Source: Syncephalis plumigaleata | Taxonomy: Eukaryota > Zoopagomycota > Zoopagomycetes > Zoopagales > Piptocephalidaceae | Direction of reading: 5' to 3' | Length of the DNA: 61,542 nt | Assembly: GCA_025201365.1 (NCBI GenBank) | Contig: JAIXMF010000040.1 | Coordinates: 1 to 61,542, forward strand | Shown here: positions 1 to 61,542 of the stretch, in pieces | Position numbering within the stretch: position 1 is the stretch's first letter | Layout of the letters: each line of letters begins with the position of its first letter | Position numbers and translations under genes: made by a program | The notes under the pieces: generated by a model | The model's input: only the letters and a program-made list of their open reading frames with translations | Databases searched by the model: none | What the model was told of the DNA's origin: nothing

Positions 1-606
1 GACGATAACATGCCATTAGGCTTGCGTTATCCTAATAATCGTATTAATCATTTGTCTGTGTCGGCACCTGCTTCTGCGTCAACGCAACATCTTGCATCGT
101 CATTATCATCGGGGAGGAAGAGGAGAGGGAGTGCAATCTACACCATACACGATTACCTATCCTGACACTTCCATAATAATACAATAAGATCGGTGGAAGA
201 GGAAGAAGATAAAGGAAAACGAGAATCATAGAGAGTACGAATACCGAGCAATGTGTCTATAGACTCGACAGAGTGTCCTATTGTTTGGAAAGATTCTTCA
301 CATGGATACTGTCATGGTTCTCGGTTCCAGCATACCTTTCACGTTGGATGCATTGAACGCTGGCTACATCGACGTCGTCCCACTTGTCCAATGTGTCGAG
401 CACCTGTACCAGTACATCGTGACCATTTGAACTTGTTAGAATCATCAGCGGCAACATCGGCATCAGCATCAACAGCATCACGTCTCACGGATGATAGACT
501 CTACTCTATGAATAATGCATATGCTCCTTCACGTCGAGTGCATCGACGAATAGCCAATAATGAGGGAAATGAAGGAGAGCGACGACCATTGTTGTTCAAC
601 CGTTAA
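1..606 (+). CDS. RING-H2 finger protein, C-terminal part, frame disrupted
   Basis: This is the C-terminal end of a probable E3 ubiquitin ligase. From about 331 the frame reads HTFHVGCIERWL, then TCPMCRAPV, which is the H-x2-H-x2-C-x2-W...C-x2-C half of a RING-H2 domain, followed by a low-complexity Ser/Ala tail ending with the stop at 604-606. The first half of the ring is visible but in other frames. ECPI at 271-282 lacks its second cysteine unless one T is restored near 283. The DTVMVL segment at 305-322 joins the QH by restoring one G near 326, which also recreates the missing cysteine. An open frame at 1-165 may be an earlier exon. The gene starts outside the window. The disruption is either base-calling error near the sequence end or real decay; I favour error because every change is a single missing base. 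Confidence 0.6.
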
Positions 607-1000
607 GCACAAACTAATGGTATAGTATGGCTACTCATTTCATGACATTTCCCTTCTAATTTGTTTATCTAATAGCACTCTATTGTAAATAGGTTGACAT
701 ATATTAAATGTCTTTTTTCTTTTTCTATTCAAAATTACTATTACCATTGTTGTATGTCTTATTAATGAATGAAGTAGGAATACTATATAATTAATTAACT
801 AATATCTACATTGCAATAGTAAATGTATTAGAAATTCATTATAACCAATCATCACCATCATCATCATCAGTAGTGTAAATCTCGCTTTTTTATTTTATTT
901 TTATTCATTAATCGAATACCACGACTATCACCACGTATTCTCCTCCTTTTGCAATTTACGATTGGTTTTTCTCTACTCACTTTACCGATTACTTTCAACT
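607..1000. other. Intergenic, RING gene to Tra2 gene
   Basis: AT-rich spacer with no coding signal. It should contain the 3' end of the RING gene and the promoter of the Tra2-like gene. A short TCA/CAT run lies near 850-870. Confidence 0.5.
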
Positions 1001-1867
1001 ATGGAAGCAGAATACAATCACGACGGCTGGGATGATCGTAATGACGCTAATTACGGAAATAATGACGCACCCTCTACTGGACTACGTCGCTACTCTCCCT
1101 CGCCGTCACCACAACGAAAATTATCACGATCTCCTTCACGATCCCGTGGTGGTCATTCCCCTAGCGATAATTACTATAATGGCAGTACTGATCGGTAAGT
1201 AATAAGCATATCATATCTAGAGACATATATTCTATGTCTATGAAAATGAATAGTGTATTTATCTATTTATATGTGTAATAACTAGTCGTTCCTCTACTCG
1301 ACGTTCTCGTTCCCGCTCTCGCTCACCAAATAGATCCAATGGAAGGTAAATAGATGCTAGCTAAACTAAAACGATAAATGTTCGCGTATTTTTGTTGCTC
1401 ACCATTTTGCTACTAGACGCGAACGTTCATTTTATCGATCACGCTCTCGATCTCGATCACGTGGCCGTTATAATCGTGGCTCATTTGATCGTCGTGACCG
1501 TCGTGGTAGTTCTCCTAGTAATGGATCGTAAGTATATATTATTACTATTAGTATTACTATGACTATGATACTAATAATACTCATAGATTTATGCCACAAG
1601 CACCGCCACGTCGTGCTAGAGTAAGTAGATAATCAAATAGTAATAATAATATAACGACATAATAGATTATCAATGATGCTTATTATCTATCTAATATTAT
1701 AGGAGAATCCAGAACCTACAAATGTCTTGGGTATATTCAATCTTGACTATTATACAAACGAACATGAATTACGCGATATATATGAACCATTTGGTGGATT
1801 AGAACGTGTAGTCATAGTGATGGATCGACGTGTAAGTCAATTGTGTTATTATTAGTTCGTCATTGTA

Positions 1868-1899
<32 letters not shown>

Positions 1900-2372
1900 A
1901 TATTGCTTATAGAATCAACGATCACGCGGATTTGCTTTTGTCTATTTCAATGATGTCAATAATGCCGCTCGTGCACGGGAAGCGACTAATGGCAAAGTAA
2001 GTCATGACTATGTTGATGACTGTGTATCATTTTATTTACTATTTGATTAATTAGGTGATTAATGATCGAGGTATACGTGTTGATTTCTCTGTTACTAAAG
2101 AGGCACATCAACCTACACCTGGCATGTATATGGGTGAACCAGATCGTAGTTCTAGTGGTCGAGGTGGTGGTGGTGGTGGTGGTAGCCGATACAGTAGCCG
2201 TTACGGAGGAGGAAGTGGCGGTAGCGGTAGTGTTTATCGTCCTCGTCGTCGTTCTCGTTCAAGGTCCCATTCACGCTCGCGTGGTCGTTACGGGGATCGT
2301 TCCTATTATCGAGATGCAGCATCACCTACATCAGCCAATCATCGATATCGTAGTCGTAGTAGATCACGATAA
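1001..2372 (+). CDS. TRA2: Transformer-2-type SR splicing factor
   Basis: A nuclear pre-mRNA splicing regulator with the RS1-RRM-RS2 layout of Tra2. Seven predicted exons (1001-1194, 1286-1345, 1417-1527, 1587-1620, 1703-1831, 1913-1996, 2055-2372) give 309 residues in one continuous frame. The N-terminal arm is rich in Arg-Ser and Ser-Pro. The RRM begins at ENPEPTNVLGIFNL, about residue 134; NPEP plus LGIFNL as RNP2 is the hallmark of Tra2. RNP1 is RGFAFVYF at 181-188. The C-terminal arm has a Gly run followed by Arg-Ser repeats. The start is the first ATG of the open frame. Intron 5 contains an (AT)n tract. The exon of only 34 bases at 1587-1620 is typical of Tra2 genes, which often self-regulate by splicing, but regulation here is inference. 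Confidence 0.9.
1869..1894. repeat. (AT)n microsatellite within a Tra2 intron
   Basis: About 13 AT units inside the intron 1832-1912, upstream of the acceptor. Confidence 0.9.
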
Positions 2373-2630
2373 ATCTAGATAACATACATATATACATATA
2401 CATATAAAGTAACCGAATGATAGAGATAGGTATTTTATATAGGCAGCCATGTTTTGTTCATTTTAGCATTTCATATCCTCGTTTTAGTATCTCTGCGCTA
2501 TTCTCTATCGATTATTTCATAGTTGTTGTCATTATCAAGATGATGATGATGATGATGATATGAATATCGGTTATTTACGTACATAACAGACTGAAATAAC
2601 TAGCTTATACCATTGTCATGTTTCTTTCTT

Positions 2631-2662
<32 letters not shown>

Positions 2663-2995
2663 TGTCACACTCGTTCATATAAGCCATGTAGTAGTCAATT
2701 GGTTAATGGAGAAGGAATAAGCGAATAATAGCAATAATGATAGTAACACTAGTAAATGATGAAGAATAAACGATCATGGCGGTATAAGAAGTTACGCAAG
2801 CATTACAGCAGCAAGTACTAGTAGTAGCAATAGAATAATCCATCTCTTTCTCTATCTTTCTCTCTCTTTCTCTCTCGCACATTTGATACATTTATGATAT
2901 GCAAATATACACTGGTTACACGCTGGCTAATAATGTATGTATGTATTGACAAATGCAAATACATAGTAATTGCGGCTGTCCCCATTTGATAATGA
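2373..2995. other. Convergent intergenic region with simple repeats
   Basis: Spacer between the converging TRA2 and SEC12 genes. It holds a GAT run near 2540-2560, a TTTC microsatellite at about 2621-2662 and a second pyrimidine-rich TTTCTC run at about 2845-2875. I see no gene. Confidence 0.6.
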
Positions 2996-4940
2996 TCAAA
3001 GATCTTCTTCCGACTTGTACCAATTAGTATCATCTGCCAATGGAGAAGCCGTGGAATGAAAGGCAGAAGATGAAGAGGACGTGGAAGGTGAAGAGGCTAG
3101 TAAGTCACCACGATATCCCGTTAGTTCAGTGAGTAATTCGGGATATCTCATAATAAAGTAGCCAAGCATTGCAACGACAATGAGAATAACCCAGAGTGGA
3201 TCTAGATTAGCACCTAATAGCAATACAACAGACATGATGATGATTAACATTATATTGTTCATCATCTTGTATACATACTTTTCTTCATTTGTTCAGGTAA
3301 TGGCATAATATGACATGACGATGCAGCTGATCCACTGGCCAACAAACGTGCATCTGGACTGAATGATAGGGAGGTAATCGCGAAACTATGTACCTGTGCT
3401 ACACGTCGTACCACCTATATTTACGTATATACGTGTGTGTATATAGTTAGTAATGATTAAAGGCTGTCAAGGTGTATGTATACAATAACATACGTGTAGA
3501 TTATGAGCATCAATAATACCAATGGATAAATCGGCAGCAGCAAATGCTAGCCATCGACCATTATCACTAGTAAATAGTATGTATACAAGTGGATTAGTAA
3601 AGTGATAGGTGGATTCGTGTAATTACTAACATACCTAATAGTAAAGGCAGTAGTGGGACAGCGATTAATGCTTTCCTGAGCCATTTTACGATAACTAATG
3701 GCGTGTAATTTGCAAACAGTGGAATGTTTACGATCTGCACTATTAATAATTACAAAGATGGCACCAATCGTTTCACCTCGACCAAATCTATCATGTATCC
3801 CTTAGTATAGTCTATTATATTACATGATGAATCACAACTAGTGAACGTACCGACAAGCACGGAATAGACAATCGATCTTGCCATTTAACTTTGGACTCTC
3901 GAGTGTTTCAAGCAATTTACCGGATGCCAACGACCAGAAACTCAATTCTTTACCACAAGCGACAGCAATCTATTCGTACTTTATGATTAGCCTGCCGTGA
4001 TTGTCATTACATATCGATTGCGCTATATCGTGTCACTTGCCTTATCATCATCTTTATCAAGATCAAGATCGAGTATATCTTGTTCACCATGTCGATGCGG
4101 GTAGATCGGTTCTAATGAAGGATAAGCCAGCACTGAAAGCTAATAGTACATACGCGTGTTAATCGAGTCAACTTCTTTTCCTAGTAATATCACGTCTAGT
4201 ATACTTACACCACCCGATGAACTGCCACATATCACTTTACTAGCATCACTACTGAATCGAATTGCTTTCTAAAATGGTAAAGGATAATGATATATCAATA
4301 TATATTAGAGTATATTGATGTATATTTATACAACTAACATACTAGATAATCATCATCTAATGCCTTCTCACTTGCTACTGTCGATTGACTCTTGAGTAGA
4401 TTTATGGAACAGGCAGATGAATCACTAAATTGAAATGAATAAGAGAGATATTAATCATGTACTTGTCATTACTGATAAATAAGCGATATAGAAATACTTA
4501 CATATCTTCATTCAACTCAAATATACGACAGTTATTATTGTTATGTTTATCTTCATCGGCCGAGTTAATACCACAAGCGAATAGGTGTGCCTATCAACCA
4601 GTCAATAGTCATTCCTTTGCTAGAGTATACTGAATCTATACTACCTTGTCATTAAGTGATAGACACATGGGTGCATCTTCGTCTGAATTCAGTTCGAGTG
4701 CTGTCACTTCTTCAAGTGTCTGACCATCCAAGTCAATATCGTAGAGTGCCTATGTTTATAGTATTAACTGGTAATGTACGAGTGCTACACTTGGTAATAG
4801 ACTATGCTTACAAGCTTGTTCTTGACACCATTCTTGCCACCGCCACCACCACCACCTGCTAGTAGACGGCCTTGCTGTGTGAATGACAAACAGTAGACGG
4901 GGAAATCAGTGGCATAAGTAAAGGCTGTTTGTTCCGACAT
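2996..4940 (-). CDS. SEC12: Sec12/PREB-like Sar1 guanine-nucleotide exchange factor
   Basis: An ER membrane protein that loads Sar1 with GTP to start COPII coat assembly. Eleven predicted exons (4940-4812, 4749-4645, 4590-4502, 4424-4343, 4268-4209, 4139-4041, 3969-3851, 3787-3635, 3566-3494, 3414-3279, 3213-2996) give 420 residues. The N-terminal 350 residues are WD-type: a start FTYATDFPVYCLSF, a repeated Gly stretch AGGGGGGKNG near the start, and the blade VHSFAITSLSFSPDARLLAS near residue 320. A single hydrophobic segment at about 355-372 (PLWVILIVVAMLGYFIM) is the tail anchor, followed by a Ser-rich end. Propeller plus C-terminal anchor is the Sec12/PREB architecture. The intron after 4041 has a GC donor (AAG|GCAAGT) rather than GT. 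Confidence 0.8.
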
Positions 4941-5735
4941 GACGTAGTAGTAATAGTACTAGTACTAGTAGTTGAAAGCTTAAAGGAAAAGGGAAAAACA
5001 ACTGAATAACATTGACAATGCTGCTACTAATGATAATGATGATGATGATGACGAGGATATCATTTGTACAATATCGAATACAACTCATTGTTTGACACCA
5101 TATTTCTATATGTATTATAGCATCTAATTATCTATTCTGTATTTCTACTTGTCTATTATTCTATGTAGATGCAACATATTAGCAATACATATTAGTAACA
5201 GTATCGGTATTCTCTACGTTGTTATGTGGCTATCATTATTATTATTATTATTATTCATATATATTAGGATTTAGTAAACACGCTGTCTCCGCTCTCATTA
5301 TCTGGTATTTTTAGCTCATTCATCATCATCCATGTTCCTTTGTCTTTCTTGTGACCTTTTTTTACTCTTCCAACTCTATCTACCTCACCTCTATCCTATA
5401 TTCCGTCTTACACTCTTAAAGAAAGAATACGCAGAAGAGCGTCTACTTTTGCTGTCGTTCTTATCGTTGTAGTTTTCGTAATTGATGTGCTATTGACCGA
5501 GGAGGGAGTTGCTGCTAGCAAGTACAACCATCTCGGTATATGCGCATATACTCTAGTTATTCTACTTTTCCTTTCCTCTTGATTCCTCGCCCTACTTACT
5601 CGATCCGATCTATAGTCTTGCTGAACAAGTAGCACGGGTCTTACGTTAGGTGATTGGTGAATCAGATACACCTTCATTTATTGTAACTATTGCTATTGCT
5701 ATTACTTACTATCGTTGGTGCAATCTATCAACACG
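4941..5735. other. Divergent promoter region, SEC12 and CreC-like gene
   Basis: About 800 bases between two divergently transcribed genes. ATT and GAT trinucleotide runs lie near 5035-5050 and 5235-5255, and a pyrimidine-rich stretch at 5330-5400 lies on the CreC side. No gene is evident. Confidence 0.5.
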
Positions 5736-8624
5736 ATGGTTGCTAACGCATCACATCCGTCTAATGACGCTAATCAGTCAGCGCCAGTTGAACCTACGGC
5801 GTTCTTCGCCTCCGAAGGCGTCTACCAAGTGACAAAGCACTTTTTCATTGAACAAGCAGTACCCAACTTGGCTATTGGCACACGTATCACATTAGTCACC
5901 ATTAAATCACGTGATTCTACCACTCATCATCAAAATACGGTGTTGGATCATTTGGGTAAGACGCGTACCCCTACTACCGCAACAACAGCAGCAACAGCAA
6001 CAGCAACAGCAACAAGTCAAGGTCACAGCCACAGCTTTGGTCAGGATGGTAGTGCGATAGTTAGCGAGGCTGCCTCATCGGCCACATCATCAACCATTCG
6101 TACTGATGAGGAAGATGGCGGAGGAGGACAGCAGCAACAACAACAACAACAACAGAATGGAGCGGGAAAAGGCGATGCAGGTAGTGAAAGTGATCAAAGT
6201 GTTGTCACACCAACTTCAGCTACATCAGGTCCTCCCACGTCTAGTCAGAGTGTTAGTAGTAGATTGGCGGCAGCCGCCGTGATGATACCGCGTGTAGGAC
6301 CGTTACGTCGTGCCGATACCATGCAAGCACAGAGTAATAATTCAAATCAGTCGGTATTGAATGACACGCCATCACCGCAAACGAGTACGCCAACACTAGT
6401 CACGAGTGTCTCTGCTACAGAGACGGGCGCCACCATCGGTAGTAGTGCCAGTTCCAATAGTTTAGCCGCGATATTCTCGAGTGGTGGCAGTGGTCGTCGT
6501 AGTAAACCGAAAAACGACGTCAATCGTACAACATCCAGCTTTCTTATGCGATCCAGTCCACAGGAAATGATGAATCCCCTAGTGAATATGAACGCGCAAA
6601 CATTAGGCACAGCAGCCAATAATGCCACCAATGCATCCGCTACTATGGTATGTATACAATCATGTCAATAGTATAACTACTTATTAGCTAATGATGTGAA
6701 TGATCATACTTACTAGTCTACTAGATTCGCGAGTGCAATATCATCCACACCAAATGGATTACAAGATGAACAGCGTAATGGACGTGCCAGTCATAAGAGT
6801 AGCAATGGTGATGGTGCCAGTCATAAAAGTAGCAATAGCGATAATGGTTGCATACAAGTACCTGGCATCCAGAAGGATACGTTCATCTTTTTCAATGTCG
6901 GTCGAACATTCTATTGGTCCGGTCTTGATGCTAAGGTAAGAATAGAAATGGAGATAATATATCACATATCATATTTATTAATGAATACACTTACTACAGG
7001 ATCCACCTGTATCTTATATCAATTTTAGCAAGGCATTTCCAACATGTCACGATGTCAATCTGTTAACACGCGACTCGAAGCATCTTGATGTTATTATCGG
7101 ATTCAGTACGGGTGATATCATATGGTTCGATCCAATTTGTAATCGATATCATCGTCTGAATAAACAAGGTGTCGTCAATGGAAGTGCCGTTACAGCCATT
7201 CAATGGATCCCGGGATCTGATCAACTATTTATGGTCGCCTTTAAAGATGGATGTATGGCGATATTTGATCGTGATAAAGATGATCAACCGGTATCACTTC
7301 AATCGAGTCATCGTAATACTAAGTAAGTATATGTATCTACTACACTAGCAACATTATCATTTATTTACTCTATGTTATTATGTAATTATATAGATTCCAT
7401 GTTACACGCGCACCCAAAGGATCTAAACACAATCCTACATCCTATTGGCAAGTAAGCCCGAGAGCAGTTACTGGTAAGGAAATATGCACCTATTGCACCT
7501 ATTTACTAATAGACTAACATGCATTGCTACTAATAAATCATAGCATTTGCCATATCACCTGATTGTCAACATATGGCAATGACAAGTATGGATGGTTGTT
7601 TACGTATTGTAGATTTAATACAAGAAAAGTAAGTGGGATCACATTATGATCAGTAGTAATGAATACGACATTAACTACTCGTTATTAATCTTCTCGATTA
7701 GATTAATTCATACATTTGAAAGCTATTTCGGTGGATTGACCTGTGTTGCATGGAGTCCTGATGGCAAATACATTATTGTAAGATACACTCATGATCATAT
7801 TAATAACCATTTAATAATTATTTGAATTGATGTAGACGGGTGGACAAGATGATCTCGTGTCTATTTGGTCATTTATCGATCATTGCATCGTTGCTCGTTG
7901 TCAGGGTCATCAATCATGGGTAGGTCATATATATATATATATATATATGAAGAATATGAGTAGCAAATGAGTAACCTCCTATTATCATTTCATATTCATT
8001 TAGGTTACTGATGTGGCATTTGATAATTGGCGATGTGACGAGGATCAATATCGATTCGGTAGTGTAGGCGAGGATGGTCAAATATTACTATGGGATTTCT
8101 CGGTACAAACCCTAGGTAAACCAAAGGTAAGATTACAAATCTTATTATCATATTCATATCATTACTAATATATCTCTTGTTATACTATGATAATAGAGAC
8201 GTAATAGTGTAACAACTAGCGGTATTCATAGTAGACGACATACACGCACGGAATCATCCATGTCAAATCAACCTATTGCCACAACTGCAACAACTGCAAC
8301 TACAACATCATCGACGAATAATCAGCACAATAAGACAAAGGATGCACCACCACTTCATCATGCTCTACCACGTAGTCAAGTACCTATTCTACGTCCTATT
8401 GCAGTAAGTATATAATAATCATGAATACGCATTATACTTATTATGACATCTATTTCTAATAGGGTATGGTAGCTCATGAAGATCCTACAAGTTCAATTAT
8501 ATTCCAAGAGAAATATTTATTAACAACATGTTGTCGTGGTCATATTAAATTATGGTCACGACCATTTACGACCAATGCCGTATCATCTGTTGTGTCTAAT
8601 GTGCATCTACCTGCCAAGTCATAA
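5736..8624 (+). CDS. creC: CreC/WDR20-family WD40 protein
   Basis: A scaffold WD40 protein. In Aspergillus CreC partners the deubiquitinase CreB in carbon catabolite repression; WDR20 activates USP12/USP46 in animals. Ten predicted exons (5736-6647, 6717-6935, 7000-7322, 7394-7473, 7544-7628, 7702-7777, 7836-7919, 8004-8126, 8197-8403, 8463-8624) give 756 residues. The first 300 residues are low-complexity Ser/Thr/Gln. The propeller then shows family blocks: [72 protein letters not shown], and a last blade VTDVAFDNW with [16 protein letters not shown] Ser/Thr-rich insert precedes the final blade [16 protein letters not shown], as is usual in this family. The ATG at 5736 was chosen because the frame upstream lacks an ATG. 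Confidence 0.85.
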
Positions 8625-9280
8625 CTTACTCTATTTTTCTCTTTGTTTCTTCTCTCTATCTCTCTCTCTTTATTTGTATGTATAATGATCCATTTTCTAT
8701 TCATAGTACTCATTTATTTACCATTTACGCGATTATAATAGTTAGTTGCTTGTATACCGTCACATTGATTAGAGACAACACACACACACACACACACACA
8801 TACGATAATGACAACAGTTATTATAGTAGTAATAGTAGTTGTTTAGGTATAACGAGCAGGTTATTATTTGATGATAAACTTATTGGTTCAAACCAAAAAT
8901 CTATTTTGGAGTGCATAAATACACAAGTGTAGGAGAAAAGAGGGAAAATGAAAGAGTGAAGAGTGGAGAGCGTATGACAATAACAATTCAATTCAATTCA
9001 ATTCATCAATCAATGAATCATGATAAATAGAATATCGATAATCATCCATGCTTAAATAAGAATAATACTAATAGTGGCATAGAAAGGAAAGGGAGAACAT
9101 GGAGTGATTATACGACAATGACTATGATATCATCATTATAAGCATCATTCTACATGAATCTATAGAATGATGTTCATACTAATACTAACTAGTGTATATC
9201 ATCGCTCTTCATCAACTACTACTACTACTACTACTACTTAGTAGTCATTTTGCTATTATTATTATCATCGTTGTTATAAT
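8625..9280. other. Convergent intergenic region with (CA)n
   Basis: Spacer between the converging CreC-like and ARID genes. It contains a pyrimidine-rich run just after the stop, a (CA)n tract at 8779-8800, a short tandem AATTC repeat near 8985-9003 and an ACT run near 9219-9238. No gene is seen. Confidence 0.6.
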
Positions 9281-12200
9281 TTATCTAGCAGTAATAGTAG
9301 ACTTGCCAGTTGATCTTACACCATTATCATCTGACTCTGTGGTGGCATCGGTAATATCGGCTAATGCGTGAATCTCTCGTACAAGTGAAGGATCTAGATC
9401 AGGTCGTAGTAATACTTTAACCGCTGCTTTACGCAACAATTGATGCACCCAACCCTCTGTGTCCAGTAGGCGTAATCGTTTAATCATGGCACACGCTCTT
9501 AGACATACAGGCGTGTAAATACCAAGTGCACTCATGGCCGTCTGACCCGCAGAGGATGGATGACCACCATTTGATGCTGCAAGTGTGGGTGGTGCCGTGA
9601 CAATCGCCGTGACTACAGCGGGTGTATCTGCCACGGCAATACGCAATAATGCCGTAATGAGACCACGTCCATATGAGGGATTAAAGTCAGGAATAGTTGT
9701 ATTACTACTACTACTACTACTACCACCAGTGGCTAATAGTAATTCACGACAATCTGCATCACTTAGTGATTCAATCCAATTGTAGATGGCCATGACAGTC
9801 ATTTCGAAATCGACTGCATTCTGTTGACCTTCAGGTGTTTGTACAGGCACGATCACTGGATGACTAACCGCTTGCATTAATCGATGTAGTAATGGAATCA
9901 ATCGCTGATACGAGAAATCACTAGGGAATCGAGCGACAAACTCGCGATTACACTGTTGCACCGTGATCCGTGCCAGCGTCTCTAGAGCAAGTGACGCGGT
10001 AGTTGACGTTGCGAGTGAGTTGATAGACATCATAGATGTTGATGTAGGTGTGGGTGCAGTAGCAATCGCTGTTGATAATGGTCGATTATGTTCTGCTGCA
10101 TCTAACCAATCAACTAGGAAATGAATAACAATACGTGCCGTACTATCAAGAGTGAACACCAAGGCATTACTAATGTTCGATAGTAGAATAAGTGTATGTT
10201 GATGTAGTTCACCGATATCCGCTGCCTCGAATGTAATAGGCGATGTACGTGTATTTCCATCACGTTTATCCTCGTATTTCAAGGTGAGAATTGCTTCCAG
10301 TACAGGGAATATCAATCGATGTTGAGCGATCACTACTTGATTGTCGGGTAAGAAGGAGAGATTACGCAGTATTGTCATGAGACAATGACATTGATCGCGT
10401 TGACTTTCCACTTGTGTTTGTTCGAGTTCCGTACGATGCTTAATATGTTCCGTCAATCGTAACTCTAATGATTCGCGTAATTCCTGATTAAGTAACTCGA
10501 CACTTGGTTGATAGGAATCTGTCGGTGATGATGATGATGATACTCTATCAGCATCTTCTTCATACTCTGTAGATGTAGATTGATCGAGTGCACCAGTAGT
10601 ATTAGTCAATGGTTTAGTCAATAGTTCCAGTAGTAATTCCATAATAGTATCAGTGAGATCACCGCAACTAGAAAGGGGAAGTGCCACTGATTTCTCCGCT
10701 GTAACTACCGTCAACGTATTCAATGCATTAATCACTTCCCAGGGTAATCGAGATTTGAGTGACATGGTTAATGCATGAATATCAACAGTACCTAGTAGTA
10801 GTAATGAAGGGAAACGAGTTAGATTATTAATAATAATAAGCAATCATTTAATAACATACCTAATTCGGTGATTCTTGGCATACGTACACGTCGATCCAAG
10901 TGCTCCAATGGACGTAGATCCAATCCACCAAACGTCTCTACATGACGCATGGCAGGTGTGTAATGATTTTGTTTAGATACAAATGGTGTGGCTGTTGTAG
11001 CCGTAGTAGGAGTAATAGGAGTGGATGTTCTAGTTGCGGTTGAATGCAGTGTGGTAGGTAATGCAGGTGTAGTGGCATGTAATGATGCATTAGATTGCAT
11101 CTCGGTTGCAGTGTTCACGTTAGATGCAGCGATAGTGGGAATGGCTACAGGTGCGGGTGTAGTAGAAGATGTAGTAGAAGATGTAGTAGTAGAATGATCA
11201 GTCGTCATTAGTAAGGATGCATTGAATGAATTGGATGTAGATGTACCAGGTATCGAGGACAACTTATTATCAGTCGATTTATCCGATGCTGCTACTATTG
11301 ATGCATGCGCATCTTTTTGAATATATGCTGATAATGGTGATTTTAATCCTAATTCATTATTTGCTGCTGTATTAGTAGTATTAGTAGTAGTTGTGTTTGT
11401 CGTCGATAAAGATCCAGGTGTACTACTTGACTCAATAGGCATGGTAGATGATGTAGCATGTAAGGGTAATGCTGTGACAGGTGTTGATGACTATAGTATA
11501 GACATCATTATTAATTAGTTAGTTAATATTGTATGAACATATTATATTTCACTCTAATAATCTAATCACTTACTAATGAATTAGGATGTGAAGGAGTTGT
11601 TCGATTATTTAATGCAGTAGTGTTAGGGTTATTTCCTATTTGTTATTGTAACAGCAACAATAGCAATGACAACAACAAGTGTATTATTCAATATTAACAT
11701 TCAAATAGTAATAGTTGTACTAGTAGTAGTAGTAGTATTTCATGCCTGCTTACCACTCTGTGTCACTTGTAATTGAATAGTTCGCATATGCTTCTGTAAT
11801 TCCTCTGCATGATCTACTGGACGTGAGAATCCTGACTGACTTTTATCGCGTGATAATGGACGACTAGCCGAGGATACCGGTTGTATTTTCATAGGTATAG
11901 CTTCATGTCCCATTAACTGCGAGGAATCTACTAGAGCACCATTAGTATGTTTATCCTGTTCAGAGGCATTGTTGTTGTTGTTGTTGTTGTTGCTCTTTTC
12001 ATTAATTGATGCAGTATCATTACTATTGGCTGTAATGGATGATGTAGCATTAGCATTAGAAGCAGATGGTATGGTAGCAGTAATGGCAGTACTCGTAGCA
12101 GTACTAGTTGAATTCATCATTGTTGGATTCATGGCAAATGCTTGATTTTGAAAACTGAGTTGCTGTAAATGTTGCATAAGTGCTGCTGAATCCATATTAG

Positions 12201-12406
12201 ATAATGGTATACCGGATTGTGCTAAGGTAGCTTGTTGTTGTTGTTGTTGTTGTTGTTGCTGTTGTTGTTGTGCCTGTTGTTGTTGTTGTTGCTGCTGCTG
12301 CTGACGTTGTTGAAATAACAATTGCTGCTGCGCTTGTAAATGTTGATGTTGCTGTTGCTGTTGATTCATCAACAATAGTTGTTGTTGTAACTGCTGTTGC
12401 TGCTGC

Positions 12407-12443
<37 letters not shown>

Positions 12444-13795
12444 GCTGTTGCTGTTGCTGTTGTTGTTGTTGAGCAAGAAGGGGATACAACGCAGCTAGCT
12501 GTTGTGTGTCAATTCCATTTTGATTTAGTAAACCGGATTGATTTAGTGTGGCGGCCATCGCTGCTAATGAGTCTGGTTGCGGTGTACTTGTTGTTTGCGA
12601 CATTGCTGATCCTAATAGTGTTGCTGCTGCAGCAGAATGTTCTGCTTGCGATATACTAGCTGATACACTCGTTGAAGTCATCTTAGGAGAGGCAAGCGGG
12701 TTTGCAGGCACATTACTATTGCTAGACGTGTTACTCTCCATGGATAGGCCTTGTCCAATGCCGTTGGTTTCATTTGCAACAGCTGGCGTGGCTGCACGCG
12801 ATGCATCAGGCGAGGCTAATTCGTGTGGATGATAGATGGCCTCGATATGAGACAGGGTCGAAATGAAGAATCGTCTTATGGTGGATGTGGCATTGGGAAC
12901 GCTGTCGGGTATTTTAAGTGCTTGCGCCACTAATCGCCATTGTTTCCGTTTACCAACCTATTCGCTCATATAAATAATCACGTAATAAATCCGTATCGTC
13001 ACTTACCAATGCATGTCCACCTAGTTCTTGCACTTTATAGTAGAACAATCGCATATCAAGTGGTTTACCATCGCATGCAGGTATTTTAAGGAATGGCGTG
13101 CCCTTACGCTGATGAATGATCTCCATCGTTCGCATAAATTGATCGGGTGCCAGTGCAACCTCGGCATCATTACTAAGGAAAGCCTCGGATAGATCTTCTC
13201 CACCGTAGATAGGTGTATAATCGATACGTTCCAATCGTGCACCGGTCACGCCACTCATAGGATCTGGAGTGCCCGGTTGCGGTGTAGGTGATAGGGGACC
13301 CTCTGATGGCGTACCATGCATAGACGTGGTTGCAGGTAGGGTGGCAGCATGCGGGACAGGTGTACTCGATGCAGTGCGTGGTCTCTTACTAGGTGGAGGT
13401 GGCGACATCATGTCTGCCGCTGAGGGTGTACCCACTGCACTTGAATCCGCCATAGGTGTTTTAGCCGAAGATGGATCGGGTGTACCCGTGGCAGACGCGG
13501 TAGCCATCGGATTCATCAATTGATTCTGCCAATTCAGTAGGGTTGCACTACCAGGCCATGCCATATTCTGTATTAGCAACGGATTCAATTGAGGTGGTAT
13601 GGACATTCCACCTGATACCATGTTTGCATTTGAATTCATTGCTGCCGCTAAGAGTGGATTATTAGCAGCAGACATGGCCGCAGCCATATTCAATGCAGCA
13701 GGATTATTGCCTGAATTGGCCAATGCAGCTAGCCATGCTTGTTGCTGTTGCTGTTGCTGTTGTTGCTGTTGCATACGTTGTAATGGTTGAAGCAT

Positions 13796-13832
<37 letters not shown>

Positions 13833-14794
13833 AACTGCTGCTGTAAACGATGTTGCATCAAGAGAGCATGATTGGGATTACCAGCATTGATGGCACCTAA
13901 TGGCACGCCAGCATTCAGTTGTTGCATTAGCATTGGATTGGATCCTACTGCTGCAGCAATACGCTGTTGTTGCTGACGCTGCAACAGCTGTTGTCGACTA
14001 AGCTGACTATGATTCGCTTGCTGTTGTGCTTGTTGTTGTGCTTGTCGTTGCATTTGCAATTGGATCTGTCGTTGCTGTGCCTGCTGTTGTGCCTGTTGCT
14101 GTTGTTGTGCCAATTGTGGTGACTGTACCATACCCAATGCAGCCAAGTTCTCGGCTGTTACATTCTGTAGATTATTCGGCATACCGCTGTTAGATGCATT
14201 CGATAGATTGGCTAATGTCGTATCGTCAATATTGGTCGTCATCGTTGCAGTTGTGGTCGCCGCTGATGTAGTCGCAGCAGCTGTATTGGGTGTAGTATTT
14301 GTATCAGGTGGGGCTGGTGTACCACTAGGCATAGGTGTACTTCTTCCAGATGCGGATGCCGTATTTATCTCATTTTGAAGTCGTGCAAATAAATCTCCAA
14401 TATCATTGGCTGATATATTGGATAATAAGTTACCGCCCAATTGATCGGGTGTAGCGCCGATGAGATTAGATGCTGGATGATTGGCCATACCACTGATTCC
14501 TGTTGCTGCCATAGGTGTAGAAGAGGCAGCAGCAGCTTGATTCATATTAAAATTCATCATACCTGGATATTGACCTCCATTCATAATAGCATTGGCCATC
14601 GCTTGATTATTGAAAGCCGATGCAAGTGATATGTTAGGATATGGTACTGGATTAGGTGTGCCACCAGCGCTGCTGCCCATCCCAGGCGATAGCATTTCTG
14701 TCGGTGTAGCACCAGGTAAGCGAGCCCCTTGTACACTCGACAGACTACTGGCTACCGAGGATTGCCGCTGGCTTTGCGGCGGTGGTTGTTGCAT
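9281..14794 (-). CDS. SWI1: ARID-domain SWI/SNF subunit (Swi1/ARID1-like)
   Basis: A large subunit of the SWI/SNF chromatin-remodelling complex. Five predicted exons (14794-13007, 12957-11754, 11635-11574, 11490-10860, 10791-9281) give 1731 residues. The first 540 residues are rich in Gln, Asn, Ser, Ala and Thr with several polyglutamine tracts (for example around 13740-13860). The ARID spans the first exon junction, roughly residues 550-650: DQFMRTMEIIHQRKGTPFLK, LDMRLFYYKVQELGGHAL, then VGKRKQWRLVAQALKIP and IRRFFISTLSHIEAIYHP. A second very long Gln region at 12240-12470 follows. The C-terminal 500 residues (SRLPWEVINALNTLTVVTAEK onward) have the helical-repeat character of the Swi1/ARID1 C-terminus. 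The ATG is the first in frame. Antisense frames here are shadows of the Gln codons. Confidence 0.85.
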
Positions 14795-15289
14795 CTGTAC
14801 CTAACCAGTACACGTAACTAGTCTTTTCTTCTTCGTCTTCTTCGATGTAAATAAGTGTACGAGTTCTAGGCACGCGCGCGCCTGTATGTGTATGTTCCGC
14901 GTATATACTTGCGCGTACTAATAACTAAACGCTCCTATAGTTGAAAGGATAATAAACAGAAAAACCGCTGTTACTACCTGAGTATATATATATATATATA
15001 TTAGTAATGACGCGTTCTATTAAGCGATAAATACCACTAATAACACGCTACTGGTGTAATTACCTACTCGATATATATGTATGCAATCGACAACTGACTA
15101 GCAGCAATAATAGATGCAAGCCTTCTTTTTGGATAATAAACCCGTTGCCTATATATATGCTATATACATATGAAAGAAAAGCGTATTTACATTAGTTAGT
15201 ATCACTGTATCCTATGTCAAGACTAGGTTATTCCCGTTTAACACCCTTGATCTACAAGTAGATCGCAAGATCGTGCCAATATCATCTAG
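14795..15289. other. Intergenic, upstream of the ARID gene
   Basis: Promoter side of the ARID gene, with an (AT)n tract at about 14983-15001. An upstream exon of the small gene that follows may lie here; an ATG at 15214 opens a short frame, but I could not join it in phase. Confidence 0.4.
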
Positions 15290-15514
15290 GCTCATCTTGG
15301 TGAACACGCATATACGAACGATATATTGCTGCAATTCCAGCAATGGTTCGAACGACATGAACCCGTAAGCCGGATTTTTATTGGTCATCTTGCTCTGTCA
15401 ACAAGCCCCTTTAAACCGTATACGTCTTTACTCAATCTTACCCACCAGGAACAGATCTTGCGTCAAATGGACTCGCACCGACAACACGCGTTCAAAGGTG
15501 TTTTTGGTAAATAA
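15290..15514 (+). CDS. Terminal exon of a small conserved-looking gene, function unknown
   Basis: After a plausible acceptor (CATCTAG) the frame reads 74 residues to a stop, including LLQFQQWFERHEPVSRIFIG and HQEQILRQMDSHRQHAF, ending KGVFGK. The composition is that of a real protein, with charged helices and no simple repeats, and unlike the surrounding spacer. There is no ATG in this frame, so an upstream exon is needed; I could not define it. I do not recognise the family. It could be a small mitochondrial or membrane-associated protein, but nothing in the sequence proves that. Confidence 0.4.
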   Translation, partial: AHLGEHAYTNDILLQFQQWFERHEPVSRIFIGHLALSTSPFKPYTSLLNLTHQEQILRQMDSHRQHAFKGVFGK

Positions 15515-15778
15515 GTAGAGAAAAAGAGAAACAGCCACTAAGCAAAAGGGTATAATAGTAATAGTGAGGAATAACCACACACCACTATGATCATTCTTAC
15601 CACACACACACACACACACATTATTCTCTTTCTCTCTCTTTCTCGTTTTTGTGTGTGAGTGTGGTATGAATTGAAACTTGTAATGATCCAGTATGATTGG
15701 CTAGAATAGTAGAAAAATCGTAAAATCTACAATCATTATAATCCACTCGTGAATGTTATTTATAACAATAGTTTATTA

Positions 15779-16326
15779 CAGCCTTTTTCCATCCAATTTG
15801 CGCAGTTAGCCATTTGTTGTTACGAATAAATAATAATTATGTTAACACTTACGTATTTTTAAGCGGAATATTGGCGATAACCACCGCGGTTAATTTGATT
15901 TTTGTTGTTTGGACCCCCGTTGTCCTTGTCCTCCTTGTCTTGAACGCTTAGAAGGAACGGCACCTCGTTGGAATTGTGTTGGAATAGGGTTGTCCTTACG
16001 AACACTGCGAATAATCTGAATGAAGTTCAAACATGCTGCCATATCCCGATTCCATACACGGTAATTAATAGCTACTTGTAAGTACATGACATGGCAATAT
16101 CCAACTATATTAGTACACTTGTATCGTCTACCTTATAGAATTGATGATGATAGTTATCGCTATCAATAAATGATCCATTACTGAATACTGAATTATTATT
16201 ATTATTATCGTGCTGTGTCAATTAGCATTTCTATGGTGCTAATGGTGCTAGCAATTGAGTAAATCTATTTATGAATAAACTGCAAATGTTAAAGGGTAAA
16301 TGCGCAAATTGGATGGAAAAACACTG
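15779..16326 (-). mobile_element. Short mariner-ended element, copy E1 (548 bp)
   Basis: Bounded by inverted ends CAGYSTTTTTCCATCCAATT continuing to TGCGCA, and flanked by TA on both sides (15777-15778 and 16327-16328). This is the target duplication of Tc1/mariner elements. The coding strand is minus: a fragment with the WNRD motif ends at 15890, about 110 bases from the left end. No transposase is present, so the copy is non-autonomous. It shares its internal sequence with E3 and E4. Confidence 0.85.
15890..16105 (-). pseudogene. Fanzor-like nuclease, C-terminal exon (E1)
   Basis: The predicted exon starts after the acceptor CTAATATAG. It reads through YRVWNRDMAACLNFIQIIRS to a basic Gln/Gly tail and a stop. 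W-N-R-D-x-x-A-A with the following hydrophobic N-F-I matches the final RuvC aspartate motif of TnpB and Fanzor proteins. The rest of a nuclease of several hundred residues is missing, so this copy cannot be active by itself. The assignment rests on one short motif and the element context. Confidence 0.5.
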
Positions 16327-16571
16327 TATCATTGCTTACATCACATTTAATAGTTTACCATTATTTTATTGAATAGCAAGGATCATAGCACTATCATAAC
16401 CAATTCTAAGTGGTATGATTCTTGTCTAATATCCTAGATAGATAGATAGATAGATAGATAAATGTGTGTATAAAAGATGAAAAGATGAAAAGATGAAGAA
16501 AAGAAGAGAGGAAGAGCAATAGAAATGAACGCAATTCATTAGTATCATGCTATCATACTCGCATGATACAT

Positions 16572-18526
16572 CTAGTATTGCTCGGGTTGTCGTTTTAACA
16601 CTGGAATACCCGGTTCTGGTACATCGAAATACACCGAGTTAAACGCAATACGCTCGTTGTTTTTCCTTTCTTGAGCAAGTTTCCGTTGATGCTCCTCTAC
16701 TATGTGTTTCGCTCGATTGGCCGCAGCAAAGTTTTTATGTATAATATTGGAGGACACTTCATGCCATATACTATGATTACATAGTCGTTAGTTAGTCGAG
16801 TCACAATTAATCAATAGGAATCGCGACATTCAAATTAGCTTACCGGCGTGATTCACATTCCGATTGCTCCTCTAATGGCCGAACAATCTTGGCTACCGGC
16901 TGTAGAATGGATACATCTACCAATGATTGTTTCTATAGTATACGTATATATTAGCATGATATATACATGTTTCTTTATTTCTTCGTTCTTTTACCTTTTG
17001 TCCTGTTTTACAGTATTCTATAGCACCCTGCCAACTACCGGTAATAGTGGCCAGTGTGTTGGCTTCCTCGGTTTTCGCATTCTTCTTATCTTTACGTGAA
17101 TCCTTATTGCATCCGTTGCTGTTAATCGAGCCATTATCGGATGCACTAGACGCGAATCGAATGATCTTGCCTTGAACCAGATGTTTCGGTTTACCTAGCC
17201 ATTTCTATATCATTCATCGTTAGTCCTCTATTATATACAGTATGATCTTGTCATTTCTTTTCGTGTATTATCCTCGTATATGCCTACCTCCTCCTTATAG
17301 TCCAATATAGCTTGTAAACCCGTTTTAGCACAGGTAATCGTGCAACGATCGGTAACAACAATGTAGGGACTGCCACGCAACCAACCCGTAACATACGCGT
17401 GTGGATGCGACAAATGATACTCTTCGCCATCTCGTGTGCGCATACGCAGGAATATACCCAGATTCTGGTCACCTGCCTCTATCTTGATGGCTATTACAAA
17501 TGCATTTCACATTATACAATTAATACCAGTCTAATATTACTATTGGTAGCTTGCTACTTACATGTACCCGAGAATCCCACCGAGATATGATCAATGCCTA
17601 CGGCCGTCAATCCTTTCTCCTCGCACGCATACTGATAGGCCGAAACCGGTGGATGATGGCTAATCTGCTCGGTGATATAGGTCACCGTATAGACATCGTT
17701 GTCGCTACCCGTGAACGAGTCTAGTTGTGCCTCCTCCACTACTTTATCACCGAGTGGGGCATCCTTTGGTACTCGCCACCGACAGAGGAATTGCTCTCCT
17801 AGCGTCGAGTTATAAGGCTTAACAAGTTTACCATGCTACATTGTCATCTCGTTAGTGACCATTTACTTAGGTTCCACTTGTAACTAGGTGACTACACTTA
17901 CGACATGCTTCAAATCTTTCGTATACCACCATCGCACTACATTAAGCATACGATCTAGTGGATCATCGGGATCGGCCACACAGCAAAAGTAATCAGGTCG
18001 ATCCATATAGTTCCAGTACTCTAGGTTGGACATTGGCTCCAACAATTGAGCCGGTACCGAGATACGCCTATCATTTCCACGTAGTATATGATTAATAAAA
18101 TGGTAATTGCTTGCTATGATGATGACATTATGAAACGAAATTATATATCATCCACAAATGTTGTCATACTTACATGGACACGATGTCACGTACTCCGACC
18201 AATTTCTTTAGAATACCCCACACTAATTTAAATCGATTCTGTTCACCGTCAGGCTCCGGCACATCCACCGCCAAGGCAGCTTCTTTCGGTGGAGCAGTGG
18301 CTGCGCGTAGTAACTCACGCTGACCATTACTGTCGTCAATATGATCGCTACTCCGCGTACTCGATGCTACCACTAGATTATCCTCGTCGAGCGAGATTGA
18401 TGTATGAGTTATCACATCATCGGGATATGACGAGGAGGTCTTTGCACGATGCAAGTCAACTCCTGATATAGCACTGTCCATGGTATCTACGGTACGCGCA
18501 CTCTGTGACATCTCTTCCGAAGTCAT
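16572..18526 (-). CDS. Oxysterol-binding protein homologue (Osh family)
   Basis: A lipid-transfer protein that exchanges sterol or phosphatidylserine for PI4P at membrane contacts. Seven predicted exons (18526-18174, 18067-17902, 17835-17562, 17490-17288, 17204-16995, 16932-16844, 16770-16572) give 497 residues. The family fingerprint EQISHHPPVSA is at about residues 229-239. Other conserved blocks are WNYMDRPDYFCCVADPDDPL, RMLNVVRWWYTKDLKHV, the YNSTLGEQFLCRW that starts the core, and SRRIWHEVSSNI near the end. There is no PH domain, only a Ser/Asp-rich N-terminal 100 residues, so it resembles the short Osh proteins (Osh4 or Osh6/7 classes); I cannot choose the class. The ATG at 18526 is the first in frame. 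Confidence 0.88.
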
Positions 18527-19562
18527 GATGGCGGAATTCACTTTTGAATGTTAAACGAACCGGCGAATAAACAGTATACGTATGAGCAAGGGGGGAATAA
18601 AGGATAAAGCACGATAGAAAGTGTAACTAGACTATTTCTCTCTCGTTCTCGTTCTCGTTCTCTCTCCCACTTTGTAAGTGTCTATTTATATAGGCAGCAG
18701 TCTTGTGAAATAGCCAAGGCAAATAAGAAGAAAAAGAAGAGGAGAAGGAATATAAAAGTTAATACGAAGCGTGTTATTCCCAAGTAAGTTGTACGTTGTA
18801 TATTGACGATAATAGGAGTAATAAAATGTAATAAAATAATGACAACCAACGACTATAGAGAAACAGTGTGCTAACCAGTCCGAGTGCAAGTGCAATAAAA
18901 AAAAGTCAAGTACCATTTAACAGTGGTAACCGGCGCCTTTTTAGAGATGCATCTTGCTAACCACGTGGTCGTCACAGGTCACGCATGCTGCTCAGTAGAT
19001 TGTCATTTTTGGGGTAGTGGCGTGTTTTTACTGCATAACACCACGCTTCTTGTCTAGTTTGCATTGGAGCGTGTAGCGTAACTATGACATACAATAGAAT
19101 AGAATGGAATAGAATGGCATGGGATGGGATGACTTGACTCGTCTTATCAATCAATGTAGCATGTCATTATCCATTGAATGTGAATGTACCTCATTGATCT
19201 GAATAAGTAATGTGAATATTTAATGTTCTACAATGTAATAAACAGATTAAATGTATATATTGTTACGTGTTAATGACATCACCCAATGTAAATAACCGAT
19301 GAATAGTATCCTATTTATAGTTTAGTGGTTAATGTGAAATCAAATAGCTTCTGTAAGTGTAGAATGGTACGACATGCATAATATAATATATATGTATCGA
19401 CGTTTGTAACAAAATAGTAAACGCTACTACATTCTAAATACGATATTATGTAAAAGCAATAGTTGGCTTTATTATTTTAGAAAAGGGAGAAAGTATAGTG
19501 CAGTAATTGGAGGTATAATTGATAGTAATTGATTGAATGACTGATTTGTTTGTTTGATTGGT
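18527..19562. other. Intergenic, OSH promoter and BiP 3' region
   Basis: About 1 kb between two minus-strand genes. CT/TC-rich runs near 18637-18670 lie upstream of the OSH gene. The rest is AT-rich with no gene I can support. Confidence 0.5.
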
Positions 19563-21636
19563 TTAGAGCTCATCGTGCTCATCTTCCTCTTCTTCTGGCT
19601 TAGTGGCATCAGCTTCTTCTTCGTCGTCGCCACCCTTGGCACCATCACCGTATAACTTGCTAGTGATTGGGTTGACGATCGATTCGACCTCGGCCTTTTG
19701 CTCTTCAAAGTCTTCCTTGCTGGCGGATGAACCGTGCTCCTCGAGCCATTCCAACTTCTCCTTGACAATGTCGTTGATGGTGGTCTTGTCCTCCTCTTCG
19801 AGCTTACCGCCCAATTGCTTCTTGTCGGCCATTTGCGTCTTAATGGAGTACAAGTAGTTCTCCAAGGCATTCTTAGCCTCGACAGTCTCGCGTTGTAGAC
19901 GATCCTCCTCGGCGAATTCCTCGGCTTCCTTGACCATACGTTCGATTTCCTCCTCGGACAAACGACCCTTGTCGTTGGTGATGGTGACCGAGTTCGACTT
20001 GCCGGTACCCTTGTCGAGGGCGGACACCTTCAAGATACCGTTGGCATCGAGCTCGAAGGTAACCTCAATCTGTGGTGATCCACGAGGTGCTGGTGGAATA
20101 CCGGTGAGTTCGAATTTACCGAGCAAGTTGTTCTGCTTAGTCATGGTACGTTCACCCTCGAATACTTGGATAAGTACCACGGACTGGTTGTCGACGGCAG
20201 TCGAGAAGATTTGCGACTTCTTGGTGGGGATTTGCGTGTTACGTGGGATAAGCTTGCTCATAATACCGCCAGTAGTCTCGATACCCAAAGTGAGCGGGTT
20301 GACGTCGAGGAGCAACACTTGACCAGTACCCTTCTCGTTGGAGAGAATACCACCTTGAACGGCGGCACCGTAGGCGACGGCTTCATCCGGATTGATACCC
20401 TTGCTGGCCTTCTTACCATCGAAGAAATCCTCGAGTAGTTTTTGAACCATTGGAATACGAGTGGAACCACCAACCAATACAATTTCGTGGACATCCTCCT
20501 TGGTGAGCTTGGCATCCTTGATGACTTGTTCCACTGGCTTGATGGTCTTCTGGAATAGATCTTTGTTGAGTTCCTCGAACTTGGCACGGGTCAATGTCTC
20601 GGAGAAGTCCTTGCCGTCGAAGAGATTTTCGATTTCAACACGGGTCGACTTCTGGGAGGATAGGGTACGCTTGGCCTTTTCAGCTTCGCGCTTAAGCTTA
20701 CCCATGGCCTTCTTGTCCTTGGTCGGGTCCTTCTTGTGCTTCTTCTTGAATAGTTTTACAAAGTGGCTAATGATACGGTTGTCAAAGTCTTCACCACCCA
20801 AGTGAGTGTCACCGGCCGTGGACAACACCTCGAAGACACCGTCGTCGATGGAGAGTAGCGACACATCGAAGGTACCACCACCGAGATCGTAGACCAACAC
20901 GTGTTGTTCACCGTTCTGTTTATCGAGACCGTAAGCGATGGCAGCTGCAGTTGGCTCGTTGACAATACGCAATACGGTGAGACCGGCAATGGTACCGGCA
21001 TCCTTGGTGGCTTGACGTTGAGCATCGTTGAAATAGGCGGGTACGGTGACGACGGCGTGAGTGACATTTTTACCGAGGTACGATTCGGCGATTTCCTTCA
21101 TTTTGGTTAGAACCATGGCAGAGATTTCCTCCGGTGTGAAGGTCTTGTCCTTGCCCTTGACCTCGACCTTGATGAGTGGCTTGCCACCCTTGTCAATAAT
21201 GTCGAATGGGAAATGCTTCATATCGGCTTGCACGTCCTTATCCTTGAAGCGACGACCGATTAGACGCTTGGCATCGAACACGGTACGCTCAGGATTGTTG
21301 GCAGCCTGATTCTTTGCGGCATCACCAATAAGACGCTCCTCATCGGTGAATGCAACGTACGATGGCGTAATACGATGACCCTGATCGTTGGTAATGATTT
21401 CCACACGACCATGCTCGAATACACCGACGCAAGAGTAAGTGGTACCCAAATCGATACCGATAACTATGATGAATGGTAAATAGCAGATAATATACGTTAG
21501 TATACATGTTTTTATTCGTGATTATTCGTGATTATTTACCTGTGCCATAGTTCTTGGCTGCTTCGTCGTCAGCACCCACCAAGCCCACTAGGGCCGAGGC
21601 ACCGAGTAGAAGCGCGAAAAGCGCTTTACGCAACAT
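19563..21636 (-). CDS. KAR2: ER-lumenal Hsp70 chaperone BiP/Kar2
   Basis: The main Hsp70 of the ER lumen, acting in translocation, folding and the unfolded-protein response. Two exons (21636-21540 and 21463-19563) give 665 residues. The first exon encodes the signal peptide, [20 protein letters not shown], with cleavage probably just after VGA. The ATPase domain starts [15 protein letters not shown] and contains [14 protein letters not shown] and [20 protein letters not shown]. The substrate domain follows, with [14 protein letters not shown], and the protein ends in the retention signal HDEL followed directly by the stop (...DEHDEL). The GC content is higher than in neighbouring genes, as expected for strong expression. 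A CCAAT-N9-ACACG site lies about 290 bases upstream of the ATG. Confidence 0.97.
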
Positions 21637-22537
21637 GTTGGAAAACACGACCAGGTGTGCAAGTGGCTAGAAAGAAAAGAAGAAAGGGTAAGATAACTAT
21701 AAAATATCCGAGTGTCCTTCTTTGTTTAGGACCGTGTATGCTAAGTATTTAAGAAACGATGTAGAAGAAAGAAAGAAAGAGAGAAAGAAAAAGAGACGAG
21801 ATGTCGTACTTCTCGAAGCGTAGCATACCAAAAGTGCGGCTATTTGTATTCGTTTTGAACGCTTTGCTATGAGCGAACGAGCATTCGACACGATCAATTG
21901 ACGTGTAAATAACGGTATCAGAGCGTGTCGCGATCTGATTGGGCCGGATCATCGTCGCTGGCATGATTTGGTTGGTGCCATCGACACTCACCAATTTCAG
22001 AAAATTACTCCGCTACCATTTTAAGATACGTATAATGGCTTGTAGTAGCAGTTGTAAAAAACGTGCTCACATTGAATGTACACTACCAATTGATGCTGAT
22101 GTTGATGGTGGTGCTAATGTATACAGCTAATTAGTGATAGAAATGAAGCAATGACCTCAGACTAATACGAGATTATACCGTAAAGTGTAAGAAAGCACAA
22201 CATATCAAAATAGATACGTGGTGCAACCCACAAATAATATATAATACTGATACACAAGCAAATGAATGAACGAATAGTTAGTATAGATGTGTTCATGTAT
22301 TACATTCTATCAACTCAGTTCTAGTTATCATGTAAATATTGTACTATTTATTCCAAGGAGCAATAATGACATACTATCGAATGTATTATGCAGCATGCAA
22401 CTGTGCCATATGATCATACTTGATACAAATACTTGTTCTCCATCTCATTGCTCACTTTGACTTTACACTCGCTATTTCCACTAGTATTTATCCATTCTAA
22501 TCTATTGATCTGTTTATTACACTTGACCAACATCACC
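21637..22537. other. Divergent promoter region, BiP and small secreted protein
   Basis: About 900 bases upstream of both BiP (minus) and the secreted protein (plus). It includes a GAAA-rich stretch at 21765-21795 and the ERSE-like site given separately. A 31-codon ATG frame at 22035-22130 (MACSSSCKKRAH...) is present, but I do not accept it as a gene. Confidence 0.5.
21924..21942 (-). promoter_or_regulatory. ERSE-like unfolded-protein-response site upstream of BiP
   Basis: On the BiP strand the sequence is CCAAT, nine bases, then ACACG. The animal ER stress element is CCAAT-N9-CCACG, so spacing is exact with one mismatch. It lies about 290 bases before the BiP start codon. Function is inference; fungal UPR elements usually differ. 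Confidence 0.3.
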
Positions 22538-22930
22538 ATGAAACTATCTACTATCATCATTATTGCTACTATTGGCACCTTGGCTAGTTTGACCATGATT
22601 GATGCAATGCCTAAAGGGGCAAATACTGCCGCACCATCTAGCGCATCAGTCGATAATCCAGATAGGATAGTAGACAACTTTGAACAAGCCTATCGACTAT
22701 TTGCAGACAAGCAGAAAGCCGATTTCAAAGACTTTGAAACGAAGCAACAAGCGGATATTGAAGCATTCAAAGCCAAGCTAATGAAGAACGCTGAAGCCAT
22801 TTCAGAGAAGCAAATGAATGACGACCTTAAAGCCTTTATGGATAAGCAACATGCCAGTTTTCAAGAGTTTGTAAATAAACAAACGAAAGAAAGAGAAGAG
22901 TTCATGAAGAAATTCAACCAATCCATTTAG
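22538..22930 (+). CDS. Small secreted helical protein, function unknown
   Basis: 130 residues, one exon, from the first ATG of the frame. The N-terminus MKLSTIIIIATIGTLASLTM is a clear signal peptide, with likely cleavage near IDAMP. The mature part is about 105 residues of charged, almost Cys-free helix. It has a loose repeat of about 11-16 residues built on F-x-x-K-Q: LFADKQKADFKDFETKQQAD, then FMDKQHASFQEFVNKQTKER. This periodicity suggests an amphipathic helix or coiled coil. I recognise no family. It could be a cell-wall-associated or effector-like protein. It lies between BiP and pyruvate kinase at the edge of the accessory island. Confidence 0.7.
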   Translation: MKLSTIIIIATIGTLASLTMIDAMPKGANTAAPSSASVDNPDRIVDNFEQAYRLFADKQKADFKDFETKQQADIEAFKAKLMKNAEAISEKQMNDDLKAFMDKQHASFQEFVNKQTKEREEFMKKFNQSI

Positions 22931-23149
22931 AGCAAGAAGATGAGCAACATCCATTGGTACATGCTCGTTTCAGTCCTATATATATATATATATTGCATAA
23001 TAATGCAAAGCTGTATCAATTGTATCGTTTTATTCGAAATAAATAGGCAACATTAACAATGAATCATTATTGATTGTATACTCTCAATTGCTATTTATTA
23101 GTATGAATGGAAACTAAAATACCAACATGTACGGCGTATCTTCTGCCTA

Positions 23150-24676
23150 CTAGACATTGTTAAGAATACGCATGGTGTTTGTATGGCCGAAACCTCCCTT
23201 CCAGCCTTGGACGGCAATGACAGAGTCACCTCGCTTCAATAGACCGTATTTAACGCCCATCTCCAATGCCCATTGGATACGCGCTTCCACGTCCTCCTGC
23301 CAGATATCTCGACGTTCCTGCGTGTACAAGAATGGATAGCAGCCGCGGTGCAAGTGGCATTGACGAGCAGCACTGGCATCGCGCGTCACCGTAATAATCG
23401 GTACGTGTGGACGATACTTGGCCACGAGTCGTGCCGAGTTACCACTCGTGGTCAACACGATAATGGCGCTGGCGTAATGCTCGATCGATGCACTCACGGC
23501 CGATGACGCCACTGTCTCCGTGTTCTCGGTGGGTTTGGGCGTAAGCGAGCGCAGGCTATTAAATAGCGATGGATAGCAGATGGAGGCCTCGGCCAATGCG
23601 CACACGTAGTTCATCATCTCCACGGTTTGAATGGGGTAGGATCCCTTGGCCGTCTCACCCGACAGCATGACACAGTCCGCGCCATCGAGCACGGCATTGG
23701 CGACATCGCTTACTTCGGCACGAGTGGGACGCGGGTTCGTCGTCATCGACTCGAGCATTTGCGTGGCACAGATCACCGGCTTACCCGCTAGATTACACTG
23801 GGCAATCATGGATTTTTGCGCGACAAATACACGCGAACATGGAATCTCAATGCCGAGATCACCACGAGCAATCATGACACCGTCCGTTTCCTCGAGAATC
23901 TCGCCGAAGTTCTTGACACCTTGGTAGTTTTCAATCTTCGAGATGATCTTAATATGCTTGCCAGCCTCGCCTAGCACACGTCGGATTTCTCGTACGTCCT
24001 CGGCACGTCGAATGAACGAGGCAAAGATCATGTCGACGCCTTGCTCCACGCCGAATTGCAAATCAGCCTTATCCTTCTCGCTTAATGCCGGCAGATCAAC
24101 ATCGGTGTTGGGCAGGTTAACGCCCTTACGACTGCTTAACACGCCGTTGTTCATGGCACGTACGCGTACTTGATTCGATTCCACCTCGAGCACGTCAAAT
24201 GTCATAATACCATCATCAACGTAGATCTTCTTGCCTGGCTCCATTACTTTGGTGATATTCGTGTAGTCGATGTAGATACGCTCGGCCGTACCATCGGAAG
24301 CGTGGGCAGGATCAACGGAGAAGATCATTTCGTGTCCGGCCTTAATGGGTACATCCTGCTCGTCGCGCATGAGACCCGTACGAATCTCTGGACCCTTCGT
24401 ATCTAGAGCGATCGCCAATGGTCTATCCGATAAATCCGAGATCTCTTGTGCCTTACGAGCATTAGCGATAACCGAACCGTGATACTCGTAGGAGCCGTGC
24501 GAGAAGTTCATACGCACAATGTTCATGCCGGCACGTGCCAACGACTGCATCATTTCGACGCTGTTCGTCTTGGGACCAATTGTACAAATAATGCCCGTCT
24601 TACGTGATTGAGCAGGCTCAATATCCACGCTCATTTGAGCCAACCATTCCAGATCACTTGTTGATTGATTATACAT
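23150..24676 (-). CDS. PYK1: Pyruvate kinase
   Basis: The last step of glycolysis, phosphoenolpyruvate plus ADP to pyruvate plus ATP, in the cytosol. A single uninterrupted frame of 508 residues, the usual fungal length. The N-terminal block [11 protein letters not shown] is at 27-37. The active-site signature [18 protein letters not shown] has Lys247 and Glu249, and [10 protein letters not shown] supplies Asp273 for the metal. [12 protein letters not shown] and the C-terminal [16 protein letters not shown], part of the fructose-1,6-bisphosphate site, are present. The absence of introns in a genome where most genes have several is notable and common for highly expressed glycolytic genes. High GC at third positions supports strong expression. 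Confidence 0.97.
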
Positions 24677-24982
24677 GTTGACACGTATACACTACGATAG
24701 AGATAGCAAGCAAGTGGAAACAAAACAAGCAAATAGGATAGAAAGTAGAATAGTACACAAACACGTAAAGCACTATGTTCGTATAAAGAATAAAAAGAAT
24801 AAAAAGAAGAAGGGCGTTGTAAACAGAACAAATGAAAAAAATGTTTGGGGTATCGCCCGATATGTTACTGATAACCAATGCCATTTTAGGTGTAACACAG
24901 ATGATGTCACTAATACGATAACGACAGTATTATGGTTAGATTTTGTTAATTTTAAATACCGGTTGACTATACTTTTATAATA
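24677..24982. other. Pyruvate kinase upstream region
   Basis: AT-rich spacer of about 300 bases between the PYK1 start and element E2. An AAAAGAA-rich tract lies at 24785-24815. No gene. Confidence 0.5.
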
Positions 24983-25741
24983 CAGTGCTTTTCCATCCAA
25001 TTTGCGCATTTATCCTTTAACTTTTGCAGTTTATTAATAAATAGATTTACACAATTGTTAACACCATTATTGCATTACTATTATTACTGAGTAATTGTCA
25101 TTGCCCTAGCAGTTGAGGGAGATGTTAATGATCGCGATATCATATATTGCAATTAGTGATACTAAATAATAGACACGTTGATAGAACTTACATACCTTGA
25201 ATGCAAAGCGATAACAATCATGGATAAGTTGTTTCCCGCTGTTTGATCCTCGTTGTTGCACTGATCCTTCATTTCTTGAACATCTGAAGGTAACACCATT
25301 GATGAAATGTATCTAGAGGTATACGTAATCCTTTCTGAGATGCGCTTCTTATTGCTCATTATTACCCCCAACCATTCCTGCATCATGAGATTGGTGTCTA
25401 TGTTGGTATTACAGCCATGTCCCTTCAACACTCACCATAGTTTCAATATTGAATAATGTTACATTATCCACTATAAATATGGGTCCTATTTTGTACGAAT
25501 TGAATAAACTTATCTTCACCATCCAGTTCAATCGTCCCTATCACACTCTACTCACACTACCTTATCGTATATCGTCTACACATTGTGCTTGAGCAAATCG
25601 AGCAACCATAGCTCCCACACTATCAATGAGAAAGTGTCCTATTACTTGTCATGATCCCTTACGGTAAGTATACCTCATTACAACTTGATATTTATTACAG
25701 TATACTAACTCATTATTCTATTAGATGCACACATCGAAACA

Positions 25742-25951
25742 ATGATTAAGAGGACATGCAAGTTAAAGGATTCGAGTATCAATTGTGGAATCGGGGTTAT
25801 GGTTGCTCGTCTGGATTTCATTCAAATCACCAACTGTCTTCGTAGTGGAACCAATGTTCCAACACACCCTCATCCAAGTGTCGTTGCTTCCAATCATTCA
25901 AGACAAGGAGGACAAGGACATCGAGGAACCAAACAACAAATAACAAATTAA
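25742..25951 (+). pseudogene. Degenerate Fanzor-like C-terminal exon (E2)
   Basis: At the DNA level it aligns with the WNRDMAACLNF exon of the short copies, but an extra base near 25797 shifts the frame just where the catalytic Asp should be. The open frame therefore reads GIGVMVARLDFIQI instead of WNRD. The tail QGGQGHRGTKQQ matches the tail of E1. The copy is inactive as read. Confidence 0.5.
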
Positions 25952-25977
25952 CCAGGTTGTATCGTCAACCGCCGCAC

Positions 25978-25993
25978 TGTCGCCCAAGCGACA
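25978..25993 (+). other. Hairpin downstream of the Fanzor-like exon (E2)
   Basis: TGTCGC and GCGACA form a six-pair stem with a four-base loop, 27 bases after the exon's stop codon. It sits at the same relative place as the larger hairpins of E3 and E5 and is followed by the shared AGAATACRGGG. Its sequence differs from theirs. Confidence 0.4.
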
Positions 25994-26361
25994 AGGCACC
26001 CAGAATACAGGGGTAGAAATACTTGTAAGTGTTATCATAACTATTATTTATTCATAAAACAGAAGGCTAACTGCGCAAATTGGATGGAAAAAGCCTGTAA
26101 AAAGCTGAGAGATTGAATTTAAAGAAAAAGACTCTTGTTCTTTACTGTTATAAATGCTCATTGTTTTTATAACAAAGAATGTTTTATAATCGTGCTACAT
26201 ACAAATTTATTAATCGATTAAAGTAAAACGATCATATTGATGTCGTCCGTTAACATGACATACTTTTGACATTATCATTTTAATGTATGCATGCTCAACA
26301 ATGTAAGAATAGAAGGGCAAAAGTAAGCTTTATTCCTATTGATCAATCAATAGTTCATGTA

Positions 26362-28742
26362 TTAAGCAGAATTCAACAACTTAATTCCCTTTCCTAGCTT
26401 GCCAATAGCATACGCTATTTTAGCAGCATCTTGATCAAGGTGTGAATCATCTAGAATAGTTTGTTAGTATACAACATACATATGTTACATTGCAAATGCT
26501 TACCTTGTTTTTTATCATCTTGCTCCAGCATAACAATTGTACGTGGATCAGTATTGCTCTTTGCATTTCGAGCAGCGGTAGCACGTAATTTGGCCACCCA
26601 TTTAGCACCATCTATCGTAAGTGGCATAGTTAGTACGGATTGATTAATGGACCGATTGATCGCTCATACTTACCCCAGTATGGTGTAAATATATCATCGG
26701 AATAATTAATTACAGCTATATTGGGGTATGCGACATTAGGCTTAATGTTCTCGTATGGTGAATATGATTTAATGGCTTTATAATCATCCATTGATTTAGC
26801 CGGGTTATTGCCTTTAAGCACATATCCAGATCCAGCATTAGCGCTCTGCTCCATCATTCTATTCAAGACATTTAAATATGGACCTATATTCAAGTTAGCA
26901 TTAATCACTATTCAAGGTATGATCTTTGTACTTACGATAAAGAACGGCCACTTTGGCAATATCAGGTTGCTTATTGAGAGCAGCACCAACGATTGCAGCG
27001 CCGTCACTGATACCTTCAACTACCATTAGATTACGGCTGGTATATTTCTCTGATACCAACGTATTGGTGGCAGACATAAAGTCATCAATGAGAGCTTGTC
27101 TATCGTTAATGGCTGTGAATATATTGCTTGCAATCAAATCTGGATCTTCTGTTCTTCTGGCATGAACAACTACACAGACAAATCCACGATTGAGCAAGGA
27201 TACAAACTCTGCTCTAAAGTCAACTTCGAACATAGGAGCACCACCATCATCGCCTAATACCCAAGCGGGATTCGCACCATTCTTCTGCATTCCACGCTTA
27301 TAGGCAATGGTAATAGGAATATTAGGTTGATTTCCCTTGCTATCTGGCTTGCCTTTAGCATAGATAAGCTCGGTAACATAATTCGATTCATTGTAGTCGG
27401 TTACTGGATTGACATATGTCTTCGTTGCCTTCTTTGTTGCCATGTTGTAGGAATAGGTTGTTGGAGGTGTGATCAATGACGAGTACTCAAATATGATTGT
27501 ATTACTGTTATAATCAGCTACTCCTCTATAAGCTGCTTTGTATGATTTAGCTGGGAACTCGATATTGTGTGACTTTGCATTAGGTTGTAGTCTTCCTTCG
27601 CTGTCATAGTCGTATATGGTGACTTGCTGTGGGACTACAACCTCATCAAAGATTGCAATATGATTTCGGAAGGTAGCTATACTGGTAGTCTTGAGTTTAA
27701 CATTTTCCAGTATTGGCTTATGCGCGCTTTTATCATTTATCTTGTCGATATCACATACGTATGCCGTCTTCTTCATGGTACTTTTAGAGGCAACAACAAG
27801 TAAGAACTGCTTGTTCAAATGGTGTAACTCCAAATACGATCCAGGCGATAATGTTACTGGAATAGGCACCATTTTGCTTGCAGTATCATTGGTGGCATCC
27901 AAATAAAAGTACTGTGGTTCGACATTTTCCTTTGATATAGTTATGAAAAAGTATCGATTGCTGCTGGATTTCTTTACGCTAATATAGAATCCTTTCTGAC
28001 CAGTATGGATGGCACTATCTTTATCTACGGGAGTACCGATAGTATGTCGCATTAGGCGAGCACCATTTGGATCATTAGCTGTGTAAAGGATGCTCTTTCC
28101 AGTGCCGCTCCATTCAATCATGCTATCGGTATTCTCAATCTTGTCCGGAAGTATTTGCTTAGAATTAAGATTCTTGATTATCAGATTATGCTTTCCGCTG
28201 GTGGGGTTATACGTTGTAAAAGCAAATAGGGTATGATCGCTGTTTGACCTTGTATCAACTACGCCTCTGGATCCCTCAGGTAGTGTGCTGGGATCCAGTA
28301 TAAGTTCCTCGGGTGCATTCGCTACGTCTATCTTCTTTCGGTAGTAGACAAAAGATTTAGTAGCAGGTTGCCGCTTAGAATAATAGTGATAATTTCCTGA
28401 ATACTGAGAGAATGCTGTTGGAGATTGGCCTCTTATTTTGACCATTTCATTACGAATCTGATCTTTAAGCTGCTGATCCTTGGCAAGCACTTGCTGAGCA
28501 TAGACCTTCTCGGCATTGAGATACTCTTTCACATCCGTGCTGTTCCTGCCTTCGTCCTTTATCCATTGGTAAGGATCATCGATAACCTCGCCATGGTACT
28601 TGTGCTGGAATGGTTTTGTCTTGGCCACCGGTACTTGTTCCGACTGAGATGCTGGAAGTGCGTGCAATGGTACGGCCGATCCAATAAGTACTGCAAAGTA
28701 GGCAAGTACTACAAGCCTGCTTGTATTACGATAGTAAAGCAT
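26362..28742 (-). CDS. Secreted prolyl oligopeptidase (S9A), paralogue A
   Basis: A serine peptidase that cuts after proline in short peptides. Four predicted exons (28742-26936, 26883-26674, 26611-26504, 26450-26362) give 737 residues. Residues 1-30 (LAYFAVLIGSAVPLHALPAS) are a signal peptide, so unlike cytosolic POP this one is probably secreted. The S9A start HKYHGEVIDDPYQWIKDEG is followed by the propeller region. The catalytic domain has Ser579 in EGISDG, Asp665 in NYSDDIFTP (family ADHDDRVVP) and His712 in DDSHLDQD, all at expected spacing, so it is probably active. The substrate-binding Arg after Asp-Asp is replaced by Ile. A paralogue with the same exon structure lies 7.18 kb away. 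Confidence 0.85.
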
Positions 28743-28910
28743 TGTTATTAGCTAGATAATGATTGAGATAGTGCGAAATGATGTGTTGATTGTTGTGAGT
28801 GTAAGATGATGATGATTTATTACCAAAGACGAATAAAATGCGGCGGTTTAAATAGTATTTACAGCAGATTGCTCTAGACATTTCAGCGTGTTCGGAATAA
28901 CATTGATAGG

Positions 28911-29834
28911 CCTTCAGCATCGTGCAATGTACGACCACGTTTATCCCGTCAATGTGGTGTTGCGTCAAGTTATCCAGTATTAGGTATGTACTGTAGTGGT
29001 TATTCCAAGTCTTGTCAATACCAATTTGACACATTCTGTCGCATGTACTTGCAATCCTTGTTATGATTGCAATGGATGTTTCATGTTGTACATGTACTCC
29101 TCAAGAGTACCTTTACCATTTGTTCGTATATTGGTGCATCGTGCTTGACATATCTTTTCTGGTTCAACCTGTAATATAAACCAGCCATTCTTTTATCCAC
29201 CATACATATTTGTTCTATATCTATTGGTAAAGGAACTGTTAATGGACTCATGGTGTTTACTTGATATTTGTTCTTGTGAAATCACTAGAGCATTATTAGT
29301 GAAGCAAGAGCATGCTTGTTTTCAGGAATGTTTGAACTATTCCGTAGATGATGCGACTTGTACTCATATCTCCTGCTTAGTGATTATTATTGGGTAGTTG
29401 CTTGCTTATACTCATAGCTAAAGCATCATGAATGTATTCAATAAACGTAAGTAATATTGAAGAGAGTTTACATTGATAGCACAATAATAATAATCATGTT
29501 GAAAACAAGAACAATACGGCGAGTGTATAACTAGTACGAAGCCATTAGATCAAATATAAAGGCAAACTGTTTATTCTAATAATAGTCGAGAATAGTTGCA
29601 GTGATGGTGATACAAACCTATACCTCCCCTTCCTAAAACGTGTAGTATCTACTGGACTGATCTAACAAGGCACTTATCAAAGCAATGAAACGGCGAAACT
29701 ACAGCAAGGAAGAAAAGAGAAAGAAGGAAATGTATATGTGATGACATCAAAGAGCATTGTGCATCGTACGAAAGGCGTATGATTCAAAAGTGCAAAGCGG
29801 TCAAACGTATCATAGGCATGGGGGACCTGTGCAT
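28911..29834. repeat. Near-identical upstream duplication, unit A
   Basis: About 924 bases upstream of POP paralogue A that I read as identical to 36096-37019 upstream of paralogue B, with the same length and no gap seen. It holds the proximal upstream sequence and a short minus-strand frame shared by both copies. Similarity continues with differences to about 29930. Confidence 0.85.
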
Positions 29835-30184
29835 CAGTCATCGGTGCATTCCAGTCAACCAGACAGGTTCTAGCCTCCATTAGTATGATTATTGTTACTG
29901 ATTGCAATCAATCACGGCATGTCATCGAATGATCCACAATCATATGGACGTACCAATAAAGCATGAACATACTCGATGGTAGCAATAGCGTGATACAATA
30001 TTCATCCAAGATGTTTAAACTAATATACAATAATAAATGCATCTATGTTTTGACACTAGTCACTAGTCACTAGTATTAATAATCTAAAGCAACTGTTTAT
30101 TTGATATTCTATTGTAACTAGCAGGATCAACCAACTAATTGATACGAGCATACGATGTTGAAGTAACAAAATAGGTATCAAGCA

Positions 30185-30883
30185 CTATTTTAGTATGCTC
30201 TCTATCCGCGATTCAACAAATTTTGTCGCAGTTAAAACATCTATAGCTGGACTACCCATACGAAGCAAATCTACCAATATTACTGTGGATTTTTTCTTTA
30301 ATGATAGTAGGTATTGTGTCTTTTTCTTCACTGGAAGTATGCCATTACCCACAACCCTAAACATCAAGCGATTCTTAGCATCGAAGCATAGATCTATTGG
30401 ACATTGATGTTAGTATTAATTAGCGTGGCTTGCATTATACTTACTGTTGGGGATAGGAAAAATTCGGTAATGGTTTGTATGTGCAAATTGCAATCCTAAA
30501 TAACAGCGTTAGTACGACATATCTACAATCATTGCTTAATACTTACCTGCATAAAATTCCGATTGAGCAAGGATGGTCTGTACCATTCGTTGACTTTTAT
30601 CAGGACTAGCACGAACGAGGTTTAAGTAATTCACATATGTCTGCGCACATGGGGCCGTAGTTGTTTTACATTGATACTGTTGACCATTGTTAGTGAGTGC
30701 ACTGCCAGATATATATGCATCTTCGCAAACAATATAGCCGAGCTTGTTACGTCTGCTTAGTGTATGTCCTTGACGACCACTTGGTAGGGAACTGTCCGTT
30801 GTCGTAATGGCTGCATTGGTGGTCGATGCTAGTAGAAGCATGGTAGTTGCGATAACGCCGGTCAAGCCTAGATTGAAGCGCAT
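30185..30883 (-). CDS. Small secreted protein, function unknown
   Basis: Three predicted exons (30883-30547, 30495-30445, 30393-30185) join in frame to 198 residues. The N-terminus MRFNLGLTGVIATTMLLLAS is a signal peptide. The mature part begins with a Ser/Thr-rich stretch and SGRQGHTLSRRN, which could be a processing site. Four cysteines follow in VCEDAYISG, QYQCKTTTAPCAQTY and NNLCFDAKN, compatible with two disulfides, and then a Lys-rich segment LPVKKKTQYLLSLKKK. I recognise no family. It lies between the two POP genes in the accessory island; an effector-like role is possible but unproven. Confidence 0.6.
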
Positions 30884-31830
30884 GGTGAACTATGTGTTCC
30901 GATAGATTCGTAGTGAGTTGTAGGACGAGTGTATAGAAAGTGTAGTAATATGGTTATCCATCTTTGCATCACGAATAAATGGCGCCCATTTATAGGAGTA
31001 ACAGCAGTAGCAGTAGCAGTAGTTGACCAGTCGGGTATGCATTGTCAATGAGCCATTTGAACTGTAAGGTATTTGTCTTTTTACATTTATGTCACTACAA
31101 TATCGTGCTTTTTTTTCTTTATTGCATTGATAAGGCGATGGTAGTTGTTGTGATTGGAGCGTGTAGTGAATATTACTCGTTTGTTGGATAGAATGGCGAG
31201 AATTCATGACAGACATTGTATCAGTTCCAAATGGCATTACCTCCTTAGTCAAGCACGAGGACAAATCATATAACTGGTCAGGTTACTTATCATCTAATTT
31301 GCTTCTAATTCAGCTTGCCAAAGATTCGAAACATCATCAAACGTGCAATTATACTTGATGAGGGGATGTCATGAAACGTGGTGATATACTCGACAAGGAT
31401 TGACGCCATTTGTCTATTCAGTAATGCGTGTAGCCGTGAACTATACGGATGGTCATTATTGCTACAAGCATCTATCAACATGATTGATGATACTCGATAG
31501 TGATATCGCTCATATTACTGCTCCATTGTTAATCATATTGACTGGATTGCCATATACATATTGATTCGAACTAGCGGTGTCAACTATGGAACACGGCATT
31601 CTAATGCTCATCTCCGCATGTTTCAGCACAAGTACTCGTTTGCCATAGCGGTACATACTCGGATGCATTAAACTGACACCGCCATTATGTATCTAAACAG
31701 TTTGTAATGGAGATGAACGAGAATTGAATATTAATGCTAAAACTAGCCTATTATCATTGTCATTTGCGTCAGAATGTCATGGTATATTGCCAAAGAAAAA
31801 AGAATAAAAGAATAATGAATATTTGTTACT
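30884..31830. other. Intergenic, no gene seen
   Basis: About 950 bases between the secreted-protein start and the GH20 fragment. A short minus-strand frame at 30890-31264 looks non-coding. A CAG/TAG run lies near 31000-31020. Confidence 0.4.
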
Positions 31831-32298
31831 TTATTCGAATTTGTATCTATCGCAACTTCCTGGATGCAACTCGCACCAAGGCATACTAATAGGATCGGCA
31901 CGTATGCCTCGTTGTAACAATCGGTGTCGTAGCTTGTAGATACGCGACAGAGCATCTCGCGAGCTATACACCTGTCCATTAGCATCCCTGTGACCACTCC
32001 ATAGTTTCTCGCCTACAGCACCGGCACGAGGCCAGACTCGCATGTCAAGCACGTAGGCATCGCTTTTCTCGGACCATAAGGCCGCTTCACCGCCAAGTAT
32101 ATCGGGATGCGATCTATCCACATTACCGGTCGACTCAAGTCCCTCGATTATGTTGTGCGCGTACATGCGCTGCCATGATCTGTAGGAATTGCACTCTGGA
32201 TCCTTATCGCCTACCGACCACATCCAATCACCTTGACCACGATCGAGATACCAATGACTACTGATGGATACAATGATGCGCAATCCCACTACAATCAT
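31831..32298 (-). pseudogene. GH20 beta-N-acetylhexosaminidase, C-terminal fragment
   Basis: 155 residues matching the end of chitin-degrading hexosaminidases: IIVSISSHWYLDRGQGDW, then ILGGEAALWSEKSDAYVLD with the conserved Trp, RVWPRAGAVGEKLWSG, and a C-terminal PWCELHPGSCDRY before the stop. The catalytic Asp-Glu region (H-x-G-G-D-E) and the N-terminal domain should lie upstream, toward 33.5 kb, but I find neither on either strand there. The fragment starts abruptly; an acceptor TTGTAG lies just before it. It is therefore a truncated remnant, or the last exon of a gene whose rest was removed. Confidence 0.7.
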
Positions 32299-33537
32299 CC
32301 ATGTACTACAATCATAGTAGCGTATACCGAATGATCACGGATATCATATGTGGTGCTAGGCTGTGTCATGCTATCAACGAGATACAATAATGATAAAATT
32401 GACAATCATTGAGCAGTCGATATGTACTTGTGCATAATAAATAAACTGCTATCAATAATACTGATTAGTACTGCGTACGCAATTATTCAAATACTAGTGT
32501 ACATCAATGTGGTAGATGCATGCGATGTGCAGCAGAACGTCCAGATCCAATTGTTAATGGTGTCACGATGTGCTATTGAAGAATACGTATCCGTTGCAAT
32601 TACCTCTCTCTCTTTCTCTCTTCCCTTTTTCACATTTGACTACGTCCTCCGTAATCACTTGTATGTGTATCGAATAGTGTTTTCACCACTCTCATTGATC
32701 GCTGTTGTCATCACTCACTTCCATGCTGTTGTATCGTTTAAGCATTAAAGTATAGAAACGTAGACGTTGTCTTTGTCCCTAGCATTACAGCAACACTAGA
32801 TATAGTTATGACAGGTTGTAATCCAAGTGTAATGACAATATGTAGGAAGCATAGTTCTAAGGATACTGACATATGTGATGAAATAGCACTCGTGTAATCA
32901 ATACTCGATAACCTCACTCGATATACAATGCTCATTCATGGCACACGATAAGTAATAAGCATAGCTGGAGTAGAAGAAAGAATCGAATGATGAATAGAGT
33001 AGAAGAATGCCCTATAGCATTACATATTTATTCAATCAATGAACCAGCCATTAGTTGATATTTATGTAATAGGGCCATGGATGAATAGACGGAAGGGACT
33101 TGTAGATATACTACACGATAGCTTTCAATAATAGAGCGTGCATGTAATTATTATTCTGACTTGATTGTCACATCCATACAAATGTCATTCATTATCATGA
33201 CATCTACATGACATGTTCATTTGTATGTAATCTATCATTGCTCATTCCATTGTCATTTGACGTGATCGATACTGATTGCAATGTATCACGACATGTCATT
33301 GAATGATCCCACAACCATATGAGCATACTCGATGGTATCTATAATGCGATACGACATTCATCTGGTTAATATGACCATCGTTCAAGTATCATTCCCTCAC
33401 ACACATACACGTTTACTACATGTAAATCAAATGATATACGTTTGACATTATCATTCTAGTGTATGCATGTTCAACAATGTAAGAACAGAATAGAAAAAGT
33501 AAGCTTTATTCCTATTGATCAATCAATAATCCATGTA
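32299..33537. other. Intergenic between GH20 fragment and POP paralogue B
   Basis: No convincing gene and no missing GH20 exon. At 33268-33362 lies one of three copies of a short repeat also found at about 29895-30005 and 37078-37185. Sequence from about 33430 matches the 3' flank of paralogue A. Confidence 0.5.
33268..33362. repeat. Short dispersed repeat, one of three copies
   Basis: Contains TGATTGCAATGTATCACGAC and GAATGATCCCACAA, also seen with changes near 29895 and 37078. The three copies bracket the POP duplication units, at spacings of about 3.4 and 3.8 kb. Confidence 0.6.
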
Positions 33538-35925
33538 TTAAGCAGAATTCAACGGCTTGGCTGCCTTTCCTAGCTTGCTAAGTGCATATGCTATTTTAGC
33601 AGCATCTTGAGAAAGGAATGAATGATCTAGAATAAATCGTTAATATACTTCGTATTATACGCTATACTGTTGCAATTGCTTACCTAGTTTTTCATCATTG
33701 CGTGATATCATAACAATTGTACGTGGATCAGGGCACTTATTTGCACTTTGAGCAGCGGTAGCACGTAGTTTTGCCACCCATTTAGCAGAATCTATCATAA
33801 GTGACACTAGTTAGTACGAATTAATAAATAGATCGATCGATCACTCATACTCACCCCAGTATGCTATAGTAGGGTTATCGAAATAAGTAATCACAAGTAC
33901 ATTGGGATATGCGGTATTAGGCTTAATGTTCTCGTATGGTGAGAATGCCCGAATAGCCTTATAATCATTGATTGATTTAGCTGGATCACCCCATTCACCA
34001 ATAAACATTGAATACCTGGTCTCGTTCTTACTCATTACCATATCCAAGCTATTCAAAAATGGCACTAAAATATTAAATTAGTATTTAGCACTATTCAATG
34101 TATGATCTTTACACTTACTGTCGATAATGGCCACCTTGGCAATATCAGGTTGTCTATTGAGGGCAGTAGCAACAACTGTAGTACCATCGATAAAGCCTTC
34201 AACTACCATTAGATTATGATTGGTATACTTCTCGGATACCAGCGTATTAGTGGCAGACATAAAATCATCAACGAGAGCTGATTTATCATTTTGTATCGTT
34301 GCTGGTTCACCTGCAGCCAAAGTTTTGCCAGTTATTCTTCTGTTATGAACAACAACACAGACAAATCCACGCTTAAGTAGCATTGCGAAATCTTTCCTAA
34401 AGCCCATTTCATTCGTGAAGGGGGCACCATTAGTTTTTAACCAAGCAGGATTCGCACCATTCTTCTGCATTCCACGCTTATAGGCAATGGTAATAGGAAT
34501 ATCAGGTTGATTTCCCTTGCTATCTGGCTTGCCTTTAGCATAGATAAGTTCGGTAACATAATCCGATTCATTGTAGTCGGGTACTGGATCTACATATGTT
34601 CTCGTTGCCTTCTTTGTTGCCATGTTGTAGGAATAGATTGTTGGAGGTGTGATCAATGACGAGTACTCAAATATGAGCGTATCGCTGTTATAATCAGCTA
34701 CTCCTCTATTAGAGGCCTGATATGATTTAGCTGGGAACTCGATATTATGTGATTTCGCATTAGGCTGTAATCTTCTTTCGCTGTCATAGTCGTATACCGT
34801 GACTTGCCGAGGGAGTGCAACCTCATCGAATAGTACAATGTGATTTCGGAAGGCGGCTATAGAGCTAATTCCAAAGTTAACATTTTCCAATACTGGCTTA
34901 TGGGCACTTTTATCATTTAGCTTGTCGACATCGCATACGTATGCCGTCTTCTTCTTGGTATCCTTAGACTCGGCTACAAGTAAGAATTGCTTGTTCAAAT
35001 GGTATACCTCCAAAGCTGATCCAGGCAACAACAATGCCTCAATAGGTACCATTTTACTTGCAGTATCATTGGTGGCATCCAAATAAAAGTGTTGTTGATT
35101 GCCATTTTCCTTTGATATATTTATGAAAAGGTATTGATTGCTGCTGGATTTCTTTACGCTAATAGATGATTCTTTTTGACCGGTGTGGATGACACTATCT
35201 TTATCTGCAGAAGTGCCGATAGTATGTCGCATTAGGCGAGGGCCATCAGGTCCATCAATCGTGTATAGAATGCTCTTTCCGGTGGCACTCCATTCAATTG
35301 TACTATCAGTATTCTCAATCTTATCTGAAAGCAATTTTCCAGAAATGAGATCCTTGAATTGCAGGTTGAATTTTTGGCTGGTGGGGTTGCTTATAATAAA
35401 GGCAATCATGCTATGATTGTTGTTTGCCTTTCCATCATATATCTTTCTGGATCCCTCAGGCAATGTATTAGGATCCACGATAAGTTCCTCGGGTGCATTC
35501 TCTGATCCTAGTTTCTTTCGATATAAAGCAAGAGCTTCTTCTTTACCTATCGATTTGGAATAGTAGCTGTAATTTCCTGAATACCAACTTTCTGTATAAA
35601 AGGATTTACTCTTGGAAACCTTGACAATTTCACTATAAATCTGATCTTTAAGTTGCTGATCCTTGGCAAGCATTCGGTGAGTATAGGCTGTCTCGGCATT
35701 GAGATACTCTTTTACATCCGTACTGTTCCTGCCTTCGTCCTTTATCCACTGGTAAGGATCATCGATAACCTCGCCATGGTACTTGTGCTGGAATGGTTTT
35801 GTCTTGGCCACCGGTACTTGTTCCGACTGAGATGCTGGAAGTGCGTGCAATGGTACGGCCGATCCAATAAGTACTGCAAAGTAGACAAGTGCTACAAACT
35901 TGCTTGTATTACGATAACAGAACAT
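33538..35925 (-). CDS. Secreted prolyl-oligopeptidase-like pseudoenzyme, paralogue B
   Basis: Four predicted exons (35925-34119, 34064-33855, 33791-33684, 33626-33538), each in the same phase and almost the same length as in paralogue A, again give 737 residues. The signal peptide and first 65 residues are nearly identical to A, while the rest is clearly diverged. At the catalytic positions Ser579 is Ile (EGFIDG instead of EGISDG) and His712 is Phe (DHSFLSQD instead of DDSHLDQD). Asp665 remains (TYFDNPTIA). Without Ser and His it cannot work as a serine peptidase. The frame and all splice sites are intact, so it looks like a maintained pseudoenzyme or decoy and not a decaying gene. Confidence 0.82.
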
Positions 35926-36095
35926 TCGGACTGCAAGATAATGGTTGAGAAAACGTGACGTAATGTATTGATTGTTGTGAGTGTAAGATGATGATGATTT
36001 ATTGCCAAAGACGAATAAAATGCGGCGGTTTAAATAGTATTTACAGCAGATTGCTCCAGACATCATTATAACGTGCTTGAAATAAAGCTGGTAAG

Positions 36096-37019
36096 CCTTC
36101 AGCATCGTGCAATGTACGACCACGTTTATCCCGTCAATGTGGTGTTGCGTCAAGTTATCCAGTATTAGGTATGTACTGTAGTGGTTATTCCAAGTCTTGT
36201 CAATACCAATTTGACACATTCTGTCGCATGTACTTGCAATCCTTGTTATGATTGCAATGGATGTTTCATGTTGTACATGTACTCCTCAAGAGTACCTTTA
36301 CCATTTGTTCGTATATTGGTGCATCGTGCTTGACATATCTTTTCTGGTTCAACCTGTAATATAAACCAGCCATTCTTTTATCCACCATACATATTTGTTC
36401 TATATCTATTGGTAAAGGAACTGTTAATGGACTCATGGTGTTTACTTGATATTTGTTCTTGTGAAATCACTAGAGCATTATTAGTGAAGCAAGAGCATGC
36501 TTGTTTTCAGGAATGTTTGAACTATTCCGTAGATGATGCGACTTGTACTCATATCTCCTGCTTAGTGATTATTATTGGGTAGTTGCTTGCTTATACTCAT
36601 AGCTAAAGCATCATGAATGTATTCAATAAACGTAAGTAATATTGAAGAGAGTTTACATTGATAGCACAATAATAATAATCATGTTGAAAACAAGAACAAT
36701 ACGGCGAGTGTATAACTAGTACGAAGCCATTAGATCAAATATAAAGGCAAACTGTTTATTCTAATAATAGTCGAGAATAGTTGCAGTGATGGTGATACAA
36801 ACCTATACCTCCCCTTCCTAAAACGTGTAGTATCTACTGGACTGATCTAACAAGGCACTTATCAAAGCAATGAAACGGCGAAACTACAGCAAGGAAGAAA
36901 AGAGAAAGAAGGAAATGTATATGTGATGACATCAAAGAGCATTGTGCATCGTACGAAAGGCGTATGATTCAAAAGTGCAAAGCGGTCAAACGTATCATAG
37001 GCATGGGGGACCTGTGCAT
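36096..37019. repeat. Near-identical upstream duplication, unit B
   Basis: The partner of 28911-29834. The equal length and apparent identity contrast with the diverged coding regions beside it. Weaker similarity continues to about 37130. Confidence 0.85.
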
Positions 37020-37705
37020 CAGTCACCGATGCACTCCAGTCAATCAGGCAGGTTCTAATCTCCATTAGTATGATTATTGGTACTAATTGCAATCTATCAC
37101 GGCATGTCATCGAATGATCCCACAATCATATGGACATGAATATGTTTGATGGCATCTATAATGCGATACGACATTCATCCGATGAATATGATCTATTGTC
37201 ATTATTAACTACGCTGTATAAACCAACATACTTATGATCTAATCAATCCATTCATTCATTTACATACACATGTAGTTTACTCCATCAACAGTTTCCCCAA
37301 TTGCTCATAGACTTGTGTAGCACATACTGAATCCTGCTAGTATAATTACTAGCAATACTCAACATTATACCACCATCCTTTGTTGCTTTTATCTATTTGT
37401 TGCTGAACTATAGGCGGCATTATACCATTGCAGCAAAGATACAATGACATTAAATGATACGAAGCTTACATTGCCGTATTCACGATACATACTCGAATAA
37501 ACACAGATATTAAGCAATGTATGGCAATCAATTCAACGTGGAATAAAGCATTCGATACTTGCATGTCAATAATCATCATCCAAGATAGCCGTAACATGCA
37601 TTATAAGATATTAAAGAACTAGTAAGATTATTATTGTGATATATTTGGATTAGAATCAACAAATTGAATATTTGAAAGTGAAGGGAGACGAGCATCGTAT
37701 AAACA
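37020..37705. other. Intergenic, no gene seen
   Basis: Fading similarity to the paralogue A upstream region until about 37185 (including the short repeat), then unique AT-rich sequence up to element E3. Confidence 0.4.
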
Positions 37706-37795
37706 CAGGCTATTTCCATCCAATTTGCGCAGTTAGCCATTTGTCTTTACGAATAAATAATTGTTAACACTTACAAGGACTCCCGTATTCTGTTT

Positions 37796-37824
37796 CCCAG
37801 CCCCTCTCTGGAGAAGGACTAGGG
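37796..37824 (-). other. Candidate guide-RNA scaffold hairpin (E3)
   Basis: Read on the coding strand it folds into about 12 pairs with one bulged T and a four-base loop: outer CCC/GGG, then AG/CT, then an inner CTTCT/AGAGG. It lies about 20 bases after the Fanzor-like stop codon and is followed by AGAATACGGG. E5 has the same fold with a changed inner stem. Confidence 0.4.
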
Positions 37825-37845
37825 CGATAGCGATTACCATCGCGG

Positions 37846-38061
37846 TTAATTTGTTATTTGTTGTTTGGTTCCCTCTTGATCTTGTTCTTCATTGCTTGAA
37901 CGTTTAGAAGGAACAGCACCTCGTTGGAATTGTGTTGGAATACCCTTGTCCTTACGAACACTGCGAATAATCTGAATAAAGTTCAGACATGCAGCCATAT
38001 CCCGATTCCATAAACGATAATCAATAGCTACTTGTAAGTACATGACATGGCAATATCCAAC
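37846..38061 (-). pseudogene. Fanzor-like nuclease, C-terminal exon (E3)
   Basis: Reads YRLWNRDMAACLNFIQIIRS, keeping the WNRD motif, with the tail EEQDQEGTKQQITN before the stop. It starts after the acceptor CTAGTATAG. Upstream exons are absent. It differs from E1 by several substitutions that preserve the frame. Confidence 0.5.
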
Positions 38062-38442
38062 TATACTAGTACATTTGTATCGTCTATATTATAGAATTGA
38101 TGATGATAGTTATCGCTATCAATAAATGATCCATTACTAATACTGAATTGCTATTATTATCATGCTGTTTCAATTGGCATATCTACGATGATAATGGTGT
38201 TAACAATTGTGCAATTTATTTATTAATAAAGAGCAAATGTTAAAGGATAAATGCGCAAATAGGTTTTATACTATAACAATGACGAGTTCTTGAGTGGAAC
38301 AATTACAGCACCACGTCATTAGCACCATCATTGTTCCATCAACATTTGTCTCTCCTCCTCATACATTGACCTGTATACCCTTTATCTGTGCGCTTTTACT
38401 TACTCGCTCAACTTCTACGGTGATTAGCTACTCTTTACCATA

Positions 38443-39508
38443 ATGTCAATCAAGGTAGGCTGCTGTAAAGTAATGAATAAGTAGGACACGTAGGATTAAT
38501 ACAAAATCATGCTTATAGGCAGAATTTGCGGTCAGCATGACGTGCGACTCATGCGTTAACGACATAAAAACTGTATTGAAAAATGAAGCTGGTTAGTAGA
38601 CAGTGGACTAATCAATATATACACGCTAATAATTGTCGTTGTCGTTATTAGATGTTGACCGCATTGATATCGATTTAAAGAACCAAACGGTAGTTGTAGA
38701 AGGAAAGAGTAAGTGAATAGATAGAGCAACTGCATTGTATGTAACCAATTTATTTGAATGCGATAGCACCACCATCACGCTTAGCACGTCTCTTAAAACA
38801 GACGGGTCGTACGGTTATTGTACGAGGCATGGGCACCGCTCAAGGTAATGCTACATTGAACGCTATTCATGCTTACTAACTAGCTATTGCGATATCGGTT
38901 GTTTAGGTGATCATGCAGGTGCCGCAGTTTGTATATTCGAATCCTACACGCCATTAGATGCTAGCGAGCCATTAACGCAGGATCGATCGGCCGAGCAACC
39001 GCGCGGACTTGCTCGTCTCGTACAAATCAATGATCAGTTGTGTTTACTAGATATTACCGTACAAGGTTTGGCGCCCGGTAAACATGGTGTTGCCATTCAT
39101 AGCAATGGTGATATTAGTCGTGGACCTGCCAGTTGCGGCGACCATTACGATCCTACGGGTAAAGCGACACATGGACCACCGGACAACGCTGATGGCAATA
39201 CTGTAGCGCATGCCGGCGATCTAGGCAATATCACGGTGGATGAACACGGCTGGGGTGATCTCGTATTGGAGACACGTCGATTCCGCGTCTCTGATGTGAT
39301 CGGCCGTTCTATGGTAGTGGCCCATGGTGCTGATGATATGGGCGCTGGATTATCGGCTACCTCGTCGAAAGATGGCGGTGCAGGTCAAGGTGCACTATGT
39401 GGAGTTATTGCACGATCAGCCGGTGTATTCGCTAATTCCAAGCGTGTCTGTGCCTGCGACGGACGTACTTTATGGGAGGAGGCACGTCTACAAGAACCTC
39501 GCTTGTAA
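38443..39508 (+). CDS. CCS1: Copper chaperone for superoxide dismutase
   Basis: Delivers copper to Cu/Zn superoxide dismutase and forms its disulfide. Five predicted exons (38443-38454, 38519-38591, 38652-38708, 38767-38844, 38907-39508) give 273 residues. The Atx1-like domain has the copper site MTCDSC at residues 11-16. The SOD-like domain follows: GKHGVAIHSNGDISRGPASC, GDHYDPTGKATHGPPD, HAGDLGNITVDEHGWGDL and ALCGVIARSAGV. The C-terminal domain carries the CxC copper-transfer motif CAC at 255-257 in RVCACDGRTLWEE. All three functional domains are intact. The first exon is only 12 bases (MSIK). It lies between elements E3 and E4. Confidence 0.92.
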
Positions 39509-39635
39509 TGGTTCATATACATAAATACGTACATATGTGTCTATGTGTTTGACAGTGAACAAATAGTAAAGTAAACTTTAAATTTATCAATGTTAGTATT
39601 GAAAGTTTACCCGTTCGTTGTTGTCAGGATGACTA

Positions 39636-40181
39636 CAGGCTTTTTCCATCCAATTTGCGCAGTTAGCCTTCTGTTATTACGAATAAATAATATTTAACAC
39701 TTACAACTAGCCTGTATTTTGAGGTGTAGATAGCGATAACTATCACGGATGTATTGTTTTTTGTTGTTTGGTTCCCTCTGGATCTTGCTCATCATTGCTT
39801 GAACGTTTAGAAGGAACGGCATCTCGTTGAAATTGTTCTGGAATACGGCCTTTAGCACGAAGACCGTGAATAATCTGAATGAAATTCAGACATGCTGCCA
39901 TATCCCGATTCCATACACGATAATCAATAGCTACTTGTAAGTACATGACATGGCAATATCCAACTATACTAGTACATTTGTATCGTCTATATTATAGAAT
40001 TGATGATGATAGTTATCGCTATCAATAAATGATCCATTACTAATACTGAATTGTTATTATTATCATGCTGTGTCAATTGGCATTTCTATGGTAATAATGG
40101 TGTTAACAATTGAGTAAATCTATTTATTAATAAACTGCAAATGCTAAAAGATAAATGCGCAAATTGGATGGAAAAACCCTG
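39636..40181 (-). mobile_element. Short mariner-ended element, copy E4 (546 bp)
   Basis: Intact ends CAGGCTTTTTCCATCC and GGATGGAAAAACCCTG with TA on both sides (39634-39635 and 40182-40183). Its left end begins only about 127 bases after the CCS1 stop. Internal sequence is as in E1 and E3. Confidence 0.85.
39743..39964 (-). pseudogene. Fanzor-like nuclease, C-terminal exon (E4)
   Basis: Reads YRVWNRDMAACLNFIQIIHG, then a stretch GLRAKGRIPEQFQRDAVPSK that differs most from E1/E3, with tail DEQDPEGTKQQ. The WNRD motif is intact. It is the most divergent coding version among the short copies and yet keeps an open frame. Confidence 0.5.
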
Positions 40182-40394
40182 TAATTAATTTTTTTATATT
40201 TTTTATTCATGCTTGAATTGTAACTTCTTGCTTTTCTCTTTCCTATTGATTGATAAACCCTTTCATACTTTCAAATCAATACATATATTCTCTCTTTCTC
40301 TCTCTATTATTACTATCGAGTTAGCTTTTTACTGCTCTACAGAATATTGACGTTGTACCCATTCTATTTGTCCACCGTGTTAATAGTAGATACA

Positions 40395-41120
40395 ATGTCG
40401 GAAATTGCAACAAATACACCTGGTGCAGATAGTGGAGTGACAGAGGGAAACCATAGATTTACTTGTCTAGCCTGTCATGTGGCATTTCACTCGGCTGATC
40501 ACCAGCGACAACACTATCGAACGGATTGGCATCGTTACAACTTGAAGCGTAAAGTAGCCGAACTGGCCCCAGTTACTGCTGAACAATTTGCCGAGAAACT
40601 ACTAGGTAGGTTGGCATAATCCATTAACGATGTATATCTCTTCTTCAGCTGCTAATAATAACAATAATAGCACAACGAACTCAGGCGGATGAAGCACAAG
40701 CACAAGCATCATATACAAACGAGTGTCGTATTTGCGGGTAAGTGATAGTCCTATAACTACTACTAAAAGAAATATAAATACTTATCATCATCATTGTGTA
40801 ATATTATTAAATGAAATAGAAAAAACTTTGCATCTGAAAATGCTTACACGCATCATATGCGATCAAAGAAACATCGAGAAACGGAACAACGAATCGCTCA
40901 GGGTAAGTGATGCAAATTGTCGCTCTTCTTTTGTTGCTCATATCCTTTGTTATCGATTATGCTTTTATTGCTAACAGGTAAGCAAACACCTGCTAAACCG
41001 CAACGATCTGCTACACATCGCGTACAAGCCTATGACACGATGAGTAATGCTTCATCGGCCATGGATTCTATTCCTGCATTTAATGAAGTGGAAGAAGACG
41101 TGAAACCATCATCATCGTCT

Positions 41121-41152
<32 letters not shown>

Positions 41153-42177
41153 TGAAACAACAGCCATCGACGATGATGGCATGATCGATGAGACAGCCTC
41201 ACCCGAAGAGGTGATGCGTGCCATTGACGAGCATATTGCTCAGGCACCCCGACTAGCCGATGAGGACTGCCTATTCTGTACGCATAGGAGTGAATCATTT
41301 GAAAGCAACATGCTACATATGAAGAAGCAACATAGCCTATTCATCCCGGATATGGACTATCTGGTGAATCTACGTGGTCTCATCCGCTATTTAGGCGAGA
41401 AGATCTCTGTGGGTAACATTTGTCTCTATTGTAATGGACGCGGTCGTAACATGCGTAGTATGGAGGCAGTACGTCGTCATATGGTAAGTGGCATCAGTCG
41501 ACATTGATACGAAATAAACAGCATCGATAACATATACTTACATCTATACAGATTGACAAGGGTCATACCAAGATTGCTTATGGCAATGAACGAGATGTCC
41601 TCGAGATTGCCGATTTCTACGATTTCCGCACTAGTTATCCCGATCACGCTGAACGTCATAGCAATGAAGGGGATGAAGACGAGGAGATGCCGCTAGCTGA
41701 AACGTAAGCTTACCATTTGTTTGTCTAGTTAGTCATCTAGTTATTAACAAATCATCCCATTTAGTGATTCTGGCATTATTGATGAAGGTTACGAATTGGT
41801 GTTACCATCAGGTGCACGTATTGGTCATCGAGCACTACGTCGCTACTATCAACAGAATGTTCGTCCAGAAGATGTAAGTAATAAGATGAAATGTTACACT
41901 AGTAGTAGTAATCATGTTATTAATCATATACATGAATGGATGTATGAATGAATAGAATCGTGAATCCGTTCAAGTACATAAACTATTGACGCAACACGGC
42001 CATCAAGGCGCACAACGTGCTCAGACCGAGTGTCGTGCCCTACAATTGATGAGTGAATTCCAACGACGTCAAGTGTTCTCGCATCAAGAGTCACGTCGTC
42101 GTAACGACTTTAGAACTCGGGTTGGAGTCAAGGCCAATGCTCTGCAACGCTATTTCCGTGAACAGGTTCTTTATTAG
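40395..42177 (+). CDS. REI1: Zinc-finger 60S biogenesis factor Rei1/ZNF622
   Basis: A cytoplasmic factor that helps release export factors (Arx1/Alb1) from new 60S subunits. Seven predicted exons (40395-40605, 40671-40737, 40820-40902, 40978-41483, 41552-41703, 41765-41873, 41956-42177) give 449 residues. Finger 1 is FTCLACHVAFHSADHQRQHY with Cys24/Cys27. Finger 2 is ECRICGKNFASENAYTHHMR followed by SKKH. A poly-Ala/Ser/Glu linker precedes DCLFCTHRSESFESNMLHMK, KQHSLFIPDMDYL, the family block LRGLIRYLGEKISVGNICLY and CNGRGRNMRSMEAVRRHM. The C-terminus has LVLPSGARIGHRALRRYYQQ and ends near GVKANALQRYFREQVLY. The ATG at 40395 starts the MSEIATNTPG form. Confidence 0.93.
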
Positions 42178-42723
42178 AAAACAAAGAACGCACGAAAGAA
42201 GGAACGAAAGAAGGAAAGAAGGCGTTAATTCTATCGATTGGAGTATAGAGTTGGCGTTGTTAACCTGTTTTCTTGTACACCGTAGTGTTGTGTTTTCTTA
42301 TTAGCATCGTCATCGTCACATCATCGTCACATCGTCATCGCCATCGTCATCATCGTCATTATTCCTACTGTTGTTGCTGTTGCTGTTGTCTTATTCTCCT
42401 CATTTACTTACCGGTTAATAGATAATTGATTATTTTGGGTTATTACTTGTAACCAATGGTCATTTACATTGATTATCCATTACCGTAGCAATAAATTTAG
42501 CATTGTGCTTTATTATTTGTTAAACTCTTATACATCGCCTTTGTTCTCGTACCACCAATGTTGAATAAAAGTGTATAGCTTATGATAAGCAGTTGTGACA
42601 ATGTTCATTTAACCAACTAAACGAAATAAATCATGTCATTGGATCGATTGAATAGCGGTGTTTTAATGATGACAATGACTCATTATCTGATATCATTACA
42701 TGATCGCATTCGTTGATGTAATA
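42178..42723. other. Intergenic, REI1 3' region
   Basis: No gene. A TCATCG-type repeat lies at about 42305-42360, then AT-rich sequence up to element E5. Confidence 0.5.
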
Positions 42724-42818
42724 CAGGCTTTTTCCATCCAATTTGCGCAGTTAGCTTTTTGTTTTATGAATAAATAATATTTAACACTTACAAGTACAAG
42801 TACCCCCGTATTCTGTTT

Positions 42819-42852
42819 CCCAGCCCCCCTTCCCTTTGGGGAAAGACTGGGG
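42819..42852 (-). other. Candidate guide-RNA scaffold hairpin (E5)
   Basis: On the coding strand: outer CCC/GGG, a bulged C, AG/CT, then an inner TTTCCC/GGGAA with a small loop and extra Gs on one side. Position, outer stem and following AGAATACGGG match E3, while the inner stem differs. Confidence 0.4.
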
Positions 42853-42867
42853 TGATAGCGATAACCA

Positions 42868-43083
42868 TCACGGATGAGTTGTTTTTTGTTGTTTGGTTCC
42901 CTCTTGATCTTGCTCATCATTTCTTGAATGATTGGAAGCAACGACACTTGGATGAGGGTGTGTTGGAACATCGGTTCCACTACAAAGGCAGTTGGTGATT
43001 TGAATGAAATCCAGACGAGCAACCATAACCCCGATTCCACAAACGATACTCGAGTCCTTTAACTTGCATGTCCTCTTAATCAT
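42868..43083 (-). pseudogene. Degenerate Fanzor-like C-terminal exon (E5)
   Basis: The same degenerate version as in E2: the frame reads GIGVMVARLDFIQITN in place of WNRDMAACLNFIQI, so the catalytic Asp is lost. E2 and E5 share the lesion, so it arose before the two copies separated. Confidence 0.5.
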
Positions 43084-43780
43084 TGTTTCGATGTGTGCAT
43101 CTAATAGAATAATGAATTAGTATACTGTAATAAATATCAAAGTGTAATGAGATATACTTACCGTAAGGGATCATGACAAGTAATAGGACACTTTCTCATT
43201 GATAGTGTGGGAGCTATGGTTGCTCGATTTGCTCAAGCACAATGTGTAGACGATATACAATAAGGTAGTGTGGGTAGAGTGTAATAGGGACGATTGAACT
43301 GGAAGGTGAAGATAAGTTTATTCAATTCGTACAAAATAGGACCCATATTTATAGTGGAATAATGTATATAGGTGTGAAGATATTTGCATAGCGGCTGATA
43401 ACAACTCACTCAGACCCATAGTCTGAGCTGTCCTCGGTTCACATTTCATTAACATCGCTGTATGTACTTATCAACATGTTCCCGCGACCCGGATAACGGT
43501 TTATTGCAACGAGCCGAAAAGCTTTCATGTAAAAGGAGAAGACAACAAGATTCACGCTCCTACTTTCACATCGAATAAATCCCACTTTCTCTCTATCCTA
43601 GTGTATAATCTTTTTATTGTAATCATTATTATAATTGTAACAGTGTTATGGATTACGTTTTAGATTTCCCTTAATCCCATTTCACAACTATTATATTAAT
43701 GTTAACAATTGTGTAGAGTTATCCATTAATAAACTGCAAATGTTAAAGGATAAATGCGCAAATTGGATGGAAAAACACTG

Positions 43781-46700
43781 TAGTTTGCACTTGTGTTATC
43801 CATACAAATACATGTACATGTTAATTAATGTCAAAGTTATCTATAGCTGGTAGAATGTATACACATGTATGTAGAGAGAGAATGGAAGGAATGGCACATC
43901 ACGCGGTCTATTATAAACAGGTATACAACGCGCGCTATTCCATACAAGGCATACGCTAGTCCATAAGGCAACCTGTCGACAAACATAGGGAACCGACTTT
44001 TGTAGTCATCATTGAATAATGACACAAAAATTCACATGTACAAACAATGAATTGCAGGCGCACTAATCATTTGCCGTTATCGTAATAGTAATCATCATTG
44101 CAAATGGTTCAATTTGAGATAGAGTATGGTTGTTGTACTACACTACGCTAAAGATCAGCGTTATTAACTGTGAGCTAATTGATTGATTTATCTCTATGCT
44201 CATACACAGGCGATTATATAGTACAAACTACGTAGTTTGTACTAACCTGTACGACAATACGATCAGCGTTTGATTATCGTCTCATTTTGGAAACTGAGAA
44301 AAGAAGGAAGAAAGGCTTGAATCGACTGTTACAGATCAGATTTGCAATTAATAATGACACTACTAGTGCTAGTGCTGTTGTTGATGGGAAAGATTCAGGT
44401 AAAAAGATTACACGAACGCGTTATTATAGAAGGAGTAGTGGTAGTAGCAGTATCACATCATCACTTGGTTTGTCGTTAAAACAGTCCACATCACTCAGTA
44501 GTGGGTAAGTGGTGTGAATAAATGAATAGGAACGAGTAATCAGTAGACGCTTAGTAGGTCGCGATTAAGAAGCAAGCAGATTCGTTCATTCTAACACCGC
44601 CATGATAAAGATGGTTGTCATATGAGAACCCGGCGGGATACTGTGTTCATTCATTTCAAACCAAATGGGCTTTTTTTCCTTTTTTTATCAGTCAACCATG
44701 ACTCGTGTATTGACGCGTAGAAACCATTCATGTGTGGCCACGTAGCTACAAGTACGAGCGAATAAACAGGTTCATCCTCGTAACACTTGTGAGGGACTTC
44801 CGTAAAGAACCTATAATGACGCCAAGCTACACGAAACATGACGGCGGTCGTGTATTTGTGGCACATTTGCAAGTTAGTTAATGGGAACAAAAACATCTGT
44901 TTTTGGTAATCACCAGCAACGATGACGAAGAGCTTGCGCGACCGATGCCAGTGTCTTAGACGCGAGCCTCCACGTGGATACAACTCTGTTGGGCTAAGGT
45001 TTAGGACCACTAGAACACGGACGAGTCGAGAAATAGCTCATCCGAGACGGGGGAGGGACATGGGATGAATAACGAGTTGCGCGGATAAACGAGTTTGTGA
45101 TATAGAATTGTAGTAGTAGCAGTAGTAGCAGAAGTAATTACTCACAAGTGAATAGGACCAATGATCGTAATAAGGAAGAATACAAGTCAATGGCATGCAG
45201 TGATGATAGTGATATACCAATAGGTACGATGATTATAAGGGGTAGTGATGGAAGTGATGGTGGACAGTGAAGAGGAAAAAAGGGAGTAGGGCGCAGTCTA
45301 ACGATGAAGGATAAAAGCAGACGGTAAACCTCATTGTTGTTTACCATATTCAAGACACGACGACAAATGGAACTAATCGTATGTTGTCACTTAAAAAAAG
45401 AAACATACGCCATCATTTACTTTAGCTACACGAATGATCACCTAGACGCTCTCGCTGTCGTTCCTCTATCACACATTGACAATCATTCCTCGTCGTTAGA
45501 ATACATATACACTTATATACAGTTCATCTTGTGCTGATAAGCAGTTGAAGTGAACCCCGCTTTAAATCGATTTGGTTGACCTGTACCCATTTGTCTGTCG
45601 GCCCATTTGCGCTCCTCTCTCCTGCTTCCTTATTAACTCACACTCGCACACTTGCACTCGCACTCGCTCACACTCACCCACACTCACTCGTCTATCTCGT
45701 TATACACTTCGTTTGTCGTTAACACTTGAGCTCACACGCATATTCATACCTTTTCTCCATTTATATAAAGCGTGATATATATATATACACAAGTACATTT
45801 ATTACTGCGTTTGTACGGTCGATTATTCTTTGATACATCAAGAGTTTGCACTTCCCATTGGTTGAGCGCGTCACTAGGTGAGTAGAATGGATGGCTGGCT
45901 ATAAAGCTGAGCAAGAATGGTCTTGCTCTCCTCTATTCGTTTCCGTTTTAGTTTACCACTTTTTTCTCAGCTTCTTTAGCTGTTTTGCTATCTCTCTTTT
46001 CATACTATAAACGTTCTGTTTTATAGTCAGTTGCGATAACCTAGTCAATAACCCCTGTTTCTCATGATAGTCTGCGAGCTATATTCGCTTTGACGTATCG
46101 TTCAATCGACTTGGTCAAACGGTACACTCACTCGCTCTATCCCTTCACTTCTCACTATTACCTCTAATAGTAGTAGTAGTAGTAGTAATAGTAGTAGTAA
46201 CAGAAAATACTTGTATCGTTTTAGCGTATACAAAACGTAAACTGAACAGCAACTGCCCTTGCTGCTTCCCCGGATAGCCTCTCCTACTTACAGGTAGGTT
46301 GACATAGTTTTTTTCTGTTTCAGTTTCTCGGTATAGACAATGCCTATCTCATAAGGGCGGGTGAGGTACATGTATGCGTGTACATGTGTGTGGATATGGA
46401 TGTGGGTGCGCGTGCTACGGAACTTTTAGTTATTGGTTTCGCGTAAACAAGTTATCGCCATATCATTAGTTTCTGAAGCAAGAAAAGGATTGTTTCAGCT
46501 ATTTCTCGGTTAATGTTGAATGAAACTGTCGCGAATTAATTCTTGATATGAAATGCCTATGGATAACTACTAGGCACGAGGATACATTATCATTATCATT
46601 ATCATCATTGATGAATAGGCAACGCGCGCTCGAGATGTAACACTATTGGTTATTGCTTTTTATGCGAATGTAATGCTGATAATGCGCGATATTATTTTTA

Positions 46701-48361
46701 TTGCTTGTCTATCTATCACGATATAATATGTCGTGTTATCCATCAACTCAACGCATCGTCATTATTACTATTATTGCTGTAAAATGTAATGAAATTAAGC
46801 GATAATTGATACTCATTAAAACTAATGGGATTGAACATGGCGCAGGATTGGCAATGATGTTATAGTTGGCAATTGTTTATATATATATATATATATCATT
46901 TACGACACAGCTAAGCCTCTCGATATGCAGCGGGCGAAGTTTGTCAAGTTACAACAACTACAACAATAACTACAACTACAGGTGGCAGACATTATTATTT
47001 ACAACATTGGTTGTTTACAGCGTATGCAATGCATTGACAACTTGCATCACATAATGGTACTTGTCTCTCTTTCATACATACATACATACAACATTCTATT
47101 GAATGATTCGTCTAAGCGAATTCCATTATATGATACATCGTATATATCATGATACTCGACATTTAACATAGTATTTTTCATTTCGAAACAAGCGAATGAA
47201 TCAAATACAAATGATTGGTACTTTTCTACATTTATTGTATATGTTCATTTATTGATAATTAAAAAGACGGAAATGACAGCGACGACGACAATGATTACCA
47301 TAATGATAATGACCACTTCACATTTCAAAACCTGTAACTTCTGGCCTTGGTCATCCTAACACTGTTGATTGCTGCTTTGAATCATCCTTAACGAATTGCC
47401 TCGATACTCGATATCTGTCCCACCTTCTTGCATCACTACAATGTACGATATCGAACACCAACTACGCTAGTATTTCCGTTACTTCATGGTTTAATTCGTT
47501 TGCTACATCGTTTCAAATGAAATGAAGGCCTAATGTCATATCTTGGCATGTCATGTGATAGCACACTATACATTTATCGTTAGCCGTTAACAATGAATAA
47601 TGCCATCCACTCGAGTCTACCTACTCGCTTACTCGGCATAATCCGAATGATGTGCGCATGTAAATCATTCACAATGACACGACTTTGATGGCCATCATCA
47701 ACGTTGCTGCCGCTGCTGCTGCTGCCACTGCTACTGCTCCTACTGCGTTCGTTATTGGCGTGCGTTGCCGTGCAGTATTCTTCTTAGTACATTGACATGT
47801 CTGCACAGTGAATGGTTGTGTTCCACACTAGACATAATATATAAGGTATCGTGTATACACATCACTCACTATATAATGAAATGGATACACATATGTATGT
47901 ATGCGTTTGTATGTGCTGCTGTTGTTGTTGCCGTCGTCGTCGTTTTCCTACACAGATGGCGCGTCTCAATAATGATTCATTAATGATGGCATACAACTGG
48001 CCGCTTCGCATACCTTGTCACCTTTCAATATTGTCTGTCATCACATTATCAATGGATTTGTACTCCCCTGAAGCCAAAACATATTTTTGCCATCCCCTTA
48101 TCATTGCTTTTGGGCGAGGCTTTCCTATGCGACTACGGACCGACCCACATTATTGTTTCCTATAAAAAGCGACGCTTTTATCAAAGCCGTGACTCTTTAT
48201 CACATCATCTTGAGTTGCTTTTTTCCCTCACCCAACAGTTTTTCTCTTCCTTGGCCTGATACTGTTCTTTTCTTACTATTACGCGAAACATCTATATCCT
48301 CCATCGCTTGCTGTTGTTGTTGCTGTTGTTAACATTACTACGAGAAGACCTATTTGTAACG
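43781..48361. other. Long gene-poor region upstream of the velvet gene
   Basis: About 4.6 kb with no gene I can support. Open frames at 44290-44506 (plus, ending at a GTAAGT) and 44651-45010 (minus) have no recognisable motif. A TATA-like site with a pyrimidine-rich stretch lies at 45760-45790, CACTCGCACACT-type repeats at 45630-45700, GTA runs near 46165-46195 and an (AT)n tract near 46876-46896. The part nearest 48362 probably holds the promoter and 5' leader of the velvet gene. Non-coding RNAs cannot be excluded. Confidence 0.4.
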
Positions 48362-49851
48362 ATGGAGACCTCTAGCTATGGTAAACCCTTCGCACTAATT
48401 GTGACCTTCTTATGCTTATTGGATACTATAATCCATTAACGTGAAGAGCATGCTTGAATAATGTCTATTCCCTCTCCTATGCTCCATTTTGATATACATA
48501 TACATACATCCACATACATACATGTATCAATCGGCTAATCATTTATCTCTATCTATTACATAGTGTCAGCCGCATATTTACCGACAAACTGCTCTAATAC
48601 TGGTTTCCACATGCAACAATTGGCGGGTTCCCAGCTGCCAAAAGGGTAAGCGTGTATACTCACTCCTTCATTTACGGATTGACTTGGGATATAACCATCC
48701 GATATAATGGTTATCCTTCATCCAATGTCAATATAAGCATCCCTACCCATATGATGTATCAATGCTTGCTAATTGAACATTTCACTAATCATGGTCGATT
48801 GCACTTTCCCATTTATTCTTCGTAGGTCTATTTTGACGGTGGTGCAGCAGCCAATGCGTGCTCGCATGTGCGGCTTTGGCGACAAGGTATTTATCTGCAT
48901 TATCTCGTAAACTTGTTTATTAACCAATCATCCGTACAATGATTGTGTATGGGTACATTGTCCACAGGATCGTCGACCTTGTACACCGCCACCTATCGTT
49001 AGATTGACGTTTAAGGAGTCGGTAAACATCGAGTAAGTATCGCTGACCTTGTAATAGTAGTAGTAGTAGTAGAAGGGATGAAACTATGTGTAGCAGCTAC
49101 GCACCTAGCTATAGATCATGTGTGGGCGCGATGTCTACTAAAAAGAACGATTACAATTTACTAATCATCACGTTGTCATCTAATATATCTATGTGCGTAT
49201 ACACTTCATAGCGAGATTGACACCACTTTTTTCGTGGTTATCGTTGATCTTTGGTCACCCGATCAAGCCTCTGAACTGAACCTTGTTGTACATACGGCGG
49301 CACCCACAGCAAGCGCAGCAGAATCAAGTGACCGAGCAAATTCTCATAACACCATTGCCTCGTGCACACGCAACCTGGTTGGTTCACTCGTGGCATCGGC
49401 CTCGAAACTATACGATTTGAACGGGGAACTGGGCATCTTCTTTGTCTTTCAGGATCTATCCATTCGTACGGAGGGACAGTTTCGACTCAAGTTTTCATTC
49501 GCCAACTTGGCAAAGTAAGAAGCGCAATCAGTGTTAACTGATGAATCAAATCAAAAAAACCCCTACGCTATACTAATCATGCAAATTATCATTAGCAATG
49601 AGGCATCTAGTGCGGTATCCAATGTCGAATGTGAAGTCTTTTCCGATCCATTCTACGTATACTCTGCTAAGCGTTTCCCGGGCATGATTGGTAAGTGAAA
49701 CGAATGGATGAAGCATGATCAATGTAGATTAATCATAATGCACGTCAATGCACTCATAGAATCAACGCCGCTGTCAAGGTGCTTTGCAAAACAAGGTGTC
49801 AAGATTCCAGTTCGTAAAGATTCCAGTAAACCGCGTGGTGAGGATTACTAA
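48362..49851 (+). CDS. Velvet-domain transcription regulator (VelB/VosA-like)
   Basis: A fungal-specific regulator linking development, sporulation and secondary metabolism; velvet proteins dimerise and bind DNA through an NF-kB-like fold. Seven predicted exons (48362-48380, 48564-48645, 48826-48886, 48968-49032, 49212-49514, 49596-49690, 49760-49851) give 238 residues. Family blocks are VVQQPMRARMCGFGDKDRRP, PPPIVRLTFKES, ELGIFFVFQDLSIRTEGQFR, FYVYSAKRFPGMIEST and FAKQGVKIPVRKD at the end. The protein is almost only the velvet domain, with a short N-terminal tail, and lacks the long low-complexity arms of VeA. I cannot decide between VelB, VosA and VelC. The first exon, 19 bases, is the least certain. 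Confidence 0.88.
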
Positions 49852-50529
49852 TCATCATCTACATTCTATATCATGATCATAATCATGATCATAATCATGA
49901 TCCTCTTTATTATAATTATTATTATTGGCACAATGGTACAAACATTCAATCTACTTTGGTATATTTCAGTTGCTTTCGTTTATTTCTGTGATCCTATTTG
50001 CTTTTCTTTCCATCGATGCCATGCACAACCATTTGTGTTAACATTAGATTTACATTTCATTTAATACAATACAATTCCCATTCAAAACAAACATCAATCA
50101 TTTGCGCATACTGTACTCTTAAATGTCATCGATAATACACGGATTAAACAATATACATGTGACGATATTAGTAGTAGTTATGCGTGAAAAATAAAGAAAA
50201 AAGGTTGAGTTTATTGAGTGGTAGTACAATATGCTATTGTAATATGAATCTATAATTTGTAATCAACATGAGCTAATACTATTTCGTAGATTACGATCAT
50301 TATTGTATTGGTTATTCTTTTTTATTATTACTATTGAAATAAACAATACCTATACTGAATGAATGGACACGACTAGCCTATGTCTTAGCAGAGATTTGAA
50401 TGTGATAATGATTCACAACGAGTAACGATGAAACAACTAGTCGGTCAGTGTATACAATAAATATTGATGCTGTGTTTACAATGAACAAATGTGTCGACCA
50501 CGATGGAAGAGATATTTCGTATTACACGT
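49852..50529. other. Convergent intergenic region
   Basis: AT-rich spacer between the converging velvet and seven-transmembrane genes. A tandem ATCATGATCATA-type repeat lies at 49870-49905. No gene. Confidence 0.5.
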
Positions 50530-52095
50530 CTAGCTGGTGTAGTCTTCCGGTAAACATAGATCCACAAGCTCGATAATCGGTTGATATGTGGATGTTTCCA
50601 CGCCCACGTCCGATGTAGTGTCGAGTCGAGTATTCGTAACGCTGAATTGGTGTAGCGTTCGTGATTGACGAACAGAATTTCGCAATGCTGATTCCGGCGT
50701 GTATTCCTCATGCGGCAGATGTACACTAGTAGGCGAGGGCACATAGGCTGCGGGTATTATACTGGTATCGGCACGATCACCTACATATGCACGCGAATTA
50801 CTCGTGACTCCTCGTTCTCCTATCGTATACAATGCACTGCGACACTCCGAGAATGCATTCTGGAAATAGTCGTGAACAGGCGATGTAAATGCGGGTACAC
50901 CTGCCTCCAATGCATTTCCGGTTGTCTTCGTCACCGACATGACATTGGTACCATTTTCATTGTGAAGACTTCTCGATTGACGCCGCGTTAATGTCTTCGT
51001 GAGATAGGCATCCTCTGTGCATTTGCTAATGATGGCTCGCCTCTTGGCAGCACATTGACTACTCTTGTGGATGGTATAGTAGACGACGGCATTGATTAGC
51101 GGGTAAAGCACGCCGTGATGAAGGAGAAACACAATGTTTAGCAGCCACATTTTAGTTTTAACATTAGCGTACTGGGAACTACCCGAGAAAATACCGTAAA
51201 TGATAAAGGCGAAGAAGGCTGCACCGAGGAATCCCATTAGCGCCATGAAAATGCGTCGAAAACGACACACTGCGGCTATTTCCTCCTTTTTCGTTATGGA
51301 CGACGGCTGACTTCTTTGCGTGTATGCCTGGATAATCCGATAGAATCCGGCATAATAGTATCCGGAGATGATGCATAGGAAGAGCATCACCGCTGCTAGT
51401 AAGTAGCAAAATATCTGTAGACCAACATCATGATACTGTATCATTAGCATGTGTTCATATGCCCAACCGAACCAGATGGTTGCACTGATATTGGCGACGA
51501 ATAGTAATGCACACGACGTGACAGTCGTCCAGAATATAACTCTAATCGATGGTACGTGGATGAGTAATTTGGACTGCATATCCATAACATCTCGATTGAT
51601 AGATGCTGTCTCCTCGGTCGTGGTGTTCATCGATAGGTTAGGTGTAATGATGGCGTAGTTGTAGTTGCGTCGTTGCGAGAAAACAGGCGGTATATGTCCA
51701 ATGATACCGGCCGTCAATAGCACTACCACGCTAAACGACATGAACCATACCACGCCATTTGACGTGGTACGGATTATCCAGCTCTCGGGCCAATCGATCA
51801 CGACCATAATGTAAACGATTAGTTTCAGTAAACATGTTATGCAAGTTAGCACTAAGTACGACTCCATTGGCACGGGTAGCCAATAGAAGTCTACCCTGCG
51901 GAATATTAATGCGCAAATACCATGTTGTCGACGGTAGATGTAGATCCAGCCACCATATACAATCACAGCACTGCATGTAAAAATGCTTATAACTAGACTG
52001 TAGAAAGCCGGTGTCTTTCCCGTGCAATCATAGATGTTGAAGTAGGGATCGCAAAGCAACGGTGATGCCTCTGTCTCTTGGTGTAGCATTACCAT
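50530..52095 (-). CDS. Seven-transmembrane, GPCR-like protein
   Basis: A single open frame of 521 residues from an ATG. Seven hydrophobic segments can be counted: YSLVISIFTCSAVIVYGGWI, YLVLTCITCLLKLIVYIMVV, VVWFMSFSVVVLLTAGIIGH, ILFWTT-type segment TVTSCALLFVANISATIWFG, LQIFCYLLAAVMLFLCIISG, IFMALMGFLGAAFFAFIIYG and MWLLNIVFLLHHGVLYPLIN. A long polar, Ser/Thr-rich C-terminal tail of about 170 residues follows. The layout, short outside N-terminus, seven helices and long cytosolic tail, is that of a G-protein-coupled receptor. I see no family motif that names the ligand or class. It has no predicted introns, unlike most neighbours. Confidence 0.65.
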   Translation of the reverse strand: MVMLHQETEASPLLCDPYFNIYDCTGKTPAFYSLVISIFTCSAVIVYGGWIYIYRRQHGICALIFRRVDFYWLPVPMESYLVLTCITCLLKLIVYIMVVIDWPESWIIRTTSNGVVWFMSFSVVVLLTAGIIGHIPPVFSQRRNYNYAIITPNLSMNTTTEETASINRDVMDMQSKLLIHVPSIRVIFWTTVTSCALLFVANISATIWFGWAYEHMLMIQYHDVGLQIFCYLLAAVMLFLCIISGYYYAGFYRIIQAYTQRSQPSSITKKEEIAAVCRFRRIFMALMGFLGAAFFAFIIYGIFSGSSQYANVKTKMWLLNIVFLLHHGVLYPLINAVVYYTIHKSSQCAAKRRAIISKCTEDAYLTKTLTRRQSRSLHNENGTNVMSVTKTTGNALEAGVPAFTSPVHDYFQNAFSECRSALYTIGERGVTSNSRAYVGDRADTSIIPAAYVPSPTSVHLPHEEYTPESALRNSVRQSRTLHQFSVTNTRLDTTSDVGVETSTYQPIIELVDLCLPEDYTS

Positions 52096-53591
52096 TGATG
52101 ATGTGGTGGCCGCGTGTGTATCAAGCGTTGCGCAGCTCTTTTCTCGGAATAGGAATATACTAGGAGGAAAACAAAATAATTAAAGCAAACTAATGTTCGT
52201 GAACTACATTAACAAACAATCTTTTGTGAATTGTATGGATATGTATAATATATAAAATATAGGTGTTTGTGCGCAATTATCACAAATGGATATACGAATC
52301 AAGTATTTAGAAGAAAATAAAAGACGAATGCAAAGTGGAGTGCGTCCTAGTATTTGAGTTCGATTTGCATCGTTTTATTGCACATCAAAGAGTTATCATG
52401 CAAGAAACAGGAAATGACCATACAGTTACATCAATATCGCACATTTATGGCCAGCTATCACCGAAACAGTCATGTTCAAGCCTTGTAACTGATGGACGAC
52501 ACAGACGTGACTTTGACACGAGAGAGTCTGGACACGCGATAGCTGATAGATTGATGGCGAAGAGTCGGCCAATTTCATTCAAACGCCTGTCCACTACTAA
52601 TAATGGCAATACGAATGACAAGCATGTCAGGCAACACGACTACTAATATGAGCGTCATTTAATAAATGTGAAACGAATCATGTCGTACATAGCTGTCAGA
52701 CGAGGAGAGGAGAGAAGAGGAATGACTATTACTACTACTCCTGCTATATATGTTAATGATGTAGGTCATAATCGTACTCGCGATAGATGCTAATTTGCCG
52801 TAAGTCTATTCCATTGCAAACTACATCGATATGGTTCACTGTTTGTACTGAAGGGGGATTATTTCTCTCTCTTTTTTTACCACGCTACTCCACGCTGACA
52901 ATCGTTGCAAACATTCTACTGGGATGCAGGTCGTAATAGGCCAGGCATCGCCTTTATGCATATCACGCTTTGTCCAAATAGGTAATAGGCATAATAACAT
53001 TGGAGATCATAGTTGATTGGTTATTGGTGTAACAGCAATATTCATTGGCTTAGTATATTGTAGGCATGTTTACTTGGCATGGCATTAGGGATATTGTACC
53101 GATTACTTTACATCTTACTTGGAAATACTAGACATTGCAATTGATTGCTTGTATTTAACAAGAGAACTACATGAAATTGACCTCAATGCCATGACTGCTT
53201 CTCCTATTCTTGCCTGTGTCTTTTTTTGTGTATGCATTCTGGTGCATCACTATTGGCTGGAACGATAGTTGACGCGGTATACCGGTTACAGAGGTAGCAT
53301 TGTTGCTATTAGTATTAAGAGTGTATCCAGAGCAGCATGACATTGCGATGCATGTAACAATATGATAAATGATGATATACTGTTTGTTGCATGTTATTAT
53401 AGATATTGAATATGCTAAAACATAAACCATACTCATAAATTGGCTAGATTGTTCTTAATGAAGCGTAATGGCCAAAGTGCAACAATCTCAATTAATAAAA
53501 CATGTTTTACGCTTTAAGGAATGGAAAACAGTGCGCACAACAACGTTTAACCAGTTTTCCTATTTTTCTTCCACTTATATCGACTATTTTC
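52096..53591. other. Intergenic with no supported gene
   Basis: About 1.5 kb between divergent genes. An open plus-strand frame at 52335-52646 (with an internal ATG at 52398) has no motif and reads like chance. A pyrimidine run lies near 52865-52880. Confidence 0.4.
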
Positions 53592-55350
53592 ATGAATCGT
53601 GAACGACGTAGATCGCGTAGTCCGACCAGAAGTCGAGATGACAGTAAGCGCGTAAAGGAACGTCGTCGCAAAGACTCCTCGAGGGAGCGCGAGTATGATA
53701 GGGAAACACGTCATAAAGATTCACGCTCTCATAAACGTGGTAAGCACCGTGAATTGCGCCATCGCGAGCAATACAGCGATACAGATAGCGGGAACGACAC
53801 TGGTTCAAGTGTCGATTCGAGAGAAGAACGCAAGAGACGTCGAAAGAAGCGCGAGGGACATGAGCGTGAACGGAAAGAACGACGAAAGCGAAAGCAACAT
53901 AAGAAGGATAAGCGACGTGAATACTCATCAACAAGCAGCAGCAGTAGTAGTGGTAGCAACAGTGATAGTGCAAGCGACGATGCATCCGATGTTGATATTG
54001 ATCATCGTAAACTGGAGAAGCTTGGTGCAAATGGTATTACATCTCTGGTATTGCAATTGATGACAACAACTAATATTTGTATAATAACACTTGTAGCTAT
54101 TACGAATAAAGACTACTTTGCCAAAAGTACCGAGTTTCGTGTATGGCTACGAGAGAAGAAGAAGCGCTACTTGGAGGACTTGAAGAGCAGTGATGCACGA
54201 GGATATTTTAAAAAGTTTATTAAAGCTTGGAATAGCGGCAAACTAGATGGTAAGCAAGCGTAAACCTACAAACTATGACACACTGACTAATAATAATAAT
54301 GATAATGATTGCTAGATAAATATTATTCGGGTATACGTTCATCGCAGCTAGCATCATCCGATCTAACCAAGTATCAATGGGGATTTGCCAAGAAAATGGT
54401 ATGTAATTATTTGTATATTTACTCACATGATGATGACCTAATGTATGTTATAGAACCAAGAGGAAGTGTTAGCGGTCAGAGACAATGTCGACACGGCTAC
54501 AAATAGTGAACGTGTGGCGCGTGATTTGGCACAACGAACACAAGGTCATCGGGATACTAGTCGTAGCGAGACATTAGACATGACAGATCGACATGCACGT
54601 TCTAGTAAGTGCATAATCACAGATGTGATAGGATAACAAGGAAAACTGACTAGTAATCAGTTGGACCCAGCATGCCACAAATGCCGGGTAGTAGTCGTAG
54701 TTCAACCGTACCAGTACCTACAGGACCCTATGGGGAGCGTAAGTGTCATTTAGTTATTCGATAGTAAACACTCATCGTATCTGGATATTAGTTATGGACA
54801 ATGAAGATCGTCGACGATATGAACGTGGAATACGACGTAAAGACACGAAAAGCTATCGGAAAGCAAGAGAAGCGGATTTGGAGGAACTAGTACCGAAAGC
54901 TACTGGACGGTAATAATTATCATAGCGTGTCATTAACTATATAACTTACGTATTGTACTATTGTTTACATAAAGAGAAGCGATGCTTGAGAAGCGACGTG
55001 CTCGATCTGCCTATTTACATCGGGAACCTAGTCCAGATCCAGAATTACCGGAATCTGACCTTATGGGCGATGATGATAGTTATCAAGCACAGTAAGTTAT
55101 AATGCACTGTTCATTTCGTATATATTTCGTATTATTGACAAACAATATCGATTATAGTTTACGTTCTCTCGAGGAATCACGCCTACGTCGAATGCAGTAT
55201 AGACAAGAGACACAGACGCAACGAACGGCAGAGACTAGCGAGAAACGCGCAGCTTTTCAACGTAAAGAAGACGAGACAATGGCGATGTTTCGACAAATGG
55301 TGGAACAGCGTCAACAACGCGAGTTACAACCACGCTCACGTAATACGTAA
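53592..55350 (+). CDS. SCI1-like nuclear Arg/Lys-rich protein
   Basis: A nuclear protein of the family that includes plant style cell-cycle inhibitor 1. Eight predicted exons (53592-54033, 54097-54249, 54316-54398, 54454-54604, 54661-54738, 54792-54909, 54975-55091, 55158-55350) give 444 residues. The first 130 residues are Arg/Ser/Glu/Lys-rich. The conserved core reads KDYFAKSTEFRVWLREKKKR, YFKKFIKAWNSGKLDDKYYS; the equivalent in SCI1 is a YF...EF..WL...FVK.WN.GKL..RYY block. The C-terminal part has GREAMLEKRRARSAY, LMGDDDSYQAH and a coiled-coil-like end FQRKEDETMAMFRQMVEQR, also typical. The ATG at 53592 was preferred to one at 53502 because the extra residues look untranslated. The 63-base first intron has no stop in frame. 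Confidence 0.7.
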
Positions 55351-55575
55351 AAGTCTAGTCTGCATTGTTTAATAATAAGAATAAAAAGTCGCGTACATCC
55401 TCATGTCTATAAGGTGAATAGGGAATAATAAAATAAATGCTCGAACATCGATCAAAACAAAACAAAAAAACTACTCGTAAAACTGCTTGATTCGCGTCTC
55501 TTTCCTTTCCCGTTTTCCCTTTTAATGATATAATTGATACGCGACGCGTTATTATTGTAGAACACGTATATTGCA

Positions 55576-56790
55576 ATGACTGTTAAAGCGAACATTCCAC
55601 GATTGTCACTACTGTGTCTAGCATTACTATTGAATACTTCACCGTCACTATGTGTTACCGCAGTATGGACAACCGAAGCACTATTGGAAGTGTTGCGTCA
55701 CAAGACTATTGATGAAAAGGTAAATAATATCCATTCATTGCGTAAATATACTTAGTATGATGCTTGTAGTTCCTTGATCGATTGATGTCTCGTGGTATAC
55801 TTGGTATGAAAGAGGTAGCATATGATGATCCACAAATACCAGCTGTAAAAGTATGGTGGCTTAGTCCATCACTAGTACTTGGTAGCAATAGTAATAGTAA
55901 AAGCATAAAAGATATGCCAGTTAATGTAAGTTCACTCTATTCAACTATACTATCATTGGTAACTCATCATCTTGTAGTCTAGTGTAAATGATCAACCATC
56001 ATCATGTCATAATCTAAAACGAACACAGGTAATGAATGAATATCATACTACTACAAGAAATGCTTTATATATATACTAATCAATTACATTGTGTTAACTA
56101 GCCAACATCCACTACACCAGTAGCCAAACGATATCGAATTGGCAATCTTAACAAACCATTCAAGTCACCATTAGCTAAAACCACAAAGAATGATAATACA
56201 ATGATTACTACGACGGCTACTACCAAATCTACAAATTCATTATCTACACCGATTAAACAAGGAATTACTCGTAATGGACGAGTGAATACATCCACTACTC
56301 CTAGTAATTCTATAACAAATACGGAACGTAAACAGTTATTAGAGCGTAAACGGCAATTAGAATCACAAATTGATGTTATTGAGACACGTCAACGACGACA
56401 AGCAATGATGGCAACATTCCAAAGACAAGTAAGTTATACGATAATCAATAATGTAACATGTATTAATATGTATATCTTATATAGAATAAGGATCGATCCA
56501 TTAATGACTCCATTGATAAATGGCGTAATGTATGTCAGGAAGTTATCGAACGTATACGAAGTAGAATTGATCCACAAGCATTTCTAGCAGCACAACGACC
56601 ACCATCACCGCCACCATGGATGCAAACAAGTTCAACTACAATAAATACTGACAAGCATGAAGTGGAAGATGCAGTAAAGCAAACTGAACCAGTAAAAGAG
56701 GAACTTAACTATCGTACATTATTGAAGATACTAGGTATTACAGATTTACGATTATTCCATTATAATGATGAGGATGATTGCTTTTATTAA
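55576..56790 (+). CDS. SFR1: Probable Swi5-partner recombination factor (Sfr1/Mei5-like)
   Basis: Sfr1/Mei5 with Swi5 stimulates Rad51/Dmc1 strand exchange. Five predicted exons (55576-55719, 55770-55925, 55978-56028, 56102-56428, 56485-56790) give 327 residues in frame. The KPFKSPLAK motif, frequent in Sfr1 N-terminal regions, is followed by a coiled coil (TERKQLLERKRQLESQIDVI), then SIDKWRNVCQEVIERIRSRI, the conserved KWR..CQ segment, and an acidic end LLKILGITDLRLFHY. The N-terminal 90 residues (TTEALLEVLRHKTIDEKFLD, AVKVWWLSPS) look like a small helical domain. The first 25 residues are unusually hydrophobic, so the true start may be further in. The match is by short motifs only. Confidence 0.5.
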
Positions 56791-56894
56791 TTAATAAATA
56801 GGTGTTTTTTTTGTTTTTATTTTATTTTATCCTATTTCATTACTTGTTAGTTTGTTGCCCTATTTTCTATAACTAGATTGCATCTATATACATT

Positions 56895-59544
56895 ATGGCA
56901 AAAGCCAGTAAGAAACGACAACATGTCGAGGAGCAGACTAATGAAGTAGAAGTAGCAGTGGAGAATGACGGACCACAATCTGAGAAGCGAAGGGTTCATA
57001 CAGCTGTGTTGAATGCAGCTCATGCAGCATGGAAGGCATCCCAAACAATACGCTCAACCACTTCTAGTGTCCAACTAGATGATAGTATGGATATGGATGT
57101 AGATATGGAGCAGCAACAGCAAACATCGAATGAACCAACTACTGAGGGTGATGGTATATTCGCTTTGGGTGATCCATTAAAGCATAATGTCATGAATGAA
57201 TCCACATCGACCGAGCGACTTTCTACACTAGGTATTCCACAATGGCTTGCAGTGCCCACTACCATTACGGCAGACACGACATGTCCAGTTGATGATGATC
57301 ATCTTGGTTTGTCGACGGCATTAGTGAACAGATGTCGACAAGCGCATATCGAACAGTTCTTTGCAGGTAATTATGAATAACAATGTCTATATATATATGT
57401 GTATGTATATATACTGACTTGTCTATGATGGCTATTAGTACAGACAGCGGTGATTCCACGCTTGTTAAGATATCGCGATTGGAATGGTCATTATGTGGAT
57501 GGCGATCTATGTGTGTCAGCACCAACAGGTAGTGGTAAAACACTGGCCTATGTATTACCGATTGTTGAGGTATGATAATGAGCAATGAATATCTATCTAT
57601 ATATAACTAAATGTTAATTGGCAATATAGACATTGAAGATGCGAGTGGTTACTCGATTACGAGCACTTATAGTGTTACCTACACGAGATCTAGTACTTCA
57701 AGTTAAAGAGACATTTGATGAGTTTTGTCGATCAACTAATCTAAAGGTAAATAGTGATATAGTGGTATAATAATAATACTCACAATGATGATGGAAGTAG
57801 ATAGGTACAGCCACTGGTCAGGCATCATTTGCTCAAGAACAGATACAACTAGTAGGAGATCAGGAACAAGGGTAGGTTATGCTTGTATATCCTAGTATGA
57901 TATTGTTATTAATGTCATACTCTATGAATTGAATAGCTTGTGTGGTGTTGATATCCTAATTGCCACACCTGGTCGTCTTATGGATCACTTGAATGGCACT
58001 CGACATTTTACACTGCAACATCTACGCTTTCTAGTTATTGACGAGGCAGATCGATTACTAGATCAAAGCTTTCAGGAATGGTTGCCACGTCTTCTTGACA
58101 TATTGAATACGGCACATAGAACAGAAAAGTAAGCAACAACTAATAAATGAATGAATAAATATTAACAAATATTAGAACTATTGCTGGTCTACCAGGTCCA
58201 CCACCATCACGAGTAAGTAGTTGCTAGCGTATATCATATTTTATGACATGCATCATCACTAATGTAATCCTATTGATAGACGCAAAAATTATTGTTTTCC
58301 GCTACATTGACTCGTAATCCAGAGAAAATAGCCAGTCTTCGATTAGTAAATCCATCCTATATAGCGGTACAGTCTAGTCTCGATAAAGGAGCTGAACGCT
58401 ATACCACACCAGCTACACTTAAGGTATATTTCTATTTATCGCATATAGATGAATGCTAACCCATCTCACAGGAGCATTATCTTGTGTGTCGTACATCGGA
58501 GAAACCACTCATGGTTATTCATTTTGTCAAGACATTTGAACTTACAGGTACCTTATGCTTTACAAAGTCAATAGATTCAGCTCACCGGTATGTAGCTATA
58601 CGAGTTGTTCACATTATTGCGAATCTAATGGAAAGAATAGATTAGCACGTTTACTCGAGATTTATCAACAACAACAGCAACAACAACGAGCAACAAGTGA
58701 TGTATCCGATACCGATAAAAGTATACGTCTAGCCGCGGAATACTCGAGTGATCTAAGTGCATCGGAACGAGCGAATGTCATGCGACAATTCCGTCAAGGA
58801 AAGATTAGAATGTTAGTATATAGTAGATGTAATGCCATGATAGCTAGTAGCGATACTAACGAGTGAGCGTGTTAGATTGATTTGTTCCGATTTAGTGGCA
58901 CGCGGTATTGATTTAGACTGTGTTCAATCGGTGATCAGTTATGATGTGCCCATTTACATGAAGAAATACATTCATCGTGTAGGACGAACAGCCCGAGCAG
59001 GAAGGGAAGGAACAGCATTCACCCTTGTGGAAGAGCAAGAGGTAAGAAGTAGTGTATTATCACTAATAATATGATAGTAATGATAGATGACATTGTCTTC
59101 CTGCTTATTAACACATACATACACGCTATTATTATAGGCTAGATCATTTAAAGAAATGATGCGTAAGGCGGGACATTGGGAACAAATACGTCGTATTAAT
59201 GTTAAATCAAATGAGTTGGAACCACTTGTTCAAGATTATGAGGTAAGAGCAATTCATTTGATATATATTTAATCATTGAACTAATCCAAAATGAACTACA
59301 TAACTCAATTAACTAGACATCATTGGAGGCATTACAAGCAATCGTGCAGCCACATCGTGTAAAGACGCAAAAGACCATAGAAGAGGATGATAAGGAGAAA
59401 GTAGTTAACATATCTACTACTGCTACTAAAGACAACCATAAAAAGCCAAGAAAACACATGCTAGGTGCTGATATTCTACGACAACATTTACTACAACAAA
59501 CTAATCATCATCATCAGCATCATGATAATGAAGTTACTCTATGA
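56895..59544 (+). CDS. DBP6: DEAD-box RNA helicase Dbp6/DDX51, 60S biogenesis
   Basis: A nucleolar ATP-dependent RNA helicase for early 60S assembly. Twelve predicted exons (56895-57366, 57439-57569, 57630-57746, 57801-57871, 57937-58128, 58176-58212, 58280-58423, 58472-58587, 58641-58811, 58876-59041, 59138-59242, 59317-59544) give 649 residues. Motif I is SAPTGSGKTLAYVLPIVE (about 184-201), Ia LIVLPTRDLVLQV, Ib ATPGRLMDHL, II VIDEADRLLD, III LFSATLTR, V LICSDLVARGIDLD and VI YIHRVGRTARAGREG. DLCVSAPTGSGKT with RVVTRLRALIVLPT is characteristic of DDX51 rather than other DEAD proteins. A poly-Gln insert sits in the second RecA domain near LLEIYQQQQQ. The ATG at 56895 is the first in frame. 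Confidence 0.92.
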
Positions 59545-59815
59545 GATAAATCTATTTAAATATGAATGTCAATGTCAATCATTAGAGTGTCATTGAATTG
59601 TGGATGTCACAATAAAATATAAATATTTATTGATGTGATTTTCACATTGTCTGCTTCAATCAAACACACATCTTTTTCTTTTTCTTTGGGCTTGCTTCCC
59701 ATTTCATTGGCACGCGAGTGCTCATTCTTCATTATTGCTGTTGTTGTTGCTGTCACTACCGTTCTAGTAATAGTAGTAATAGTAGTAGTAGGTCTCTATT
59801 GTATTCCAGCTGTCA

Positions 59816-61542
59816 ATGTCTAAATCCACTGTCACGGATTCTACTATGACAATGTCTACGGATACAACTACGACGGCATCGCCAAGTCGTCCGGCCATTC
59901 AATTTACTTGTAAGTACACGATTATGATATAGTCAGTTGTTTGATGTATATTCATGACAATACTACTTGGTTAGATCGATCTGTTAAGGAATTGGCCGCG
60001 TATCTTGGTCCACCTAATGGCTCATTGGTTGGAGAAAAGTAAGAATATTACTATTTGGACTGTAGATTTGCTTACATATTAATTACTACTATATTATTAT
60101 TATAGACAAACCGGGAATATTCGAGTATTTATTTATAGTAGTGATGGTCGTTTTCTAGCATGGGCCACACCTGAAAAGTAAGCTAATAATAGTTATGCTA
60201 TATATTGTGTATCTTTAGTTAATATTGGATTCTTGTAGAGTACATATGGTGGATGCCATATCAATGCAGCCAATATGTGAGATTGCTCGTCCTAACGTGT
60301 TGGATCTTGGATTCTCTCCACGAGGCAACTTCCTTTCTACTTGGGAGCGTTTCGGTAAGTGCAATGATACTAGGATGATATACGCCTAATTCACCGATTA
60401 ATATATATATATGTACTATTCTTGTAGTAAAAAATGAAGGTGATGCACCGGTTCATCGTAACATGGTCATTTGGAATTCAATGACTGGCGCTGAGGTCGC
60501 TTCGTTCACTCAACGGAATCAATCCAACTCGAATGCACAATGGACGGAGGACGAGTCATTCTACGCGCGACTTGTCACGAATGAGGTTCAGTTGTATCAT
60601 GTGAACAATCTGGCCAACAATACTTACAACTCGCTTCGTCTTGAGGGTGTCTCCAAATTCTCGGTATCTCCCGGTAGATCCTCCTATATTGCCGCATTTA
60701 TTCCAGAACGAAAGGGTGCACCCGCCAGTATACGTGTGTTTAGTCTGACGGATCTCCAACGGCCCAAGGCTATCAAGACGTTCTTTAAGCGGACAACGTA
60801 CAAATGTACTGGAACAATCTGGGCACACACTTGATCGTGCTCACGCAGACTGATGTCGATAAAACGGGTAAATCCTATTATGGCGAGACCGGTCTATACT
60901 ACCTAGCCGTATCGGGTGACTACGACTGTCGGGTCACACTCGATAAAGAGGGACCGATTCATGATGTGGCATGGAGTCCCGATTCTAGGGAATTCGTCGT
61001 AGTTTACGGATTCATGCCGGCTAAATCGACTTTATTCGATCATCGGGCCAATGCTATTCATGATTTCGGTACGCAGCCGCGTAATTACATACGATTCAGC
61101 CCGCATGGTAGATTCATCTGTCTAGCTGATTCGGTAATTTGCCGGTACCGTTGATATTTGGGATAGGAAACGATTGACGAAACTACCACCATTGATGCCA
61201 ATGGTGCTTCCGTATGCGATGTGTCCTGATGGTCGTCACTTGATGACGGCTATTCTCTCGCCGAGACTACGGTCGACAATGGCTACAAGATTTGGCATTA
61301 TCGCGGTGTACTAGTGCAGAAGGAGGATATCGCCGAGTTGTATCAGATTGCCTGGCGACCTGCACCTGCATCATTATATCCAGTGCGTAAAACACTATCG
61401 CCTCCACCAAAAGGCATGATATTGGTGCTAGTAAGACAACCAGTAGTAAGTAGATTACCATCTAGTATCATTGCCTATTACTAATCGATCAATGAATATA
61501 GGCAAGCCAGTAGGTGTTTATAGACACCCGGTGCTCGTGCCA
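59816..61542 (+). CDS. EIF2A: Translation initiation factor eIF2A, 3' end outside the window, frame disrupted
   Basis: A WD40 protein implicated in alternative translation initiation. Exons 59816-59909, 59975-60038, 60106-60177, 60239-60354, 60428 to about 61445, and 61502 onward. The propeller starts after YRSVKELAAYLGPPNG and runs through VFIYSSDGRFLAWATPEK, LDLGFSPRGNFLSTWERF, VHRNMVIWNSMTGAEV and HDVAWSPDSREFVVVYGFMP. The long fifth exon needs seven single-base restorations, near 60789, 61128, 61144, 61183, 61224, 61271 and, in the next exon, 61530. Every one is a missing base, most in runs of G or C. With them the protein reads on as conserved eIF2A, for example FSPHGRFICLAGFGNLPG and VDNGYKIWHYRG. 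Assembly error near the sequence end is likelier than pseudogene decay. Confidence 0.8.

Follow-up and report, generated by a model that had tools for sequence, protein, structure and literature searches.

Short TA-flanked elements of Syncephalis plumigaleata and their Fanzor1-encoding long relatives

Five short elements with similar inverted ends lie in a 61,542-nt contig of Syncephalis plumigaleata (JAIXMF010000040.1; this whole stretch is referred to here as the window), and some of them carry what looks like the last exon of a Fanzor nuclease. The locus raises the question of which longer elements they come from and whether the nuclease has any part in their spread. Rechecking of the coordinates placed all five copies where the first-pass annotation had them (Table 1), with the arrangement TA-CAG...CTG-TA in four of the five (the exception is 37706..38265) and an open WNRDMAACLNFIQI exon in the copies that start at 15779, 37706, and 39636, just as that annotation had described. 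In both ∼1.1-kb copies, one extra base puts this exon out of frame (CGGGGTTATGG, compared to CGGGATATGG in the open copies).

Table 1. Elements of the window and their parts
Feature	Positions	Strand	Remarks
Class B ghost	15779..16326	(-)	548 bp; flanked by TA; ends at 15779 (right) and 16326 (left)
Fanzor C-terminal exon fragment, WNRD to stop, open	15890..16054	(-)	in the 15779 copy
Candidate guide-RNA stem-loop 1	15863..15887	(-)	GCGG TGG loop CCA ... CCGC; one of the 65 right ends compared (as L043, same place as the 15779 copy); also in the minimum-energy fold
Class C element	24983..26097	(+)	1115 bp; flanked by TA; remains of the last part of exon 1, the intron, and a frameshifted exon 2
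Candidate guide-RNA stem-loop 1	25955..25970	(+)	GGTTG-TATCGT-CAACC
Class B ghost, left end truncated	37706..38265	(-)	right end without TA, preceded by AAACA; terminal bases missing from left end
Fanzor C-terminal exon fragment, open	37846..38010	(-)	
Candidate guide-RNA stem-loop 1	37824..37843	(-)	GCGATGG-TAATCG-CTATCGC, read by eye; outside the set of 65 right ends, since that set required TA
Class B ghost	39636..40181	(-)	546 bp; TA flanks
Fanzor C-terminal exon fragment, open	39743..39913	(-)	
Candidate guide-RNA stem-loop 1	39724..39746	(-)	GTGATAG-TTATCG-CTATCTACAC; overlaps the stop codon; covered via L010 (last 230 nt identical); also seen in the computed fold
Class C element	42724..43780	(-)	1057 bp; flanked by TA; contains the intron and a frameshifted exon 2
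Candidate guide-RNA stem-loop 1	42852..42871	(-)	GTGATGG-TTATCG-CTATCAC, 7 bp; covered via L011 (last 230 nt identical)

Long Fanzor1-encoding elements and their short derivatives

The full-length parents predicted by the annotation do exist. Elements of 4 to 5 kb that have the same ends, such as L002 (contig C1, 4.0 kb) and L003 (contig C2, 5.0 kb), encode a two-exon Fanzor1 protein; the gene is interrupted by a 61-nt intron. The 88 Fanzor matches in the genome were grouped by eye into 41 loci. A Pfam scan of the Fanzor exons gave nothing over the cut-off (OrfB_IS605 and the Cas12f1-like TNB appeared only at E about 0.1), and the PF07282 profile had no match in the genome. Because the family is too distant from the Pfam models, it was compared with proteins whose structures are solved. 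Exon 1 of L002 matched PpFz1 from Parasitella parasitica, SpuFz1 from Spizellomyces punctatus, and GtFz1 with E values of 1.6e-105, 1.2e-35, and 0.014, respectively; for the spliced L003, these values were 1.7e-108, 5.5e-40, and 5.4e-8. In the latter protein, homology to the characterised Fanzor1 proteins spans most of the length, and WNRD coincides in the alignment with the C-terminal RuvC motif of Parasitella Fanzor1 and SpuFz1. Taken by itself, the WNRD exon from the 15779 copy matched the same two proteins at E=0.0084 and 0.3. In L002 and L003, six further frames were scanned, and none matched a Pfam model at E up to 0.1. Long members of the family can be said to encode a Fanzor1, by homology an RNA-guided nuclease, and no recognisable transposase. 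The RuvC nuclease identity, previously read from a single motif plus context, is upheld by the full-length protein; neither a long copy with a protein unlike RuvC nor a placement of the WNRD exon in an unrelated family, the outcomes named beforehand as speaking against it, was encountered.

The RuvC-I DPG motif appears as VDPGRR in the copies where that stretch was read. The shifted RuvC-II glutamate, which in Fanzor1 has the pattern ExxxxxxCxxC according to the available part of PMC10711439, is present as EHKTSKCCPxC or EYMTSKCCPxC in 28 of the 29 distinct loci read, aligns with SpuFz1 E541 (position counted by hand), and is replaced by K in a single locus, L002 (the same as L013). A zinc finger, CPTC...CTHQNC, is followed by WNRD (with the RuvC-III RD), both aligned with the sequences of the PpFz1 and SpuFz1 structures. 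In nuclease-dead TnpB-type regulators, the catalytic residues are lost across a conserved lineage; such a lineage, suspected here from the substitution in L002, was ruled out by the retention of the glutamate in the other loci. For 30 of the 41 loci, the open frame is listed as 600 aa or longer (22 copies were read individually, and C340:227859, which belongs to these 30, came to just 539 aa on reading). The matched part is interrupted by stops or gaps in several loci, one of which contains a nested Tc1 element. The median dN/dS of exon 1 is 0.41 (0.20-0.59; 227/231 pairs from 22 ORFs), and the exon-1 ORFs are under purifying selection.

The left part of the 15779 copy matches positions 7-251 of L002 and its right part matches L002 from position 3709 on; judging from such alignments, the short copies are internal-deletion derivatives (“ghosts”) of the long Fanzor elements. 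Class A ghosts, of ∼230 bp, have lost the hairpin described below, which classes B and C keep. Exact-pattern copies in the genome number 71 for class A and 76 for class B. Among 42 distinct short copies with the exon, a sample partly picked by similarity, 33 are open for at least 48 aa, 30 of them in frame, since L006, L012, and L053 are open in a shifted frame. The class C copies that were aligned have the extra base in common, so their exon, at least, is not used as protein.

Ends, hairpin, and site bias

The core TTCCATCCAATTTGCGCA occurs nine times in the window with up to three mismatches, compared to 0.10 expected from shuffles, and 495 + 491 times in the 32.6-Mb genome with up to two mismatches, the reversed control giving none. 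The annotation had assigned the elements 26-base inverted ends; common ends of about this length were confirmed, but a strict 26-bp repeat was not, because bases 4 to 6 differ between left and right. Bases 1 to 6 read CAGTGT at most left ends and CAGGCT or CAGACT at most right ends, with TTTATCC (left) and GTTAGCC (right) just inside, so that each element has a direction. In the loci compared, TA precedes every left end (35/35) and nearly every right end (58/60). The end patterns separate imperfectly: the left pattern was matched by 26 of the 35 left ends, and the right-type start CAGGCTTTTT was found at one left end, while CAGTGTTTTT was found at no right end.

Directly 3' of the Fanzor stop codon and before the right end, a hairpin is present in 60 of 65 right ends. 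Its own arms fold at -6.59 kcal/mol, compared to -5.27 (sd 0.32) for swapped arms, and none of 5,000 arm swaps folded as low, which indicates that the arms covary. This hairpin is most likely stem-loop 1 of a guide (omega) RNA, as far as its position and covariation can tell. Whole-scaffold folds of two window copies were no better than those of shuffled sequences (z of -0.36 and +1.53). A proposed second guide-RNA stem, GGCT...AGCC, was rejected because arm swaps did equally well (472/500), leaving it without covariation support; its longest helix averages 4.33 at right ends and 2.30 at left ends.

Adenine precedes the TA at 208 of 326 left ends and 88 of 369 right ends (p=1e-26), a difference that the imperfect end patterns would blur and not create; at least two class A left ends (on C32 and C90) were counted among the right-type matches. 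The bias fits the ATN target motif of PpFz1 (PMC11423790, in the part available). By class, the A was found at 12 of 18 class A and 16 of 25 class B left ends, in a test that took contigs up to C134 (37 of the 71 class A and 37 of the 76 class B copies), the range of the 100 left-end places listed out of 208, and left out 19 and 12 of these copies, respectively, for which no listed left end matched. Given these counts, selection by a target motif is unproven as the cause of the bias, and its presence in class A makes the left-end A no proof of guide-driven homing. Class A also has nearly as many copies as class B, so a guide RNA of the element's own is required neither for amplification nor for the site bias. 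On balance, the left-end A is somewhat likelier than not to be an oriented target preference of the transposase, with no trace of Fanzor in it, to which the Fanzor motif has adapted. The equal bias in hairpin-less copies favours this reading, whereas the target preference of Tc1/mariner transposases is usually taken as symmetric around TA, and class A sites could be inherited from longer elements. That nucleases adapt to transposases has been argued before (PMC10711439, available part).

Mobility and the possible role of Fanzor

The assignment to Mariner, which should be seen as provisional, is based only on the TA and the CAG ends. A genome search with PF03184 gave no match, though its controls were also silent. 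PF13358 gave 31 matches, and none of the four places examined, which represent the main frame lengths (380, 383, 375, and 170 aa), had these ends. The 380-aa Tc1 transposase in L075 is nested in a Fanzor locus, but its inverted ends are of another kind, and it was rejected as the cognate enzyme, as were those of L076, L077, and L078, where the ends of this family are absent. Among the loci compared, 34 elements with both flanks yielded no empty site, which would have proved duplication of the TA; the spanning match of L057 in L056 (76.6%, with extra bases) is not one, because both loci contain an element. The second copy of the window region, on C1, has all five insertions and so provides no empty alleles. 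Viral contigs gave five pattern matches, none of them a relative. The copies are strongly mosaic, the observed value being reached by none of 500 permutations for either exon 1 or the right end; at the left end (26 sequences with few sites, 14), r2 was 0.02-0.05 at all distances (352/500).

As a whole, the window copies are probably non-autonomous deletion derivatives of a TA-flanked Tc1/mariner-type Fanzor1 family. The omega RNA of such a family would have the candidate hairpin as its stem-loop 1, and its 3' end would pass through the right-end repeat and TA into the flank, where the DNA past the TA would serve as guide. Fanzor from the long copies could load guide RNAs made by the ghosts, and a transposase supplied in trans would move all classes. 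After excision, Fanzor would cut the emptied site, with the ATA motif before the guide, and repair from a filled copy would restore the element there; repair from other copies could also account for the internal deletions and the mosaic sequence.

A less probable account, though one to be taken seriously, is that the ghosts are ordinary MITEs, which kept the exon and an inherited, not selected, hairpin only because these adjoin the right end, Fanzor playing no part in their spread. It would explain why hairpin-less class A is as common as class B with the same site bias; a recent origin suffices for the 30 in-frame exons in a partly similarity-picked sample, and the exon of the aligned class C copies is not used as protein. 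Against it stand the presence of the hairpin in those right ends of classes B and C that were read, with paired changes between subfamilies, and the S. punctatus ghost RNAs, with which SpuFz1 is able to cut in human cells (PMC10432273, available part). The paired changes in ghosts may come by inheritance from different parents.

At the other extreme, and unlikely, is a Fanzor-driven guide network, in which about 41 nuclease loci would serve hundreds of ghosts, each guiding to its own site, emptied sites would be re-cut and refilled, and break repair from dispersed copies would leave mosaic tracts and create new ghosts by internal deletion. That the family's Fanzor is decaying and inactive and the ghosts are fossils is still more improbable: the K in L002 and the stops, gaps, and nested Tc1 point that way, but they are outweighed by the long open frames, the nearly universal glutamate, and a dN/dS well below 1.

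Relation to known Fanzor elements

The family belongs to the mariner-type Fanzor1 elements, a kind known since Bao & Jurka 2013, and its ghosts resemble those that Saito 2023 described in S. punctatus. Similarly to the elements described in the available part of the former paper (PMC3627910), such as PUl-4, which has only Fanzor1 and Mariner TIRs, it combines a Fanzor1 gene, TIRs, and TA with no transposase inside; guide RNA is not mentioned in that part. Unlike them, it has many short derivatives, with or without the hairpin. The Spu-1 family of S. punctatus, as the available part of PMC10432273 describes it, comprises 42 Fanzor loci and 134 ghosts, ∼550 nt long, in which the guide-RNA region is retained, with no transposase associated with the IRs and a fixed CA before the left end. 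The present family likewise has Fanzor loci, ghosts that keep the candidate guide-RNA region, and a biased base before the left end, and its classes B and C resemble Spu-1 ghosts, at the sequence level, in having the same ends and no Fanzor gene. In contrast to Spu-1, the ghosts of classes B and C still contain Fanzor exon sequence, and their alignments show them as deletion derivatives; there are several size classes, one without the hairpin, and more end copies, and the gene has two exons. The closest solved relative is PpFz1 (PDB 9cf0; PMC11423790, available part), which has the DPG, shifted glutamate, and WNRD in common with it and whose ATN motif is compatible with ATA. The two matched blocks are separated by about 105 residues in PpFz1 (chain 991-1096) and by about 27 in L003 (526-553); the extra stretch would presumably be the FRI insertion of PpFz1.

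As of 2023, the role of Fanzor for the transposon that carries it was described as unknown (PMC10432273, available part). Many open Fanzor genes and ghosts with and without the hairpin, all with the same ends in one genome, make a natural test bed for its role: differences between the two ghost types in spread, site choice, and excision scars would allow guide and transposase effects to be told apart. The first such comparison, with similar copy numbers and equal site bias, speaks against the simplest homing model. If the guide network were true, the evolution of the family would resemble that of a recombining population and would be marked by short mosaic tracts.

Long elements and their Fanzor1 protein

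All five element copies that the first-pass annotation had placed in the window (starting at positions 15779, 24983, 37706, 39636, and 42724) were present there on rechecking. The 18-base core of their inverted ends, expected 0.10 times in the window, occurs 9 times; genome-wide (32.6 Mb in 383 contigs, of which the window is C319), there are 495 forward and 491 reverse occurrences with ≤2 mismatches, and none of a control core read backward. Among the ends recognized in the loci examined (core with ≤3 mismatches, flanks made non-redundant), TA precedes all 35 left ends and 58 of the 60 right ends. Bases 4 to 6 and the bases just inside the repeat differ between left and right ends, which gives each element a direction. 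A large part of the window has a second copy on contig C1 (see the table). Within the window, the stretch at ∼26.2 to 30.0 kb seems repeated at 33.4 to 37.2 kb, and the 39636 copy is flanked by frames (38.9 to 39.5 kb and 40.4 to 42.2 kb) that by eye resemble a Cu/Zn superoxide dismutase-type and a C2H2 zinc-finger protein.

The same annotation had predicted full-length parents elsewhere in the genome, and two elements with these ends, L002 and L003, indeed encode a protein matching Fanzor1. Toward the right end, both carry a long exon 1, a 61-nt GT-AG intron, and an exon 2 with the WNRD motif.

Stretches of the S. plumigaleata genome outside the window
Stretch	Coordinates	Description	Reading frame
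L002	C1:1614600-1618950	4.0-kb element, family ends	exon 1, 645 aa
L003	C2:776300-781600	5.0-kb element, family ends	exon 1, 687 aa
L001	C1:1009400-1013900	family ends around the frame	1163 aa, reverse transcriptase-like (by eye)
L075	C1:572080-573680	1.6-kb Tc1-type element inside a Fanzor gene, own long inverted ends	open 380-aa DDE_3 transposase
Second copy of window 15.7-44.4 kb	C1:2.714-2.736 Mb	all five insertions also present; 85-99% identical in the C1 stretches compared	

Compared with PDB sequences, the spliced L003 protein (768 aa) matched the Fanzor1 proteins of Parasitella parasitica (PpFz1; E=1.7e-108), Spizellomyces punctatus (SpuFz1; 5.5e-40), and Guillardia theta (5.4e-8); the respective values for L002 exon 1 were 1.6e-105, 1.2e-35, and 0.014, and the WNRD exon of the 15779 copy alone matched PpFz1 at 0.0084 and SpuFz1 at 0.3. 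The SpuFz1 metal ligands D383, E541, and D606 (PMC10432273) align, with positions counted along the alignments, with the Asp of VDPG, the Glu of LIDEHKTSKCCP, and the Asp of WNRD. This shifted glutamate is retained in 28 of the 29 distinct loci where the motif was read. In L002 (the same as L013), a copy that is otherwise open, it is replaced by lysine, owing to which this Fanzor may bind without cutting.

Searching all six frames with exon 1 of L002 produced 88 matches, which by-eye grouping assigns to 41 loci; for 30 of these, the search tool's own column lists an open frame of ≥600 aa. Of the 32 locus records read (L002, L003, and L013 to L042), once the duplicates L013 and L040 are excluded, 22 have an exon 1 that is open over ≥600 aa. 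The median pairwise dN/dS of exon 1 is 0.41 (range, 0.20 to 0.59, in the 227 of 231 pairs with dS > 0.05), which indicates that the Fanzor protein is under purifying selection.

No transposase was recognized inside L002 or L003, whose other frames were inspected by eye; six of those frames had no Pfam match. From its left end to the Fanzor start, L003 has ∼2.4 kb with no recognized gene, and the antisense frames there are rich in Leu, Ser, and Phe, with no Pfam match. Genome-wide, the PF03184 profile found no match, and the control genomes were silent too; PF13358 had 31 matches, and at the four such places examined no family ends were seen within 4 mismatches. S. punctatus likewise lacks a transposase bearing the element ends (PMC10432273). 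PF13358 matches scoring like that of the Tc1-type element L075 occur at four further places, three having a 380-aa frame and the fourth one of 376 aa. L001 is probably a retroelement nested inside a family element.

Short derivatives and the hairpin after the stop codon

Three short classes share the ends of the long elements. Class A copies (226 to 238 bp in the three read) have the right end reduced to about 65 bp. Class B copies (535 to 586 bp, one of 656; window copies 15779, 37706, and 39636) join the initial ∼251 bp of an L002-like element to its terminal ∼290 bp, which start at the WNRD exon. Class C copies (1057 to 1159 bp; window copies 24983 and 42724) combine a short left end and other sequence with three parts of the Fanzor gene: the end of exon 1, the intron, and exon 2 with a frameshift. 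Exact patterns, each covering one 31-base size range and thus giving lower bounds, detected at least 71 class A and at least 76 class B copies. The exon is open over ≥48 aa in 33 of 42 distinct short exon-bearing copies (in a shifted frame in 3 of the 33); because this sample was partly chosen by similarity, no claim of selection is made from it.

A hairpin lies immediately 3' of the Fanzor stop codon at 60 of 65 right ends; its loop, TTATCG-like or TATCGT, is 97 to 142 nt before the right end. Of the other five, three are class A ends (two in stretch L004, one in L008), and the remaining two, in L056 and in L057, belong to elements whose ends both have right-type sequence. The arms vary among subfamilies but pair (GGTTG/CAACC, GATTG/CAATC, GGATTG/CAATCC, GATAG/CTATC, GTGATGG/CTATCAC, and GCGG-TGG/CCA-CCGC), with a weakened stem in a few ghost copies (e.g., the L046 and L047 types, -4.5 kcal/mol). 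Across 30 distinct arm pairs, own arms average -6.59 kcal/mol versus -5.27 (SD, 0.32) for redealt ones; none of 5,000 deals was as low, a count that is not a probability, since the deals ignore relatedness. In position and size, the hairpin fits stem-loop 1 of Fanzor1 guide RNAs, a stem of seven base pairs in three structures (PMC11423790). In other Fanzor1 systems, the terminal inverted repeat plus target site duplication is predicted to belong to the scaffold (PMC10711439). Two results count against the guide-RNA reading: whole-region folds of two window copies were no better than shuffles, and a second stem near the guide lacked covariation support.

Target sites and mosaic copies

An A stands immediately before TA at 208 of 326 left-type versus 88 of 369 right-type ends (Fisher p=1.1e-26), as sorted by exact patterns of the first bases that also caught some opposite-side ends. 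Read in the Fanzor direction, this bias places ATA before the guide, consistent with the measured PpFz1 target motif, ATN (PMC11423790), and similar to the CA that is fixed ahead of the left end in S. punctatus (PMC10432273). Were the bias due to retention by the element's own guide RNA, class A would be expected to lack it; however, A is found at 12 of 18 left ends of the hairpin-less class A, compared with 16 of 25 in class B. It is therefore more likely that the bias, which the Fanzor motif fits, was set at insertion or inherited from elements ancestral to class A.

Neighboring-site compatibility exceeded that in all 500 site-order permutations in exon 1 (22 copies, 588 two-state sites) and likewise in the last 230 nt (60 sequences, 37 sites). 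At the right end, r2 is 0.30 for sites within 15 bases of each other and drops to 0.055 for those more than 150 apart; the left end has no such decay (352 of 500 permutations). This mosaic pattern is the one expected from exchange among dispersed copies and not from independent repeated mutation. Repair of breaks from other copies would account for the mosaics, as could assembly chimeras.

Relation to known Fanzor1 elements

TA-flanked mariner-type elements that carry a Fanzor1 gene but no transposase were described in 2013 (PMC3627910). The ghost loci of S. punctatus have a guide RNA without the gene, and the scaffolds of four of them are active in human cells (PMC10432273). The literature searched, within its accessible text, held no report of ghosts that visibly derive from Fanzor elements and in which classes with and without the guide occur together. 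The S. plumigaleata family is an additional member beside the mariner-type Fanzor1 elements of 2013 and the S. punctatus ghosts.
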